Positions 1-64,000 of a DNA stretch of 64,000 nucleotides are shown here, one piece after another. The DNA is taken from NCBI GenBank assembly GCA_029204225.1, contig CM055102.1:32110607-32174606 (forward strand). The letters are read 5' to 3'. The stretch's first letter is position 1, and the number at the start of each line of letters is the position of its first letter. The position numbers and the translations under genes are program-made. Below the pieces are notes generated by a model that was given only the letters and a program-made list of their open reading frames with translations, was not told where the DNA came from and did not search any database. The stretch is from Diphasiastrum complanatum (Eukaryota > Streptophyta > Lycopodiopsida > Lycopodiales > Lycopodiaceae).

Positions 1-187
1 TAGGAATTATTCCAAATCTCTCATATTGGACATGGACATAACATTCTTTCCCCCTTGAACCACTTCTGTCTTCAAAAGCGAAAACTAGGGAAGTTCTTCT
101 TTATGCTTTTAACCTTTTCCCATGAATCATCATCCTCAGTCCAACCCCTCCACCTAATCAAGCGCTTAGATATAGAACGATTCTCAT

Positions 188-1183
188 TTGTTTATCTCTG
201 GTTCTGAGCTCTCTTTTCAGGAGGGTAAGGAAGTAGTTACATTGTTTGGAGACAAATATGTACATCCATCTAGGATGACTTCACTTTCTAATGTAATGGA
301 ATTTTTTGATTCACAGTATAAAGCTTATTCTTTATTTGCCAAACCCATTTTGGATTTTTCCGAAATGCATCTAAGTAGTTGTGAATTGTCAAAAAATCTT
401 AACTTAGTGGACTTAGATCAGGAGCAAATAGAGAAGAATAAGATATTGTCCGAATTCAAAGATGTGTTTCCAGTTGAATTACTCATGGAATACCACCTAG
501 GTCAATAGACCACAAGATCGAGTTAATTCCAGGTAGTCACCCTATCTCTAGACAACCATACTGGTTTTCTCAGAAAGAAGAGATAGAGATTACTAATCAA
601 ATTGAGAATTATTTTAAGATGGGTCATATTCAGCCAAATAAGTCACCATGGGATGCTCCTTTTCTTCTAAAAGCGAAGAAAAATGGAGGCTTCCAGATGT
701 GTGTTTTGGACGAGATTCGGTCATTATGAATTCCTTGTGCTTCCTTTTGGGTTGACGAATGCACCTGCTACATTCCAACAGATGATGAACGATATTTTTT
801 GTCCATATCTGGGAAAGTGTGTAGTTGTATTCTTAGATGATATTCTCATCTATAGTAAGACACTTAAGGAGCATTTGAATCATCTTAAGACTGTCTTGGA
901 GATACTCCGAAGGGAGAAACTGTATGCTAAAGAATCTAAATGCTAATTATTTAGGCATGAGTTGTTGTACCTCTGTCATAAGATCACCCGTAGTGAGTTG
1001 AAGATAGACGAGAGTAAGGTCAAGATAGTGCTTGAGTGGCTGATACCGAAGATGGTTAGAGAAGTTAAATCTTTTCTTGGTATTACAGTTTTCTTACGTA
1101 AGTCAATTGCAGATTATGCAAACTCCTCTCTTGTATTCATTCATTATCACCTTGGCTTGGGGGTGAAGTGGTTAGGGTATTGA
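188..1183 (+). mobile_element. Ty3/Gypsy pol remnant (reverse transcriptase, broken)
   Basis: Three open stretches (188-508, 683-946, 962-1183) in two frames match a Gypsy polyprotein around the protease-RT junction and the RT palm. The second holds [12 protein letters not shown] followed by the catalytic FLDDILIYS at about 830-856. The third resembles the RT thumb and connection ahead of RNase H. The RT fingers are missing: a [11 protein letters not shown] segment near 677-711 runs almost straight into the GHYEF segment, so roughly 60 residues are deleted. Stops and frame changes make it inactive. No LTR belonging to it is visible. Confidence 0.85.
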
Positions 1184-2036
1184 CTAGCCATTTCCTATTG
1201 GTTGGCTGGTTTTGCTCCACAAGTGTCCTTTTGCTTTGCATGTGACAAGATTATTGAAGATCTTCACGTGGCGATCGTTATAAAAACTATAGTCTATGAG
1301 GCCATGAATTAGGCCATGAATCCCCACAACTCCACAACTCGTGACTCAGGGCCTACTTGACAAGTAAGAATATTTCGTTTTTCTTTTTTATGAAAATTTG
1401 AAAAGTACTTTGTAATTCATTTAAAGTCATTGTTCATGGAGATAATTGTTGATAGTTTTTGGCGATTTAACTTCTATAAACATGCATTTTACATAGAAAA
1501 TGATGATAAAATATTTGTACATGGTTAAGGACCATTTCATGTATGGAACTAAACAATTGTCTTTCTCTCTCACAACTAGTCACACAAGCACATAGAATTG
1601 ATTGTAACTTGATCAACAAATGATCACACCTCAATAGAATGAATCTTTGAATCAAAAGAACTTGAAAACACTCTTGAAAAGCTCTGAAAACCTTTTCCAC
1701 AAGAAATCCTATTCAATCTTTGAAAATTCACAAAAACACATACTATTGAAAAAACCAAAATCTATATGCAAAATTAGCAATCTGGATAAAGATTCTATTA
1801 GAATGCATCTTTCTCCACCATATAAACTTTTGATCTCAATGATAAAATCACTAGAAATAAAAATCGGCTAGTTTGGAATCAATTTGACCTAAAATGCGCA
1901 TAAGATCACGAAGATCAAACTTCTACACATGAAATTGTTCGATTTGATCAAGGATCCTCTATCTCTCACTAGATTTAGTGGCACAGTCAAATCCTTTGAA
2001 AGATTTGGCACAAACTCCAACTTTAGCCTATAACCT
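1184..2036. other. No gene seen (AT-rich, probably retroelement internal DNA)
   Basis: I find no convincing coding sequence. The stretch lies directly inside the primer site of the minus-strand LTR at 2049-2766, so at least its right part is probably the leader of that element. Short open frames here show no recognisable motif. Confidence 0.4.
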
Positions 2037-2766
2037 GCTCTAATACCATGTCAAAAATTAGATCCAAATATGTCATAAATTTTTTCTAGCTGATCTTTGG
2101 CTAATTTGGGTGCACATCACATTTCATCAACAATGTAGAATTCTCGTATCTAATTCTTGAAAAAACCATGCATAACTCATTATAAGATCCAATAGTTTAT
2201 GATCTTATCCATACTATAGCAGCCATACATCAATACTTCATACATGTGAATTCACACAAGATTACATGCATTCTACACACTAGGATTTCCAATATCAAGA
2301 GAGAAGAGCTAGAAAGAGACATGAATAGAAGACAAAAAATTCTCCACATCAAACGAGAACATCAAGATCAATTCTCCACGTAGGTACAACTATTTATAAC
2401 AAAGATAATGTCATTTGGCCATAATTTGGTAGTTTTTGTGTACTTACCAAAAAACCTAATTTTACTTGACTAATGTATCTCATCCAAATAGAGATTAGGT
2501 CCAAATCCAACCTTATCCACATCACCAACTTACTAAAAATAATAAAGACACTATTTTTAGACCTTTGTGACATTAAAAAAAAAGTGTCTAAGTTGAAATA
2601 TCACTTTGGCCTCCAAAATGCCAAATTAAACCAACTTAATGCTAGTAATTTTGCTGGCAATTTTCACAAATACCATGTACATAGATTTGATAGATCTTAG
2701 ATCAAAGGAATAAGTGTGAGGGCTCTAGCACCTTGCGTGTGTAAGTCCAACCCAATGATCCCAACA
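2037..2766 (-). mobile_element. LTR with primer-binding site, minus orientation
   Basis: Read on the minus strand, the LTR starts TGTTGGGATC at 2766 and ends in CA at 2049. It is followed at 2048-2037 by TGGTATTAGAGC, one mismatch from the plant tRNA-iMet primer site TGGTATCAGAGC. A minus-strand TATA-like GTTATAAATA lies at 2400-2391. The length is about 718 bp. This is the 5' LTR of a minus-strand element whose interior runs to lower coordinates. No partner LTR and no pol domains in that orientation are visible, so the element is truncated or non-autonomous. Confidence 0.7.
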
Positions 2767-3168
2767 ATATTTCATTCATTAATTAGAAACATCTATAGCG
2801 CTTTTATCTATATCCCCAAAATCTCTATAGTAAATTAATTTGCTCTATTAGAAGGATTGACCACCAATTCTATTTAACTTCTCTTTTAAATCATTGCGAA
2901 GTGAAAATTTTGTTGTTCACTTGTTGACCTCATAGTTCTATATAACTTCTTTGCAGTTAAGTAGAAAATCATACATCTCTAGGTTTGATTTACTACTACA
3001 AGTTTCTAGGCTTTTCTATTCCCCTATTAGAAAAATTGTTACCAACTAGATGAGGCAAAATGTTGGTCTCTCTAGTGAAAGAAGGAATTCTTCTTTGGAA
3101 GCCATAAACCAGAATATTCACCTCCCTCTATAACCTGGTTTAAGGAGCACCAACTCAATACATATAGC

Positions 3169-3252
3169 AACTTCCACACAATCTCCTTGAGCTTGAGGAT
3201 AGGAAACTTCCACACGGTCTCCTTGAGCTTGATAATAGGCAACTTCTACACC
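3169..3252. repeat. 36-bp tandem repeat, about 2.3 units
   Basis: Units at 3169-3204 and 3205-3240 share AACTTCCACAC, a few variable bases, then TCTCCTTGAGCTTGA; a partial third unit begins at 3241. It lies about 350 bp upstream of the germin-like gene TATA box. The rest of 2767-3607 shows no gene. Confidence 0.7.
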
Positions 3253-3607
3253 ACCACTAAAAAGTCGAGCTAAAGATGGAGAATAAATTCTAATTTGTAC
3301 AACGAGTCAGGATGAAAGCACGTGTTTACGGTGTAACTTTAAGACTAGGTCCACAAACTTCCATCAAGGACTACTTCAACAGTGCAGGCCCAAAATGTCT
3401 TAGCACTCCTGCGTTTGTCATTGCTTCCTCATTTCCTCATGAAATGGTGAAGCTAACGTAATTAGCATGAACTCAGCATCCCAGCAATGGCTGCTGCCAT
3501 TCAATCTGAGACGTCTCTCGTCTATTATCTTCTACAATGTGCAGATTCAAAGCTGCCTGCATTGTTTACTTGCGCATCACGGTACTAGCATACTTTCTCT
3601 ACTACTG

Positions 3608-3614
3608 TATATAT
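3608..3614 (+). promoter_or_regulatory. TATA box of the germin-like gene
   Basis: TATATAT at 3608-3614 lies about 145 bp before the ATG at 3756. This gives a plausible transcription start near 3640 and a leader of about 115 nt. An ACGTG-type motif (GCACGTGT) lies upstream near 3319. Promoter use is inferred from position. Confidence 0.5.
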
Positions 3615-3755
3615 CCACTGCGCAGATTACAATCTCACACTGCCATCTCTCTCAGCTCAGCGATACACACTCATACGCTCTTCAAAAGCTCAGTTTTTCA
3701 CTAATTTCCTAGTCTTTCCTGGTTTGTATAGGCTCCTCATTGCTTTTCAGACAAA

Positions 3756-4433
3756 ATGAAAGCCTTAACTTCCACCTCCACCATTCTTGCAGGGCTATTG
3801 CTGGTGTTCCAGGCGTTGCTCTTATTACAATTAGCGCCTCTCAAGGTGAATGCTGCCGATGCGGACCCTCTACAGGACTTTTGTGTTGCTGACCTGACCA
3901 AGGATTTGTACCTCAACGGCTACCCTTGCAAAAAGCCAGCTGCAGCCACAACAGATGATTTTGTTTTTAATGGTTTGACAGTTCCTTTCCAGACTAACAA
4001 CATTACCGGAGCCAGCGCTGTTTTTGGTTTTGTGGATAACTTTCCGGGCTTAAACACGCTGGGAATTGCCATAGCTAGGCTTGATTTTGCAAAGGGTGGA
4101 CTGATCCCGCCACACACCCACCCTCGTGCATCCGAGATTATTTATGTTTTAGAAGGAAGCTTGTACGCCGGTTTTGTCACCACTGATAACAAACTATTTG
4201 CCAAGGTCATCAGCAAAGGTGAGGTCATGATCTTTCCGAGAGGCCTCATTCACTTTCAGCTGAACGTAGGAGATTCGCCTGCTCAAGCTGTGGTTTCTTT
4301 GAACAGCCAGTCCCCTGGTTTCCAGCTCATCGCCAATTCCATGTTCGGCTCACAAATCAAGGATGAGGTGCTACAGAAAACATTTTTCTTGGATCAGAAG
4401 ACGGTAGACCAGCTGAAGGCCATTTTCTCATAG
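3756..4433 (+). CDS. Germin-like protein (cupin, secreted)
   Basis: An intact single-exon gene of 225 codons, the usual size for germin-like proteins. Residues 1-33 or so form a signal peptide with a long Leu-rich core ending near V-N-A-A. C43 and C58 are the conserved disulfide pair. Germin box 1 is G-x5-H-x-H-x4-E-x6-G with metal ligands H120, H122 and E127; box 2 is G-x5-P-x4-H-x3-N with the fourth ligand H166. One N-glycosylation sequon is N82-I-T. The family forms oligomeric Mn-binding apoplastic cupins; some members have superoxide dismutase or oxalate oxidase activity, which cannot be told apart here. It starts at the first ATG after a TATA box and has a poly(A) signal just downstream. 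It is flanked on both sides by retroelement debris. Confidence 0.95.
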   Translation: MKALTSTSTILAGLLLVFQALLLLQLAPLKVNAADADPLQDFCVADLTKDLYLNGYPCKKPAAATTDDFVFNGLTVPFQTNNITGASAVFGFVDNFPGLNTLGIAIARLDFAKGGLIPPHTHPRASEIIYVLEGSLYAGFVTTDNKLFAKVISKGEVMIFPRGLIHFQLNVGDSPAQAVVSLNSQSPGFQLIANSMFGSQIKDEVLQKTFFLDQKTVDQLKAIFS

Positions 4434-4458
4434 AATTCATGCATTATCAATCCAAGCC

Positions 4459-4464
4459 AATAAA
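4459..4464 (+). terminator. Poly(A) signal of the germin-like gene
   Basis: AATAAA lies 26 bp after the stop codon, followed by a T/G-rich tract. This is the normal arrangement for a plant near-upstream element. Confidence 0.6.
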
Positions 4465-4616
4465 TCTCCTACGTTATATTTTGTCTCTGGACAATAGATT
4501 TCTTGTGCTGATCATACTTAAATGTTGACTCTTCTGACTCTCGATCATGGTACAAATGATCCAGTTTTTTCTATTGAAGCGTGTTCAAACATTTATATTT
4601 GAGTATGACACTGATC

Positions 4617-5040
4617 TTGTGGAGTCTTTAGTTTGTATGTTGACAATCTTATACTTATAGGAAGCATTGATGTATTGAGAGAGGCATTAAAATACCTTTG
4701 AAATGATAGACTTAGGGTTAATGCCTTATTGCATTGAGTATAAAAGTATGGCACAAGAAAAATGATATGTTCTTACTCAAAGTAGGTATGCTAGGAAATG
4801 CTGATGAGATTCAATATGCATAATTATACACCTATGAATGTAACACAAAACTTGTTGCATATGATGACTCTTAGACTTGTGTATTTATATCTTTACATTC
4901 AGCTAGTTGGAAGCCATATTTGCTTGACTCATATTGTCTTGATATTTGCATTTCTATGAGACTAGTAAGTCAGTTTACGTCAAATCTCAAAAAAGTTGTT
5001 GGAAAAGTACCACAAAACAAATCATTAGATTTGTCAAACG
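4617..5040 (+). mobile_element. Copia reverse-transcriptase fragment, plus strand
   Basis: In one frame from about 4628 I read L-Y-V-D-N-L-I-L-I-G-S, then F-E-M-I-D-L-G-L-M-P-Y-C and Q-S-R-Y-A-R, the palm and thumb of Copia RT (RVT_2). The catalytic YVDD has become YVDN, a GAC to AAC change that removes an active-site aspartate. Stops follow. The same sequence recurs at 34206-34560. Confidence 0.75.
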
Positions 5041-5051
5041 AACATTGGTCC

Positions 5052-6105
5052 GAACAATTGGGGAAACATTGTAATTGATTCCTTTGTATTTTTGTAGACT
5101 ATATTAGATTAAATCCAACACCCCCCCCTTAATCCATCCTTGAATGCCTTGATTTGTAAATTCAAAATAGCACAAAAAATCTTGTGTGTTTCTCGATTTA
5201 ACCCTTTTGTTAATATATCAGTTACCATGTACTGGGTTCTACGAAATTTTAGACTTACCTCCTTGTTGAGTATCTTGCTCCTGATGTAGTGGTACTTACT
5301 TCCGATGTGCTTGCTCCTAGAGTGAATTCTATGATTGATCATCCTTCTCCTTGCGTTTGTCACCTGCAACTTCAACCTTTCTTGCACCAAAAGGTTTGTC
5401 TCTACCTCTCCAACCTGTCTCTTGAGGTTGAGTAGTAGTATCTTGAGATGCATCCTCATGTTCATCACTTGGAAGGTCAATGAATGGATCATCATCAGAA
5501 GGTATCATCACTATACCATCTTTTCCACTGGATGTGTCTATCTTCTCAGCATCCTCGTCTTCATACATCTTGGATTCATCAAAGATAACATCACGGCTTA
5601 CATGGATTTTGTTTTTCACTGGATCAAAACATCTATATCCCTTCACACATTCATCATATCCTAGGAATATACACTTTATACTTTCACATCAAGTTTACGT
5701 CTCTCTTCCTTAGGAATGTGTAGAAAGGCCTTACCTTTAAAGATTCGCAAGTGGTTCACCTTTGGCTTCTTCTTCGTGAATGCTTCCTCAGGTGTTATCT
5801 TTGGTATGGCAATGGTAGGACTTCTATTTTGAAGATAATATGCCGTATTGCATGCTTCTGACCAAAAATCTTTTGGTAGTTTCATCTCAGCTAGCATAGA
5901 TCTGGCACTTTCCACAATCGTACGATTCTTGCGCTCAGCTACACCAATGAGAGCAGGAGTATGAGCTTGCGTAAATTGTCTTTTAATCCCACATTGATCA
6001 CAAAGATCATTGAAGTCATTAGACTTGTACTCACCTCCACTATCTGATCTTAGGACTTTGATCTTCCTACCTGTTTGATCTTCCTACCTGTCTGATCTTC
6101 CTACT
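5052..6105 (-). mobile_element. Copia relic with LTR end; RNase H fused to integrase region, RT lost
   Basis: The plus-strand text ending CCAACA at 5120 is the start (on minus) of a 3' LTR, preceded by the polypurine tract AAGGGGGGGG (5130-5121). Next comes the RNase H C-terminus (SKHIGSKYHYIRSKIL, about 5200-5310). Near 5335 it jumps into the integrase C-terminal linker (HVSRDVIFDESKM, 5329-5646) and the integrase core (A-E-R-K-N-R-T, FWSEACNTAYYLQNRSP, 5676-6060). The order RNase H then integrase with nothing between shows that the whole RT was deleted. The LTR here lacks about 715 bp that its second copy has at 34562-35275. Confidence 0.8.
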
Positions 6106-6744
6106 CACTTCCACACTTCCACAAAAGCCCTCACATGTACAAATCTCCACCCTACTTGACTCCACAGTCAATGTAGATGATTTTGCACTATAATTACTAA
6201 TTGCACTTCCATCAACCACTGTCACCACTAACCCAATCCAACAATCTCCGCCACGCAGTATCTCCTCACCTCTTGTACCCCTCAATCCACAATCACCCCC
6301 ACCTGCCTTTCATACACCTCCTTCTAGCCCTGCTCCTGATTTTTTGCCATTCAACCCAATGCCGTATCCTAACTACAAACACACCCTCCCTGACATTGGT
6401 CCTTGGGAGCACTTACCCCTTGCAGCCCAAAAAGCGGTATGGTTGGTGAATGAGCTCCAACACAATCTATTCGGCACCCTAGGGGGACAATATACTATGT
6501 GGCAATTCAACGATGGTGCTATGGCGGGCCTTCAGAAAGAAAAAGTAAGGCTGGAGGAGGAAAACAAACAACAACAACTACAGATCCAGAACCTCACAAA
6601 TTACAATCAACAACAATAGCAGATGCTACTCCATCTCCAGGACCAGCTCCAACTGAAGGTATCCAACATGCAGCAAACCATCGATACCCTCAAAGCCGAA
6701 AAGGATGAGGCTATAGCAGATTCACAAGCAGCACGTTCCTGCTG
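6106..6744 (+). pseudogene. Proline-rich, coiled-coil protein fragment, copy 1
   Basis: An open frame reads through a Pro/Ser/Thr-rich part, a conserved block (LPDIGPW-x-HLPLAAQK, L-F-G-T-L-G-G-Q-Y-T-M) and a C-terminal coiled coil (LEEENKQQQLQIQNL, then L-Q-L-K-V-S-N-M-Q-Q-T-I). A TAG at 6617-6619 sits where CAA/CAG glutamine codons run, and the frame stays open after it to the TGA at 6742-6744. I do not recognise the family. A second copy with the same TAG is at 55506-56128. Both copies sit immediately left of the same Copia 3' LTR, in the opposite orientation. Confidence 0.55.
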
Positions 6745-6779
6745 AATTCACACGTGTGGGATGCCCTACACATATATTT

Positions 6780-7314
6780 TTTATCTCCTAAGTACAATAA
6801 CACCATAAAGATCAGACTAGCATTGTTTGTCACACAAGATTTGTCAACAAAACATAAGACAAAGCATCATAAATGCCTCTACTCGACTAGAGAGAGAAAA
6901 TAGCAAGTACAAAACTCGTGGAGAGAGAGAGAGGGCACAAAGAGCTTGTATCCAAATTTGCATTACACACAAATTTCATCATTTTCTCAATGAGAGTACA
7001 TCACATATATATAGATCCATGGACTCTTCTCCTACTTTGAGTTGAATTGGAGTTGTGGATCCACCTCTCAAGCTATCTAGACTTATCCAAGCCATCTCAC
7101 TATGTCTAATTGTGCCACATAGCCTTTTCATGCATTAAATGTGGCATGTAAAGTACAAATGGCAATTCCTATGGTAGCTCGAGTTTCTACTTCTACCTAC
7201 CTTGAATATTTTATTCTAAGATGGGTCTTTACTAAACCAAAAGAGCTCAATTCATCTTTGGCATTTTTAGGACCCGTACTCACAAAATTAGATAGACTTT
7301 TCAATATTTTGACA
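6780..7314 (-). mobile_element. 3' LTR of the Copia element at 7.3-11.9 kb
   Basis: On the minus strand the polypurine tract TTTTTAGGAGGAG (7327-7315) is followed directly by TGTCAAAATATTG, the LTR start at 7314. A minus-strand TATATATA lies near 7006-7013. The other boundary is not resolved; 6780 is approximate. The sequence recurs at about 56190-56731, where that copy has about 60 bp extra near its left end. Confidence 0.65.
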
Positions 7315-7332
7315 CTCCTCCTAAAAATGCAT

Positions 7333-9616
7333 CTAATGTGGATCAAGCATTGATCTTGAGATAAGACCAAGATTAGACCTATGCTTTGAGAAGGCACTTT
7401 TGCAAAGTGGCTTTGTGAGAAGATCAGCAATACACGAAGATGTGTCGACATGTTCTAAGTTGATTTCACCTCCAATGAGCTTTTCCCTTACAAAATGGTG
7501 TGCCACTTCTATATGCTTGCTTCTTGCATAAAAAATAGGATTGTTTGCAAGAGCGTGTTGATATGTTGTCACATTTGATCAAGGGAAGATCATCCTCTTT
7601 GATCCACTTTAGCTCCATGATTAACCTCTTGATCCAAAGCACCTCTTTAGTTGTTGTAGTGAGTGCTTTGTACTCGGCCTCACAAGATGATAGAGATATG
7701 GTATCCTGTTTCTTTGAAAGCCAAGACACAAGATTGCCTCCAAGAAAATTAGTATATGCATTAATGGACTTTCAATCCATTTTATCACTAGCAAAATCGG
7801 AATCTGAATAGCCAACAGTGGTTAGATCTTCATTCTTGTACAATAAACCATAATCTTGAGTAGAAGATACATATCTTAGAACTCTCTTGGCCATCTTCCA
7901 ATGTTGGATCTTGGGATCTTGCATAAATTGACTCAATTTGTGCACACAATAGCTCAAATTGGGTCTAGTGATAGTAAGCCAAATTGAAGAGCCTATAAGA
8001 CTCCTATAAAGTGTGATGTCCTCGATAGATATTTCATCACCTTTAATAGGATCTTTTACATGTTGCTCCATGGGAGTATCTATGCCTTTACAACTTTGCA
8101 TATTGAATTTTTTCAACATAGAAAAGACATATTTAGATTGACAAATAAAAGCATACTCTTCATGAAAATCAATCTCAAGGCCCAAAATGTAATGAATCTC
8201 TCCTAGATCTTGCATTTCAAATTCTTTTCCTAATGCATCTTTGGTTTCTTGAACTAGCATCAAACAACTTCCACTAAGAATAATGTCATCTACATAGATT
8301 AGGAGAATGACAATATTACTACCATCAAATTTTAAGTACATAGAAGGATCATAGTCACTAAGCACAAATCCTAATGAAAGTAGAAAGTTGTTGAGTCTTG
8401 AATACCATGATCTAGGTGCTTGCTTTAAGCCATAAAGACTTCTAAATAGCAAACACACCTTAGATTTATCCTTGATAAATCCTTGAGGCTGTTCCATGTA
8501 TATCTCCTCCTCAAGATAGTCATTCAAAAAAGCGTTGGAGACATCAAGTTGAAACAGTTTCCACTTAAAAAATAAGGCAAGAGAGATTATGATTCTTATT
8601 GTCACCATCTTTGCTACATGAGCAAAGGTTTCTTCATAGTCAAGGCCATATATTTGTGCAAAGCCTTTAGCACATAATCTTGCCTTGTACTTGTTGATGG
8701 AGCCATCATGATTGTACTTGATCTTGAACACCCACTTGCATCCAATGATATGCATGTAAGGTGGTGGATCCACTCGCTCCCATGTGTGGTTGGCAATCAA
8801 GGCATCATATTAAATCTTCATGGCCTCATACCACTCCTTGGTATTGAGGGCTTCTTGAACATCTTTGGGCTCCTCATGAGAAACAAAATAAGCATAAGTG
8901 GAATCAAGATCCACTTGTTTTCCTTTGTCATCATAAGTGAGCCTCTTGGGCTCGGATCTCTCCCTCATGGATCTTCTAGGAGTGAAAATCCGAGGACTTC
9001 CATCTTCAAATCTTGACTCCTCCATATGTTGATTGTCTTCAATAACAATAGGTGATAGATTTTGAGGTTGCTTGATCTTGGCCCCTCCAAGATTGGACTT
9101 TTCTTCTTCATGAAAAACTACATCTCTACTATCAATTACTTTGGAGGTAGAGAGCATGTAGATTCGATAGGCTTTCTTGTTGGATGAATATCCAACCATT
9201 ACTCCTTTGCTTGCACAAGGATCATCCTTCTTTCTCGTTTCCAAGGGAATATGGACAAAGCATATGCATCCAAATACTCTAAGATGTTCAACCTTAGGTT
9301 TCTTCAAATAGAGTGCTTCATATGGTGACTTTCCTCCAAGTGCAACATGAGAGAGTCTATTGCATAGATAGTTTGAGCAATTGATAGCCTCACCCCAAAA
9401 GTCTTTTGGAAAAGATGCCTCAATTCTGATGGTTTTGGCACATTCACACAGTGTTCTATTCTTTCTTTCAGCCACCCCATTTTGAGATGGTGTATATGCA
9501 CAAGAAAACTCTCTTTTAATGCCTTCAAGCTCACAATAATCATGAAATTTATTGGAAGTGTACTCACCACCTCCATCACTTTTAAGAATTTTGATTTTGT
9601 AAAAATTGCTTTTCAA
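7333..9616 (-). pseudogene. Copia integrase-RT-RNase H (pol, C-terminal part)
   Basis: Reading down the minus strand: the integrase core continues at 9616-8810 (S-D-G-G-G-E-Y, YTPSQNGVAERKNRT, KDFWGEAINCSNYL, C-terminal LRVFGCICFVHIP). RT (RVT_2) is at 8800-7772 with GCKWVFKIKYNHDGSINKYK, QLDVSNAFLNDYL, LYGLKQAPRSWY and the intact catalytic L-L-I-Y-V-D-D. RNase H is at 7811-7333 with LSSCEAEYKAL and ARSKHIEVAHHFVRE. Together these are a full Copia pol order (PR-IN-RT-RH). Frame breaks at about 9600, 8805, 7780 and 7570 show it is inactive as it stands. Confidence 0.9.
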
Positions 9617-11414
9617 CTAGAGCTTTGAACTTTAGGAAATAGTCAAACACCATAGATTTTGAAGCTAGAAGATATACCCAAGTAAATCTAGTAAAATCAT
9701 CAATGAAAGTTACAAAGCAAGTAGCACCACCCTTGCTCTTTGAAGATGAGAAGTGCACATCCAAGTGTATGAGCTCCAATGGATGTGTAGTCTTGATAGA
9801 TGACTTTGAAAAAGGCTTCTTATGAGACTTAGATATGGCACAAGCCTCATATGTCTTGAAATTCTTGGAGATAAGATTAGGCAAGCCAATAGCTTTGGCT
9901 TTCTTGACCATGGACACCATAGAATTATAGTTAGGATGTCCCAACCTTCTATGCCATAGTTCCTCCAAAGACATATGAGCAGCAAAAGCACTATCACAAG
10001 AGTTAGCATACTCTTTGGGATCAAGCTTGTAGATTCCACCATACCTAGACCCAAATGCAAGGATCTCATCATGCTTCTTGATTGTACATGTATCAACATT
10101 AAAATTCACATCTAGTCCACTATCAAACAATTGCCCAACACTAATAAGATTTTTTGTTAGCTTGGGAACAAAAAGTACATTAGACAGAGAAAGAACTTTT
10201 GATGAAGAAAGCTTTAAGGGAATGGTCCCTATTCCTTCAATAGCACACTCATGATCATTTGTTGTGTAGATGGACTTCTTGGCTCCTTCATAAGGTGACA
10301 TGGATGAAAATGAATACTTGGAGCTACACATATGTGAGGAAGCTCCACTGTCGATATACCACGAACCATCCTTCTTGAAAGGTGATGAAGAAAAACTCGA
10401 GACCATAAGAGATCCCTCTTCATCACTTGCATGATCATCTTCCTTCTCTTCATTAGAAATGTTGGCTTGCTTGAATTGACTCTTCTTCTTGAAACAATTG
10501 GTGGCATAATGTCCCTTCTTGCCACAAAAGAAACACTTGATGTTTTTTTTTTTCTTCTTGGATGTGGAAGCTTGAGAGGACTCATCCTCATCTCCTTTCT
10601 CCTTGGAAATAAGATTGTTCTTGTTTGAAGAGAATTGGTGTTGATTCTTACTTCTTGTCTTGTGCTTGTCTTTGGTAAAGAGAGCTTTACCATCAATGTT
10701 GAGAGATAGTCTCTCCATTTTCAAGAGTTTGTATTCTTGTCTTGATTCTTTAGAAATGAGCACACTTTGGAGTGCTTCCAAACTTGGTAGCTCCTCCTTA
10801 ATGGCATAACTCTGAACAAGGTTGTCATATTCCTCCTTTAACCCATTAAGTATGACTTGAACAAGTTCATTTTGGTTGATGGAGTCTCCTATGTATGACA
10901 ATTCTTTATGGAGGTCTTTAACTCTCATTACATAAGTTGAAGCACATTCATCACTTCTCTGTACACTTTGAAAAATTTGGTTTCTTAGTGTTAGAAGTCT
11001 AGAAGTATTTTTTGCCTCATAGATAGACTTGAGAGTATCCCAAGCATCTTTGGCATTAGTACAAGCACCAATTTAGATGTCATTTGAGACATTCATCTTA
11101 ATATAATGCAGAGCCATCCTGACTCTCTTTTTGTACTTTGGAATTTCTTGAGAAATTTGTGGTTCTTCTTCAATGCCAAGTACAATATCCATCACATCTT
11201 GTAGTATTAAGACAGATTCCATTCTAACCTTCCAAATTGAGTAATTGGAGGTTGACAATCTTTCACTTTCTTCTAATAGAAAGACACTCATTGAAGTCAT
11301 AAAGAATGATGGAAATAAAAAAAGATGGATGAAAGAATTGCTTTTCTTCTCAGTATAGGAACCAATCATACAGAACCAGATCCTATGTAAGACAAACTGT
11401 GAGATAGATCTCAC
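9582..11414 (-). pseudogene. Copia gag, protease and integrase N-terminus
   Basis: The gag N-terminus is at 11414-11073 (L-S-T-S-N-Y-S-I-W-K-V-R-M-E). The UBN2-type gag body is at 10928 onward, with one zinc knuckle C-F-F-C-G-K-K-G-H-Y-A-T-N-C near 10530. The protease motif is W-Y-I-D-S-G-A-S-S-H-M. The pre-integrase zinc region is LWHRRLGHPNYNSM, and the integrase core opens with L-I-H-L-D and FIDDFTRFTWVYLL. Gag is split by stops between 11073 and 10928. In a live element this would be one gag-pol polyprotein with the pol part at 7333-9616. Confidence 0.9.
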
Positions 11415-11935
11415 TAGCTTGACAATCTCTCTAAAACAAGATTTGAATCATCAAAAAAGATGAAGTATGGCAAAAGTTATGGTTCTCTGAATTTCACACG
11501 TGTGAAATATTCCAAAAATGTCAAATTGACTCAAATACAATCTATCTGTATGAAACAATTTGCCTAGAACCTATAAGTTTTGTCTAAATCACATATAGAT
11601 GAGATTGTGTAGCTTCTGGATGATTTTTGTGATCATTCAAGCAATAAATGACATGTACACAAGATTTGCCACAGGTCTAGGCGCCCTACCTACGACTCTT
11701 CAAAATCTTATAACTTTTGATTGGCTTATACAACTGTCATGATTCAAATTGCATCAGATTCTGCACGTTTCTACTTTCTAGTAGGCTAATTTGCTTGAAA
11801 TTTGGATCTGAGGTGAGAGAGAACCACCAATCTGAAAATGGACGGATTTCACACATGCCAGCATCTAAAATTCCGTACAGTACCTGATCTGGCCCATTCA
11901 ATGTGGTTTGTAGCTCAAAATCACAAGAGATCCCA
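11415..11935 (-). mobile_element. Probable Copia leader; 5' LTR absent
   Basis: Non-coding DNA upstream (on minus) of gag resembles retroelement leaders, with phrases such as ATAACTTTTGATTGG near 11710. No primer-binding site and no copy of the 6780-7314 LTR is found, so the 5' end is lost. The sequence passes into the H3-like locus at about 11935. The exact junction is inferred. Confidence 0.4.
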
Positions 11936-12135
11936 GAGTTACTGCATTGCTCCATAGGGATGCACTAGCCACCCTAGATGAGAGAGAGAGACGGGAGAGC
12001 AGAAGCAGGAGTAGGAGTCGCAGCCCTATAGCGTCTCAGGAAGATCCAGCCACTCAGCATGAAGCTGAGGAGGACATGGCCCATAAAGTAGCAGCACAGG
12101 AGGACCAGACTGAGCAGCAGCAGCAAGAAGACCAG
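11914..12135 (+). pseudogene. Ser/Arg-rich open frame upstream of, and in frame with, the H3-like gene
   Basis: This frame has no ATG. It encodes an R-S-R-S-R-S-R-S-R-S-P tract, acidic Gln-rich sequence, then three consecutive TAG codons (12136-12144) inside a run of CAG codons, then seventeen more sense codons to the ATG at 12181. Changing the TAGs back to CAG would make 11914-13125 one open frame. It is either a former N-terminal part of the H3-like protein or its 5' untranslated exon. Confidence 0.45.
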
Positions 12136-12180
12136 TAGTAGTAGCAGCAGCAGCCAACACGAGAAAAAAGTCCTTCCCCG

Positions 12181-13125
12181 ATGGCAACTGAACGGGAGAA
12201 AACTATGAAGTTCCTAGATGAGGAGCTTGCGGCATCGGGTGAGTTGCCGGTTCTAAATGATTCTTTCTTCGACCCATTTCCATCAGCAATGGGCATGGAC
12301 ACATCAAAGTTAGGCATATCGGGGGACACCACACCCACCGTGTCACCTCCAAGTCACGGCCCGATGATGGGTCCAATGATGTCATTGCTGGTGGGTGGTT
12401 CTGACGAGAGCACCCTGATGTCGACCACAACAAGGATGAAGCAGAAGGCGACCTATAGATGGTCAGAGAGAGGAGCACACGAGCGAAAAAGAAAGAATCC
12501 TCGCAAGGCTGGGTCTACATCAAAGCGATGGAACCCTGCAGCTCAGGAGCCATCACCACTGCCCACACCGCCAACATCGCCTCCACCGCCTCCACCTCCT
12601 CCACCTCCACCGCCTCCGCCCCCACCGCCCCCACCGCCTCCACCGCCACCTCCACCACCTCCACCACCACCACCTCCACCACCATCACCACCACCACCTC
12701 CACCGCCTCCAAGTTCTGCTGCAGCTGGCCCAAGTAGGACCGTAGAGCGTCGCAGGGATAGGCCGGCCCCTCGTGCAGCACCATGGGCTGGAAAGGAGCT
12801 CCGTAGGATGCAGCCACCACCTCCTCGACCGCGTAGGAAGCGCAGGATCGCAAAGTGGTTCCAGGATATACGGAACTATCAGAAGTTCGTAAAATTTTTG
12901 ATCCCTAGGGCCCCTTTCGTGAGGCTTGTAAAAGAAATAGTCGATGAATTTTCCTTGGGGAACAGAGTTGCGGTAGATGCGGTGTCCGCAATACAAGAGT
13001 CTGCGGAAATGTACCTAACACAGCTCTTTGAGGACTCATTTTTGTGTGCAGTGCACGGGAAGAGAGTCACAATACTCCCAAAGGATCTCCACCTAGCTAG
13101 AAGGCTAAGGAGAGAGCGGAATTAA
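12181..13125 (+). CDS. Divergent histone H3-like protein with proline-rich N-terminus (module A)
   Basis: 314 codons, uninterrupted. Residues 227-314 align without gaps to canonical H3 from helix alphaN to the C-terminus, about half identical by eye: [43 protein letters not shown], then K-D-L-H-L-A-R-R-L. The H3-H3' four-helix-bundle residues equivalent to C110, H113, R116, D123, L126 and R129 are all kept. Loop 1 has canonical H3 length, unlike most CENH3. Ahead of the fold lie an acidic Met-rich start, a basic patch with R-M-K-Q-K-A that may echo the H3 tail, about 47 mostly proline residues (131-178), and an Arg-rich linker. No ordinary H3 has such an N-terminus. It faces the acidic partner gene at 13708-15065. 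It could be a functional variant, a transposon-borne H3, or a recently free-running pseudogene. Confidence 0.75.
12571..12714 (+). repeat. CCN (proline codon) microsatellite inside the H3-like gene
   Basis: A run of CCT/CCA/CCG triplets, interrupted mainly by two serine codons, encodes about 47 residues. Trinucleotide expansion is the likely origin. The opposite-strand and other-frame open readings here (Val/Glu-rich, Thr/Ser-rich) are by-products of the repeat. Confidence 0.85.
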
Positions 13126-13388
13126 AAATATCATGTACATGATTTTATTTATAATATATTGAAGATTTGGTGTCAAGTATCTTGCAGAATTTCAAGTTGT
13201 GTGAATGCAAATTGTTGTGATTGAGTTTGATATCTGATTTCAGTACTGTTTATGTGAATGCAGTCATTTGAAAATTTTAGTATCATCTATGTGAATGTAG
13301 TGATTTAAAATTTTTCAGTACTATGGAAATGGTAGTTTCTTTAACCATGTTGTAGATAAGATAGGTTTCCATGTCGTGGCATGGAAAT

Positions 13389-13453
13389 CACGCCAGGGCG
13401 CGACCAGGGCCCGTTTGACCAGGTCAAATGGGCCCTGGTCGCGCCCTGGCGTG
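13389..13453. repeat. Near-perfect 32-bp-arm palindrome
   Basis: Arms 13389-13420 and 13422-13453 match at 31 of 32 positions around a single-base centre. They are GC-rich (CACGCCAGGGCGCGACCAGG at the left end) in an AT-rich setting, 264 bp after the H3-like stop codon. A transcript would fold into a very stable hairpin. It may be a MITE, a foldback transcript end, or a recent inverted duplication. Confidence 0.85.
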
Positions 13454-13707
13454 AAAATCACGTCACGTAAAAAAAGGAGGAGAAATCTTTATCGAAAAAA
13501 AAAATTAAATTCTAAATTCAATAAATTAGCACATCATATAATGACAACAGAGAATTAGGAGAGTCCACAAGAAAAAAAGGACAAAATCTTTATTCACATT
13601 TGATCCATTTCCTTCAGAGAGGACTTCAGCTTCTCTGATCGCTTCTCTGATGACAGTACTGGTTTTAACATTTCTAATGCTAATTTAGGAGCATCTCCCT
13701 CATCCTC

Positions 13708-15065
13708 TTAAGGGCCAATTAAACCCGAGAGAATGAGCCGGGTCTCGAATCCAGGGCAAAAATCATTCAAAACGGCTTTTTGGAGGACACAGTAAGCCTT
13801 TGGCGCTGACGGTGACATGTCCAGCTCACCAATGTGCTTGGAGAGTGCTTTGCATTTAAGAAGCTCTGTCTGTCCATATGGGCTGTACTTGTTGCTGAAG
13901 CAGAAAATAAAGTTGTTGGGCAAGTTCCCAATGTAGTGGGCCATAGACCTGTCCAGAGTTCCTGCTTCAACTTTCTCCCGAGAGCCACCCCTTCGCATTG
14001 CAAATGCATCAAGCTCCACTGCATCCTGCATTTGGTTCAAATTATTGCAAAATGAGTATAATGAAGACAAACAAACATAACAAACACATGCAAGTTGAAT
14101 TGTTGGGTCAGAATTGCCTCGGTGCCTTCATCACTGTCTTCGGTTTGCGCAAGGTTAATTCCTTTGCCTTTGTACTTCACATCAGTAGTTTTCCCTTTGA
14201 GTACCTCGAATGGCCTCGTTTGAACTGGTAGTGGTTGAAGCGTTTTCAATTGGCAAAGCACTCTTGCCAGTGCTTGCTCGGTGGTGTCCGTGTCATGCCC
14301 GATCAGCTTCTCATACGTGTCGTCAGGCTGGGTGTGGTCGAAAGTGGAACTGCCATTCTGCAAATTTACCAATGCTGCCAGCATCTCATCTTCTCGCAAG
14401 CTGAGAATATGTTGCAAGTCATGCATGAACACATAATCCTATCCATCAACGATGATTGGAGCAAGGCCTTGGATTCGAAGCACGACATGATCGGACTCAT
14501 CTGTATCTTCTGGCTCCGCTGATGTGGATGCACCTGTTGCCTCTTGCACAGCCAAGATTGCTTCGTGCTCCGGAGATAAATCTTCCTCTTCACCCGGGTC
14601 GTTCATCTCGTTCACCTGCTCACTAGGATTGTGTTTGTTGCTGGCCACAGTCGCTGAAAACTCATTAAGCAAAAAAATAACAGTAATCTCACTGGATAGA
14701 AACCTCTTTCCTACACTTTCAAGATCAAAAGTTTTCAGCTGATCCTTCGTCAGTTCCAAGTAATGATCGTTACCCAAGTGACTAATAAATCTGTTGAGAC
14801 GAGCAATAAAGGGTCTATCTCCTTTCCATATATAACTAAGCAAGTTATATGGAATTCACATGATAGTTGAGCCAGGAATTTGTATGGCATAAGGCTTCAA
14901 AGTTTCATCTATATACTCACTCACGTACGTGAATGCATCCAGATTAGCCCGTAGAGTGGCAAGCGTGTCTATTCTACCGGTAAACATACAATAAATATGA
15001 TCTAACTGATCTAAAAACTCTGTGGGGGCTAGCAGACTGGCCAACTCTATTTTAGGGGACGACAT
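13708..15065 (-). pseudogene. Acidic unknown protein, partner of H3-like gene (module A)
   Basis: Two exons on the minus strand. Exon 1 runs from the ATG at 15065 to 14088 (326 codons), a 62-bp GT-AG intron is at 14087-14026, and exon 2 runs from 14025 to the TAA at 13708; both splice sites are phase 0. Exon 1 is one continuous frame broken by a TGA (14856-14858; CGA would restore Arg) and a TAG (14439-14441). It has acidic stretches (P-G-E-E-E-D, E-P-E-D-T-D-E-S-D) and a motif DLQHILSLREDEMLAAL that recurs in the module B gene at 31318-32677. The family is unknown to me. No membrane or signal segments are seen. The acidic character next to a histone-like gene suggests a histone-binding role, but that is inference only. 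Confidence 0.6.
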
Positions 15066-15190
15066 TGTTATGCAACTAAGAACACTAATTGACCAGCAAA
15101 CTAGTAGTCTAATTGAACAAGACAAGCTAAATTACGAGGAAACAAATTTCAACAAAGCAAGAAGTGACAACAAAATGAAAACCCCCACTC

Positions 15191-15198
15191 TTATATAG
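15191..15198 (-). promoter_or_regulatory. TATA box of the module A partner gene
   Basis: The minus strand reads CTATATAA about 125 bp upstream of the ATG at 15065, a normal plant core-promoter distance. It supports the chosen start. Confidence 0.5.
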
Positions 15199-15330
15199 AG
15201 GGACGTGTATCCAAAAATAGATATTATTATAAAACCAAATAAAATAATTTCTATTTATAACAACAATCCAATTCGACAGTAATATTTATCACAAAGGAAT
15301 ATTCGAATTACAATTCAGCATAAATTGTTT

Positions 15331-17927
15331 CTATTCCATCTCATCAGTTTCCGTAGTTTCTCTAGCGCTGTTTTCCAAAACATTGGATGTTGGTGTCCTT
15401 GACATCCATCTCTTTCCAACTCGGACTCTAGACATCCTCCATTCATGCCTTGTTCTAGCATTAGAGGATTGCCATGCTGTCTTTCTGACTGAATTTGAAT
15501 TGGAGATCATTGAACACAACTCTTCAATTCTTGTGTTTTGAAAGTGTCCTCGACCCAAAACTCCTCTGTAAAACCATTGGAATATCTCAACCAATGCATA
15601 ACTAAGACCCTTTCCTCCAATCATGCCGTGAATTTTTGAAATACGCAGCCTTTGCCATGTAATGACTCTTTTTCATGCCTTGCGTATTCCAAATAGCTAA
15701 TGATCCATAGGTTTTCATAAACCAAGGTCCATGAGCATAGAAGATGTGCTGTTCATAGAAAATTTGTGTTAGTTTAAATCTTTACAAATACATAAATATG
15801 AAAGTAAAAAATATGAGACACACATACCATATAGTGAGTTATGTGTGTTTCTCCCCATGCATCGATCATCAATTCAGTAAATGTTTTGACTTCTCTTGCG
15901 TATCTATCCAAATCTTCATCTCTCACAATCTTTTTGTTGATAGTTTGTGACAAGGCATCAAATGCTTGCCAAACCTTAGCACGTGTACTTGCCATGCGAG
16001 GATCTGAGCCAATATTTGTTGTGCATTGACATATTTTCCTCCAGTACTCCCATTCAACACTGCTTTCACGTGCAGTATGATTTGACAATAGGTGTCTCGC
16101 TTTCGCACCACCCACTGAAACGTTTGCTGGAACATCTTGCGTTTTTCCACTCATCTCAACGTCTTTGGTAAGACTCACGTGGCCCCCGTGCAATCCCATA
16201 TCGGATAAAATTATCTCTAGATTTCTAATGCTAACATCTGCTCTTGATTTGGGCTGCATGTTCCATGCGTAACAACAATGCAAAAATAATAAGTCCAGTA
16301 TTCGTAATTCACCATGCATTGTGCAAAAATGGACTCTTTCGAGAGGAATGTTCAACACAGGACTCCAAGCTTTGTCTAGATTGTGCCTATTTGGTGGAAG
16401 ACGTTGGTTGCAATTCAAAATACTTTTGTTCCGCCCAGATTCAAACATACAATATATACAAAAATTCTTTGCATTTGCACCGAGACCACAACCGTACATG
16501 CATTTCAAAGTCTTCAAATCAGCAGCTAGCTGCCATTCTACAGCAAAGCTTTCTCCTTCAACATTGAGAAATTTGCCTTTATTTTGTGCATGTATTACCT
16601 TAGATATACTAATTTTTTCAAATAGCCACTCCAGTACGTCGTGAGACTCCTTAGGAACTTCAAATGCAGCTATCCACCATATGTGATTTTCGGATTGCAC
16701 GCTAAATTCTTTACAATAACTTCCGCCAAACTGTTGCAATTCATGATTCATCAAGGTGATTGTGACACGTTCAAGTTTACGCCCTTTTACAATTTCTGCT
16801 TCGTCCAACTTAATAACAAAGATAACTTTACCTCCGCAATCTGTAAAACAGAAATTTCATTACTAAAACATATTAGTTGAAGAAAAGCATACAATTGAAA
16901 ACTGAAATTCACAATAAATGTTCTTACCATTTGTTCTAACTTTGTAATGTCGGATCATCATCGCTTGGACCTTTTCCAGATCTAAGAATATATTATTGCC
17001 TTGATGATAACGAAAACATGTCGGAGGTCCTTTCTTCTTATTGGTTACTGTAAAAGAATCCTCAATATGTTGAAACTCTCCTAAGTCAGAGCGTTTCATA
17101 TACTTCTTCAAAGCTCTATACCCCTTGCGACTCACACCTCCTTGGTCACATGCGTACACCATCTCTTTAACATTTGGATTTGGCTTGAACTTGTCCACTA
17201 GATTTTTTGCGATTCTCAAGCGAATTGAATCACTTGTTTCATCTTCCACAATCTTAATCAAATCTTTACCCTTCAAAAAATGTTTCATATATTTTCCGGC
17301 AATAAAATATTTTCCAACCGTCTTTTTCAAGAACTCTTTTGTGTCCCTCATACGTCTTTTACTGGCACCACCACCTGGTGCCAAAGCTTCTAGTTTGTGT
17401 CTCTTAGTGTTTTCATTTTCTGCTTGCTGATCCATCGAGACTCTATGCTTTCGTTGTAAGCCATATATTGTCCTCTGAAATATACTAATTGAAGATTGCA
17501 ATTCTTCAATTTTTGCGACAGAACTGGCAAGCTCTATTTTCAAACCATTTATCTCCTGCTCCAATTTTATATTTATTCCATGCAATGACTTTAAATTGTC
17601 ATTCATACTCAATATATGAATGTTTGCCGTATTTGCCAATGTCTCAGCTTGAATTCTTCGAGAATCCATTGCTTGACAATAGCCAAGCAGTCCATTCCGA
17701 CCATCCCCAACGAACCTTAACAAAGTATGTACATCAGAAAATTTAGGAGGAGCATCTACCAGTGGATTATGAGGGTATAAATCACCTCTTACCCATAGGT
17801 CAATATGTTTTTTTTCTTCTAATCTCCAACAATGCATGTCATACGGATTTAAATTAACACCCCATGTAGCTTTGGTAGTCGCATAATCCTTCTCTAACTT
17901 CACATGTAAGTGATACTTGGTTGTCAT
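15331..17927 (-). pseudogene. Transposase-like gene of unassigned family, three exons
   Basis: Exon 1 (ATG at 17927 to 16928) has an Arg/Lys-rich coiled-coil middle and a K-G-Y-R-A-L-K-K-Y segment. An 87-bp intron with GTAAGA donor and TTTTACAG acceptor leads to exon 2 (16840-15828), which joins to give N-G-D-C-G-G-K-V-I-F. Exon 2 continues with L-E-R-V-T-I-T-L-M-N, A-A-D-L-K-T-L-K-C-M-Y-G-C-G-L and C-I-Y-C. A 79-bp intron precedes exon 3 (15748-15331), with NTQGMKKSHYMAKAAYF and GGKGLSYALVEIFQWFYRG. One frameshift near 15615 splits exon 3. The D-G, then D-x-K with C-x-x-C, then Q-G-M-x-K order resembles large uncharacterised proteins of animals, fungi and algae that I believe are transposon-derived; I cannot name the family. 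The roughly 810-residue product is otherwise nearly intact. Confidence 0.5.
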
Positions 17928-18228
17928 CTTGAAGATGTCGAATTTCCCAAAAGAATCTATGTAGAACAGTAGAAACACACCTTAATCAACCTTGTGTCAA
18001 AGTTCAATGTGAACTAACCATGATATAAGCTTTATTAGGCATATACTAGTTACTTATTAGTTGCCTATTATAGTCTATGCAAATAACCTACAATAGTCTA
18101 TGAAAATGAGACCTACATTTAGGCCTTAACTCTTGTTCACCTTGTATGGTAACCCAAGGTAAAGGTGCCACATAGAATTGATTAGCACTAAATTAATTAT
18201 GATTAGAAAACTTGTTTAGGCAAGGAAG

Positions 18229-18540
18229 AGGCCCTTTTTGAGTCCAAAAAGGGCCCTAATGTCCAACGTCTGCGTCCGACGTATGATCGAAAATTTCATA
18301 ATCCGTCGCAATCCGACACGTTGAGGTCCGGCGTCCCAGTAAAAAATCTGAAATTCACACTCCGGCGATCCAGAAATATGGGCGGCAACCAATTTTTCAA
18401 AGGCACGTCGGAGTCTGCCATGTCGGATTCCGACTTGCAGACATGGATATGACCTGTCACACATTTTTTTAAAACAAAAATACGTGTAATCCGACGTGGA
18501 CATCGGAATCCGACGTGCGTCGGATTCCGACGTCTACATC
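18229..18540. repeat. Left CACTA subterminal repeat array
   Basis: Repeated variants of GTCGGATTCCGAC and its halves (CCGACGT, ACGTCGG), including back-to-back palindromic units at 18488-18533. A foldback AGGGCCTT-like palindrome (GGCCCTTTTTG, CAAAAAGGGCC) lies at 18231-18258. Such arrays bind the accessory transposon protein in En/Spm. Confidence 0.7.
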
Positions 18541-19208
18541 AGCATGCCAAAAAGCCTATCCACGAAATCTGTCCGGGCCTGAATAAAGATGTCACTCCAT
18601 TTGTATGTTGCTTGAAGGTTTAGAATAAGAATTGACGCAGCTAGTTTTGAAATGGATGCTCTAGGATATAGAGGAGTGTCTGTCTCTTTGCGCAATAGAA
18701 TCTCGTCTTCATCTATCTCAAATTGTTCGCGATCTCCGTTTTCATTAGAAGATGCATGCATATCATCATTCTCATTTGTTTCAAAGTAAGATTCAAACAT
18801 GTGCATTGCTTCATCGTGTTGCACCTCATTATCATAATCATTTGATTATTCTCTTTTCCAATTGTGTTTGCCTCTTCAATTTGTTTCATTCTTTGTTTTC
18901 TCATGTCTATCAGAACTTGACGTTGATTGTAACTAAACACGGATGGATCAACTTTGTGAAATGGCATTCGATGTATTGGCTACACACATTAAACAAATTT
19001 CATAAGTGACATATATAGATTGACGAAGATTATAATAAAAAAAAATCATATAAAATTAACAAACCTCAACGTCTTCCAAATTCAATGGTTGACCTTCTTC
19101 TTTTTGTCCAAACTTCCACAAATGATTTTCAACAATGCGTCTTTCACGCATCTTTTGTCCGTCACACTTGAGGCATGTGCACCATATTTTATTTTGAAAA
19201 TAGTTCCT
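18534..19208 (-). pseudogene. CACTA transposase (TNPD-like), N-terminal fragment
   Basis: The exon at about 19208-19064 encodes NYFQNKIWCTCLKC, then E-R-R-I-V-E-N-H-L-W-K-F-G, the C-x2-C...H pattern of the plant transposase-associated domain. It ends at a GAG/GTTTGT donor. The next exon (about 18980-18534) carries an acidic stretch, then P-L-Y-P-R-A-S-I-S-K-L and N-L-Q-A-T-Y-K-W-S-D, matching the LYPG...KLS...L...NGWSD signature of CACTA transposases. A frameshift sits near 18845 in an ATG/ATT repeat. Translation stops at TAG/TGA by 18534, where the left subterminal array begins, so the DDE domain is gone. Confidence 0.7.
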
Positions 19209-19662
19209 CTACGAGAAACAAAAATCAAGTACATGTCACTTTAGCACATTTTAACTTATAATAACAAAGTTTTTATGAACAAGAACACATGTATGTTTAT
19301 TATTTACCCTGTTAGCTTGAAAACTGTCTTCATCGCTAGACTGATCTAAATGTAATTCATCTCGTTGTGATAAACTGCATATATGCACAAGTACAAAACA
19401 CAAATAACATAAAATTATTGTATCATTTTAATGTTTTAATTTTTAGATATACCTATTCTTATACGTTGTCGCTTACATGATTCTTATGCCAATCTTGGTG
19501 CAGGTTCGAGCTCTACATGCATATCTCTCTCCTTTTGTTAACACAAGTATGAAAGTCCCACTCCAATATGAATCAAAGTTTTGTAATCGATTTTCTTTTC
19601 TACTTCATTTCAATATATTAGGGTCTACTGTAATGTCTTGTATGTTTATGAATGTAGTAATC

Positions 19663-20645
19663 ATGTCGAGGTCAGGCAGTGGTGAAAGCTCGGGAGACTT
19701 TGTAAAAAATTTATATGAATCATTAACTCCCGAGCAAAGAACACAACTGCAAAATATGCTTAGCCAAAATGAGGGTGGTCCCTCACAAGAGGCCGCCGCT
19801 CCCGGCCCCACCGAAGAGTCATCCAGAAATTCTTATTATGACGTGGATCCTCAAGGCAATATAATTGCCAATAAAAAAGGAAGGGTGATTTTGGACTGAC
19901 TCTATTCTTTATGCCAACGTCATTTTGGCGACAGATTATTTAGTAAATGGTCCGAACAACCTGCCGTCGATAAACGACAAGTTATTGGTACCCTTCATGA
20001 TGAAGATGAATTTGAGGAGAAGGAAATTCATAAGCATATGAGCTTATGGATTAGGCATCGTCGTGATATGGCACGACGAGCTTATAGGAACGGGCAATCC
20101 AAGCCTTCCTGGTGTTCAAGAAGTGATTGGAACTATGTAAAAGCGGATGAACGAACACCAGATAAATACAAGATTCAGAAAGATGCTGCGGTTGCTAGGA
20201 TGCATGGGATAGGCAATCCTAGGTTGGGCTCGAGCGGAAAGACGGGATTGCAAGCAAGCATGGTAAGTGAACTTACACTACTCTTATAGTTTATCTTTGA
20301 TTTTATATGCTTTTATTATTTAATATGCATTATGACTAGCTACTTCAACGTAGCCCTAAATTAATTTCAACTTCAATTAAATGCATGGATAGTTGGCGGA
20401 CTATGCACGTCTGCCAACTAAGGAGGAGTACAAATTTGCTTTCAGGGAATCGTACGATGCATTAGTCGACAAACTAAAGAGCGAGGGTCATCCTCCAAAT
20501 GTAAGTACTAGTTTTTGTATTTATACTAATGTGGTTTGTATTTCGACGTCAATTTAATTTAATTTAATATGATCAAGCATTAAATATTAATGTAGTTTGT
20601 TTGCTTGTGTTCATGGAGACTGGACGTCACGACGACGACGAGTAG
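19663..20645 (+). pseudogene. CACTA second gene (plant Transposase_24-like), three exons
   Basis: Exon 1 is 19663-20262, exon 2 is 20393-20500 and exon 3 is 20619-20645, all phase 0 with GTAAGT donors. Exon 1 opens M-S-R-S-G-S-G and includes L-Y-E-S-L-T-P-E-Q-R. A single TGA at 19897-19899 (CGA to TGA) interrupts it, after which the frame continues through FSKW, W-I-R-H-R-R-D-M-A-R-R-A-Y-R-N-G, W-C-S-R-S-D-W and K-T-G-L-Q-A-S-M. The spacing of W, R-R and N-G...S-x-S-D-W resembles the plant Ptta/En/Spm accessory family. The gene starts head-to-head with the transposase fragment, leaving about 450 bp for a shared promoter. Confidence 0.55.
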
Positions 20646-21224
20646 ATTAGGTTTATTAGTTTTAGTTGATGTTAGATCTAGAAAGACTCGTGCGACATTA
20701 AAACACCAATTTTGTAGTACATTAATTCATATTATGAAAAATATTATTATTGCAAATGATCATGCTATATTGCCATTGCTTTTACATGTGCAATGTTTTT
20801 TTTTTCAAAAATTGCAATGTCAAATTTAGGGATGTGGATTGACGTGATAATCAACTAAGAAATGTCGGATTTCAAAACAACAATCAATATTATATCTAAA
20901 AATCTAAATGAAATTTATGATGTGCACAAAGCATATTGAACATAAAGTAATGCAATAAAATATTGCCATGAAGTAATGCATGAAGTTTTGTCATTCATAA
21001 TGAACATGAAGTAATGCAATAAAATATAAAATGAAAAATAGTTTAAGAATGAAAAGTACCTAATGCTTAATTTGTTGTTTGATCCAGATGTTGAATGCAG
21101 CTCAAAAATATTGTTTTAAAAACAATTCACGAACATCGCTTCTCCAAGAACTCAACTCCAAGAACAACCCGTGAAAAATGCGTGTGCTGTTTTTTACGCA
21201 TTTTTTATTTTTATTTTACCTAAT

Positions 21225-21510
21225 TTGGGACGTCGGAATCCGACGTCCTAACACGTCGGATAGACGTTGGACATATTTTTTGATCATTATGTTAACAGAC
21301 GTCGGATTTTGACAGCTTTATGGGACGTCGGATTCCGACGTCCAAGGATACGTCGGATGGGCGTCGGACATTCGTCGGTGAAATTTTGGAATCATTCTGT
21401 GTTTTCAAACGTCGGAATCCGACTGAATTTTAGCACGTTGCATTGCGACAGCCACGTCAGAGAGTTTGCAACGTCTTTAAACGTCGCAATCCGACATCCA
21501 CGTAGAACGT
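21225..21510. repeat. Right CACTA subterminal repeat array
   Basis: At least eight copies or halves of ACGTCGGATTCCGACGT, for example at 21229-21250, 21298-21308, 21324-21340 and 21407-21422. They resemble the left array. The array ends abruptly against Copia sequence. 20646-21224 between gene and array is AT-rich without a gene. Confidence 0.7.
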
Positions 21511-21511
21511 C

Positions 21512-22106
21512 GTTCTCCTTGGCTTTTGACTTGGTGATAGCCCTTCATCATCACCATCCAAAGTAGGATCCTTTACATCAACATCAAGAATGTTACTTCC
21601 ATCCACATCACCATCAATAATGCTTGAAGACACTTTTGGAATGTTCCTCTCATCGAAAATGACATATATACCAACAATCACTTTGTTAGTAGAAGGAATG
21701 TAAACCTTGAAGGCTTTACTCACCTCACTATATCCAACAAAAATACCTTTCCTTGAAGATGGATCCTCCTTGGTCTATCATCAAGAGTAATGTTGACATA
21801 GCATGTGCATCCAAAAGTTCTAAGAAAGTTGACACTAGGCCTCCTCTTGAATAACATCTTAAAAGGTGTCCTTGGTGTTGTATATCCCCTCTTGATCCCA
21901 TGCTCATCACAAAAAGCCTTGAACTTTCTATATATGTACAATCCACCATTGTCACTCCTTAAGCACTTGATCCTTGTAGAAAATTGGCTCTTCCTTGCAT
22001 TCTTGAACTTAACAAAGACATCATATACTTCATCTTTGCTCTTTAGTAGATAGATCCAACAAAATCTACTAAACTCATCAATGAAAGTTACATACATCTT
22101 TGCTCC
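21512..22106 (-). mobile_element. Copia integrase segment (3' part of a split element)
   Basis: Minus-strand frames give Y-V-T-F-I-D-E-F-S-R-F-C-W-I-Y-L-L, L-R-S-D-N-G-G and FKMLFKRRPSVNFLRTFGC of a Copia integrase. Similarity to the Copia at 48400-49150 shows that the text runs on at 25426. It was cut in two by the Gypsy insertion at 22107-25425, which duplicated GCTCC. The far end is truncated against the CACTA array. Confidence 0.85.
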
Positions 22107-22715
22107 TGTTAGACCCTTTATTCCCTATCCCGGTTATTTACAGTTTTCAAAGACACATGTACTATAATTACTGAAATGGCTAAGTCACCGGCCCATGGTG
22201 ACTTTTGTAAGTGAATTGTAAATAAACTATAATTAGTTGGCATTGGACTCATAGAGTCGTGCTTAGCTTTGGCATGGGGTACCAGGTCATTTATTAGGAG
22301 TGGCTGGACTGACCTCCTAGAAGTAGGAGTGTTGACTAGTCAACAGGACACGTGTCATATGCTCACTAGGACACTTGGTCTAGTGAATGAGTGACACATG
22401 TTAGGGTTGACCGATCAAACATGACACATGTCACATGCTCACTTGGACACTTGGTCCAGTGTACGAGTGACACATGTCAGCCTACTCACTTGCCTATATG
22501 TCAGAGTACTGCCAAGTGACAAGTGTCGACTATGCAAAAATTTGGCCATGTGTCGATGCAGCAAAGGTTGGGAGGAGACAAGGCTGCTAACTCCACCATG
22601 TTTCATGTGCTTAGATGTTTGTACATGCAGGGAAATCGACAGGGATCGACATTGATGATTGCTGCACATGGGATAAGCTAGGTTTCAATTGATGTTTCAG
22701 ATGTGGAGTCTGACA
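22107..22715 (+). repeat. 5' LTR of the nested Gypsy element
   Basis: 609 bp, TG...CA. It carries a duplicated block of about 75 bp (ACACGTGTCA...CTCACTAGGACACTTGG at 22347 on, and ACACATGTCA...CTCACTTGGACACTTGG at 22421 on), typical of U3 enhancer repeats. Confidence 0.8.
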
Positions 22716-22754
22716 TTTGGTATCAGAGCTAGGTTTACGTTCGTAAGAGGGTTG

Positions 22755-23100
22755 CAAAATTCAGAACAGATTTCAGCGGTGTGGATCATAATCAGATTTC
22801 AACGTCGTGGATCAAGATCAAATTTCAGCTGCGAATCTGGATCAAATTTTAGATTTCAGCTACGAATCGGGATCAAATTGACGCATGATCAGATTTCAAA
22901 TTTTGGATCAAATTTTGATTGCAAAATTAGTACGATCAGATTTCAAAACTCAGAATAAGGATCAGATGTCGGATCAGATTTCGATTTCAGAATCGAGATC
23001 ATATTTCAGAACTCAAAATCAGGACTAGATTTCAGAATTCGGAAGCATGATCAGAATCAGGTTGCTGTTGCGGATTGAAGTCAGGTTACAGTTGCGGAAC
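22755..23100 (+). repeat. Degenerate GATCAGATTTCA repeat behind the primer site
   Basis: About twenty diverged copies of a 12-15 bp unit resembling GATCAGATTTCA fill the element leader before the gag start. Slippage expansion of a leader sequence is likely. Confidence 0.6.
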
Positions 23101-23949
23101 CGAATCAAAAACTCTTTTTTGCTGAAAATTTTAACCTCTAAGCAGGTGGACATGTTTGCAACACTATAAACATGGATCCTTTGGAGGGTTCTAGCACCGA
23201 GATACTGAGAATTGAGGAAGTGGCAGCCAAGGTCAATTCTATGGAGTGATTTTTCAGCAAATCCTTGAATGTTGAAGACATCAAGATCCTCACAAGAATC
23301 GGAAGCGGTATGATTGTTTAACTGTTTCATTTTGTGAAAGACTTGCATGGAAGTCTCAAAACCTTTTTTTGTAAAGAAGCAGACTCATAGCCTCCAAGGA
23401 GCAATGCAATTAGCTCTATTGTTGAAACATGACAATAAGGTTCGGGCAGTTTTTTGGCTCTTGGGGTAACCATAGGCTCAAAAGGATTAAAGTCAATCTG
23501 GGTAAAGGCAAGTTTCAAGTGACCTAAAATTAGGAGTAGGGACTTCTGAGGACAAAGGATTGTATGGGCGGTCTGATGTCCAAAGAATTCAGCGTCCTTC
23601 AATGTGACAAGTAGCTGTAGCTTCTAGGGACAACGATTGTATGGGCGATTCGATGCTCAAAAGGGGCCAGCGATCTTTGTTGCTAATGTCACAAGACCAA
23701 GAGTATTCCAAATTGCTAATGCCGCAAGACCAAGAGTGTTCCAAATGAGAAAGTTTTGCTTTGGCTACTTGGTAGGATGCATGTGGAAGGAGACGTTCAG
23801 CGAACCGAGGTAGCGGCCCGGGGGGAGTGTGAGAGCAGGGAGACGCCCGGGTGACTGCATGGACAAACCAAGGAGATAGGCAGCAAGCCAGGCCAGCGAC
23901 TCGAGGGGATATTGCGAGCAGGGAGATGTTGCTGCACGACGACCATGCA

Positions 23950-24046
23950 GGGGGAGTGGGGAGGGGAGGGGGGGTGATGTAAACCCCCCCATTACATTTC
24001 AAAAAAATAATTTAATGGTACAAGGGGGGAACCCCCTTGTACCATT
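23950..24046. repeat. G-quadruplex-like G tract, C tract and perfect hairpin
   Basis: 23950-23974 reads as G runs of 5, 4, 4 and 7 separated by 1-3 bases. A run of seven Cs follows at 23984-23990. Then comes a perfect 15-bp inverted repeat (AATGGTACAAGGGGG / CCCCCTTGTACCATT) at 24014-24046 with a 3-nt loop. It lies inside the Gypsy element between gag and RT debris; no gene is present in 23250-24380. Confidence 0.7.
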
Positions 24047-25036
24047 TTTTAAATCTGTACTTCAATATGAAATGCAAAAAAATTTGCAACCTTGTTCCTC
24101 TCCAAACAAGACAAAAAAAACTACGGATGAAGTGTTAAAAAAGTTTCAACCCTTCACAAGTTTAAAATCTGAATTTGGGCCTTGCTTTTGAGTGTGACTT
24201 TGTCATCAATAAAGGGCTACGAGATTATAGTTATAGTGTGGTTAGTGGGTAAGTTAGATTTTGGGGATTTCATCTAGGTCATTGGATGTGCCATGTCATA
24301 TGGACCATTCCATCTCAATTGTCACTCTTTTATTGGTACACATGTCATCATTAACACTAATCATAATTAGTGAAGAGGCCCTTTTTGGCCTAATGGATGT
24401 TGGAACGATGTACTCTGATTATTTATGGATGACATTTTGGTTTACAGTTGTGGTGACGCGTTGCATGTAACTCTCCTTAGAACTGTTTTGTCAACTCTGA
24501 GAGATAACATCTTGTTTGCTAATGATAATAAAAGATAGCATATTTGGGTGCTATTGTGTTAGTTGAAGGTATAAAACTGAATCCAAGGAAAGTTGTTCTC
24601 CTTCCATGGCCTATACCTACAGACTTGACGGTATTGAGAGACTCTCTTGGATTGTTTGGGTTTTATTGCAAGGTGTGAAGGGTTGTTCACACATGGCTGC
24701 ACCTTTGACCGATATGCTATAGAATAATAAGTGGACAAAAGTTCAGCAGTGCAGTTTCGACGCTTTGAAACAAGCTGTGGCTGACATTGTCACATTAAAG
24801 ATAGTAGACCCTCAGAAACCATGTCATAGTAACGGATGCGAGTAACATCATCGTTGGGACAATTCTGATGCAAGAGGGTAGGCTAGTGACCTTTGTGATT
24901 GAGAAGCTCAACATGCTCAGAAGAGTTGTATGCCATTGTCTATGCTATGAAAGTATGGAGGCATTATTTGTGTGGTGCGGGTTTGTACACGCCGACCATG
25001 ACATTTTTATGTATTTTTTCAATTATCCAGGTAGTT

Positions 25037-25425
25037 TACCGGTCAAACATGACACATGTCACATGCTCACTGGGACACTTGGTCTAGTGTATGAGTGACA
25101 CATGTCAGCCTACTCACTTGCCTATGTGTCAGAGTACTGTCAAGTGGCAAGTGTCAACTGTGCATAGAATTGGCCATGTGTCGACGTTAGAAAAGGTCAG
25201 GGTTAAGGGGTACTTGAGGATTGTGCATAAGTGAGCCTAGAGAGAGGCATTCCTCATCATAATCTATGCAGCAAAGGTTGGGAGGACACAAGGCAGTCAG
25301 CTCCACCATGTTTCCTATGCTCTGATGTTTGTACATGTAGGAAAATCGACAGGGTTCGACATTGTTGATTGTTGCACATGGGATAAGCTAGGTTTTAAGT
25401 GAAGTTTCATATGTGGATTCTAACA
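25037..25425 (+). repeat. 3' LTR of the nested Gypsy element, 5'-truncated
   Basis: It matches the 5' LTR from its second enhancer-like unit to the CA end, but lacks the first 300 bp or so. It also contains about 80 bp (around 25190-25265) absent from the 5' LTR. The two LTRs have therefore each lost different parts since insertion. Confidence 0.75.
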
Positions 25426-26945
25426 GCTCCATTATTGATAATTGTAGTAATTCCATGAATATCTGAATGTACAACTTGAAAAGGCTTTGTAGATCTAGTA
25501 TCAGGTAGTCTATGTGACTTTGACAAAGCACAAGATCACAAACATGATTAATACTCTTTAAGGAACTTGGAAGACTAATCACAACTTGCTTTCTAGCCAT
25601 TACCTCCAATGACTTCAAGTTGAGGTGTCCCATCCTTTTATGCCAAACTTCTTGATAAAGTATTTGATGTCTTTCAACACATCCAACTTGGTTAGCAATA
25701 ACACAAGCATCTAGTTTGAACAATTTCCCTTGTCTTTTACCATTTGCAATCAAAATGTCCTTCCTTTTATCATACAAGCATCTCCATCAAACTCAACTTT
25801 GAGGCCTTTACTTAGCAATTGACTCACACTAAGCAAATTCTTGGTAATAGATGGAATGAACAAAACATCCTCCAAATGAACATTTCTATTTGTACAGAGA
25901 GAAATAGAAATTATGCCAATCCCTTTGATTGCACACTCACCATCATTGGTGTAGATCACCCTCTTATCATCTCCATATGCCAACAAAGAGGTGAAACACT
26001 CTTTCTGCAAGGTCAAGTGTGAACTTGCTCCACTATCAATCCACCATGGATCTGGATCTCATTAGCAAGCATACATAAAGACATCACAAAAGCATCATCA
26101 TTTGCATCTTGAACATCCAAACCATCCTCATCAAGAGTAGATCACCTTGCTTGTCTCCTTGATCGCTCTTCTTGTAGCACTCACTTGCAAAGTGTCCTTT
26201 GATGCCACAATAGAAGTACTTGAGCTTTGATCTATCTTTCTTTTTGCCATTTGAAGAAGCCTCCCCTTGATCTTGCTCTTTAGACCACTTACTTTTGCTT
26301 TTGCCCTTGATGAACATAGCCTCCTCTAAAACTTGAGATATTGATGAAGATCCACCTCTTGCTTAAAACCTATATTCTTCATTGATCAAGATCTCTTGAA
26401 GATCAATCGAACTTGGCAATGTCTTTTGAATAGTAAGACTTTGAACAATGTTATCCAACAATCCATCAAGAATAACTTGAACAAGCTCTCCTTTCTTAAT
26501 GCTCTCATCAATGCAAGCTAACTCATCTTTGAATGCTTTCACTGTCAAAATAAAAGTATTTGGAATTTCTTCACTCTTTTGCAAACAAGAAAAGATTGGC
26601 CTTCTTAGAGTCAATACTCTAGAAATAGACTTGGATTCACAAAGCTTCTTAAATGAATTCCAAGTGTCCTTTGATGAAGTACTCTTACGAACTTCTTTGA
26701 GAAACTCATTGGTAACATTCATCTTTATCATGTGTAGAGCCTTTTTGGCCCTCTTTTCATACCTCATTTCATCTTGTTGTGTTGATGGTATCTCCTCCAA
26801 ACCTACAACAATATCCAAAATGTCATTCATCTCAAGAAGTGATTCCATCATCACTTTCACAATGAATAGTTATTTGAGGTAAGCTTATCATTGGATTACA
26901 AATTGACTCCACTTGATGTAGACATGTAGCAATGACTTGATCCTC
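25426..26945 (-). mobile_element. Copia gag-protease-integrase N-terminus (5' part of the split element)
   Basis: Gag is at 26860-26363 (UBN2-type, A-L-H-M-I-K-M-N-V-T-N-E-F). The zinc knuckle C-G-I-K-G-H-F-A-S-E-C has its first cysteines as Y-F-Y-C (26317-26084). The protease C-terminal region is at 26016-25750 with LEDVLFIPSITKNLLSV. Pre-integrase is at 25777-25388 with VWHKRMGHLNLKSLEV. It continues at 21512-22106 beyond the Gypsy insertion. Its leader was split by the gag-only element at 26951; leader sequence resumes at 31027 and ends near a degenerate primer site (GCACTTATACCA, about 31123). Confidence 0.85.
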
Positions 26946-26950
26946 TCTTT

Positions 26951-27488
26951 TATCATGTGCCAAATCCCAAACTAATAGCACTTACAATGAAGTAAAGCTA
27001 ATAGCAAGAAAAGTACAAAACATTCATGATAGCATATCCATAGAAAGCTAGAAACATGGAGAACACCATAGAATCACATTAGCAATGGAAAGAAGAGTAC
27101 AAGATGTGTACATGAGCATTGATTCATGTAGATAAGGCACATGAGAAATAGCAAAGGGAATCCCCATAGCTCATATTTACAAGGAGGAAGCTAGAAGCTC
27201 TCACTTGCAAATGAGCCAAAAGATTCCAATAATGATGTCTCTTGCCTACTTATAGACAAGTCCCCTAACTTAACTAAACATAACTATCTTGAAGGATAGT
27301 TAGCCCTTGTTAAGTATTATTTAGCCTACATTGGGCCCTTAGTGGCCTATTATCCCTAGTAATTACTTTGAAGGGCCTAAAGTGGGAACCGCCTTGTTCT
27401 TAAGGCTAATAGCTCCTTTTGGTCTACAAAGCTTACAATGGATATTTTAAGGCATTGATAAACACTGATGTACTAGAAGTACATGACA
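26951..27488 (-). repeat. 3' LTR of the gag-only element
   Basis: It ends ACATGACA against the polypurine tract. It closely matches 30483-31021, with only scattered substitutions visible by eye, which points to a fairly recent insertion relative to its surroundings. Confidence 0.9.
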
Positions 27489-28214
27489 CTCCCCTTACTT
27501 AAACATTTTTGTCTCCCAAAAAAAAAAAACACTTGTCTGATCAGCTTGATCGCCTAGGTTAAGTGGTCATGATTGAGGATGTGTCGTCCAAAAATGTGTT
27601 GCCTCATTATAGATCCAAAGCTGTCGAATTGAATCCATTTTGCTAGCTTCAGACTGTAATCCTTGTTCCCATGGAAAAAAAATGATAGTCAAAGATGAGG
27701 TTGATAAAGCACTATATTGTTTGTTGGCAACCAATCTGTATGGAATGGACAGAGTGTATCACTGCAATATCCTCTTTTTTCTGCTTCCTCGACATCATAC
27801 CAACTTGAATGCTTATCTAATTCCCTTGGATTCTTGGTCTTGTCTTACATCTAGCTCTTCTGTTGTAATTGCCAATCCATGTTGTTTGACCAATTTGATG
27901 TATCCAGATCTGAGACTTGACTTTCGTGGTCGCTTTGCTCATCTAACTCATTGTTATCACTTTTCTCATCAGACTCATTGTCATTGCTTCGCTCCTCTGC
28001 TTCGTCATTGTCACTTTGCTCATCTTCATTTTCAGTTTTTTCACTTTCCTATATCTGTTTTGTTTGTCGATCCACTGATGCTTTTGTGTATACACTCACT
28101 TTTTGGATCCACATCTTCATTTCCTAAAACCATTTGGATTGCTCTTCTTTCCTTTAAGCTTCCAACTTAAGCCTTTTTTCTTGTTGCTCATACTTTAAAG
28201 CATATTCCATAGTT

Positions 28215-29261
28215 TCAAAACCCAGGCTGGAGAGAAGTAGATTGTAGACAGTTTTCCACAATGCTCTGATATTGAAGTTGTAAGCCATGTATATAGCATT
28301 GTGCAAGATATACTGCTCCATAATTGAATACTGGGGCCATTTGTTGGAATTCTCGATTGTTTTCAGCAACTATAGTTGTCTGGTTCAAAGAACACCATTG
28401 GATGAAGTCGGATCGATTGAAGATCTGTCTACAAAGTCTTTTGAAAGTTAACCAGTTCTCAGGAAGAAAGTCGTGAATGATGTTCCACCATGACTGAACA
28501 AATCCTTGAAAACCCGACGAACCAAAGAAAACCATACTACTGTCACCAATACATCCACTGTAGTAGAAGTTATAATCCAAATCTTCTAGCCAATTGTCTA
28601 CATCAATGGAGTGAATGCTTCCATCAAAAGTAGGACTAACGTATTCAGACAGTCGTTGGTTGTAATAATAAGGTTCTCGTTGAGCAGTGACTTTCCACCA
28701 TTCATTGATATGGTTTGTAGATAAATGCTCCAGAGCAAGTGCACAATCCATCATATTGTATATTTCCATAAAACTAGCAGCATGAATGGATTTGGAAGAA
28801 TGTGGTTGAAGCACATTTTTTATAGGAGTTTGAAGAAAATTTAAATAGTAGCCCAAGTATTTTTTATACTCAAATTTTGTCTTCTGAACCAATGCCAAGA
28901 ATTGCTGATTAAATTGTTGTACAGAAATAGTTTGTTTGAGGGATTCAAATGATTTCTCATAAAATCTGCTAATACTATCGATGCAAGCAATTTTGAATTG
29001 ACTCCAAAACTTCATGTTCGAATGTGCTTGAGTATCCCACCATGCTCGAATTTGTCCTTGAAAGCACAATGAAGTGAAATAAATTTTATCCTCTTCAGAA
29101 TAATGGCGATGATAGAAATAACCTTCCAATTTAGTCAACCAATCATCAATGCTGATTGAACTTGGTTGTCCATCAAATGCAAGGCTGTAACGTACGATTT
29201 CAGATTGTATTTCATTAGTAGATGGAAGATAAATGTTTTGACTATAACGATAATCCATCAT
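28215..29261 (-). CDS. Gag protein with two tandem gag domains
   Basis: 348 codons, starting ATG-ATG at 29261. Two related halves are visible. Half one (about residues 29-160) has F-D-G-Q-P...S-I-D-D-W-L-T-K-L-E-G-Y-F and FQGQIRAWWDTQ, then W-S-Q-F-K. Half two (about 210-300) has F-D-G-S-I-H-S-I-D-V-D-N-W-L-E-D-L and FQGFVQSWWNII, then W-L-T-F-K-R-L. This is the W-x-x-F/WW pattern of the Ty3-type retrotransposon gag domain, duplicated in tandem. No zinc knuckle is present. A shifted frame (28369-28154, then an acidic E-D-E-Q-S-D-N-D-E tract near 28027-27920) suggests that the original C-terminus ran on past a frameshift. Confidence 0.7.
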   Translation of the reverse strand: MMDYRYSQNIYLPSTNEIQSEIVRYSLAFDGQPSSISIDDWLTKLEGYFYHRHYSEEDKIYFTSLCFQGQIRAWWDTQAHSNMKFWSQFKIACIDSISRFYEKSFESLKQTISVQQFNQQFLALVQKTKFEYKKYLGYYLNFLQTPIKNVLQPHSSKSIHAASFMEIYNMMDCALALEHLSTNHINEWWKVTAQREPYYYNQRLSEYVSPTFDGSIHSIDVDNWLEDLDYNFYYSGCIGDSSMVFFGSSGFQGFVQSWWNIIHDFLPENWLTFKRLCRQIFNRSDFIQWCSLNQTTIVAENNREFQQMAPVFNYGAVYLAQCYIHGLQLQYQSIVENCLQSTSLQPGF

Positions 29262-30482
29262 TGATGACTAGTGAAGACTTGTGGACTATGAATTCACCGT
29301 CTGAAATTTATTCAGAATGGTATTTATAGACTGGTAAAATTGCTCTTCTCCATGCACTTAAAACTCAGAGTTCTATGATGAGTGAAACTGAGAATAGCAA
29401 AAACTTGTAGCTCATATGAAATTGAGCACTTTCGCTCTTTACAACATTGAATTCCAAGGTCAAATAGAAACATAAAGTGGATATGAAAAATCTGAGTTTT
29501 GTACACCTGATATTGAATGCAAGCGCAAATAGACTATTAGATTAAGCGCACAGAAGCAAACGCGCTTGAAATCAATATTGAAGAAGAAAAGAATTTTTTA
29601 TTTTTGGGGTATCGGTTTCAAGTGCAAATAGGATAGCCGAACTTTTTGAATAGTCCACCCGCACTCAAAAGCGATATTGCAAAAAAAAAAAAATTTAATT
29701 TTTCTATTTTTTTTGAAAAAAAAATGACGTAGAAAGACTTACGGACCTTTCATACTGAAGAAACTGAAATTTTTTTGAAGTGCTTCTCTCTCACCAAGAA
29801 ATACAAAGGAAAATTTCTAGAATTCTAGCAATTTTGACCTAGCTTCACTAATTTGATCATAACTCTCGCAATATTGATCCAAATCACAAAAACTCAGTAC
29901 CTCTAAATAGCTAAGAACAAGATCTATCAGGCTATGAATTAGGTCAGTAATTGAAGGTGATTTGTTAGGTCAAATTTAGAACAGAACAAGTCTGAAAATT
30001 TTGAAGATAGAAAACTAGTGAAACTAGAGCTAGAAATCAAGATTTGTCATAACTTTCTGAATACTAATCCAAATGACCTGCCATATAGATGAGATCAAAT
30101 CTAAATTTTTTTTTTAAAATGTTATGTAGAGAAACTTGAAATAAAGACTCAGATCAAATCTGAAAAATTCAAATCAAGTGAAAGCAAAATCCTAGTTACC
30201 TATTTTGACAGCTTTTGGAAAAAGTGCAATAACTTTTGCATATCTTATCCAAATGCCTTGCAAATTGATGCAAATGGAAGCTAAGACAAAGCTCTACAAA
30301 TCTATTGAATCAAATTAGAAATAAAAAATAAAATTGAATGTCAAAAATTGGTCTGAGAAGACCTGAAAATTTCAAAGTTAAAAATCAAAAAAGAAAGTTA
30401 CAAGAACAATAAACTCATCAAATCTAATGGAATTCTCATAGAATCATCATGAATCATGGATCTATGCACTGATACCAAGAAA

Positions 30483-31021
30483 TGTCATATGGCAAATCCC
30501 AAACTAATAGCACTTATAATGAAGTAAAGCTAATAGCGAAAAAAGTACAAGACATTCATGATAGCATATCCATAGAAAGCTAGAAACATGGAGAACACCA
30601 TAGAATCACATTAGCAATGGAAAGAATAGTACAAGATATGTACATGAGCATTGATTCATGTAGATAAGTCACATGAGACCTAGCAAAGGAAATTCCGACA
30701 GCTCATATTCACAAGGAGAAAGCTAGAAGCTCTCACTTGCAAATGAGCCAAAATATTTCAAAAATGATGTCCCTTGCCTACTTATAGACAAGTCCCCTAA
30801 CTTAACTAAACATAACTATCTTGAAGGATAGTTAGCCCTTGTTAAGTATTATTTAGCCTACATTGGGCCCTTAGTGGTCTATTATCCTTATTAATTACTT
30901 TGAAGGGCCTAAAGTGGGAACCGTCTTGTTCTTAAGGCTAATAGCTCCTTTTGGGTCTACAAAGCTTACAATGGATATTTTAAGACATTGATTAACACTG
31001 ATGTACTAGAAGTACATGAAA
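30483..31021 (-). repeat. 5' LTR of the gag-only element
   Basis: It starts (on plus) TGTCATATGGCAAATCCC and ends before TCTTT at 31022. The primer site lies just inside. The leader between it and gag (29262-30458, about 1.2 kb) is non-coding and contains diverged repeats of CATAACTTT...ATCCAAAT. Confidence 0.9.
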
Positions 31022-31317
31022 TCTTTAAACCTGTTTCAATGAACAAAGCACTCCTTTGAACAACAAAAAATGTTTTAAAAGGAAATCACAAAGATATGAA
31101 ACTTTTCAATTCTCTTCTAGCACTTATACCAAGCAAATCAACACCTAGAATAGTGAGATCTTGATCAACCTATGATCTATCCTCAATCTCATGACTCTTG
31201 CCACTTCCTAAGATTGAAAGACACAAGCCAAAATTAGATTGATGGCATCAATAAAGATCAAACGCGTGTGATAAAAAATTCTCAAATTTCACATACATTA
31301 AATGGAAAAGAGTACGA

Positions 31318-32677
31318 TCATTTTTTTTCATTGTCTCTAAGGACAATTTTTGCTGTGTGGTCATGAAGGAACTTTTTCCTATCATACGGATCCAAAAATC
31401 GAGTGGATTGCCTTTTGCTCAGATCTATATATCCTAATAGAATTGCCAGAGCAGATGATCTCATAGGAACATTTTCTAGCACGTAATTGAACACTTTAAG
31501 AGCAACATCTCTTGTGACAAAAATGATTCTATATGTATTTTTTGGATATTTATGCCCTTGGGCAAAATAAGATAGGGCTTTGATGGCCATAATTAAAGTT
31601 TCCGTATTCACAAAAAACCTTTCATGAAGAATATAATCAAGTGTTAGTCAAACTAGCAGATCAATCATCAGTTACACGTTAAATAGTAAATGATTTTTGT
31701 GAGAAGGTGTACTTACCAAATCCTCATCGTCAACTTGGATCACACCAGCAGCTTCTAAATTGTGACCAACAGTAATGGTCGATTGCTGGTCAGTTGGAAT
31801 AGTATATATGGGAGGTGGCGTAAAAAGCCAAAAACTCCTCCTCACTCAGCATATTAGCCTCATATGCCCTGCTCTCAGAGAACATACTTTGAAGGGCATC
31901 TATGTGACTTGCTCATTCTACCTGGTCCTCATAGTCGATGCCATCTAAGAGGTCGTCATCATCAAAGTCAATAAAATCATTAAATTTAGAAATCATCCTT
32001 GACATAAGAGATAATATCTCATCTTCTTTGAGATCCATTACGTCTCCGATGTCGCTAATGGACAAGAATGCAATATCGTCCATATGGTACACAGGGAGGT
32101 CCATCAGGGTTCTGCTCTGGTCAATCTCGCTCACGATAGATAAGGGAGAGATAGACATAGAATGAGCCTTGGCAGGATCATATTGATGTGCTTGCTTGGC
32201 CTCCTCTACATCTCCTAAAACCTCAGCCACACGAGTAGTAGGGCAAACCAATCATGGACGACCCAGAAGATTCTGCCTTGTCAGGGATAAGAGCAGATAA
32301 GAAAAACACAAAGGCCATACCCTCCTGAACGAAGCGACATACTCGATTGTGTTCCTCACAAGGTATGACACGTTTAAACAGATGATAAGTTTGGTTAACT
32401 TACGATCATGCCTTTGCTTGGCACTAGGCTGAGCATGAGCCAAATCTGTGAAATGCACAAATCTCAGGCCGTCCATCAGGAGGGTACCTTGTTGCAAGCA
32501 CTCATAGAAATCCTTGTACAGTTTGGAAAAAACTTCCCTGTGCTCAATAACAAATCTTATGTCAAACTGAAAATCGAAATAGGACAAAAAATGGGCATGT
32601 CTATTGCTAACCCCAACATCAAAAAGAAAAGAACTAAGAGCTCTATCATAGATCAAACTAGTAGAAGAGGAGGCCAT
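31318..32677 (-). pseudogene. Acidic unknown protein, partner of H3-like gene (module B)
   Basis: The ATG is at 32677. Exon 1 runs to 31717 (961 nt) and ends at a GTAAGT donor. It is one frame broken by TGA at 32252-32254 and 31913-31915 (both one C-to-T change from CGA) and by a frameshift in an A/T run near 31823. The last exon covers about 31613-31318, with a CTAAC branch-like site and an AG at its start; its phase is not resolved. It contains DIGDVMDLKEDEILSLM, matching the module A gene, and the acidic F-D-D-D-D-L-L-D. The exon 1 length, donor position and last-exon size all match the 13708-15065 gene. No known family is recognised. Confidence 0.6.
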
Positions 32678-32906
32678 ATCATTATGAGGTGCAAATTAGC
32701 AAGGGGACATAAATGGTGTAATCATGGGCGCATGATGGCGATATACACTGTACACAATTTTGGATATCAGAACTATTTGCCAGGGGAGCAGTGCAACTAT
32801 GGAACCATCTATTAGGCGTGTGGTAGCAGTATTGTATGTACTGATTCTGGAGTAGGTTGGTTTCCTGGACTCGTAATGCGAAACTGAATTCTGAAAATGA
32901 CACTCA

Positions 32907-32914
32907 TATATATA
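32907..32914 (-). promoter_or_regulatory. TATA box of the module B partner gene
   Basis: TATATATA lies 230 bp upstream of the ATG at 32677 on the minus strand. With the CACGTG cluster further upstream it makes a plausible promoter. Confidence 0.4.
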
Positions 32915-32969
32915 GTCTAATTTAGAGCATCTTAACCGCACACATGTTTCGATAATGTATGGTCAAATT

Positions 32970-33240
32970 TGCCACACGTGCGAAAACGACGGCCAAATCA
33001 TTTGCATGACACGTGTACACTTTGGATCCTGACACGTGCATGCCAACTCTACAATCGTACGAGCCAGTCGTCCCATGATGCGTGTGTGGCCCAGATCATG
33101 ACATGTGTCCTCGCACGTGCATGCCAGTCGTATGATCGTACAGACCGTTGATGTCTTAACCCATGGTAGGTCCGTGTGATGACACGTGCGACCACATGTG
33201 CAGGGGGTTGGAGGTGTCACATCACACGTGTGATAATGAT
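32970..33240. promoter_or_regulatory. Cluster of six CACGTG (G-box) motifs between the module B genes
   Basis: CACGTG occurs near 32976, 33010, 33034, 33114, 33183 and 33226, with related ACATGTG motifs between. Parts repeat (GCACGTGCATGCCA, ATCGTAC). In plants CACGTG is bound by bZIP and bHLH factors. The cluster lies in the 834-bp divergent intergenic space, so it could serve both genes. Function is inferred. Confidence 0.55.
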
Positions 33241-33511
33241 GGGACATTCTGCAGGTATGAAAGGACGTTTTGGGCTCATATTTTCATTTCAAATTTCTTC
33301 GTTCTCTAGCGCTCCTCAGATTTTTTTGTTCACTTGCGCCCCTCACTATGCGCATATTGCTACCAGCGAATAGAGAGTTAGATACTAGTACAGCTTCCCC
33401 CTTCGTGCGTCGTAGCGATACGCCATCGTCCATATCGCCATCACGTGCCTCCCCTATCTGATATGCATTGTTCCTTGTGATTGGCACGTCATAACGATAT
33501 CTTAGCTTGAA

Positions 33512-33871
33512 ATGGCCCATACCAAGCAAACAACACGTCTTACCACATTTGCCCCGCCCCTGGAAGCCCTCCATACTGCCTATGAGGACTTTCAAGTCAA
33601 TTTCTATGAGGACTCTATGCTTTGCACAGTGCACACCAAGAGAGTTACCCTCATGCCTCAGGACATGCATCTTGTCATGAGGCTGAGGAGAACATACGAT
33701 CAGGTCTTTAAGAGTGGCTTCACCTCTAGGCCACCACCTACAGAGAGAGGGCTTGTTCCTCAACGAAGAAGGGGAAAGCGGACCAAGCCCACCAGGCCTG
33801 CCAGGCAAAGGGTAGTACTCAGCGAATCACCATCCCAGATATATCAAATCCAGTTGTGGAGGCTGGTTTGA
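33512..33871 (+). CDS. Truncated-rearranged histone H3-like protein (module B)
   Basis: 119 codons, uninterrupted. Residues 1-9, MAHTKQTTR, match the H3 tail start MARTKQTAR. After eight residues the sequence enters the second half of the histone fold: L-E-A-L-H-T-A-Y-E (17-25) corresponds to helix 2, E-D-S-M-L-C-T-V-H-T-K-R-V-T-L-M-P (33-49) to loop 2, and Q-D-M-H-L...R-L-R-R (50-60) to helix 3. About 80 canonical residues (the rest of the tail, alphaN, helix 1, loop 1) are missing. A new basic C-terminal tail of 57 residues (R-R-R-G-K-R-T-K-P) follows. Such a protein could not form a normal H3-H4 dimer. It is divergent to the acidic gene at 31318-32677. It may be a decayed copy or a repurposed H3 fragment. 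Confidence 0.7.
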   Translation: MAHTKQTTRLTTFAPPLEALHTAYEDFQVNFYEDSMLCTVHTKRVTLMPQDMHLVMRLRRTYDQVFKSGFTSRPPPTERGLVPQRRRGKRTKPTRPARQRVVLSESPSQIYQIQLWRLV

Positions 33872-34205
33872 TGTATTTTGTAAATAGATGTAAATGCGAT
33901 GATACTAAGGATATTGGAGTTGTGCTGTCCTTTTTTGCACACAGCCTTCATAGTCCAACTCAGGCGACGAAATATCTTCTCCATACAACCTCAGAGACCA
34001 AAGTCTTTATTATTCCATACTGCCAAAAGTAAGTGATTACATAGAATATATTCAAGTAATATTTTAAATAGGTATTGTAATTCCTTCAGTTTAACTAATT
34101 ATTTCTTGTTTGCAGCAAGCATTGGAGTATGCATATAATCTCCCTTAGGGAAGATTCAGATGGGATCATTAATCCCATCTGTTTAAATAAAGTCATATCT
34201 TTATG
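33872..34205. other. No gene seen
   Basis: A short AT-rich spacer after the H3-like gene. It holds no recognisable repeat or coding segment before Copia homology begins at 34206. Confidence 0.4.
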
Positions 34206-35347
34206 ATACCTTTGAAATGATAGACTTAGGGTTGATGCCTTATTGCATTGAGTATAAAAGTATGGCACAAGAAAAATGATATGTTCTGACTCAAAGTAGG
34301 TATGCTAGGAAATGCTGATGAGATTCAATATGCATGATTATACACCTATGAATGTAACACAAAACTTGTTGAATATGATGACTCTTGGACTTGTGTATTT
34401 ATATCTTTACATTCAGCTAGTTGGAAGCCGTATTAGCTTGACTTATATTGTCTTGATATTTGTTTTTCTATGAGACTAGTAAGTCGATTTATGTCAAATC
34501 TCAAAAAAGTTATTGGAAAAGTACCATAAAACAAATCATTAGATTTGTCAAACGAACATTGAATCATGCATTGGAATATATACCACATGATATTGTAACA
34601 ATATAGTAATTGGTCACCTTGTGTCTTATCGACAGAGTCAAAGTGCAGAATCATGGCTATCCTTGACGCCTTCGCAATTTTGTAACTATGGTTGTCTAAG
34701 AAACCATTTGACTCATCAAATAATAAATTGATTTTGTTGTGATAGATGATTCTATACACAATGCTCTATTATTAGTCTTCCGCAGCTCTAATTTGAATCT
34801 GTGTTTGGGCTCTTTGCAATCAATTCTACAAAATGTATACCAATGGACTTGAATGAGACTTTAGTATTGCCAAGACATTGTAAACATGTGCCTCTTAACC
34901 TTCACATTAGATTATTTATATCGTAGTCATTCGTATTTTTTTTAATACTTATTTTTTGCCAAGTCATGGACTAATTTTTTATGAATTTTGTTATATGTTA
35001 TATTTATAGGATATATACACACGGCTAACTAATCAAAAGAATGTTTAATCTGTACTTTACATTTAGGATTAAGGCACTACGTGTTGTTGGCAATTGCCTT
35101 TGGATGATGTTTGATTCTGTTTGGTCGCGATTCAATGTACTTGTTGATCTGCATGAATCGGATTGCGGCCGATTGTTTGAGAATGGCCGAATTATCGAAT
35201 TTGATCAGATGGTCCGAGGTGGTCGAACTATCTAGGATGGTCAAACAGTTGTAGATGACCAAATAGTCGAATGTGTCCAAACAATTGGAGAAACATTGTA
35301 ATTGATTCCTTTGTATTTTTGTAGACTATATTAGATTAAATCCAACA
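34206..35347. mobile_element. Copia RT relic (plus) joined to a minus-strand LTR
   Basis: 34206-34560 repeats the plus-strand Copia RT fragment at 4690-5040 and runs on as RT-RNase H connection debris to about 34790. The text ending TCCAACA at 35347 is the 3' LTR start (minus), next to the polypurine tract AAGGGAGGG (35356-35348). 35275-35347 matches 5052-5120. A plus-strand RT piece thus directly abuts a minus-strand LTR in both copies. Confidence 0.65.
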
Positions 35348-36228
35348 CCCTCCCTTAATCCATCCTTGAATGCCTTGATTTGTAAATTCAAGATAGCACA
35401 AAAGTTCTTGTGTGTTTCTCGATTCAAACCTTTTGTAAATATATCACCCACCATGTACTAGGTTCTACAAAATTTTAGACTTACCTCCTTGTTGAGTATA
35501 TTGCTCCTGATGTAGTGGTACTTACTTCTGATGTGCTTGCTCCCAGAGTGAAATCTAGGATTGATCGATAATGCAATAGCATTATGATTGTCACATTGAA
35601 TAATTGCTGGAGCAGATTGTCTGAGACCAATATTAGACAATAAATCCTCAATCGAATACCTCTTTAGTAGCTTGAGAGGCTGCAATGTATTCAGATTCTG
35701 TAGATGACATTATAATGCAAGTTTGTTTTCAATTGTTCCAAGATATTGGACCATTATTGAATAGGAAGACAAGTCCAGAAGTTGATCTTCTGTTGTCGAT
35801 ATTGCCTGCCCAATTTGCATCTGTATATCCATGAAGTGCATGGATATCGGATGAATTTCATCACCATAGCAAATACAACGGTCAATATTAGCTCGTACAT
35901 ATCTATTTACTCTTAAAAGAGCTTTCCAGTGGATCATACCAGGGTTGGCAATATATTATCTCAAAGAACTGATGGCGTATGCAAGATCGGGCCTGGTAGA
36001 GATCATTGCATATATTAGAGATCCAATAATTGATTGGTATGGATATCCCTTCATTTTGGCCTTCTCCTCATTGGTCTGAGGGCATTGTTCCTTGATTAAT
36101 TTGAGACCTGGATCCATGGGATTATGTACAAACTTGCAATTCATGAGATTGAATTTCGTCAGCAAATTATAGAAGTACCTCTGCTGGGGTGATATAGAGA
36201 AGTCTTTTGCTTCTGTCTCTATGGATTT
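35348..36228 (-). mobile_element. Copia RT C-terminus and RNase H relic
   Basis: Minus-strand frames give SPQQRYFYNLLTKFNLMNC, SIIGSLIYAMISTRPDLAYA, then RNase H Q-C-D-N-H-N-A-I-A-L-S and SGSKHIRSKYHYIRSNILN. Stops at 35942, 35707 and 35457 break it. It is the fuller copy of the family at 5052-6105. Its upstream part is cut off at 36229 by the LTR of another Copia. Confidence 0.8.
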
Positions 36229-36489
36229 TGTCAATAATCAGATATGCAACATCAAGCATTCACCATAAGCATTCACCAAAGAAGCCGGAAGAAGAACACA
36301 CACTATCAATCTATCACACTACAACATACGGAATGTAAAATGTACATATAAACCCTGAACCCTGATAGAGAGGGAGAACCTAGGAGTAGACTACTAGACT
36401 AGCCAACGGCTAGTTACAGCTAGTAATAAAGTACATCATAAATGGTAACTAAGAAGTGTAACAATGAAGTTTATCATTGATTTCTAACA
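36229..36489 (-). mobile_element. 3' LTR of the Copia element at 36.5-40.6 kb
   Basis: It begins (plus) TGTCAATAATC and ends TTTCTAACA, next to the polypurine tract ATTGAGGGAGAG (36501-36490). The length is about 261 bp. Its first 37 minus-strand bases (TGTTAGAAATC...) recur in plus orientation at 42640. No 5' LTR copy or target duplication was found on the far side. Confidence 0.7.
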
Positions 36490-39400
36490 CTCTCCCTCAA
36501 TGATAAAATTACATTCTTCCATTCCTAGTAGAGTACGAAACTTTTCAAATTTACATCTACCTAATAACTTAGTAAAAATATCTGCCACTTGATCTTTAGA
36601 TTTACAAAAAACAAGATCAATGGCTCCATCAAGAATTTTCTCTCGAACAAAATGATAATGTATTTCGATGTGCTTGGTTTGAACATGTAAAACTTGATGT
36701 TTGGCAAGGTGAATGCAGCTTTGATTGTCGCAAGATGTAGTAGTTGCATCCATCTGTGGTTGACCTAAATCCACAAGCAATCTTCGTAACCATACCGCTT
36801 CTTGTGCAGCATTGCTGAGTGCTCGATATTCAGCTTTCGTCGAGGATAAGCTATTTTAGATTGCTTTTTGTTGCTCCATGAAACTGCAGCTGTACCATAA
36901 CTGAATGTATGACCACTGGTAGACCTTAGTCATCAACATTACCTGCCCAATCAGCATTTGTATATCCTATCAATATTGGCACTTCAGGCTGATCATACTT
37001 CAAACCAAAATTTAATGTCTTTCGAATGTATCTGAGAATATGTTTAGCAGACTTCCAGTGGACTAGGATCTTGCATGAATTGACTAGCAACACCAACAAC
37101 ATAAGAAATATCAGGTCGTGTGTGTGTCAAATAAATCAAACTACCCACCAGCTATCTATACAAATAAGCATCCACTTTCTCAGATTCATCATATGCAGTA
37201 AGCTTTGTGTTGACATCCATAGGTTTACTCAAAGGCTTACAGTCCTGCATATTGAACTTATAAAGCAAATCTCGTGCATATTTGCTTTGTGTAAGAAAGA
37301 CCACATTTTTCTTTTGCCATACTTCAATGCCAAGACAATAGTGCATCAATCCTAGATCACTCATGTCAAAAGCATTGGAAAGATCTGATTTGATTTCATC
37401 ACTTAAGCTCTCATTACTTCTTCTAATAATCAAATCATCCACGTACAACACAATGAACACTATATCTGAATCTTGCCTTAGAATGTAAAGATTAGGATCA
37501 ACATCACTCTTTACCATTCCCCTTCGCTTAAAGTGTTCATCAATGCAAGAGTACCACGCCTGTGGTGCTTGTTTCAATCCATAAATAGCTTTGTTGAGCT
37601 TACAAACAAGGTGCTCTCTCCCTGGTTCAATAAATCCTTGAGGTTGTACTAAGTACACCTCTTCATCCAGCACTCCATTAAGAAAAGCAGATTTAACATC
37701 CATTTGTTGGATCTTCCAACCATAGAAAGCAGAAATAGCAATGACAGAACATATAGTTACCATCTTAGCTACATGTACGAAGGTTTCCTCAAAATAAATA
37801 CCTTCTTGCTGCTCAAATCCTCTCGCAACCAACCGTGCTTTGTATTTGTTGAGTTGCCCATCAGCTCCATATTTGATCGTGTATATCCATTTGCAAGTGA
37901 TAGGCGTCTTACCATTAGGTAGCTCAACCAAGTTCCAAGTCCTATCATTTTTTATATAGTTTCCATTTATGTTTCCATAGCTTCATGCCACTCCTCGTGC
38001 TCCTTTGTTTTATCAAAAGTTTTTGGTTCTTGAGCCTTGAGCACAGAACCCATTAGGGCTAGATTCATTCTAATCTTGCAGGAGGTTTTCGATTTCTACT
38101 TGATCTTCTAAGCTCTCCCTGCTCACTAGATTCGGAAGTATCTCCTTTCTTTGCACCATCTGTGACTACTAAGTACCATTTAGGTAATTTCTTGGGAATT
38201 TCAGCATCAGGCTTGCCTTTGTCCAATGGATTTTCTATATCAAAATCCACTTCCTTCTTGACCTGTACTTTTGCTCCCTCATCAAAAGGTTCAGTGATTA
38301 CTTCAGATTGTTCACCTCGGCCCATCTCATAAAATGTAGCATCCCTAGAAATTACAAGCTTCTGTGCATTTGTGTCATACATCTTGTATGCCTTGGCCTT
38401 CTCATCATATCCAAGGAAAATACACTTGATAGCTTTTGCATCCAATTTCCTTCGTTTCTCATCAAGAATATGAGCATAAGCATCACAACCAAATACTCTC
38501 AAATGAGAAATATTAGGTTTCTTTCTAGTAACAGTTTCATGAGGTGTCTTACCTTCCACGGATTTTGTAGGACACCAATTTAGGATGTGCGTAGCTGTGC
38601 TACAAGCTTCTGCCCAAAAGGTGTTTGGCAGACCCTTGCTTTTGAGCATCGCCCTAGCCATATCAACAATAGATTTGTTCTTTCGTTCTGCAACTCCATT
38701 TTGCTGTGGTGAATAAGGTGTTGTATTCTGCCTCTTGATCCCTTGATCTTTGCAAAAATCAATAAACTCTGTCAAAAAATAGTCATCACCTCCATCAGTT
38801 CTCAAAGTTTTGATGCAACATTCTATTTGCTTTTCAACTAATGCCTTGAATTCCCTGAACTTAGCAAAAGCATCTAATTTCTTGCTTATGAAATAAATCC
38901 AAATGCATATGCTATAATCATCAATGAAGGTGATAAAGTAATAGTAGCCACTAAGAGATCTAGTCTGCATAGGTCCACATAGATCACTGTGGACAAAATC
39001 TAGGATGCCACTGGCTCTCCTTGCTTCACTTTTGGGAAACCTCTCTCTGTCTTTTTTTCCCAAAATGCAACCTTCACAAATTTTTTCTTCAAAAGAAATA
39101 TCAGGCAATCCTATAACTAGATTACCTCTTTTGAGAACCTATAAACTTTGAGCACTAATATGACCAGATCGTTGATGCCAAAGATCACTTCGACTATCAA
39201 CCGTGCTTACCATAGCAAAGGATCTCGCATTCAATTTGTAGAGTCGATAATCGTTGACTCTAGCTCCTGTAGCAATCACTTTGTAGTGATTTTTGATGTC
39301 TCTGACAAGACATTTGTCACTGTCAAACTCAACCTTGAGTTGTTGATCAGCCATCGTCCCAACATATAGTAGATTGTTAGCTAAGCCAGGTACATATTGC

Positions 39401-40620
39401 ACATTGCTTATCCGCTTTATCTTCCCGCTGGCTAACTTCACTGGTACCACTCCAATTCCTTTAATAGATAGCAATTTGCCATCGGCTTGTCCAACTTCAT
39501 CACCATTGTGAGTTTCCTTGAGTTCTGAAAACCACTCTTTCCTTGAAGTCATGTGCTTGGATGCACCACTATCAATGTACCAGGTATCCTTGGCTTCATC
39601 ACTTGTCATTAATGCTATAATGAACAAGTTTAAACCCTTACCCGTATCATCTTCATATTGATCATCATTGGATGTTGATCAGCATAATTGTCTTCATAAT
39701 AATCATCATCAAATTATGTTGATCAGCATAATTGTCCGCTTGCCATTTTCCTTTTCTTTGTTCTATTTCCTTCTATTTTTTGAAGCATTCATGCTCCCAA
39801 TGGCCAGGTTTGTTGCAATACCTACAACTTCCAGGTTTATTTTGCTTGGAATAGCCGCGTCCTTGACCTTGGCCTTGATTCCAATTGCCTCAATTTGGGC
39901 CATCATTAAATTGTTCTTGAAATTGTTGGAACGATCCATGATATGAGTTTCCACCTCTTGATTTGTGTCTTCCACGACCAAATCTGCCAACACGTCCTCT
40001 CACTGCAAGAGCTTGATCAAATCTCATGTTGTGATGAGTCAAGTTCTCTTGACGTTGTCCTTCCTGCAAAAGCAATCCACCTAAATCTTCATAGGTTGGA
40101 AGATTTTCTCGTGTGGCTATACTTGTCACAAACATTTGATGTGATTCACTCAAACTATTCAATGTCAACTGCACGATCTCACGATCTTGTACTTGCTCTC
40201 CAACTGTTGCTAATTGGTCACGAATCTCTTTGATCGTCAGTAGGGATCAGCAACAATTGCACCATCATCCATCCGCAATGTGTGTAGCTTCGTCTTCAGG
40301 AATAGCACTCGAGATGTGTTTGTGGTCTCAAACAATGCCTTCAACGTATCCCATGCTTCTTTTGGTCCTTCTGAATCCGAAATGTAGGGAATAATTGCAT
40401 CTCTAACTGATAAGTTGATGACATTTTGTGCTTTCTGTTTTCTCCTGTCAACTGTCGTTGATCTTCTTCAATCACTGCTCTTGTCTCTTCACCTGTCACA
40501 TCTCCCATAGCTCCTTTTCCATCAAAATGTTTTTCAGTTTGAATTTCCAAACTGCATAGTTGCCGGCTCCTTCCAATTTGCTTGACTCATTGAGGACGCT
40601 CTCGCTTAGACTTGCCATTA
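36490..40620 (-). pseudogene. Copia gag-pol, nearly complete domain set
   Basis: Gag (40550-39890) leads to a zinc knuckle C-R-Y-C-N-K-P-G-H-W-E-H-E-C near 39828-39785. Protease and pre-integrase are at 39627-39139 (W-Y-I-D-S-G-A-S-K-H-M, L-W-H-Q-R-S-G-H-I). Integrase is at 39108-38065 (FVHSDLCGPM, R-T-D-G-G-D-D-Y, YSPQQNGVAERKN). RT is at 37931-37152 (QMDVKSAFLNGVL, IYGLKQAPQAWY, LYVDDLII) and continues degraded to 36850. RNase H is at 36780-36484 (C-D-N-Q-S-C-I-H-L-A, VQTKHIEIHYHFVREK). Several stops and frame shifts inactivate it. The active-site motifs of protease, integrase and RT are still present. Confidence 0.9.
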
Positions 40621-40691
40621 CTGAATAGATGAGTCCGGATCAAGTAATTTATCACACCACAGAACTGTATATTTTTCTGGTTATACACCTT

Positions 40692-40931
40692 ATATCAGAA
40701 TGGAACATGGAAGTACAGCTGCTCAGGATCCTCTTTAACTTGTGCGTGTGGATCCAATATTGGAGCATGTGATATCGGACTGGAGCACGGATGTACAATT
40801 GTTCAGAATTCTCTTTAGCTCGTGCGCTTGGATCCGATATCGGTACGGACAATATCGGACTGGAGCGCGAACCTACGACTGCTCGGGTTTCTCTTCAGCT
40901 AGCGTGCTTGGATCCGATATTGGTACGGATA
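40692..40931 (+). repeat. Three 80-bp tandem repeats ahead of a TATA-like box
   Basis: Units 40692-40771, 40772-40851 and 40852-40931 share ATATCGGACTGGAGC...GGATCCGATATTGGTACGGA in exact 80-bp register, with roughly 75-85% similarity by eye. The last unit ends at ATATAAAAAGAG. This looks like an LTR U3 enhancer array, in plus orientation, but no LTR ends could be set. Confidence 0.75.
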
Positions 40932-42099
40932 TAAAAAGAGAATATAAAAACTTTCAAAGGGAATATTCTAGATTTCGAAATGAGTGATCGTTCAAACAGA
41001 CAGATATCTGTAATGTGAAAGGTATGAAGCCTCAAAGCTCTAAATGGCAGTACTAGACACTGTCTGGTGTGATTTGCAGTACCCCAAACAAACAAATGAG
41101 AGATTTCTTGGCACAACTCTCTGACAAATGACACTTTTCACAAAGACTAAAAACAATATTGTAAAACTTTTTCCATTCAGGGATTTCAAGTTACAATACA
41201 GAAAAAAGATGTTCGTGGATGTAGAGACCGACATGAAATTGGAAAAGAGTGGAAAAGAGCATCCCAATATGAAGGGCAATGCAAAAAGAGCCGTATGGAG
41301 GTGAAATGCTTTTTCAAATATTTAAGTAACAAGTGTTCTGTAGGTCTTTGAATCTCAATATTCTCATTTTCATCAAAATTAGACATGTGTATGTTTAATT
41401 TGTAGATATATTACACATCTGGTAAAAGCAAAGTAGGTTGACTCTATGCTTGTATATTTTAGATTTTGGAGGCAAAAAGATGAAGGGGAGACGTGTATGT
41501 ACAGTGACGAGTACCGTTTCTCTACCCAGAGAAGTTTGTCAAATTGGGAGATCCATAACAATCCATGGTGGATTGACTTCCAGGAACTGTCCCACAAAAT
41601 AGTCTGCGCTGTATAAGTTGCATAAGAAAGGCTCTTTGCCAATGCACGAGGAGGCAGTAAATCCGACAAGGGCAGAGGTGGAGATGAACTCGACATTAGA
41701 GACGAGGCTCAAAGACACAGAGTCGCAAGAACACAATGTTGTGCCACAAGAATGCTTCACCAGGAAAACTGGCAAGGGTCAGCAGCCTATCATTGAGGTG
41801 TCCATGGAATGCTCCTCAGTTGAAGAGAGATCACTCAAAAAAATGTGAGAGGACTACGAGGCCATATGACCCCTTTCATACCCAGTAGCAAATGGAAGCA
41901 AGGTACATTGTGTTCTTTCTGGTTTATGTCATAAATTCAAATGAGTGATGTCATTGATTGAAATATATATATGTGTAGATATTAACGTCGTATGTGTTAA
42001 AAATTGAGCTTCACTCTCCTTCAGCCTAAAGTTCTACTCGACACAGTCTGATCTCACAAAGAAAGACTGTCACAGGTACAGTATGTTACAATGGAAGCT
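40932..42099. other. No gene supported
   Basis: Open frames on both strands (for example 41618-41848 plus, 41040-41279 minus) have no recognisable motif. The part just before 42100 may be upstream Copia pol DNA. Confidence 0.35.
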
Positions 42100-42639
42100 G
42101 ATAGCTGCAACTAACCAGCTCAGCTCGTGGCAAGGGGATTTCTCCAGATTCCCAATATCGACTACTTCGAAACTTTTAGCCCGGTGGTCAAGCACACTTC
42201 CATTCGACTGCTACTATCATATGTTACTGCAGCAGATCTTGAGATACACAAGATGGATGTACAAATGGCAATCCTCAATGGAGTTATCGATGAGGACATT
42301 TACATGATGCATCCAGAAGGCTATATCCTCAATGGTCGAGAAGATCAGGTATGCAAACTCTCATAAAGCTTTGTACGGTCTAAAGCAATCATCTAGAGCT
42401 TGGTTTCATCGAATCAACACATTCTTAATTGATCATGGATTTGAATCTAGCTCTGCAAACTGTAATGTATATTTCAAATCTATCAATCAATTTTTTGTCA
42501 TCACTGACACTCTACGTAGATGATACATTGTTGTTTAACAATAATATCAGACTGACAAAGGAAACCAAGAGGATGCTATCCCGATAATTCGAGATGACAG
42601 ATCTTGGAGAGGCGCACTACTGTCTCGGGATTCAAATCT
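42100..42639 (+). mobile_element. Copia reverse-transcriptase relic, plus strand
   Basis: Successive frames read ARGFLQIPNIDYFETFSPVVK, H-K-M-D-V-Q-M-A-I-L-N-G-V-I-D-E-D-I-Y, then ALYGLKQSSRAWFHRI, L-Y-V-D-D-T-L-L-F and DLGEAHYCLGIQI, all Copia RT motifs in order with the catalytic YVDD intact. Two frame breaks (near 42366 and 42515) and a stop disable it. It is cut at 42640 by a short piece of LTR. Confidence 0.85.
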
Positions 42640-43473
42640 GTTAGAAATCAATGATAAACTTCATTGTTACACTTCACATATGACATTGCTATCCAAGTCC
42701 TAACAATATGATTGATTCTGAGAGAATCCAGTGGTGGCGAGCTTAGATCTGTGTCATCCTAATCAAGACTAAGGAGGAAGGTGATGCTTCCTCTGATGGC
42801 ACGAGGTAGCTCAACCCCCCATACCCAACATCTAGATGCTCGCCACACGACTGTAGTGACACTTGGAAGTTTCTCAACAGCTGGTGTTTATACATCTGAA
42901 TGCTTTTCAAAAACTCAATAATCTTGTTCACCCTTTTGAATAACACTTAAAGGCATAAATTTTGTTTTTCCCCAAACCCCTACTTAATTGTCGCCTGTCA
43001 AATTTCAAAACTTACAAGATCTAGTAAACACGTGTCACCATTGAATGCTTGATTAAACATTAGTGAGCAAGTGTCATGAGATCAAGACCTCTTGTGCGAT
43101 CCGGGCTTAATGTGAGTCACTGTCTCAGCCGCACGTAGTAACACGAGTACTAAGTTAGCCCGCCCAATTAGATGTCAGCCACGCTAGCCTTAATCGGTCT
43201 AGTGGTAGTTCAAAAACGGGTGTCAATATCTCAAGACCATATGAGATAATCCAACGGAATGGCGAAGGCTGATTTGTGCTAGTTGGAAAAGGGGCTTGAT
43301 TCCGTGACTGCAAAAAATATGACAAAGACATGTCAACTTAGAGAGGACAATTACAAAGTGAACGACACAGACACGTCAACTTAAAGAAAAAGATGACAAT
43401 ACTTTATTGCTTCATGACAAACTAAAAATCCAAAACCCCCTGATCTAAAAACCCTTAAGAAATCCTACAACAT
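42640..43473. other. LTR tip, then gene-free DNA
   Basis: 42640-42676 is identical to the first 37 bases of the 36229-36489 LTR family, in plus orientation. The rest of the stretch shows no LTR similarity and no gene. Confidence 0.5.
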
Positions 43474-43950
43474 GCAGGTCTCGCTAGAGCACACTTCAAG
43501 GAAGGGTAGGGGGGTGCAAGTCCTAGATAGAGCACTCTTCAAGTTTTAATTCCTAGATAGAGCACTCTCCAACGCAACAGAGTCTCCCTCCTCCTCCATC
43601 GCTTTCAAGCTTCTGCCTCCATCGCTCAAAAAATGGTGCTACCTCCATCGCTCTCTTTAGAACTTCTGCTTGCCTCCAATGCATAGTTCAATGCAAGGGG
43701 GTGCATAGTTCAATGCCAGGGGTGCAGGTCTAGCTAGAGCACACTTCAATGAAGGGTAGGGGGGTTCAGGTCCTAGATAGAGCACTCTTCAAGTTTTAAT
43801 TCAAATTTTTTGAATCTATCTCCAGCGCAGCAGAGTCTCCCTCCTCCTCCATCGCTTTCAAGCTTCTGCCTCCATCGCTCAAAAAATGGTGCTGCCTCCA
43901 TCACTCTCTTTAGAACTTCTGCCTGCCTCCAATGCATAGTTCATGCTGCC
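43474..43950. repeat. Tandem duplication, 249-bp period
   Basis: 43474-43722 and 43723-43950 start with GCAGGTCT[CA]GCTAGAGCACACTTCAA and share CCTAGATAGAGCACTCTTCAAG and CTCCCTCCTCCTCCATCG. The second copy has small insertions and ends early. The flanking text at 43900-44040 holds further short CTCCAGCGCACAAGGACTCA repeats. Confidence 0.75.
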
Positions 43951-45933
43951 TCCAGCCAACAAGGTTCTAGCGTTCAGCTCTCTCCAGTGCACAAGGACTC
44001 ACAACGTTCAAGTCCCTCCAGCGCACAAGGACTCATAGGATTTTACCTTCCGTTGTTGTTGATGAGAATGTGGAGAATCGGTGAATAGAAATTATAGTTT
44101 AGAGTTATTGCTAATAATCCATATCTTCTGAAATGTACTTATATTTTACAGTACTTTTGTAGATCAATTTGTGAACACCAATAGTTAGAGTCAGTGAATA
44201 TATATTTTAAAACATGATGATTGCTTCAGTTTTTAGTTTTTGCTGCCGCATCCAAAACTTATGCTTTGTATTTTTACATCAGAGGACTTTACTAGATGAA
44301 TCTAGATCGATTTGTGAATAGCAGTAGTTTTTTTCCTTTGAGGCTGCTATGCAATCCTCCCGAAAACTCTTGGAAATTGATCTACAAATCCAGAATCTGC
44401 CTGCAATCCCACCTCTCGGAACTTGCCTATGGATTTGTGAATCTGTGAAATCCTAGTCATGGAATCCCACAATTTTCAGGAATCATTTGCCTCAATAATC
44501 TACAAATGTGAAAAAATATTGTGAACTGGCAATTCACTAATCCGCCAACTCATTAACTATTGCTATTGTCATGATTATGAATATGTTTCACATTGGCGAC
44601 GACTCTGAATCAGGATACGCAGATGGCAGATCAGTTTTCATGAGTTTTCTACAGGGATGAGATTTTTCCTTGAGGTAGAAAAGATTTTTTGGGACTGGGT
44701 TGGGATCTTAAAAGCGTCCTAAAAAAATTCAATTGAAAAAATGTTAGATATAAAGATACCAAGATCTTGAATGGAAGTTCATCACTTGACATCAGGACTG
44801 TAGAAAAGCTCCTTTTCCGGATTTTGGGACTCTATCATCAGACCTGGAATCTTTGGTTCAGCAGGTTGGATGTGTAACAGCTACAATTCAAGTTGGCACA
44901 GAGGTTGCTTTGAACTGGCTAAATATTTAGAAAAATATACAAGTTCAGATTTTCGAGTTAGATATGGAAGTTTGAAAAAGTCATGTACTGTTGATAAAAA
45001 TCAGCAAGAAAACTGACTGCAGTAGGTTCAAAAATTCCGTTCTCTTGTTGGTATTAGATCCACTTAGGCTCTTTCTCAAAAATGTGTGAACAGATGGCAA
45101 AAGCGTAAAAAGCTTCTTAAAATTGTGTCTGTTGAATAGTTTAAGAGAAATGCTCCATAAAAAACACTACCATGAGGAGACATAAAAGGAGAATCAGACA
45201 CTAACAAAGCTCGTTTAGTACCTTACATCTATGTTTCGAAATCCAAAAAGAAAAAATTTGTGAAACGCGTTCGGAATGTGTTCGGAATGCACGTTTCGTA
45301 TGTGTTCCGAGATGGAACGACATCTTTGTTATGTTGTCAATATGTGAATAATAGTAGCTTTTTGCAATTTTCTTGGAAATTTTGGGCCCCATCTCAAAAC
45401 AAGATACTATTCCCCATGTTCCGAAATGCAGTGTTCCGAAACTCCGAAACACTGTTTTTCAAAAAAATAGAAATTCTTTTGTTAACATCTCCATGTCTCC
45501 AAAGGTCTCAGAGTTGCAAAGAGACACCCACCAAAGTGGTGCTACTACACCCAATGAGAAAGTTTGCTCCTAGTTTAGTCATCAATAATTTTTAAGGGAT
45601 CGTCATTACTAAAGCAAGTTTTTCTTTCAATTAACAATTGTTTTAACACGGAGGATATGTTTAATTGCCAACTCATTAAACTAGATCTTGCCCAAATCTA
45701 AGTCATCACCCTATCAAATTGTATAAAGTACAACCAGATTATCGAAATTCACATCTAATGGTGGTGTACAAAAATCTTACTGACTAGGATTGTATAATTA
45801 CCTCCAAATCTTGCAACTATTGGTCTAAAATAAAATTTTTACCTCCCATTCACTTGTATATGTGCCAAATATTGAGATCTAATATGTCAAAGTAAATTGT
45901 ACCATTTGTCATGAATTTCTTCGATGGAGCACC
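43951..45933. other. No gene seen
   Basis: AT-rich DNA of about 2 kb. Open frames at 45201-45595 overlap on both strands with no motif and no splice context. Nothing is supported. Confidence 0.4.
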
Positions 45934-47303
45934 TCAGGTGATGTAACTTCTCAAGGCCCAACACAATACCCATGCTGCACTGACAAGTTCAAACCATTCT
46001 TGACCAAGCGTAGGATTGACGACACTGAGCATCTTACCCATTGTTGATGACCAGCGGGTGTGAACCATAGCTTCTGCATCCCTCAAAGTTTTGTGGCTCT
46101 TATCTCGTCCCACATTGAACTTTTTCCTCACTTCGCCCAACTCAGCATTTATGTCATTCTGCACAAGACAGCGGGTGCCTAGTTTTACTAAATGCAAGAC
46201 TTCTCACAAACATTTGCAGATAATAGTGCCAAATCCCAAAATTCTTACCTCGTATAGAACATGTGCTAGCATAAAATGAGTTAGTGGATACCACATGTTG
46301 TTGCTCCTCTTGATCTCGATTGCCCTAATCATGTCAACCTCGGCTCACTTTGCTTCCGAAAAATTTCTCTTGAAATATTCAGTTTAGCACTCACATAGCC
46401 TCCTAGCCTAGTCTTAATGACGCCGATCTCATTGAGCCTAAGTTCATAACAACGCTTAGAAGATAGAGCTTCAATATGATGTGAGTCCACGAAGGCAAGG
46501 TTGTCAATATAATTGGTAGATTTTTGTCAAACGTACTTGTTGATACAATTCATGGAAGATAAAAGCATCATATCGGTCTCGGCATCTGGCTCAATAAAAC
46601 TTGCACAAACTTTCTGGTAATATCCCCAGCATAGTCTTCCCGAATGGCCTCCATCCAAGCAGATAAACGATAATTCTCATTCCAACATACAAACATACGC
46701 CCCTGTAGATCCTCTTCACAAGGTCTTTGACCACCACCACTTAACCGGTAGACCTGGTTGTAGATAGAACAAAAAAACCCTTCTCCACTATATAATTGTC
46801 CTGCTTATAAATATCTTTCAATTTCATTCTTTGCTTCCCCAATGTACAAATTGCCTTGTGTGGCAAGATGCGACATAGTAAAATCATGGGAGGAGGGAAA
46901 TCTCGCACCAACCTAAAACATGCGAGTGTAACATAAAACATGTCAAGACGAAATGATATGGGGAATGTACCAATCTCATCCCCAGTTTTCTTACCACCCT
47001 TGGATTTGTCTTCGCCACCATCATGTACTGCAAGCTCATTTTCCTCAATGTGTAGGCTTGCCTCTAGCTCCAAATCATCTGCTAGAACACCTTCTGTAGG
47101 TACTTGTTTACAATCTTAAGTTTGCAAACAATTAGTAGATTAACAACAAGAAAAAATGAAAATTATGGTTGAAGTTAGTCTTATATAACATAAAAAGAAG
47201 AAAATTTACCTCTTCTGCGGGCCTCCATGGTCTTGGCTTTGGTTGCCTTCATGTTCTTCCTAGAAACTACTTTGTTTTCGCTCTTCTTCCGCCCTCTTAC
47301 CAT
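45934..47303 (-). pseudogene. Unknown multi-exon gene, broken
   Basis: The first exon starts M-V-R-G-R-K-K at about 47303 and ends at a GTAAATT donor. The next exon (from about 47105) restores Glu across the junction and encodes an acidic stretch, then F-V-C-W-N-E-N-Y-R-L-S-A-W-M near 46690. Later segments include H-I-E-A-L-S-S-K-R-C-Y-E-L-R-L-N-E and N-M-W-Y-P-L-T-H-F-M-L, ending at a CGAG/GTAAGA donor. The last exon (about 46160-45934) has VHTRWSSTMGKMLSVV. Stops and frame shifts lie between. The T-R-W-S-S segment faintly recalls hAT transposases, but this is not enough to assign it. Confidence 0.35.
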
Positions 47304-47499
47304 GGTTGCAATGTATTTAGAATCTTGGAAAGTATTGTGAATAATTTTTTATCATTAAGATCCAAAATATTCCTTTGATCTTTGGTTAGGAAGACAAGCA
47401 AATCACCAATCTTGCCAATGTAGAAAAACCAACATCTACACTATGAATGAGATGCAAAAGTCTAATAGATCTTTATCAAACATCAATCAAAACATAAAT

Positions 47500-47983
47500 T
47501 AATATTGTTGTCCATACAAAAACAATAAGCTAATGTATTTAACACATGTGGATCTAAAAATAGCATTTAATAAGCATTCTACACATAGAATTGCAAGATA
47601 TCACAAGTATAGTGCACCAATGGATAGTAGAACCCAAGAGAACCATGTATAAGCATGAATGAGATAAGAGAGAGAGAATGCCTTCTCTTTCCACGAGTTA
47701 CATCCTTTTATAACAGGCCCAAACCTAAATTCAAACTCTGGTTTCCCTCCATAATGAGAACCCTACTACTTTTGTGACTAGATTTAATGTATCCACTACT
47801 CAAATTGAATCTCCCAAAACTCTTGTTCTATAGTTTCCCACACTTTCCAAAACTGTTTATTCAAATGCTTTTAGACTAATATAACTTTGAAAAGTCAAAC
47901 TCTAAGTCTAAAATAAAAATTGGCCTCAATTGCCAAATATACAAATATGACTAAAATAGCAAAAATAGTTGAAAATTTTCACA
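47500..47983 (-). mobile_element. 3' LTR of the Copia at 48.0-49.6 kb
   Basis: It ends (plus) TTTTCACA at 47983 beside the polypurine tract GAAGAGGGAG (47993-47984). A minus-strand TATA box TTATAAAAGG lies near 47716-47707. The sequence matches, in reverse orientation, the LTR starting at 63719. The left boundary is approximate. Confidence 0.7.
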
Positions 47984-48059
47984 CTCCCTCTTCAACTAGT
48001 TTAAGCACAGACTTTGAAAACACTCCAAGTGAAGTACTATGCTTCATGAACAAGTCATT

Positions 48060-49551
48060 TCACAATGCTTTGGTGAAGATATCAGCTACACATTCTCTTG
48101 AGGACACATGTTGAAGCTCCACCTCTTTTGCCATGACTTGCTCCCTCACAAAGTGATATGCCACCTCAATATGCTTGCTCCTAGCATGAAAGATAGGATT
48201 GGTTGCCAACCTTTGGGCTGATAGATTGTCACAAAAGATAATTGGGCTCTCTAAAAAATCCAGCAAGTGAAGATCCTTGATCATCCTCTTGATCCTTTCA
48301 TCTACACATGTAGGTTCATCAAAAGAGGTTAGGAAAGCAACATAATCTCTAGAAACTACTTGCTTACCCTTTTCATCGTAAGTGAGCCTTGAAGGCATTT
48401 GTCTTTCCCTTGATGTTATCCTTGGCTTTTGAATTGATGATGTTCCTTCATCATCACCATCCAAAGTAGGATCATTTACATCAACATCAAGAATGTTAGA
48501 TCCATCCACATCACCATCAATAATGCTTGAAGATAATTTTGGAATGTTCCCCTCATCAAAAATGACATCTCTACCAATAATCACTGTATTAGTAGAAGGA
48601 ATGTAAACCTTGTAGGCTTTACTCACCGCACTTTATCCAACAAATATACCTTTGCTTGAAGATGGATCTTCCCTGGTCCTATCATCAAGATTTAGTATTG
48701 ACATATCATGTGCATCCAAAAGTTCTCATAAAGTTCACACTCAGCCTTCTCTTGAATAACATTGAAAAAATGTGTCCTTCCATCCAAAATAGCACTCGGC
48801 CACCTATTGCACAAGAAATTAGCACAAACAAAGCTTGATCCCAAAATGGCTTATCAAGGTTAGCACTTAACCTCATGGCTTTAACACTTTCACATAAAGT
48901 CCTATTCTTTCTCTCGTCCACTCCATTTTGGTGTGGGGTCGTTGGTGTTGTATACTCCTCTTGATCCCATGCTCCTCACAAAAAGCCTTGAACTTGGTAG
49001 ATATGTACTCTCCACTATTGTCACTCCTTAATCACTTGATCCTTGTGAAAAATTGGTTCTCCCTTGTATTATTGGACTTAACAAAGACATCATACACTTA
49101 ATCTTTGCTCTTTAGTAGATAGATCCAACAAAATCTACTAAAATCATCAATGAAAGTTACATACATCTTAGTTCCACTATTGCTAATTGCAGTAATTCCA
49201 TGATATCTGAATGTAGAACTTGAAAAAGCTTTGTAAATCTAGATCTAGATCTAGTATAAGGTAGTCTATGTGACTTTGACAAAGCACAAGACTCACAAAC
49301 ATGATTGATACTTTTTAAGGAACTTGGAAGACCAATCACAACTTGCTTCCTAGCCATTACCTCCAATGAATTGAAGTTGAGGTGTCCCATCATTTTATGC
49401 CAAACCTCTTGAATAGGTATTTGCTCTCTTGCACATCCAACTTGGTTATAGCAATAACACAAGAATCTAGTTTGAACAACTTCCTTGCCTTTTGCCTTTT
49501 GCAATCAAGATATTATTCCTTTTGATCATACAAGCATCTCCAACAAACTCA
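48060..49551 (-). mobile_element. Copia element with RT deleted; integrase tail fused in frame to RNase H
   Basis: Pre-integrase is at 49504-49157 (VWHKMMGHLNFNSLEV). Integrase pieces lie at 49150-48706 (E-R-K-N-R-T-L-C-E, MLFKRRLSVNFMRTFGC). Then comes one continuous 188-codon frame at 48626-48060. It starts in the integrase C-terminal linker (KVYIPSTNTVIIGRDVIFDE), passes the D-E-P-T-C segment that normally precedes RT, and lands directly in RNase H (R-M-I-K-D-L-H-L-L-D, ARSKHIEVAYHFVREQ, ADIFTKAL). The whole RT is absent without breaking the frame. The 5' end is interrupted near 49552. Confidence 0.85.
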
Positions 49552-49552
49552 A

Positions 49553-50945
49553 TGTTAGCAACTATGCTAACAGAGAGAAAATAAGAAAAGAAATAAATAA
49601 AACTCCATGGCATGTATTTTGTAAGACCACGTATGAGTATTTGTCAATAAACTTTAGCCATGGCATGTGTTTTGTAAGTCCATGAGTAGAAGCTTAAATA
49701 ATAATAAAATAGCTTAAACTTAGATTTAGAACTTAGACTTAGAAAACTTAAGATTAGAAATATTTTATCTTAAGTTTGCCTAAGTTAAGAAATTTGAAGT
49801 TCTAAATCCTAAGTTAGAAGTTCTAGAAAGGCTAGAAACAGATTAGTCCCATAAGTTAGTAGACACTTATGGAAGACCCTCCTTGCCATAAAAGGAGAGG
49901 TATTTGCATTGTAAACAACACTTTTGAGATTGGGCTATCTTGCTCTCTATTTTGGAGAATTATCATTCTATTTCATTTGTGTTCCCCTTTGGAAAGGTGC
50001 ATAGCTTGAGGGAAGGTGCTTGGGCCTCCTCTTGCCTCCTTTTCATCAGTTTTATTGTGGCATGTTCATTACTACTTATTTGCTTAGTATTAGTCGCAAT
50101 CTCATTTTATTACCCTTTGGATGTTAATCTAGGATTTAGTTTAATCATCAAGATCAGTCCTCCAGCAGCTCTGTGAATTCTATCTCAGACATTTTATCCG
50201 TTTACTGTCAGAAAATCACATTTTTTTCCATATTCTCTATCTGTCAGTCAAACCTCTCTGTTAGAATTCGCCATCCAGCCTAAGAATTCGTTTTCAAAGA
50301 GCACGATTTCCCTGTCCTACCCGCGAATTCTGAAACTCCAATTTTCTCCCAGAAAATCTAAAAAAATCACTATTCTGACATTCAGAACTCTTTGTCAGAA
50401 TTCGCAAGTATTACAGTTAGAATTATCTGCCTCTCCACGATTTCTCAACCTGTCCACAAATTCTATCACGTCCAGAAAGACCAGTTTTTGTCCTACACTA
50501 TCCATTCTGCAAGCAAACTACCCTTTTGCCAAGTACAGTATTGTCTTGCTCATCTGTATTCTGCAACATGTCTCGTGACTGTGCTGAATCTTCTAATCCG
50601 ACTCCTCTACATATCTGATGAATAAAACTACATTTTTCTATTTTTAGACATTTGTTTATCTAAGACAGAATTCGCGGAGGCCAAAAATGAATCTTGCTCT
50701 ATGAAAAAGAGGTCAAGCAAATTCTATATGAGATGTTGTGAAAAAAATTTCTTCCGAAATGAATGACTTTCGTGGTTTTCTCATAGAAGACTGTTGGTAT
50801 ACCTGATTTGATAGTATCTTGATGGTTGGAACAAGAAAGCACAACAAAAATGTTTCGAAATGGCATGCAGACAATAAAAAGGAAGAAAAACAGTAGAAAA
50901 GACAACAACTAATACATATCAAAATAAAAACAGGGTTCATTGTGC
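49553..50945 (+). other. Unassigned insertion, possible LTR start
   Basis: Copia similarity (to 25760-25790) stops after AACTCAA at 49551, and TGTTAGCAAC begins. A plus-strand CATAAAAGG TATA-like box lies near 49891. This suggests an LTR inserted into the Copia. I cannot find its end, primer site or partner LTR. No gene is supported in the stretch. Confidence 0.3.
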
Positions 50946-50949
50946 TTTC

Positions 50950-53900
50950 TCAGTCGACTCTCATTGACCACAGTGTCGAGGATATCGCCTTGAAGGGTTT
51001 GGAGTTGGACTTATCTAGAGGCAAAGATTTTTTTAATGACGTAAGGTCCTTGGCCAAAAAATTTCAGTTTGCCTTTGAAGGCTTTGGCCTGGTATAGCAA
51101 GACCTTATCTCCAATCTAGAAATCTCTAAGTTTCAATGATCAATCATGCCATGCTTTTCGTCGTCGTTTGTGGACTTGTTGAGCATGGATGCTGATCCTT
51201 CGTGTTTCACAAAGTTGCTCCAGATGGAATAACCTATTTGCTAGATTATGAGGAGTATCAAGCTCAAGGTTATAGGCTACTCGAAGGGAGGGGATATGGA
51301 ATTTCACAGGCATAACGGCTTCTTGGCCATATGTGAGTTGGAAAGGGGTTAAGTCTGTAGCTCGCTTCGGGGTGGTGCGATAAGCCTAGAGAGCAGCATG
51401 GAGTTTGAGTTTTCAATCAGATTGGCTGGATTCGATGGTTTTGGTGAGAATTCCACATAGGATTTTATTGGTGGATTTTGCCTGGTCATTGCAGTGTGGA
51501 TAGTATGGGGAACTTTTGCGATGTACCACAAAAAATTTGGAAAAAGATCTGCTATGACAAAGTTAAAGAAATGTGTACCCCTATCACTGATAAGCTCTAG
51601 AGGACATCCGAACTGAACTATAACCTATTCATAGAGAAATTTGACGGTAGAATGAGCGTCAGCATTGCGAACAACTCTTGCTTCAGCCCATTTGGTGCAA
51701 TGGTCCATAGCTACTATGATGTAACGAGATTGTGTGTGTCGAGCAGCAGGACTAATAGGTCCGACATAATCAATTTCCCATTTCTGGAAAGCTTGATCAG
51801 TGGGTACGTGGTGTAAAGCATGTAGTCTACTTTTTGAAAGTGTTTTGTGTGTTGGCAGACATCACAAGCCTTAGTGTAATTGTGCGTATCCTTGAAGAGC
51901 GTTGGCCACAAAAAATCGGCCAAGAGGATTTTCTTAGCAGTTGTTTCAGAAGAGAAATGGCCGTACCAATACCTTCATGAGTGAGGGAAATTACAGAGGG
52001 TATTTCTCTTTCAGTAAGACATCGTCGGATAATTTCATCTAACCGTTGCTTGTAGAGTTGTCCTGCAATTAAGGTATAAGGTTTAGTTTTGAGGACCAAC
52101 GCACGTTGTTCAGGTTTAGAGAAGGAAGGATCCATCTGCCCTGAAGTTAGATATTCGATAATTTCCTTAGCCTAGACAGGTATAGAGTCAACTTGGAAAA
52201 GGATTGCATCTGGTAAATCATCGTTGACATCTTGATCAGGGGTAGGAAGGTTAGGGATTCGAGATAGATGGTCTGCTAAAAAATGCTAAACTCCCTTACG
52301 AACCATGATCCTAAACTCAAATTCTCACAATAATAGGATCCATCTTGTAATACGACCTATGGTGTAGGTCTTGTTGATGAGGTACAACAGTGCTTGATGA
52401 TCGGTGAAGAACGCAAAGACTTTTCCTAGGAGATAATAGCAAAACTTCTGAACCGCATATACCATTGCCAAGGCTTCGCGTTCGGTAGTGGTATAATTGA
52501 CTTCAGCAGGTATCAATTGTCGACTAAGAAAATGAATTGGGTAGTCCTTTTTGAATTCTCCCGGTTGGGTGAGCACTACTCCAATGGCATACTTGGATGC
52601 ATCGGTATGCACATGGAATTCTTTAGAATAATCAAGAGCCCAAAGGATGGGTGCATCGGTAAGGGCTTCCTTGAGTTGATTAAAGACGACGCGTTGTTCA
52701 TTCGTCCATTTGGAAACTACAACTACTTTGTAGATTAAGTGTGCTTTGTTAGCGAAATAAAAAATAAAGCACCAATAGAAGTTGGCGTGGCCAAGGAAGG
52801 AGTAAACTTCACGTATCGTACACGGTTTCGGTAGATTTTGAATGATAAGGATATTTTCAGGGTTAGTAACAATGCCATTTTGTGAGATAATATGTCCTAA
52901 CACAATACCATGGGTTACCCAAGTCTGACATTTTTCAGGATTAAGAGAGATGCTGAAGCATTGACATTGGATTAAAAAAATTTTGAACACAGACAGATGG
53001 CGTATTTCTTCGGAATGTGCTCCTAAATCGTCCAAGTAAACTTCTAAGGTATCACCCATCTGCTGAGAAAAGGCCGCTTGCATAACACGTTGGAAGGTGC
53101 TAGGAGCATTGCAGAGACCAAAGGACATGACTTTCTAGCAGAAGGTTCCCCATTATGTGGCAAACGCGATTTTGTGTTGATCTTCTTCAGCGATTTGGAT
53201 CATATTGTATCTGCTAAAGCCATCTAAGAAGGAGTAAGCCTCATCTCCTGCTAGATTTTCTAAGATGGATTCTCCGATACGTAATGGAAAATGACCATGT
53301 TCAGTGACGGCGTTAAGTTTTTTAAAATTGACACAGATGCGGAGTTTTTCATTTTTCTTGGGGATGATGACAATTTGGGAGACCCACTCAGTATGCTCAA
53401 TTTCATAGATAAATCCCGCATATTAGAGGCGTTGTAATTCTTCTTTGATCTTGACCTTATAGATGGGATTGCATCTGTATGGACGACTCGCAGTGGGTCT
53501 CGCACCCGGTTTAAGCGGGATACGATGCACAGCTACTTGGGGTGAGACACCTTTCATGTCTTTATAGGTCCAGGCAAAGACATATCAATATTATCATAGG
53601 AGCTTTTCAAGCCGTCTGCGTTGTTTGCGATTGAGATGAGCTCTGATGTGGACAAGATATTCGTTGGTTCCATTTGGCTCACTCAGGGAAAGGGTTATGG
53701 TTTGTGAAGGGCCTTCGTAGGGTGAATTACCAGTTGGCTCACGTTGAGCTTGGGGTAATTGGATTGTGACATCCTCGATTGTATAGTCCTTAAAGTATGC
53801 AGGAACATCATGGGCTGGAGATTCAAGGGGAGCCTTGCCTTTCTCTTGCCGAGATGGTGGGAGTGCTTCCATATAGTTGAGGGTCTGAATATCAGAAATG

Positions 53901-54499
53901 TCCATATCTTCTGGGCAATTCTAAATTCATAAGACATTCTCATCATCAATGAATAAATTGTCTGATTCATTAGTAGGTAGCCATGCAACATTTAGCAGTT
54001 CATCATGGTGTGGAAGAATATCAATAAAATTGATATTGATGATAGGTGTATCCAGATCAGGTAATTGGTCGTGATCGATCGAGAGTGGAGAGGTAAAATT
54101 ATCCTGATGCTGGGCACAGTAATCGGCATTCACACAATCAATGGTAGCTAGACTGTGACTCCAGTTTATGATATCAATAGATTTAACATAATGACCTTTT
54201 TTGTGGCTAGACTGGTATGGCTCAAATACTGAGTTGGTGGTTGAGGATCCCTTGTCATGGATGCATGCAGGTTTGAGTTTACCCATTGAGTCAATGGTGA
54301 CAGAACTGTCACAATTTCCAAAAGTGACTCGGCTTTTGCTCCAGTCATGAACGACTCCTACATTGGTGAGCCACGGACGACCAAGTAGTAATTCATAAGA
54401 ATAGGGATTATTAGGAATATCAAGTACTACAAGATCAACAGAAAACTTGAGACCTCCTAGTTTGATCAATATTGCCGCGATTTCTCGCTTAGCTTGCAT
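50950..54499 (-). pseudogene. Ty3/Gypsy pol: protease, RT, RNase H, integrase
   Basis: Protease-like sequence is at 54499-53927 (S-Y-E-L-L-L-G-R-P-W-L-T-N-V-G-V-V-H-D-W). RT begins near 53480 (VIIPKKNEKLRICVNFKKLN, YSFLDGFSRYNMIQI) and continues at 53128 (MSFGLCNAPSTFQRVMQ, V-Y-L-D-D). RNase H follows to 52325 (FHVHTDASKYAIGVVL, NYTTTEREALAMVYA, F-F-T-D-H-Q-A-L). The integrase zinc-finger part C-D-V-C-Q-H-T-K-H-F-Q-K lies near 51840, and the core runs to about 51000 in broken frames. A G-G-T-F-C-stop near 53140 and other stops inactivate it. No LTRs were identified with confidence. Confidence 0.88.
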
Positions 54500-56128
54500 C
54501 GACGTAAACCCCCTCGTCCTTATTCATGGAATATCATCATGATCTATCTTAAGAATTACACCGAGAAGCTCACCCTAGCCAAGGATATCCTCACCACCTT
54601 GGCTTTGATCTGGCACTTTTCTAGGACCAGCAGAGCGAGAGCCTCATCCGAGCAGCCTACTCCACCTATTCGGATGAGTTCCAAAATTTCTGGATTACAT
54701 CCAAGAGTGGCAGCTATTCTATTATCAACGTCTCTCCTGGGGATCTCCAAAGCATCAACTTTCCTAATCTCAGAGAGACAATCCATGGAAAGGGCACCAG
54801 CTATGATGCCAAGTACTTCACAAAATTTTTGACAGATGACAACAAAACCATTGCCCAACCAACGATGGATCGCTATCCGCCTCATCACGGATCCCCATCT
54901 ACATGCCGCCTCAGAGATCCTCGTCACTGGTCACAGTGCATACCACCAAGATGGATCGCATACCACCGAGCGACCTCTTTTCTCTGACCCTCACTATGGA
55001 CGATCCCACTCAAAATTACAAGTAGGCTGAGAAGGTAGCAGAGAAGCTGTGCGGAGCTCTGAAAGCCCACAAACCAACTACAAATGTGGGTATCTCCTCC
55101 ACATGTTGGTCACCAAACAATTGGGGTCTAGGGCGGCTGCTGCCATCAAGGAGCTGGATGATATTTATCCAAGCACAAAAAAGCGAGCCACCCCCCAACC
55201 GACAGCAAAACCGGTCTCACCAGCCCCACCTACTAAGAAGCAGAAAGGGAAGGCGATCAACACAGAAGCCGATGTCCCACAGGACATTCTATCCAGTGAC
55301 ATCGGGGTGGAATATTTTGAATCTGGAGGGAGCCTTAAACCATCTCAGGTGACAAAGGAGGTCCTAGAGCAGTAGGCGGCCTTACTTCACCAGGCCCAGC
55401 AACGCCGACAAGCAAATCTCCTCTCCATCACTTGCTCTCACACTCCCACCACCACCCCCACCATTTACTGCCACCTCCACACCCTCACTAACTCTCAACA
55501 CGGGCTTCACTTCCACACTTCCACAAACGCCCTCACATGTACAAATCTCCAACGTAGATGATTTTGCATTACAATTACTAACTGCACTTCCATCAACCAC
55601 TGTCACCACTAACCCAATCCAACAATCTCCGCCACGCAGTATCTCCCACCCTCTTGTACCCCTCAATCCACAATCACCCCCACCTGTCTTTCATACACCT
55701 CCGTCTAGTCCTGCTCCTGATTTTCTACCATTCAACCCAATGTCATATCCTAACTACACACACACCCTCCCTGACATTGGTCCTTGGAAGCACTTACCCC
55801 TTGCAGCCCAAAAAGTGGTATGGTTGGTGAATGAGCTTCAATACAATCTATTCGGCACCCTAGGGGGACAGTATACTATGCGGCAATTCGACGATGGTGC
55901 TATGGCGGGCCTTCAGAAAGAAAAAGCAAGGCTGGAGGAGAAAAACAAACAACAGCAGCTGCAGATCCAGAACCTCACAAATTACAATCAACAACAATAG
56001 CAGATGCTAGTCCATCTCCAGAACCAGCTCCAACTGAAGGTATCCAACATGCAGTAAACCATCGAACCCTCAAAGCCGAAAAGGATGAGGCTATAGCAAA
56101 TTCACAAGCAGCACATTCCTGCTGAATT
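54500..56128 (+). pseudogene. Pro-rich, coiled-coil protein, longer copy 2
   Basis: 55506-56128 is the second copy of 6106-6744, with the same conserved LPDIGPW and LFGTLGGQYTM blocks, the coiled coil and the same TAG after N-Y-N-Q-Q-Q. To its left the homologous unit goes on: frames at 54600-55380 include S-Y-S-I-I-N-V-S-P-G-D-L-Q and, at 55049-55375, A-A-A-A-I-K-E-L-D-D-I-Y with a P-T-K-K-Q-K-G-K-A-I-N basic segment, again ended by TAG where CAG is likely. A 22-bp deletion near 55556 and other shifts break it. The family is unknown; gag-like or transposon accessory protein is possible. Confidence 0.45.
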
Positions 56129-56189
56129 CACATGTGTGGGACGCCCTACACATGTATTTTTGATCTTTTAAGTACAATAACACCATAAA

Positions 56190-56731
56190 GATCAGACTAG
56201 CATTGGTTGTCAATAGGAAAGCTGATCATACAAGCAATATTATTGTGTTACAAACAAGATCTGTCAACAAAACATAAGACAAAGCATCATAAATGTCCCT
56301 ACTCGACTAGAGAGAGAAAATAGCAAGTACAAAACTCGTGGAGAGAGAGAGTGCACAAAGAACTTGTCTTCAAATTTGCATTACACACAAATTTCATCAT
56401 TTTCTCAATGAGAATACATCACATATATATAGTCCATGGACTCTTCTCCTACTTTGAGTTGAATTGGAGTTGTGGATCCACCTCTCAAACTATCTAGACT
56501 TATTCAAGCCACCTCACTATGTCTAATTGTGCCACATAGTCTTTTCATGCATTAAATGTGGCATGTAAAGTACAAATGGCAATTCCTATGGTAGCTCGAG
56601 TTTCTACTTCTACCTACCTTGAATATTTTATTCTAAGATGGGTCTTTACTAAGCCAAAAGAGCTCAATTCATCTTTGGCATTTTTAGGACCCATACTCAC
56701 AACATTAGATAGATTTTTCAATATTTTGACA
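56190..56731 (-). mobile_element. 3' LTR of the second copy of the 7.3-kb Copia
   Basis: Matches 6780-7314 closely and ends (plus) TTTTGACA at 56731 beside the same polypurine tract. A 60-bp segment near 56212-56265 is present here but not in copy 1. The left boundary is approximate. Confidence 0.65.
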
Positions 56732-58508
56732 CTCCTCCTAAAAATGTATCTAATGTGGACCAAGCATTGATCTTGAGATAAGACCAAGATTAGACCTATG
56801 CTTTGAGAAGGCACTTTTGCAAAGTAGCTTTGTGAGAAGATCAGCAATACACAAAGCTGTGTCGACATTTTTAAGTTGATTTCACCTCCAATGAGCTTTT
56901 CCCTTACAAAACAGTGTGCCACTTCTATATGCTTGCTTCTTTTATGAAAAATATGATTGTTTGCAAGAGCTTGTGCCGATATGTTGTCACATTTGATCAA
57001 GGGAAGATCATCCTCTTTGATGCACTTTACCTTCATGATTAACCTCTTGATCCAAAGCACCTCTTTAGTTGTTGTAGTGAGTGCTTTGTACTCGGCCTCA
57101 CAAGATGATAGAGATATGGTATCCTGCCTCTTTGAAAGCCAAGACACGAGATTGCCTCCAAGAAAGATAGTATATGCATTAATGGACTTTCGATCCATTT
57201 TATCACTAGCAAAATCAGAATCTGAATAGCCAACAATGGTTAGATCTTCATTCTTGTACAATAAACCATAATCTTGAGTAGAAGATACATATCTTAGAAC
57301 TCTCTTGGCCATCTTCCAATGTTGGATCTTGGGATCTTGCATAAATTGACTCAATTTGTGCACACAATAGCTCAAATCGGGTCTAGTGATAGTAATCCAA
57401 ATTAAAGAGCCTATAAGACTCCTATAAAGTGTGATGTGTTGATGGAGCCATCATGATTGTACTTGACCTTGAACACCCACTTGCATTGAATGATATGCAT
57501 GTCAGGTGGTGGATCCACTAGCTCCCATGTGTGGTTGGTGATCAAGGCATCATATTCAATCTTCATGGCCTCATACCACATTTGGTATTGAGGGCTTCTT
57601 GAACATCTTTGGGCTCCTCATGAGAAACAAAATAAGCATGGTGGAATCAAGATCCACTTGTTCTCCTTTGTCATCATAAGTGAGCCTCTTGGGCTTGGAT
57701 CTCTCCCTCATTTATCTTCTAGGAGTGAAAATCCGAGGACTTCCATCTTCAAATCTTGACTCCTCCATATGTTGATTGTCTTCAATAACAATAGGTGATA
57801 GATTTTGAGGTTGCTTGATCTCGGCCCCTCCAAGATTGGACTTTTCTTCTTCATGAAAAACTACATCTCTACTATCAATTACTTTAGAGGTAGAGAGCAT
57901 GTAGATTCGATAGGCTTTCTTGTTGGATGAATATCCAACCATTACTCCTTGGCTTGCACAAGGATAATCCTTCTTTCTCGTTTCCAAGGGAATATGGACA
58001 AAGCATATGCATTTAAATACTCTAAGGTGTTCAACCTTAGGTTTCTTCAAATAGAGTGCTTCATATGGTGACTTTCCTCCAAGTGCAACATGAGGGAGTC
58101 TATTGCATAGATAGTTTGAACAATTGATAGCCTCACCCCAAAAGTCTTTTGCAAAGATGCCTCAATTCTGATGGTTTTGGCACATTACCCCATTTTGAGA
58201 TGGTGTATATGCACAAGAAAACTCCCTTTTAATGCCTTCAAGCTCACAATAATCATGAAATTTATTGGAAGTGTACTCACCACCTCCATCACTTCTAAGA
58301 ATTTTGATTTTGTAAGAAAATTGCTTTTCAACTAGAGCTTTGAACTTGAGGAAATATTCAAACACCATAGATTTTGAAGCTAGAAGATATACCCAAGTAA
58401 ATCTAGTGACATCATCAATGAAAGTTACAAAGAAGTAGCACCACCCTTGCTCTTTGAAGATGAGAAGTGCACATCCGAGTGTATGAGCTCCAATGGATGT
58501 GTAGTCTT
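56732..58508 (-). pseudogene. Copia pol copy 2: RNase H and integrase, RT mostly deleted
   Basis: 57375-56750 encodes the end of RT and RNase H (LSQFMQDPKIQHWKMAKRVL, LSSCEAEYKAL, KRSKHIEVAHCFVREK). At about 57437 the sequence leaps from the equivalent of 8020 to that of 8690, deleting some 660 bp with the YVDD active site. Integrase segments follow (58368-57712). Similarity to copy 1 stops abruptly at 58508, equivalent to 9794. Identity to copy 1 is high throughout. Confidence 0.85.
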
Positions 58509-58965
58509 GTCAAGCATATGTATTTCGTGTACCTACAAGTTAAAGGGTTGGATGTCATCCGTAATACGTTTATGCACCAACCAGTTTTGAAGTGTGAGAA
58601 ACTATTTCATATATTCACTTTGCCATCTAGTGGTATGGCTTAAGTGTACCACAAAACAGTGTGTCGTGTAGTGTTCTTCCAGTTTGACACTTTTTGGGTA
58701 GTCTTTATAAGAAAGTGTGCCAATTCTTTGTTTTGCAAGTAGGAGATATTTTAAAGAAATGATTTTGACAAAAAACCCTTTTGTATTTAAAATGTTCACC
58801 GCATAGAATCATTGAGTTTCTTAGATCTTTGTATTGGCATCTCAGATCTTTTTTGAAATCGGTTACCACCCTAAAGCTAGTTTGTACCACAATATGTTTT
58901 TTTTGTCATGGACATTGTTTGCTAAAAAAAAAAACTCGCAAAACTCGCAATGTAATTACTTGCAA
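58509..58965. other. No gene seen
   Basis: Between the broken Copia copy and the Gypsy integrase. Short open frames on both strands have no motif. A ten-base A run lies at 58926-58935. Confidence 0.4.
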
Positions 58966-61070
58966 TTTGTCAGGCCTCGCCTCGCGGGTAGTATGGGGTA
59001 GATGTTTTATGCACTATTCCAAATAAATGCATCATTTTCTCTACTGTGTCACTTATGAAGTGCGGGCCTCTATCAGAAACAATCTCCAATGAACATCCAA
59101 ACCTTGTTAGGATGTTATTAAATATAAACTTTGTTGTGGATTGTGCAGTATTATTCCGCAAAGCTTTTGCTTCCACCCACTTCGTTGCATAATCCATGGC
59201 CACTACGATGTACTGATGACCGTTTGCTGATGGTGGATTAATTTTTCCAATAAAATCCAGCCCCCATCTTTGAAATATCCCAATTGGCTTCAAGTGTACC
59301 AATGGATAGTCCATTGTAGGTATCAGTCTCTCTTGTCATTGATAAGCATCACACTTTATACAAGTCATTACCGTATCTTTCCATACCTTGGGCCACCAAA
59401 ATTCATCTTGGAAAATTTTGCGCACTGTGATCTCAAAGGAATGGTGACCTCCTGTGAACCCAGAATGTGCCTCATCAATTATGGATGCCACATCCTTAGA
59501 TTGTACACAGCATCTTAAAATATGATCTTGACCCCACTTATATAGTCGGCCCTCGATGATTTGAAAAGTGCGTGCTTTCCAAATTAATTGACATCGTTGA
59601 GATTTTTTAAAATGAGCTGGAAATATATCCTTCGCTAAATAATCAAATAAATCTATATACCAAGAGTCCATTACTAATTTTGAAGCAAATAGCTATGCAT
59701 TCGGCATTTCATCAACGCCTTCCTCCTCATCACTTGTTTCAATCCGGGATGTCTAGTCCGCTACCATGTGCACCTTCCCTAGTCAGATACGAACATCAAA
59801 TTCAAACTCTTTGAATAGTCTCATCCATCACGTAATCATGTCTACAATTGGAATAGTCTCATCCATCACGTAATCATGTCCACAATTGTAGATTTATGCA
59901 TAAGATACAACAATGGCTGATGATCCATATATACCACGAATTTATTATCCAATAGAAAGTGACAAAATCTTCGAAGAGCAAATATTAAACTTAGCGCTTC
60001 CCTTTCTGTTGTCAAGTAGTTTTTCTCAGCCGACATCAATTGTTTACTCGCATAATATACTAGATGATCATAACATTTTTGCTCTCCTAGTTGCGCAAAA
60101 ACATAACCAACCGCTTGAGAGACGTCCACATGAATATGAAAAGGTTTACTCCAATCTGGTGGTCGCAATATTGGTGTGTTTATTAAGGCATCAATCAGAT
60201 CATGGAGTGCCTTATATCATTTAATGGTTACTTTATAAACTGCCCCTTTTTTCAAAACTTCATACAAGAAATGAGTCCTATCTGAATACGCGTAAATGTA
60301 GGATTGGGGATACCCTATCATTCCCAGGAACGTTTGTATTTCCTTTGGCAATTTAGGAAATCTCTTATTCTTAATAACCTCAATTTTTGTCAGATCGATG
60401 GACAATCCCTCCTTTGAAATGATTTTTCCCAAGAGGACCCCTCTTCACACACAGAAACTGCATTTCTCCGGATTGAGGCTAATCCCATATTCGTAACATC
60501 TTTGAAAACATTTTTCAAGGTAATCTAAATGGTCATCAACATCACAGTACAACCAAAAGTCATCCAAAAATATTTTCATAAATCGATCCAAATAATCATA
60601 GAATGCTTTTGTCATGACCTTGTGAAAAGCTGCGGGTGAATTTTTTAATCCCAATGACATCACCTTATATGCATATGCTCCCCATTCCGTAATAAATGTC
60701 ATCTTCTCCTTGTCCTTCTCCACAATCTGAATTTGATTATATTCGCTGAAACCATCCAGAAAGCTATATAACTCGTGTCCCGCAACCTCATCCAAGATTT
60801 GCTCCGTTAATGGCAATGAAAAGTGATCTTTTATAGTGAAGGCATTAAGTTTGGGGTAATCCACACAAACCCGCAAATTGCCATTCTTTTTCGGCACGAT
60901 CACAATAGGGCTCAAAGCCAGGTAATCTATTGCATATATGAACCCAACCTTCACTAGTTTTTCAATTTTGGCTCTCACATGATCTACGTGTTTCGAATTC
61001 ATTCTATACCTCTGTTGTCGAATTGGCCTCACATCAATGGTTACATCGATAGTGTGCTGATAAACCTGCG
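58966..61070 (-). pseudogene. Ty3/Gypsy pol: RT, RNase H, integrase
   Basis: RT is at about 61070-60445 (PIVIVPKKNGNLRVCVDYPKLN, LYSFLDGFSEYNQIQI, FITEWGAYAYKVMSLGL, catalytic I-F-L-D-D-F) and continues at 60432-60217. RNase H is at 60168-59866 (NYLTTEREALSLIFALRRF). The integrase zinc region is at 59671-59336 (H-S-G-F-T-G-G-H-H with C-I-K-C). The integrase core is at 59314-58970 (GLDFIGKINPPSANGHQYIV, S-D-R-G-P-H-F). Stops (for example 58970) and shifts separate the parts. The upstream end is fused to CACTA terminal repeats at about 61071; no LTR is seen. Confidence 0.9.
59814..59889. repeat. 38-bp direct tandem duplication
   Basis: 59814-59851 and 59852-59889 differ by one or two bases (AATAGTCTCATCCATCACGT...). 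It lies in Gypsy RNase H-integrase DNA and looks like a recent local duplication. Confidence 0.85.
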
Positions 61071-61300
61071 ACGTCCATGTCAGACGTTGCAATGCGACGT
61101 CTAGGTCAACACCTGTTCCCGTCACCGAAATTTGGTTCTGTGGTGTCCGGCACGTCATGTCTGTCGGACTGCGACGTATTTTAAAGTCGTCAGATTCCGA
61201 TGACCTTATAGCGACGTTTTTTTCCGACGTCCGCAATGAATTAAAAAAAAATTATACCCGCGATTCACATCACAAAACACGTCGCAAATCGCGGCGGGTG
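61071..61300. repeat. CACTA-type subterminal repeats fused to Gypsy RT
   Basis: GCGACGTC, CAGACGTTGCAATGCGACGTC, GTCGGACTGCGACGT and TTCCGACGTCC units resemble the arrays at 18.2 and 21.2 kb. Open reading across the boundary gives the Gypsy RT an extra N-terminus made of repeat translation. No CACTA genes are nearby, so this is an isolated transposon end. Confidence 0.6.
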
Positions 61301-61353
61301 TTGTTGTGGCTCTTAGAATGCAATTTCAAACTTGCAATCCAGCTCGGGCCATG

Positions 61354-62391
61354 TTCTTGAAGTTGAGATTGAACGCAGTAAGAATGGAAGAAAGTGAATC
61401 AGTGGGATCTTTCATCACCAGGATAAAGGAGCTGAGAGATCAACTTGTGGCAATTGATTAGGGACGTTGAATTGGTACATACCACAATGAGCGGTGTCTC
61501 GGAAGAGCTACAGATGTTTGTGAGCGGCATTCCTTCGAGGGAGAGATTGCCTACTTTTGAAGACTTCCACGGAATAATGTTGCAAGAAGAGCAGCGTCCC
61601 GAAGTGGTGAAGTCAAGGCAAACCCCACAGGAGGATCAAGCCTTGCTTGCTAAAGGAAAGCAAAAAGGATGGAAGAGAATTCCCAAGAAATCCAAGGATG
61701 ATGATGACAAGGGAGAGTCGTCATCAAAAGGGAAAAAGAAGAAGAAAGACAAATGTTAGTATTGCCACAAACCGGGTCATTGGGCACGCGAGTGTTACAA
61801 GAAGAAAGCGGACATAAAGGTGGGAAAAGTGACTCAGCGAGGCAACATTGCCGAAGATGATGGAGAAGATGACGAGACAAGTGTCTTCTCATCGGCATTG
61901 ACATCCCAGGTTGATGATGGTGCCAGATGGTTCATAGATTCAGGCGCCACAAGGCATATGACTGGTAAACGTGATTAGTTTGAGAAATTCTCACCAATCC
62001 ATGATGGGGATAAGGTCACTCAAGCCAATGGGGAGGAATGCCAAATACAGGGTGTGGGCAATGTACATGTGCAGTTTCCTGATGGTAAAATCAAGAACAT
62101 CCCTAATGTGTTTTATGTTCCTGGACTCAAAAAGAGTTTGCTTTCTGTTGGAGTAATGGCTAATCAACATCTTAAAGTTGAATTTGTCAAGGATGGATGC
62201 TTTATGAGGGATATGAACCACAATCATAAAGTGGTGGCGAAAGGTTATAGAGATAGTGATTGTGGCCTTTATAAATTGGATGCTGCAAAACCAGGAGAAT
62301 ATGGTTTGGCTATCTCAACAGCATCTTAATCTGAGTTGTGGCACATAAGACTTGGTCATTTGAACTATGGAAACTTGAGATTGATGGCGAA
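61354..62391 (+). pseudogene. Copia gag-protease-pre-integrase fragment, plus strand
   Basis: Gag (E-E-S-E-S-V-G-S-F-I-T-R-I-K-E-L, then S-G-I-P-S-R-E-R-L-P-T-F-E-D-F) leads to a zinc knuckle K-C-stop-Y-C-H-K-P-G-H-W-A-R-E-C-Y and the protease motif W-F-I-D-S-G-A-T-R-H-M-T-G. The region KSLLSVGVMANQHLKVEF and the pre-integrase S-E-L-W-H-I-R-L-G-H-L-N-Y follow. TAG at 61757-61759 and in R-D-stop-F near 61977 are both one G-to-A change from TGG. It is truncated at both ends. Confidence 0.85.
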
Positions 62392-62959
62392 GCTGCCAAA
62401 TATACAAATATGATCAAAATCATTAGAGAAAATTTGGCTCTGGAAAATGCCCATATAAGAATTGCCACTAGGATGACAATTTTTTGGCAATTTAAAATAC
62501 TGAAATAAAATCTTTTTCTACTTGCAGTCCTGCCCACACAATCTTCGATGGTTAGCTATTATGTGCATAATATAGTCTGTGGCTGTAAAAAGTCGGGTTC
62601 AAAATGGTCAACTGCGCTTGAAAGAGATATCGGGTTGACCAAGTTTTGACCAACCAAAACTTTGACTGGCCATAACTTCTTCATCATAGCTTGGAACTGG
62701 GTCATGTTGGGTGTCATTAAAAAGCTCTCGTCGAGGGCTTTCTAATTGCATTGTAATCGTCTCAATCCGACCTACCATTCAAAAGTTACGCTATTATTTT
62801 GCTGAGTTGCATACTATACTATAGATAAAATGGCTTATTTACGGGCTGCCCGCAATGCAAAATTACAAAATCTTCTAAAAAAAAATAAGTATCTTTTTGA
62901 AAGGCCCCTTTTGTACTCAAATTTTCTCTAATGAGCAAAACTAGTTGAAATCTTTCACA
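62392..62959 (-). mobile_element. Copia 3' LTR remnant, split by a MITE-like insertion
   Basis: 62392-62420 and 62934-62959 together match the LTR end at 47927-47983 and abut the polypurine tract GAAGAGGGAG (62969-62960). Only the terminal 55 bp or so of the LTR survive; the rest was lost at the junction with the plus-strand Copia. Confidence 0.7.
62421..62933. mobile_element. MITE-like insertion with 16-bp terminal inverted repeats
   Basis: CATTAGAGAAAATTTG at 62421-62436 is perfectly inverted at 62918-62933. The 513-bp segment interrupts an LTR whose empty site is preserved at 47948-47960 (AAAAT then AGCAAAA). No coding sequence is present. No target duplication is evident. It may be a non-autonomous DNA transposon. 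Confidence 0.7.
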
Positions 62960-63718
62960 CTCCCTCTTCAACTAGTTTAAGCACAGACTTTGAAAACACT
63001 CCAAGTGAAGTACTATGCTTCATGAACAAGTCATTTCGCAATGCTTTGGTGAAGATATCAGCTACACGTTCCCTTGAGGACACATGTTGAAGCTCCACCT
63101 CCTTTGCCATGACTTGCTCCCTCACAAAGTAATATGCCACCTCAATATGCTTACTCCTAGCATGAAAGATAGGATTGGTTGCCAACCTTTGGGCTGATAG
63201 ATTGTCACAAAAGATAACTGGACTCTTTGAAAAATCCAGCAAGTGAAGATCCTTGATCATCCTCTTGATCCATACCATCTCCTTTGTGCAAATTGAATGT
63301 GTAAGAGCTTTGTACTCGACCTCACTAGATGACAATGAGATAGTGGCTTGTTTCTTCGACATCCATGTAGCTCCATCACCTATAAAAATACAATGAGCAC
63401 TAATGGATTTCCTATCCATTTTATCTCTAGCATAGTCTGAATCTGAAAATCCAAACAAGTTAGGTGATGATCCCTCATACAATATGCCAAAATCTCAAGT
63501 TCCAATGATGTACCTCAAAACTCGTTTCCCTAGCTTCCAATGCTCCTCACTAGAATCTTGCATGAATTGGGTCAATTTTCCAGCTCAATAGCTTACATCT
63601 GGTCTTGTAATGGCTAGATAGATGAGTGAATCAACTAGCTTTCTATAGAGAGTAATGTCCTCAAAAAATCTTTCATTACCTCTTATAGTTAGCATTACAT
63701 TTGACTCCATAGGTGTAT
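62960..63718 (-). mobile_element. Copia RNase H and RT end
   Basis: 63482-62955 encodes D-S-D-Y-A-R-D-K-M-D-R-K-S, TISLSSSEVEYKAL, W-I-K-R-M-I-K-D-L-H-L-L-D, ARSKHIEVAYYFVREQ and ADIFTKAL, close to the RNase H at 48060. RT thumb sequence continues to 63718, where an LTR in the opposite orientation interrupts it. Confidence 0.85.
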
Positions 63719-64000
63719 TGTGAGAGATTTCAACTAGTTTAGTCTAGTTTAGTCACATTTTGGTAAATTGTCAACAAGAGGCCAAAACTCATTTTAGACT
63801 TAGAGATAAACTTTTTGAGGTTATATTAGTTTAAAATACATTCAATAAACACTTTTGGAAAGTGTGGGAAAGTTGGTAGTCAAGTTTGAGAGAGATTCAA
63901 ATTTGAACTTTGTGTACATTGAATCTAGACCCAAAGATAGTAGGATTTACATTTTGGAGGGAAAGCCAAGTGGCCAAATAGGGTTTGAAACTCTATAAAA
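63719..64000 (+). mobile_element. LTR start, plus orientation, runs off the window
   Basis: TGTGAGAGATTTCAACTAG is the start of the same LTR family found on the minus strand at 47500-47983. The similarity continues (GGAAAGTGTGGGAAA, GTAGGATTT, GGAGGGAAA). A TATA-like CTATAAAA ends the window at 63993-64000. It is inserted in minus-strand Copia RT DNA of its own family. Confidence 0.75.

Follow-up and report, generated by a model that had tools for sequence, protein, structure and literature searches.

Histone H3-like genes with acidic neighbours in two diverged families of probable DNA transposons from the clubmoss Diphasiastrum complanatum

Introduction

In a stretch of 64,000 nucleotides from the genome of the clubmoss Diphasiastrum complanatum (contig CM055102.1), hereafter the window, an aberrant histone H3-like gene lies twice beside a minus-strand gene for an acidic protein. 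The original prediction left two readings of this arrangement, a histone variant with a chaperone-like partner or the cargo of a mobile element, and the question is which of them the locus supports. Comparison with other copies in the genome indicates that both pairs are almost certainly genes of a mobile element; the second reading was right in substance, as both pairs lie in high-copy elements whose two families share four genes, the histone and the partner among them. We consider, with a probability of about four in five, that the module is the middle part of a lineage of DNA transposons in which four genes are conserved. Both copies in the window are dead fragments, in which none of the histone and partner genes looks intact.

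Results

Two families of dispersed elements

Pair A lies in a left-truncated copy of the first family (family A, 11926..18261), from which gene 1 and the left terminal repeat have been lost. Twenty loci around other copies align to this interval, the long pieces mostly at 92–98% and the lowest alignment, outside the proline tract, at 89.5%. The right end is sharp at 18261, with flanks that differ among the copies, and about 2.27 kb more sequence is found to the left of 11926 in other copies; the full length, measured in two of them, is 8.8–8.9 kb. A CGTCGG-repeat element at 18262-21500 was considered as a part of family A and rejected, since other copies stop at 18261. The best 40 of 343 candidates for the histone and the best 40 of 555 for the partner of pair A were scored, the window locus being included in both cases, and all were at least 95% and at least 96%, respectively.

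The ends of family A are 37-bp terminal inverted repeats with a hairpin inside and the termini CATTAGGGCCC (CATTAG). The right repeat, with its internal hairpin, is at 18225..18261; the left end is absent from the window, within which no terminal inverted repeats were found around pair A. A target-site duplication was absent in all the nine copies having both ends, and the empty sites found were seamless (4 out of 4, at a^c, t^g, g^a and a^c).

Pair B lies in a fragment of a second family (family B, 31222..34189), carrying the partner and the histone only, which aligns to the loci L042, L043, L045 and L046 at 84–96% and is without approximately 130, 187 and 388 bp that L046 has. The one copy followed gave a length of about 8.2 kb; a search with the whole block, in which the best 40 of 1890 candidates were scored, window locus included, returned 132 matching pieces. 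Both families, which have diverged from each other, are present in many scattered copies in this lycophyte genome; a gymnosperm origin of the sequence was considered and rejected.

Four genes are common to the two families, namely gene 4, the acidic partner, the H3-like histone and gene 1, with A-to-B homology at 8e-18 for H3, 1.4e-8 for the partner, and 6e-13 and 7e-7 for gene 1; gene 4 is 52% identical to a family B frame over 90 residues (E 5e-32). With gene 4 and gene 1 as the reference, the partner and the histone each run in opposite directions in the two families, and this, together with their divergence, bears out the earlier view that a simple block duplication does not explain both pairs.

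Gene 4, the candidate transposase, is the minus-strand gene at 15.6-18.0 kb (15605..17981), which is in the same repeat unit as the histone and the partner of pair A and consists of several exons, with main open frames at 16866-17981 and 15777-16856. It gave no Pfam match above the cut-off, hence no recognised transposase domain, and a PDB profile search returned no clear relative, with one chain at E 0.08. Gene 1 had suggested a BAH-domain protein by eye, an impression dropped when Pfam gave no match. Rfam and PADLOC searches returned nothing informative.

The H3-like genes

The H3 similarity of both genes proved to be real, as the original prediction had it. The gene of pair A (11929..13125, plus strand) is 5′-truncated, with three in-frame stops at 12136-12144, the H3 fold at 12847-13122 and a poly-proline tail; it matches the Pfam Histone profile PF00125 at 7e-27 (94.5 bits). 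The gene of pair B (33512..33871, plus strand), from which a deletion of some 187 bp at 33558 has removed the central part of the H3 fold, matches it at 1e-10 (42.4 bits), and the longer copy at L046 does so at 6.3e-20 (72.1 bits); all three scores exceed the curated cut-off of this profile, 26.4 bits. The possibility that the gene of pair B is a processed pseudogene of canonical H3 was rejected, the longer copies showing a complete divergent H3.

Where copies retain the histone start the N-terminus is of the H3 type: in family A, MARTKQTAR is exact at the start in 5 of 18 loci, and in other copies the histone begins, upstream of 11926, with MSEEMARTKQTARDP or close variants. In none of the 18 family A loci that have the start can the histone be read without interruption as far as the end of the fold, and all the four family B copies read have a stop, a frame break or a lost segment.

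The acidic partner genes

The minus-strand neighbours are also real genes, but decayed, with stops that the predicted exon models had overlooked. The partner of pair A is composed of exon 1 (14088..15065, minus strand), an intron of 62 nt (14026-14087, GT...AG) and exon 2 (13708..14025, minus strand), the latter homologous to an exon of family B. Its frame of 364 codons has two in-frame stops in exon 1 (TGA at 14856-14858, TAG at 14439-14441) and was matched by 0 of 500 shuffles. Counting the window copy, exon 1 is open in 10 and exon 2 in 14 of 21 family A copies, exon 2 being taken, in these counts and in the comparisons, with an additional codon that belongs to the end of the intron; both are open in nine copies, the window copy not among them, and these copies bear out the predicted two-exon structure. 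The partner of pair B (31318..32677, minus strand) has a frame of 260 codons with one stop, matched by 2 of 500 shuffles, and near 31633 its conserved exon has lost some 130 bp; the exon size and donor phase proposed for it are unsupported, because of its stops and frame change.

The two partners had been proposed to be one family. Judged by sequence comparison, this homology is not secure from the window alone but is clear once other copies are added. In the window, they are mutual best non-self matches among frames of at least 90 aa, and only 2 of 2000 shuffles score better over the motif region alone; their overall score was reached by 19–27 of 2000 block shuffles, blastp gave no row below E 0.5, and hhalign gave P 0.12, a result matched by 5 of 100 shuffles. 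With other copies added, the values were E 3e-9 by blastp and P 2.4e-7 by hhalign. Two protein-database searches with the partners went through 7253 candidates and 1277 candidates without a match at E ≤ 10, and Pfam gave no partner match above the cut-off. The AlphaFold single-sequence model of partner A, with a mean pLDDT of 31.8, is too poor to judge the fold; the partner may be a chaperone, its acidity being what suggests this role.

Selective constraint

Between the families, pS is 0.75–0.82 and pN 0.37–0.45 for gene 4 (89 codons) and for the H3 core (85 and 72 codons). Within family A, the changes found in one or two copies are approximately neutral in all genes, at 0.80–1.67 of the expected N/S. 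The changes in at least three copies are few: N = 6 and S = 6 in the H3 segments, N = 20 and S = 5 in the partner, N = 13 and S = 2 in gene 4; on the N/S of these shared changes, the partner and gene 4 show no sign of constraint within this family. The histone is probably a selected part of the element and the partner, with somewhat less confidence, appears to be so too; the odds of both were lowered, the measurement of constraint being confined to gene 4 and the core of the histone.

Discussion

The reading that competes best with a selected gene set is that an ancestral element once took up a host H3, or a CENH3, which has had no function for the element. Such captures have precedents in fungi: hAT transposons of Dothideomycetes carry H3, as the H3L element of Pyrenophora tritici-repentis and those of Pseudocercospora fijiensis and relatives (PMC3538342, PMC6710886). 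The near-neutral drift of copies after insertion, the shared changes without constraint on partner or gene 4, and the lack of an intact histone among the copies read are also in keeping with it. On the other hand, the four genes, histone included, are present in both families, in which a useless passenger should have decayed, and synonymous differences in gene 4 and the H3 core are saturated while the nonsynonymous ones are lower. For these reasons we regard a functionless passenger as rather unlikely.

The hairpin-forming termini and the absence of target-site duplications in family A, together with the existence of viral H3-like genes, which PMC9145170 reports, could also be explained by endogenous remnants of a histone-encoding DNA virus with hairpin ends. 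No viral gene was recognised in the scanned frames, though, pattern scans of viral contigs, which detect close relatives only, were empty for both partners, the family A histone and gene 4, and it is transposons that typically have clean terminal repeats at many scattered sites, so that a viral origin seems improbable. Finally, an ordinary host pair of histone variant and chaperone lying among transposons by chance, which the H3-like domain and the acidic neighbour would allow, is refuted for both loci by the scattered, nearly identical copies that have sharp ends in common.

Returning to a transposon lineage with its own gene set, its class can be compared with known ones. Like the fungal H3-carrying hAT elements, it would combine the terminal inverted repeats of a DNA transposon with a divergent H3-like gene; unlike them, the clubmoss elements have no hAT match or duplication, other termini, four genes, a histone found in two diverged families, and a plant host. 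The 8-bp target-site duplications that PMC6710886 gives for the H3-carrying hAT of P. fijiensis and C. zeae-maydis were seen in none of the nine family A copies, and the four empty sites were seamless; the hAT dimerisation domain/DUF659 had no Pfam match in the gene 4 pieces, which is weak evidence. In open-licence literature we found no histone-carrying transposon described in plants.

Other classes differ as well. CACTA elements have CACTA termini and a 3-bp duplication, Helitrons have no terminal inverted repeats and insert between A and T, and Cryptons, which use a tyrosine recombinase, insert seamlessly, as Helitrons do. Family A has terminal repeats like those of TIR elements and the seamless insertion of Helitrons and Cryptons, but its termini are CATTAG without the 3-bp duplication of CACTA, and its 37-bp repeats and targets other than A^T separate it from Helitrons. 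By the criteria tested, family A is neither hAT, nor CACTA, nor Helitron. No recombinase or Rep match was obtained; the Pfam search was negative for tyrosine recombinase, for which the genes are possibly too diverged.

Enzymes and DNA-binding proteins are known means by which selfish elements counter silencing. Our results suggest that an element of this lineage may supply its own protein for packaging or marking chromatin. Gene 4 would move the element, while the H3-like protein would pair with host H4 and be loaded onto the element or its targets, perhaps helped by the acidic partner; by marking its own chromatin, the element could escape silencing or choose its insertion sites. This chromatin mechanism is tentative and less likely than not, and the complete proposal a shade less likely still: DNA transposons of a new eukaryotic superfamily, inserting through hairpin-bearing ends and leaving no target-site duplication, whose private nucleosome system (H3 variant, acidic loading partner and third conserved protein) would package or mark the element to evade silencing or direct integration. 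If true, a lineage that has kept an H3 variant of its own, with the N-terminal peptide of H3 type, beside a partner dedicated to it could write chromatin state directly, and element-specific chromatin would become testable in a plant. Fungal DNA transposons encoding a TET/JBP dioxygenase (PMC12730594) likewise carry a protein acting on host chromatin or DNA marks; what they carry is an enzyme with DNA methylation as its target, whereas the cargo of the clubmoss elements is a structural histone.

These elements also bear on how histone variants, including the centromeric one, could arise from mobile DNA or be taken up by it. With plant CENH3, the element histones share LIPxAPF before helix 1 and the absence of glutamine at position 68, and family B also has, in three of the four copies read, a tryptophan where H3 has Phe84. 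CENH3 has a longer loop 1 than canonical H3. In both families, by contrast, loop 1 is of canonical H3 length, and the N-terminus differs from CENH3 in being of the H3 type; moreover, the best PDB matches of both window genes are ordinary H3 types, not CENP-A. In a histone tree, the nodes on which the placement relative to CENH3 depends had bootstrap values of 21–44, too low to settle it; a FastTree run grouped the family A histone with CENH3-type sequences at 0.935.

An element-borne gene pair and its insertion

One reading in the original prediction was that the two pairs of a histone H3-like gene and an acidic-protein gene are cargo of mobile elements. For pair A (H3-A on the plus strand, with partner A on the minus strand, exons 14088-15065 and 13708-14025), this was borne out by dispersed near-identical copies that align as a single unit with a sharp right end. 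In the same genome, 555 first-look candidates came up for partner A DNA and 40 of them were scored, the window's own place included; all 40 match at a minimum of 96% over almost all of 1,401 bases, and they are spread over small contigs and 18 contigs with numbers in the range C1-C23. H3-A DNA gave 40 scored of 343 candidates, at 95% at least. Stretches of 10 kb were taken around 20 of the 40 partner A places, and these 20 loci aligned with window 11926-18261 (family A) as one unit holding the histone, the partner and a minus-strand gene at 15.6-18.0 kb. Internal deletions occur in some copies, and the histone start is absent from loci L009 and L010. The right boundary is sharp at 18261, with flanks differing among copies; the window copy is truncated left of 11926, other copies running 2.27 kb further left, and two copies measure 8,804 and 8,894 bases. 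Three pairs are probably duplicates, being 99.7-99.8% alike: L012/L015 and L018/L019 along their entire stretch, L017/L023 along 6.6 kb. Alignments of other copies frequently break at 13375-13467, between H3-A and partner A, where a 46-nt near-perfect palindrome lies.

Both ends of family A are inverted repeats of CATTAGGGCCCTTTTTGGACTCAAAAAGGGCCTCTTC. The left end, first recognised in L029, L030 and L009, was found in the fetched stretches for nine of the 11 copies sought, and not for L022 and L025; the right end is present in 15 of the 20 loci and in the window. As a single DNA strand, the terminal repeat forms an 11-bp hairpin, and none of 200 shuffles folded equally well. Insertion is seamless: no target-site duplication was seen in any of the nine copies with both ends, and unoccupied relatives of the site (75-88% alike, located in the window or the same locus) were found for four of these insertions, L011, L021, L024 and L027, in all of which the flanks join with no base duplicated or lost at the junction (target bases a^c, g^a, t^g and a^c). 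CA flanks the L011 insertion on both sides and stands likewise in its empty site, and one base is common to both flanks in L020 and L028. In the features tested, family A differed from hAT, CACTA and Helitron elements. It directly abuts a DNA-transposon-like stretch (18262-21500) with several CGTCGGAATCCGACG palindromic repeats on both sides and frames resembling, by eye, CACTA transposase pieces.

A second, related family

Pair B (partner B, 31318-32677, minus strand; H3-B, 33512-33871, plus strand) likewise proved to be element cargo, lying in a fragment (31222-34189) of an element related to family A. Of 1890 candidates for window 31318-33900, 40 were scored and yielded 132 matching pieces, mostly at 83-89% identity among the long ones. 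Three segments of the family B locus L046 are missing from the window copy: about 130 bp near 31633, about 187 bp at 33558, within the H3 gene, and about 388 bp at 33836. Homology starts at L048:119-127 in 38 of the 40 scored places and stops at about L047:1339 in most, limits that give the copy at C15:1490518-1498738 a length of about 8.2 kb. No inverted repeat was found between the family B ends. The right end starts CATTA, as in family A, but folds poorly, 63 of 200 shuffles doing as well; at the left end there is a 7-bp hairpin, equalled by 2 of 200. At L044:1-504 (window orientation), the left terminal segment of a family B copy is inverted in place.

The families have four genes in common, as seen by comparing family A open frames with those of the L046/L047 copy: gene 4 (15605-17981, minus strand, in family A; E 5e-32, 52% over 90 residues), H3 (E 8e-18), the partner exon (E 1.4e-8) and gene 1, absent from window copy A (E 6e-13 and 7e-7). 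Once family A is reversed, both families have the order gene 4 - partner - H3 - gene 1. The strands of gene 4 and gene 1 agree between the families, and the partner and H3 are each flipped. Gene 4, which gave no domain match, is a candidate transposase by its position, its conservation and a cysteine-rich segment recognised by eye.

Partner and histone genes

The kinship of the two partners, proposed in part from a motif that both contain, did not stand firmly on the window sequences but did so on longer copies. In the window, both genes carry in-frame stops and are much more open than shuffled sequence; they are mutual best non-self matches among frames of at least 90 aa, and 2 of 2000 shuffles equalled the score of the motif region alone. 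The whole score was reached in 19-27 of 2000 block shuffles, hhalign gave P 0.12, and blastp no match below E 0.5. On the window sequences by themselves, the relationship would have been no more than suggestive. Longer copies gave blastp E 3e-9 (44/187 identical) and hhalign P 2.4e-7, in an alignment covering the motif and the second exon. Counting the window and probable duplicates, the family A partner has an open exon 1 in 10 of 21 copies, an open exon 2 in 14 and both open in nine.

H3-A, predicted at 12181-13125, has the complete H3 fold at 12847-13122, and its core shares 89, 87 and 82% identity with three hypothetical D. complanatum proteins whose locus tags are on chromosomes 05, 13 and 07; what remains in H3-B is an H3-like start and the final portion of the fold. 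The top PDB matches of both are ordinary H3 types, not CENP-A. The family A frame begins upstream of the window copy's truncation, as MSEEMARTKQTARDPRVT..., and has a long tail, RS-rich, glutamine-rich and poly-proline, before the fold. Of the 18 loci in which the start is present, five (L011, L012, L015, L016, L024) have exact MARTKQTAR and 12 more have near variants, with a deletion there in L027. None of the 18 is open through to the histone's end; L028 has 358 open codons, reaching into the fold before a stop. Of 14 copies, window included, eight have an open 92-codon core. All four family B histones read are broken at some point; they have MARTKQTAR variants, none exact, LIPRAPF or a variant in the fold, and an extra C-terminal segment after it, with tryptophan at the H3 Phe84 position in three and a stop there in the fourth. 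Some features common to the histones of both families recall CENH3, from which they differ in a canonical loop-1 length; a tree with reference histones placed neither family.

Selection and a possible role of the histone

Family A changes were counted without L015, L019, L023 and rows covering less than 85% of a segment. Because nonsynonymous/synonymous (N/S) ratios of changes in one or two copies are near neutral expectation (0.80-1.67 of expected in all genes), the copies drift after insertion. Changes in at least three copies numbered N=6, S=6 in the H3 segments (expected ratio about 2.5), N=20, S=5 in the partner and N=13, S=2 in gene 4, few changes that hint at constraint on the histone and not on the partner or gene 4. 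In gene 4 and the H3 core, comparison of the two families shows saturated synonymous differences (pS 0.75-0.82) and lower nonsynonymous ones (pN 0.37-0.45).

The start and fold of the histone suggest that it would enter nucleosomes; the acidic partner, adjoining the histone gene, may handle it, and the histone might alter the element's own chromatin, allowing escape from silencing or choice of site. We favour this chromatin role, at a probability of roughly one in three. The main alternative is passenger capture of the kind described for fungal hAT elements (PMC3538342, PMC6710886), the histone then having no function for the element.

In the interval that separates partner B from H3-B, two divergent genes, seven CACGTG motifs fall within 470 bp (32975-33442), against nine elsewhere in the window; they could be either promoter G-boxes or transposon subterminal repeats. 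Beside partner B, 26953-31019 is, by its two 535-bp direct repeats (95% alike) around a gag-like frame, a small LTR-type element, and it contains, at 28807-29067, the unoccupied relative of the site where family A inserted in L021. A germin-like (cupin) gene at 3732-4433 looks intact.
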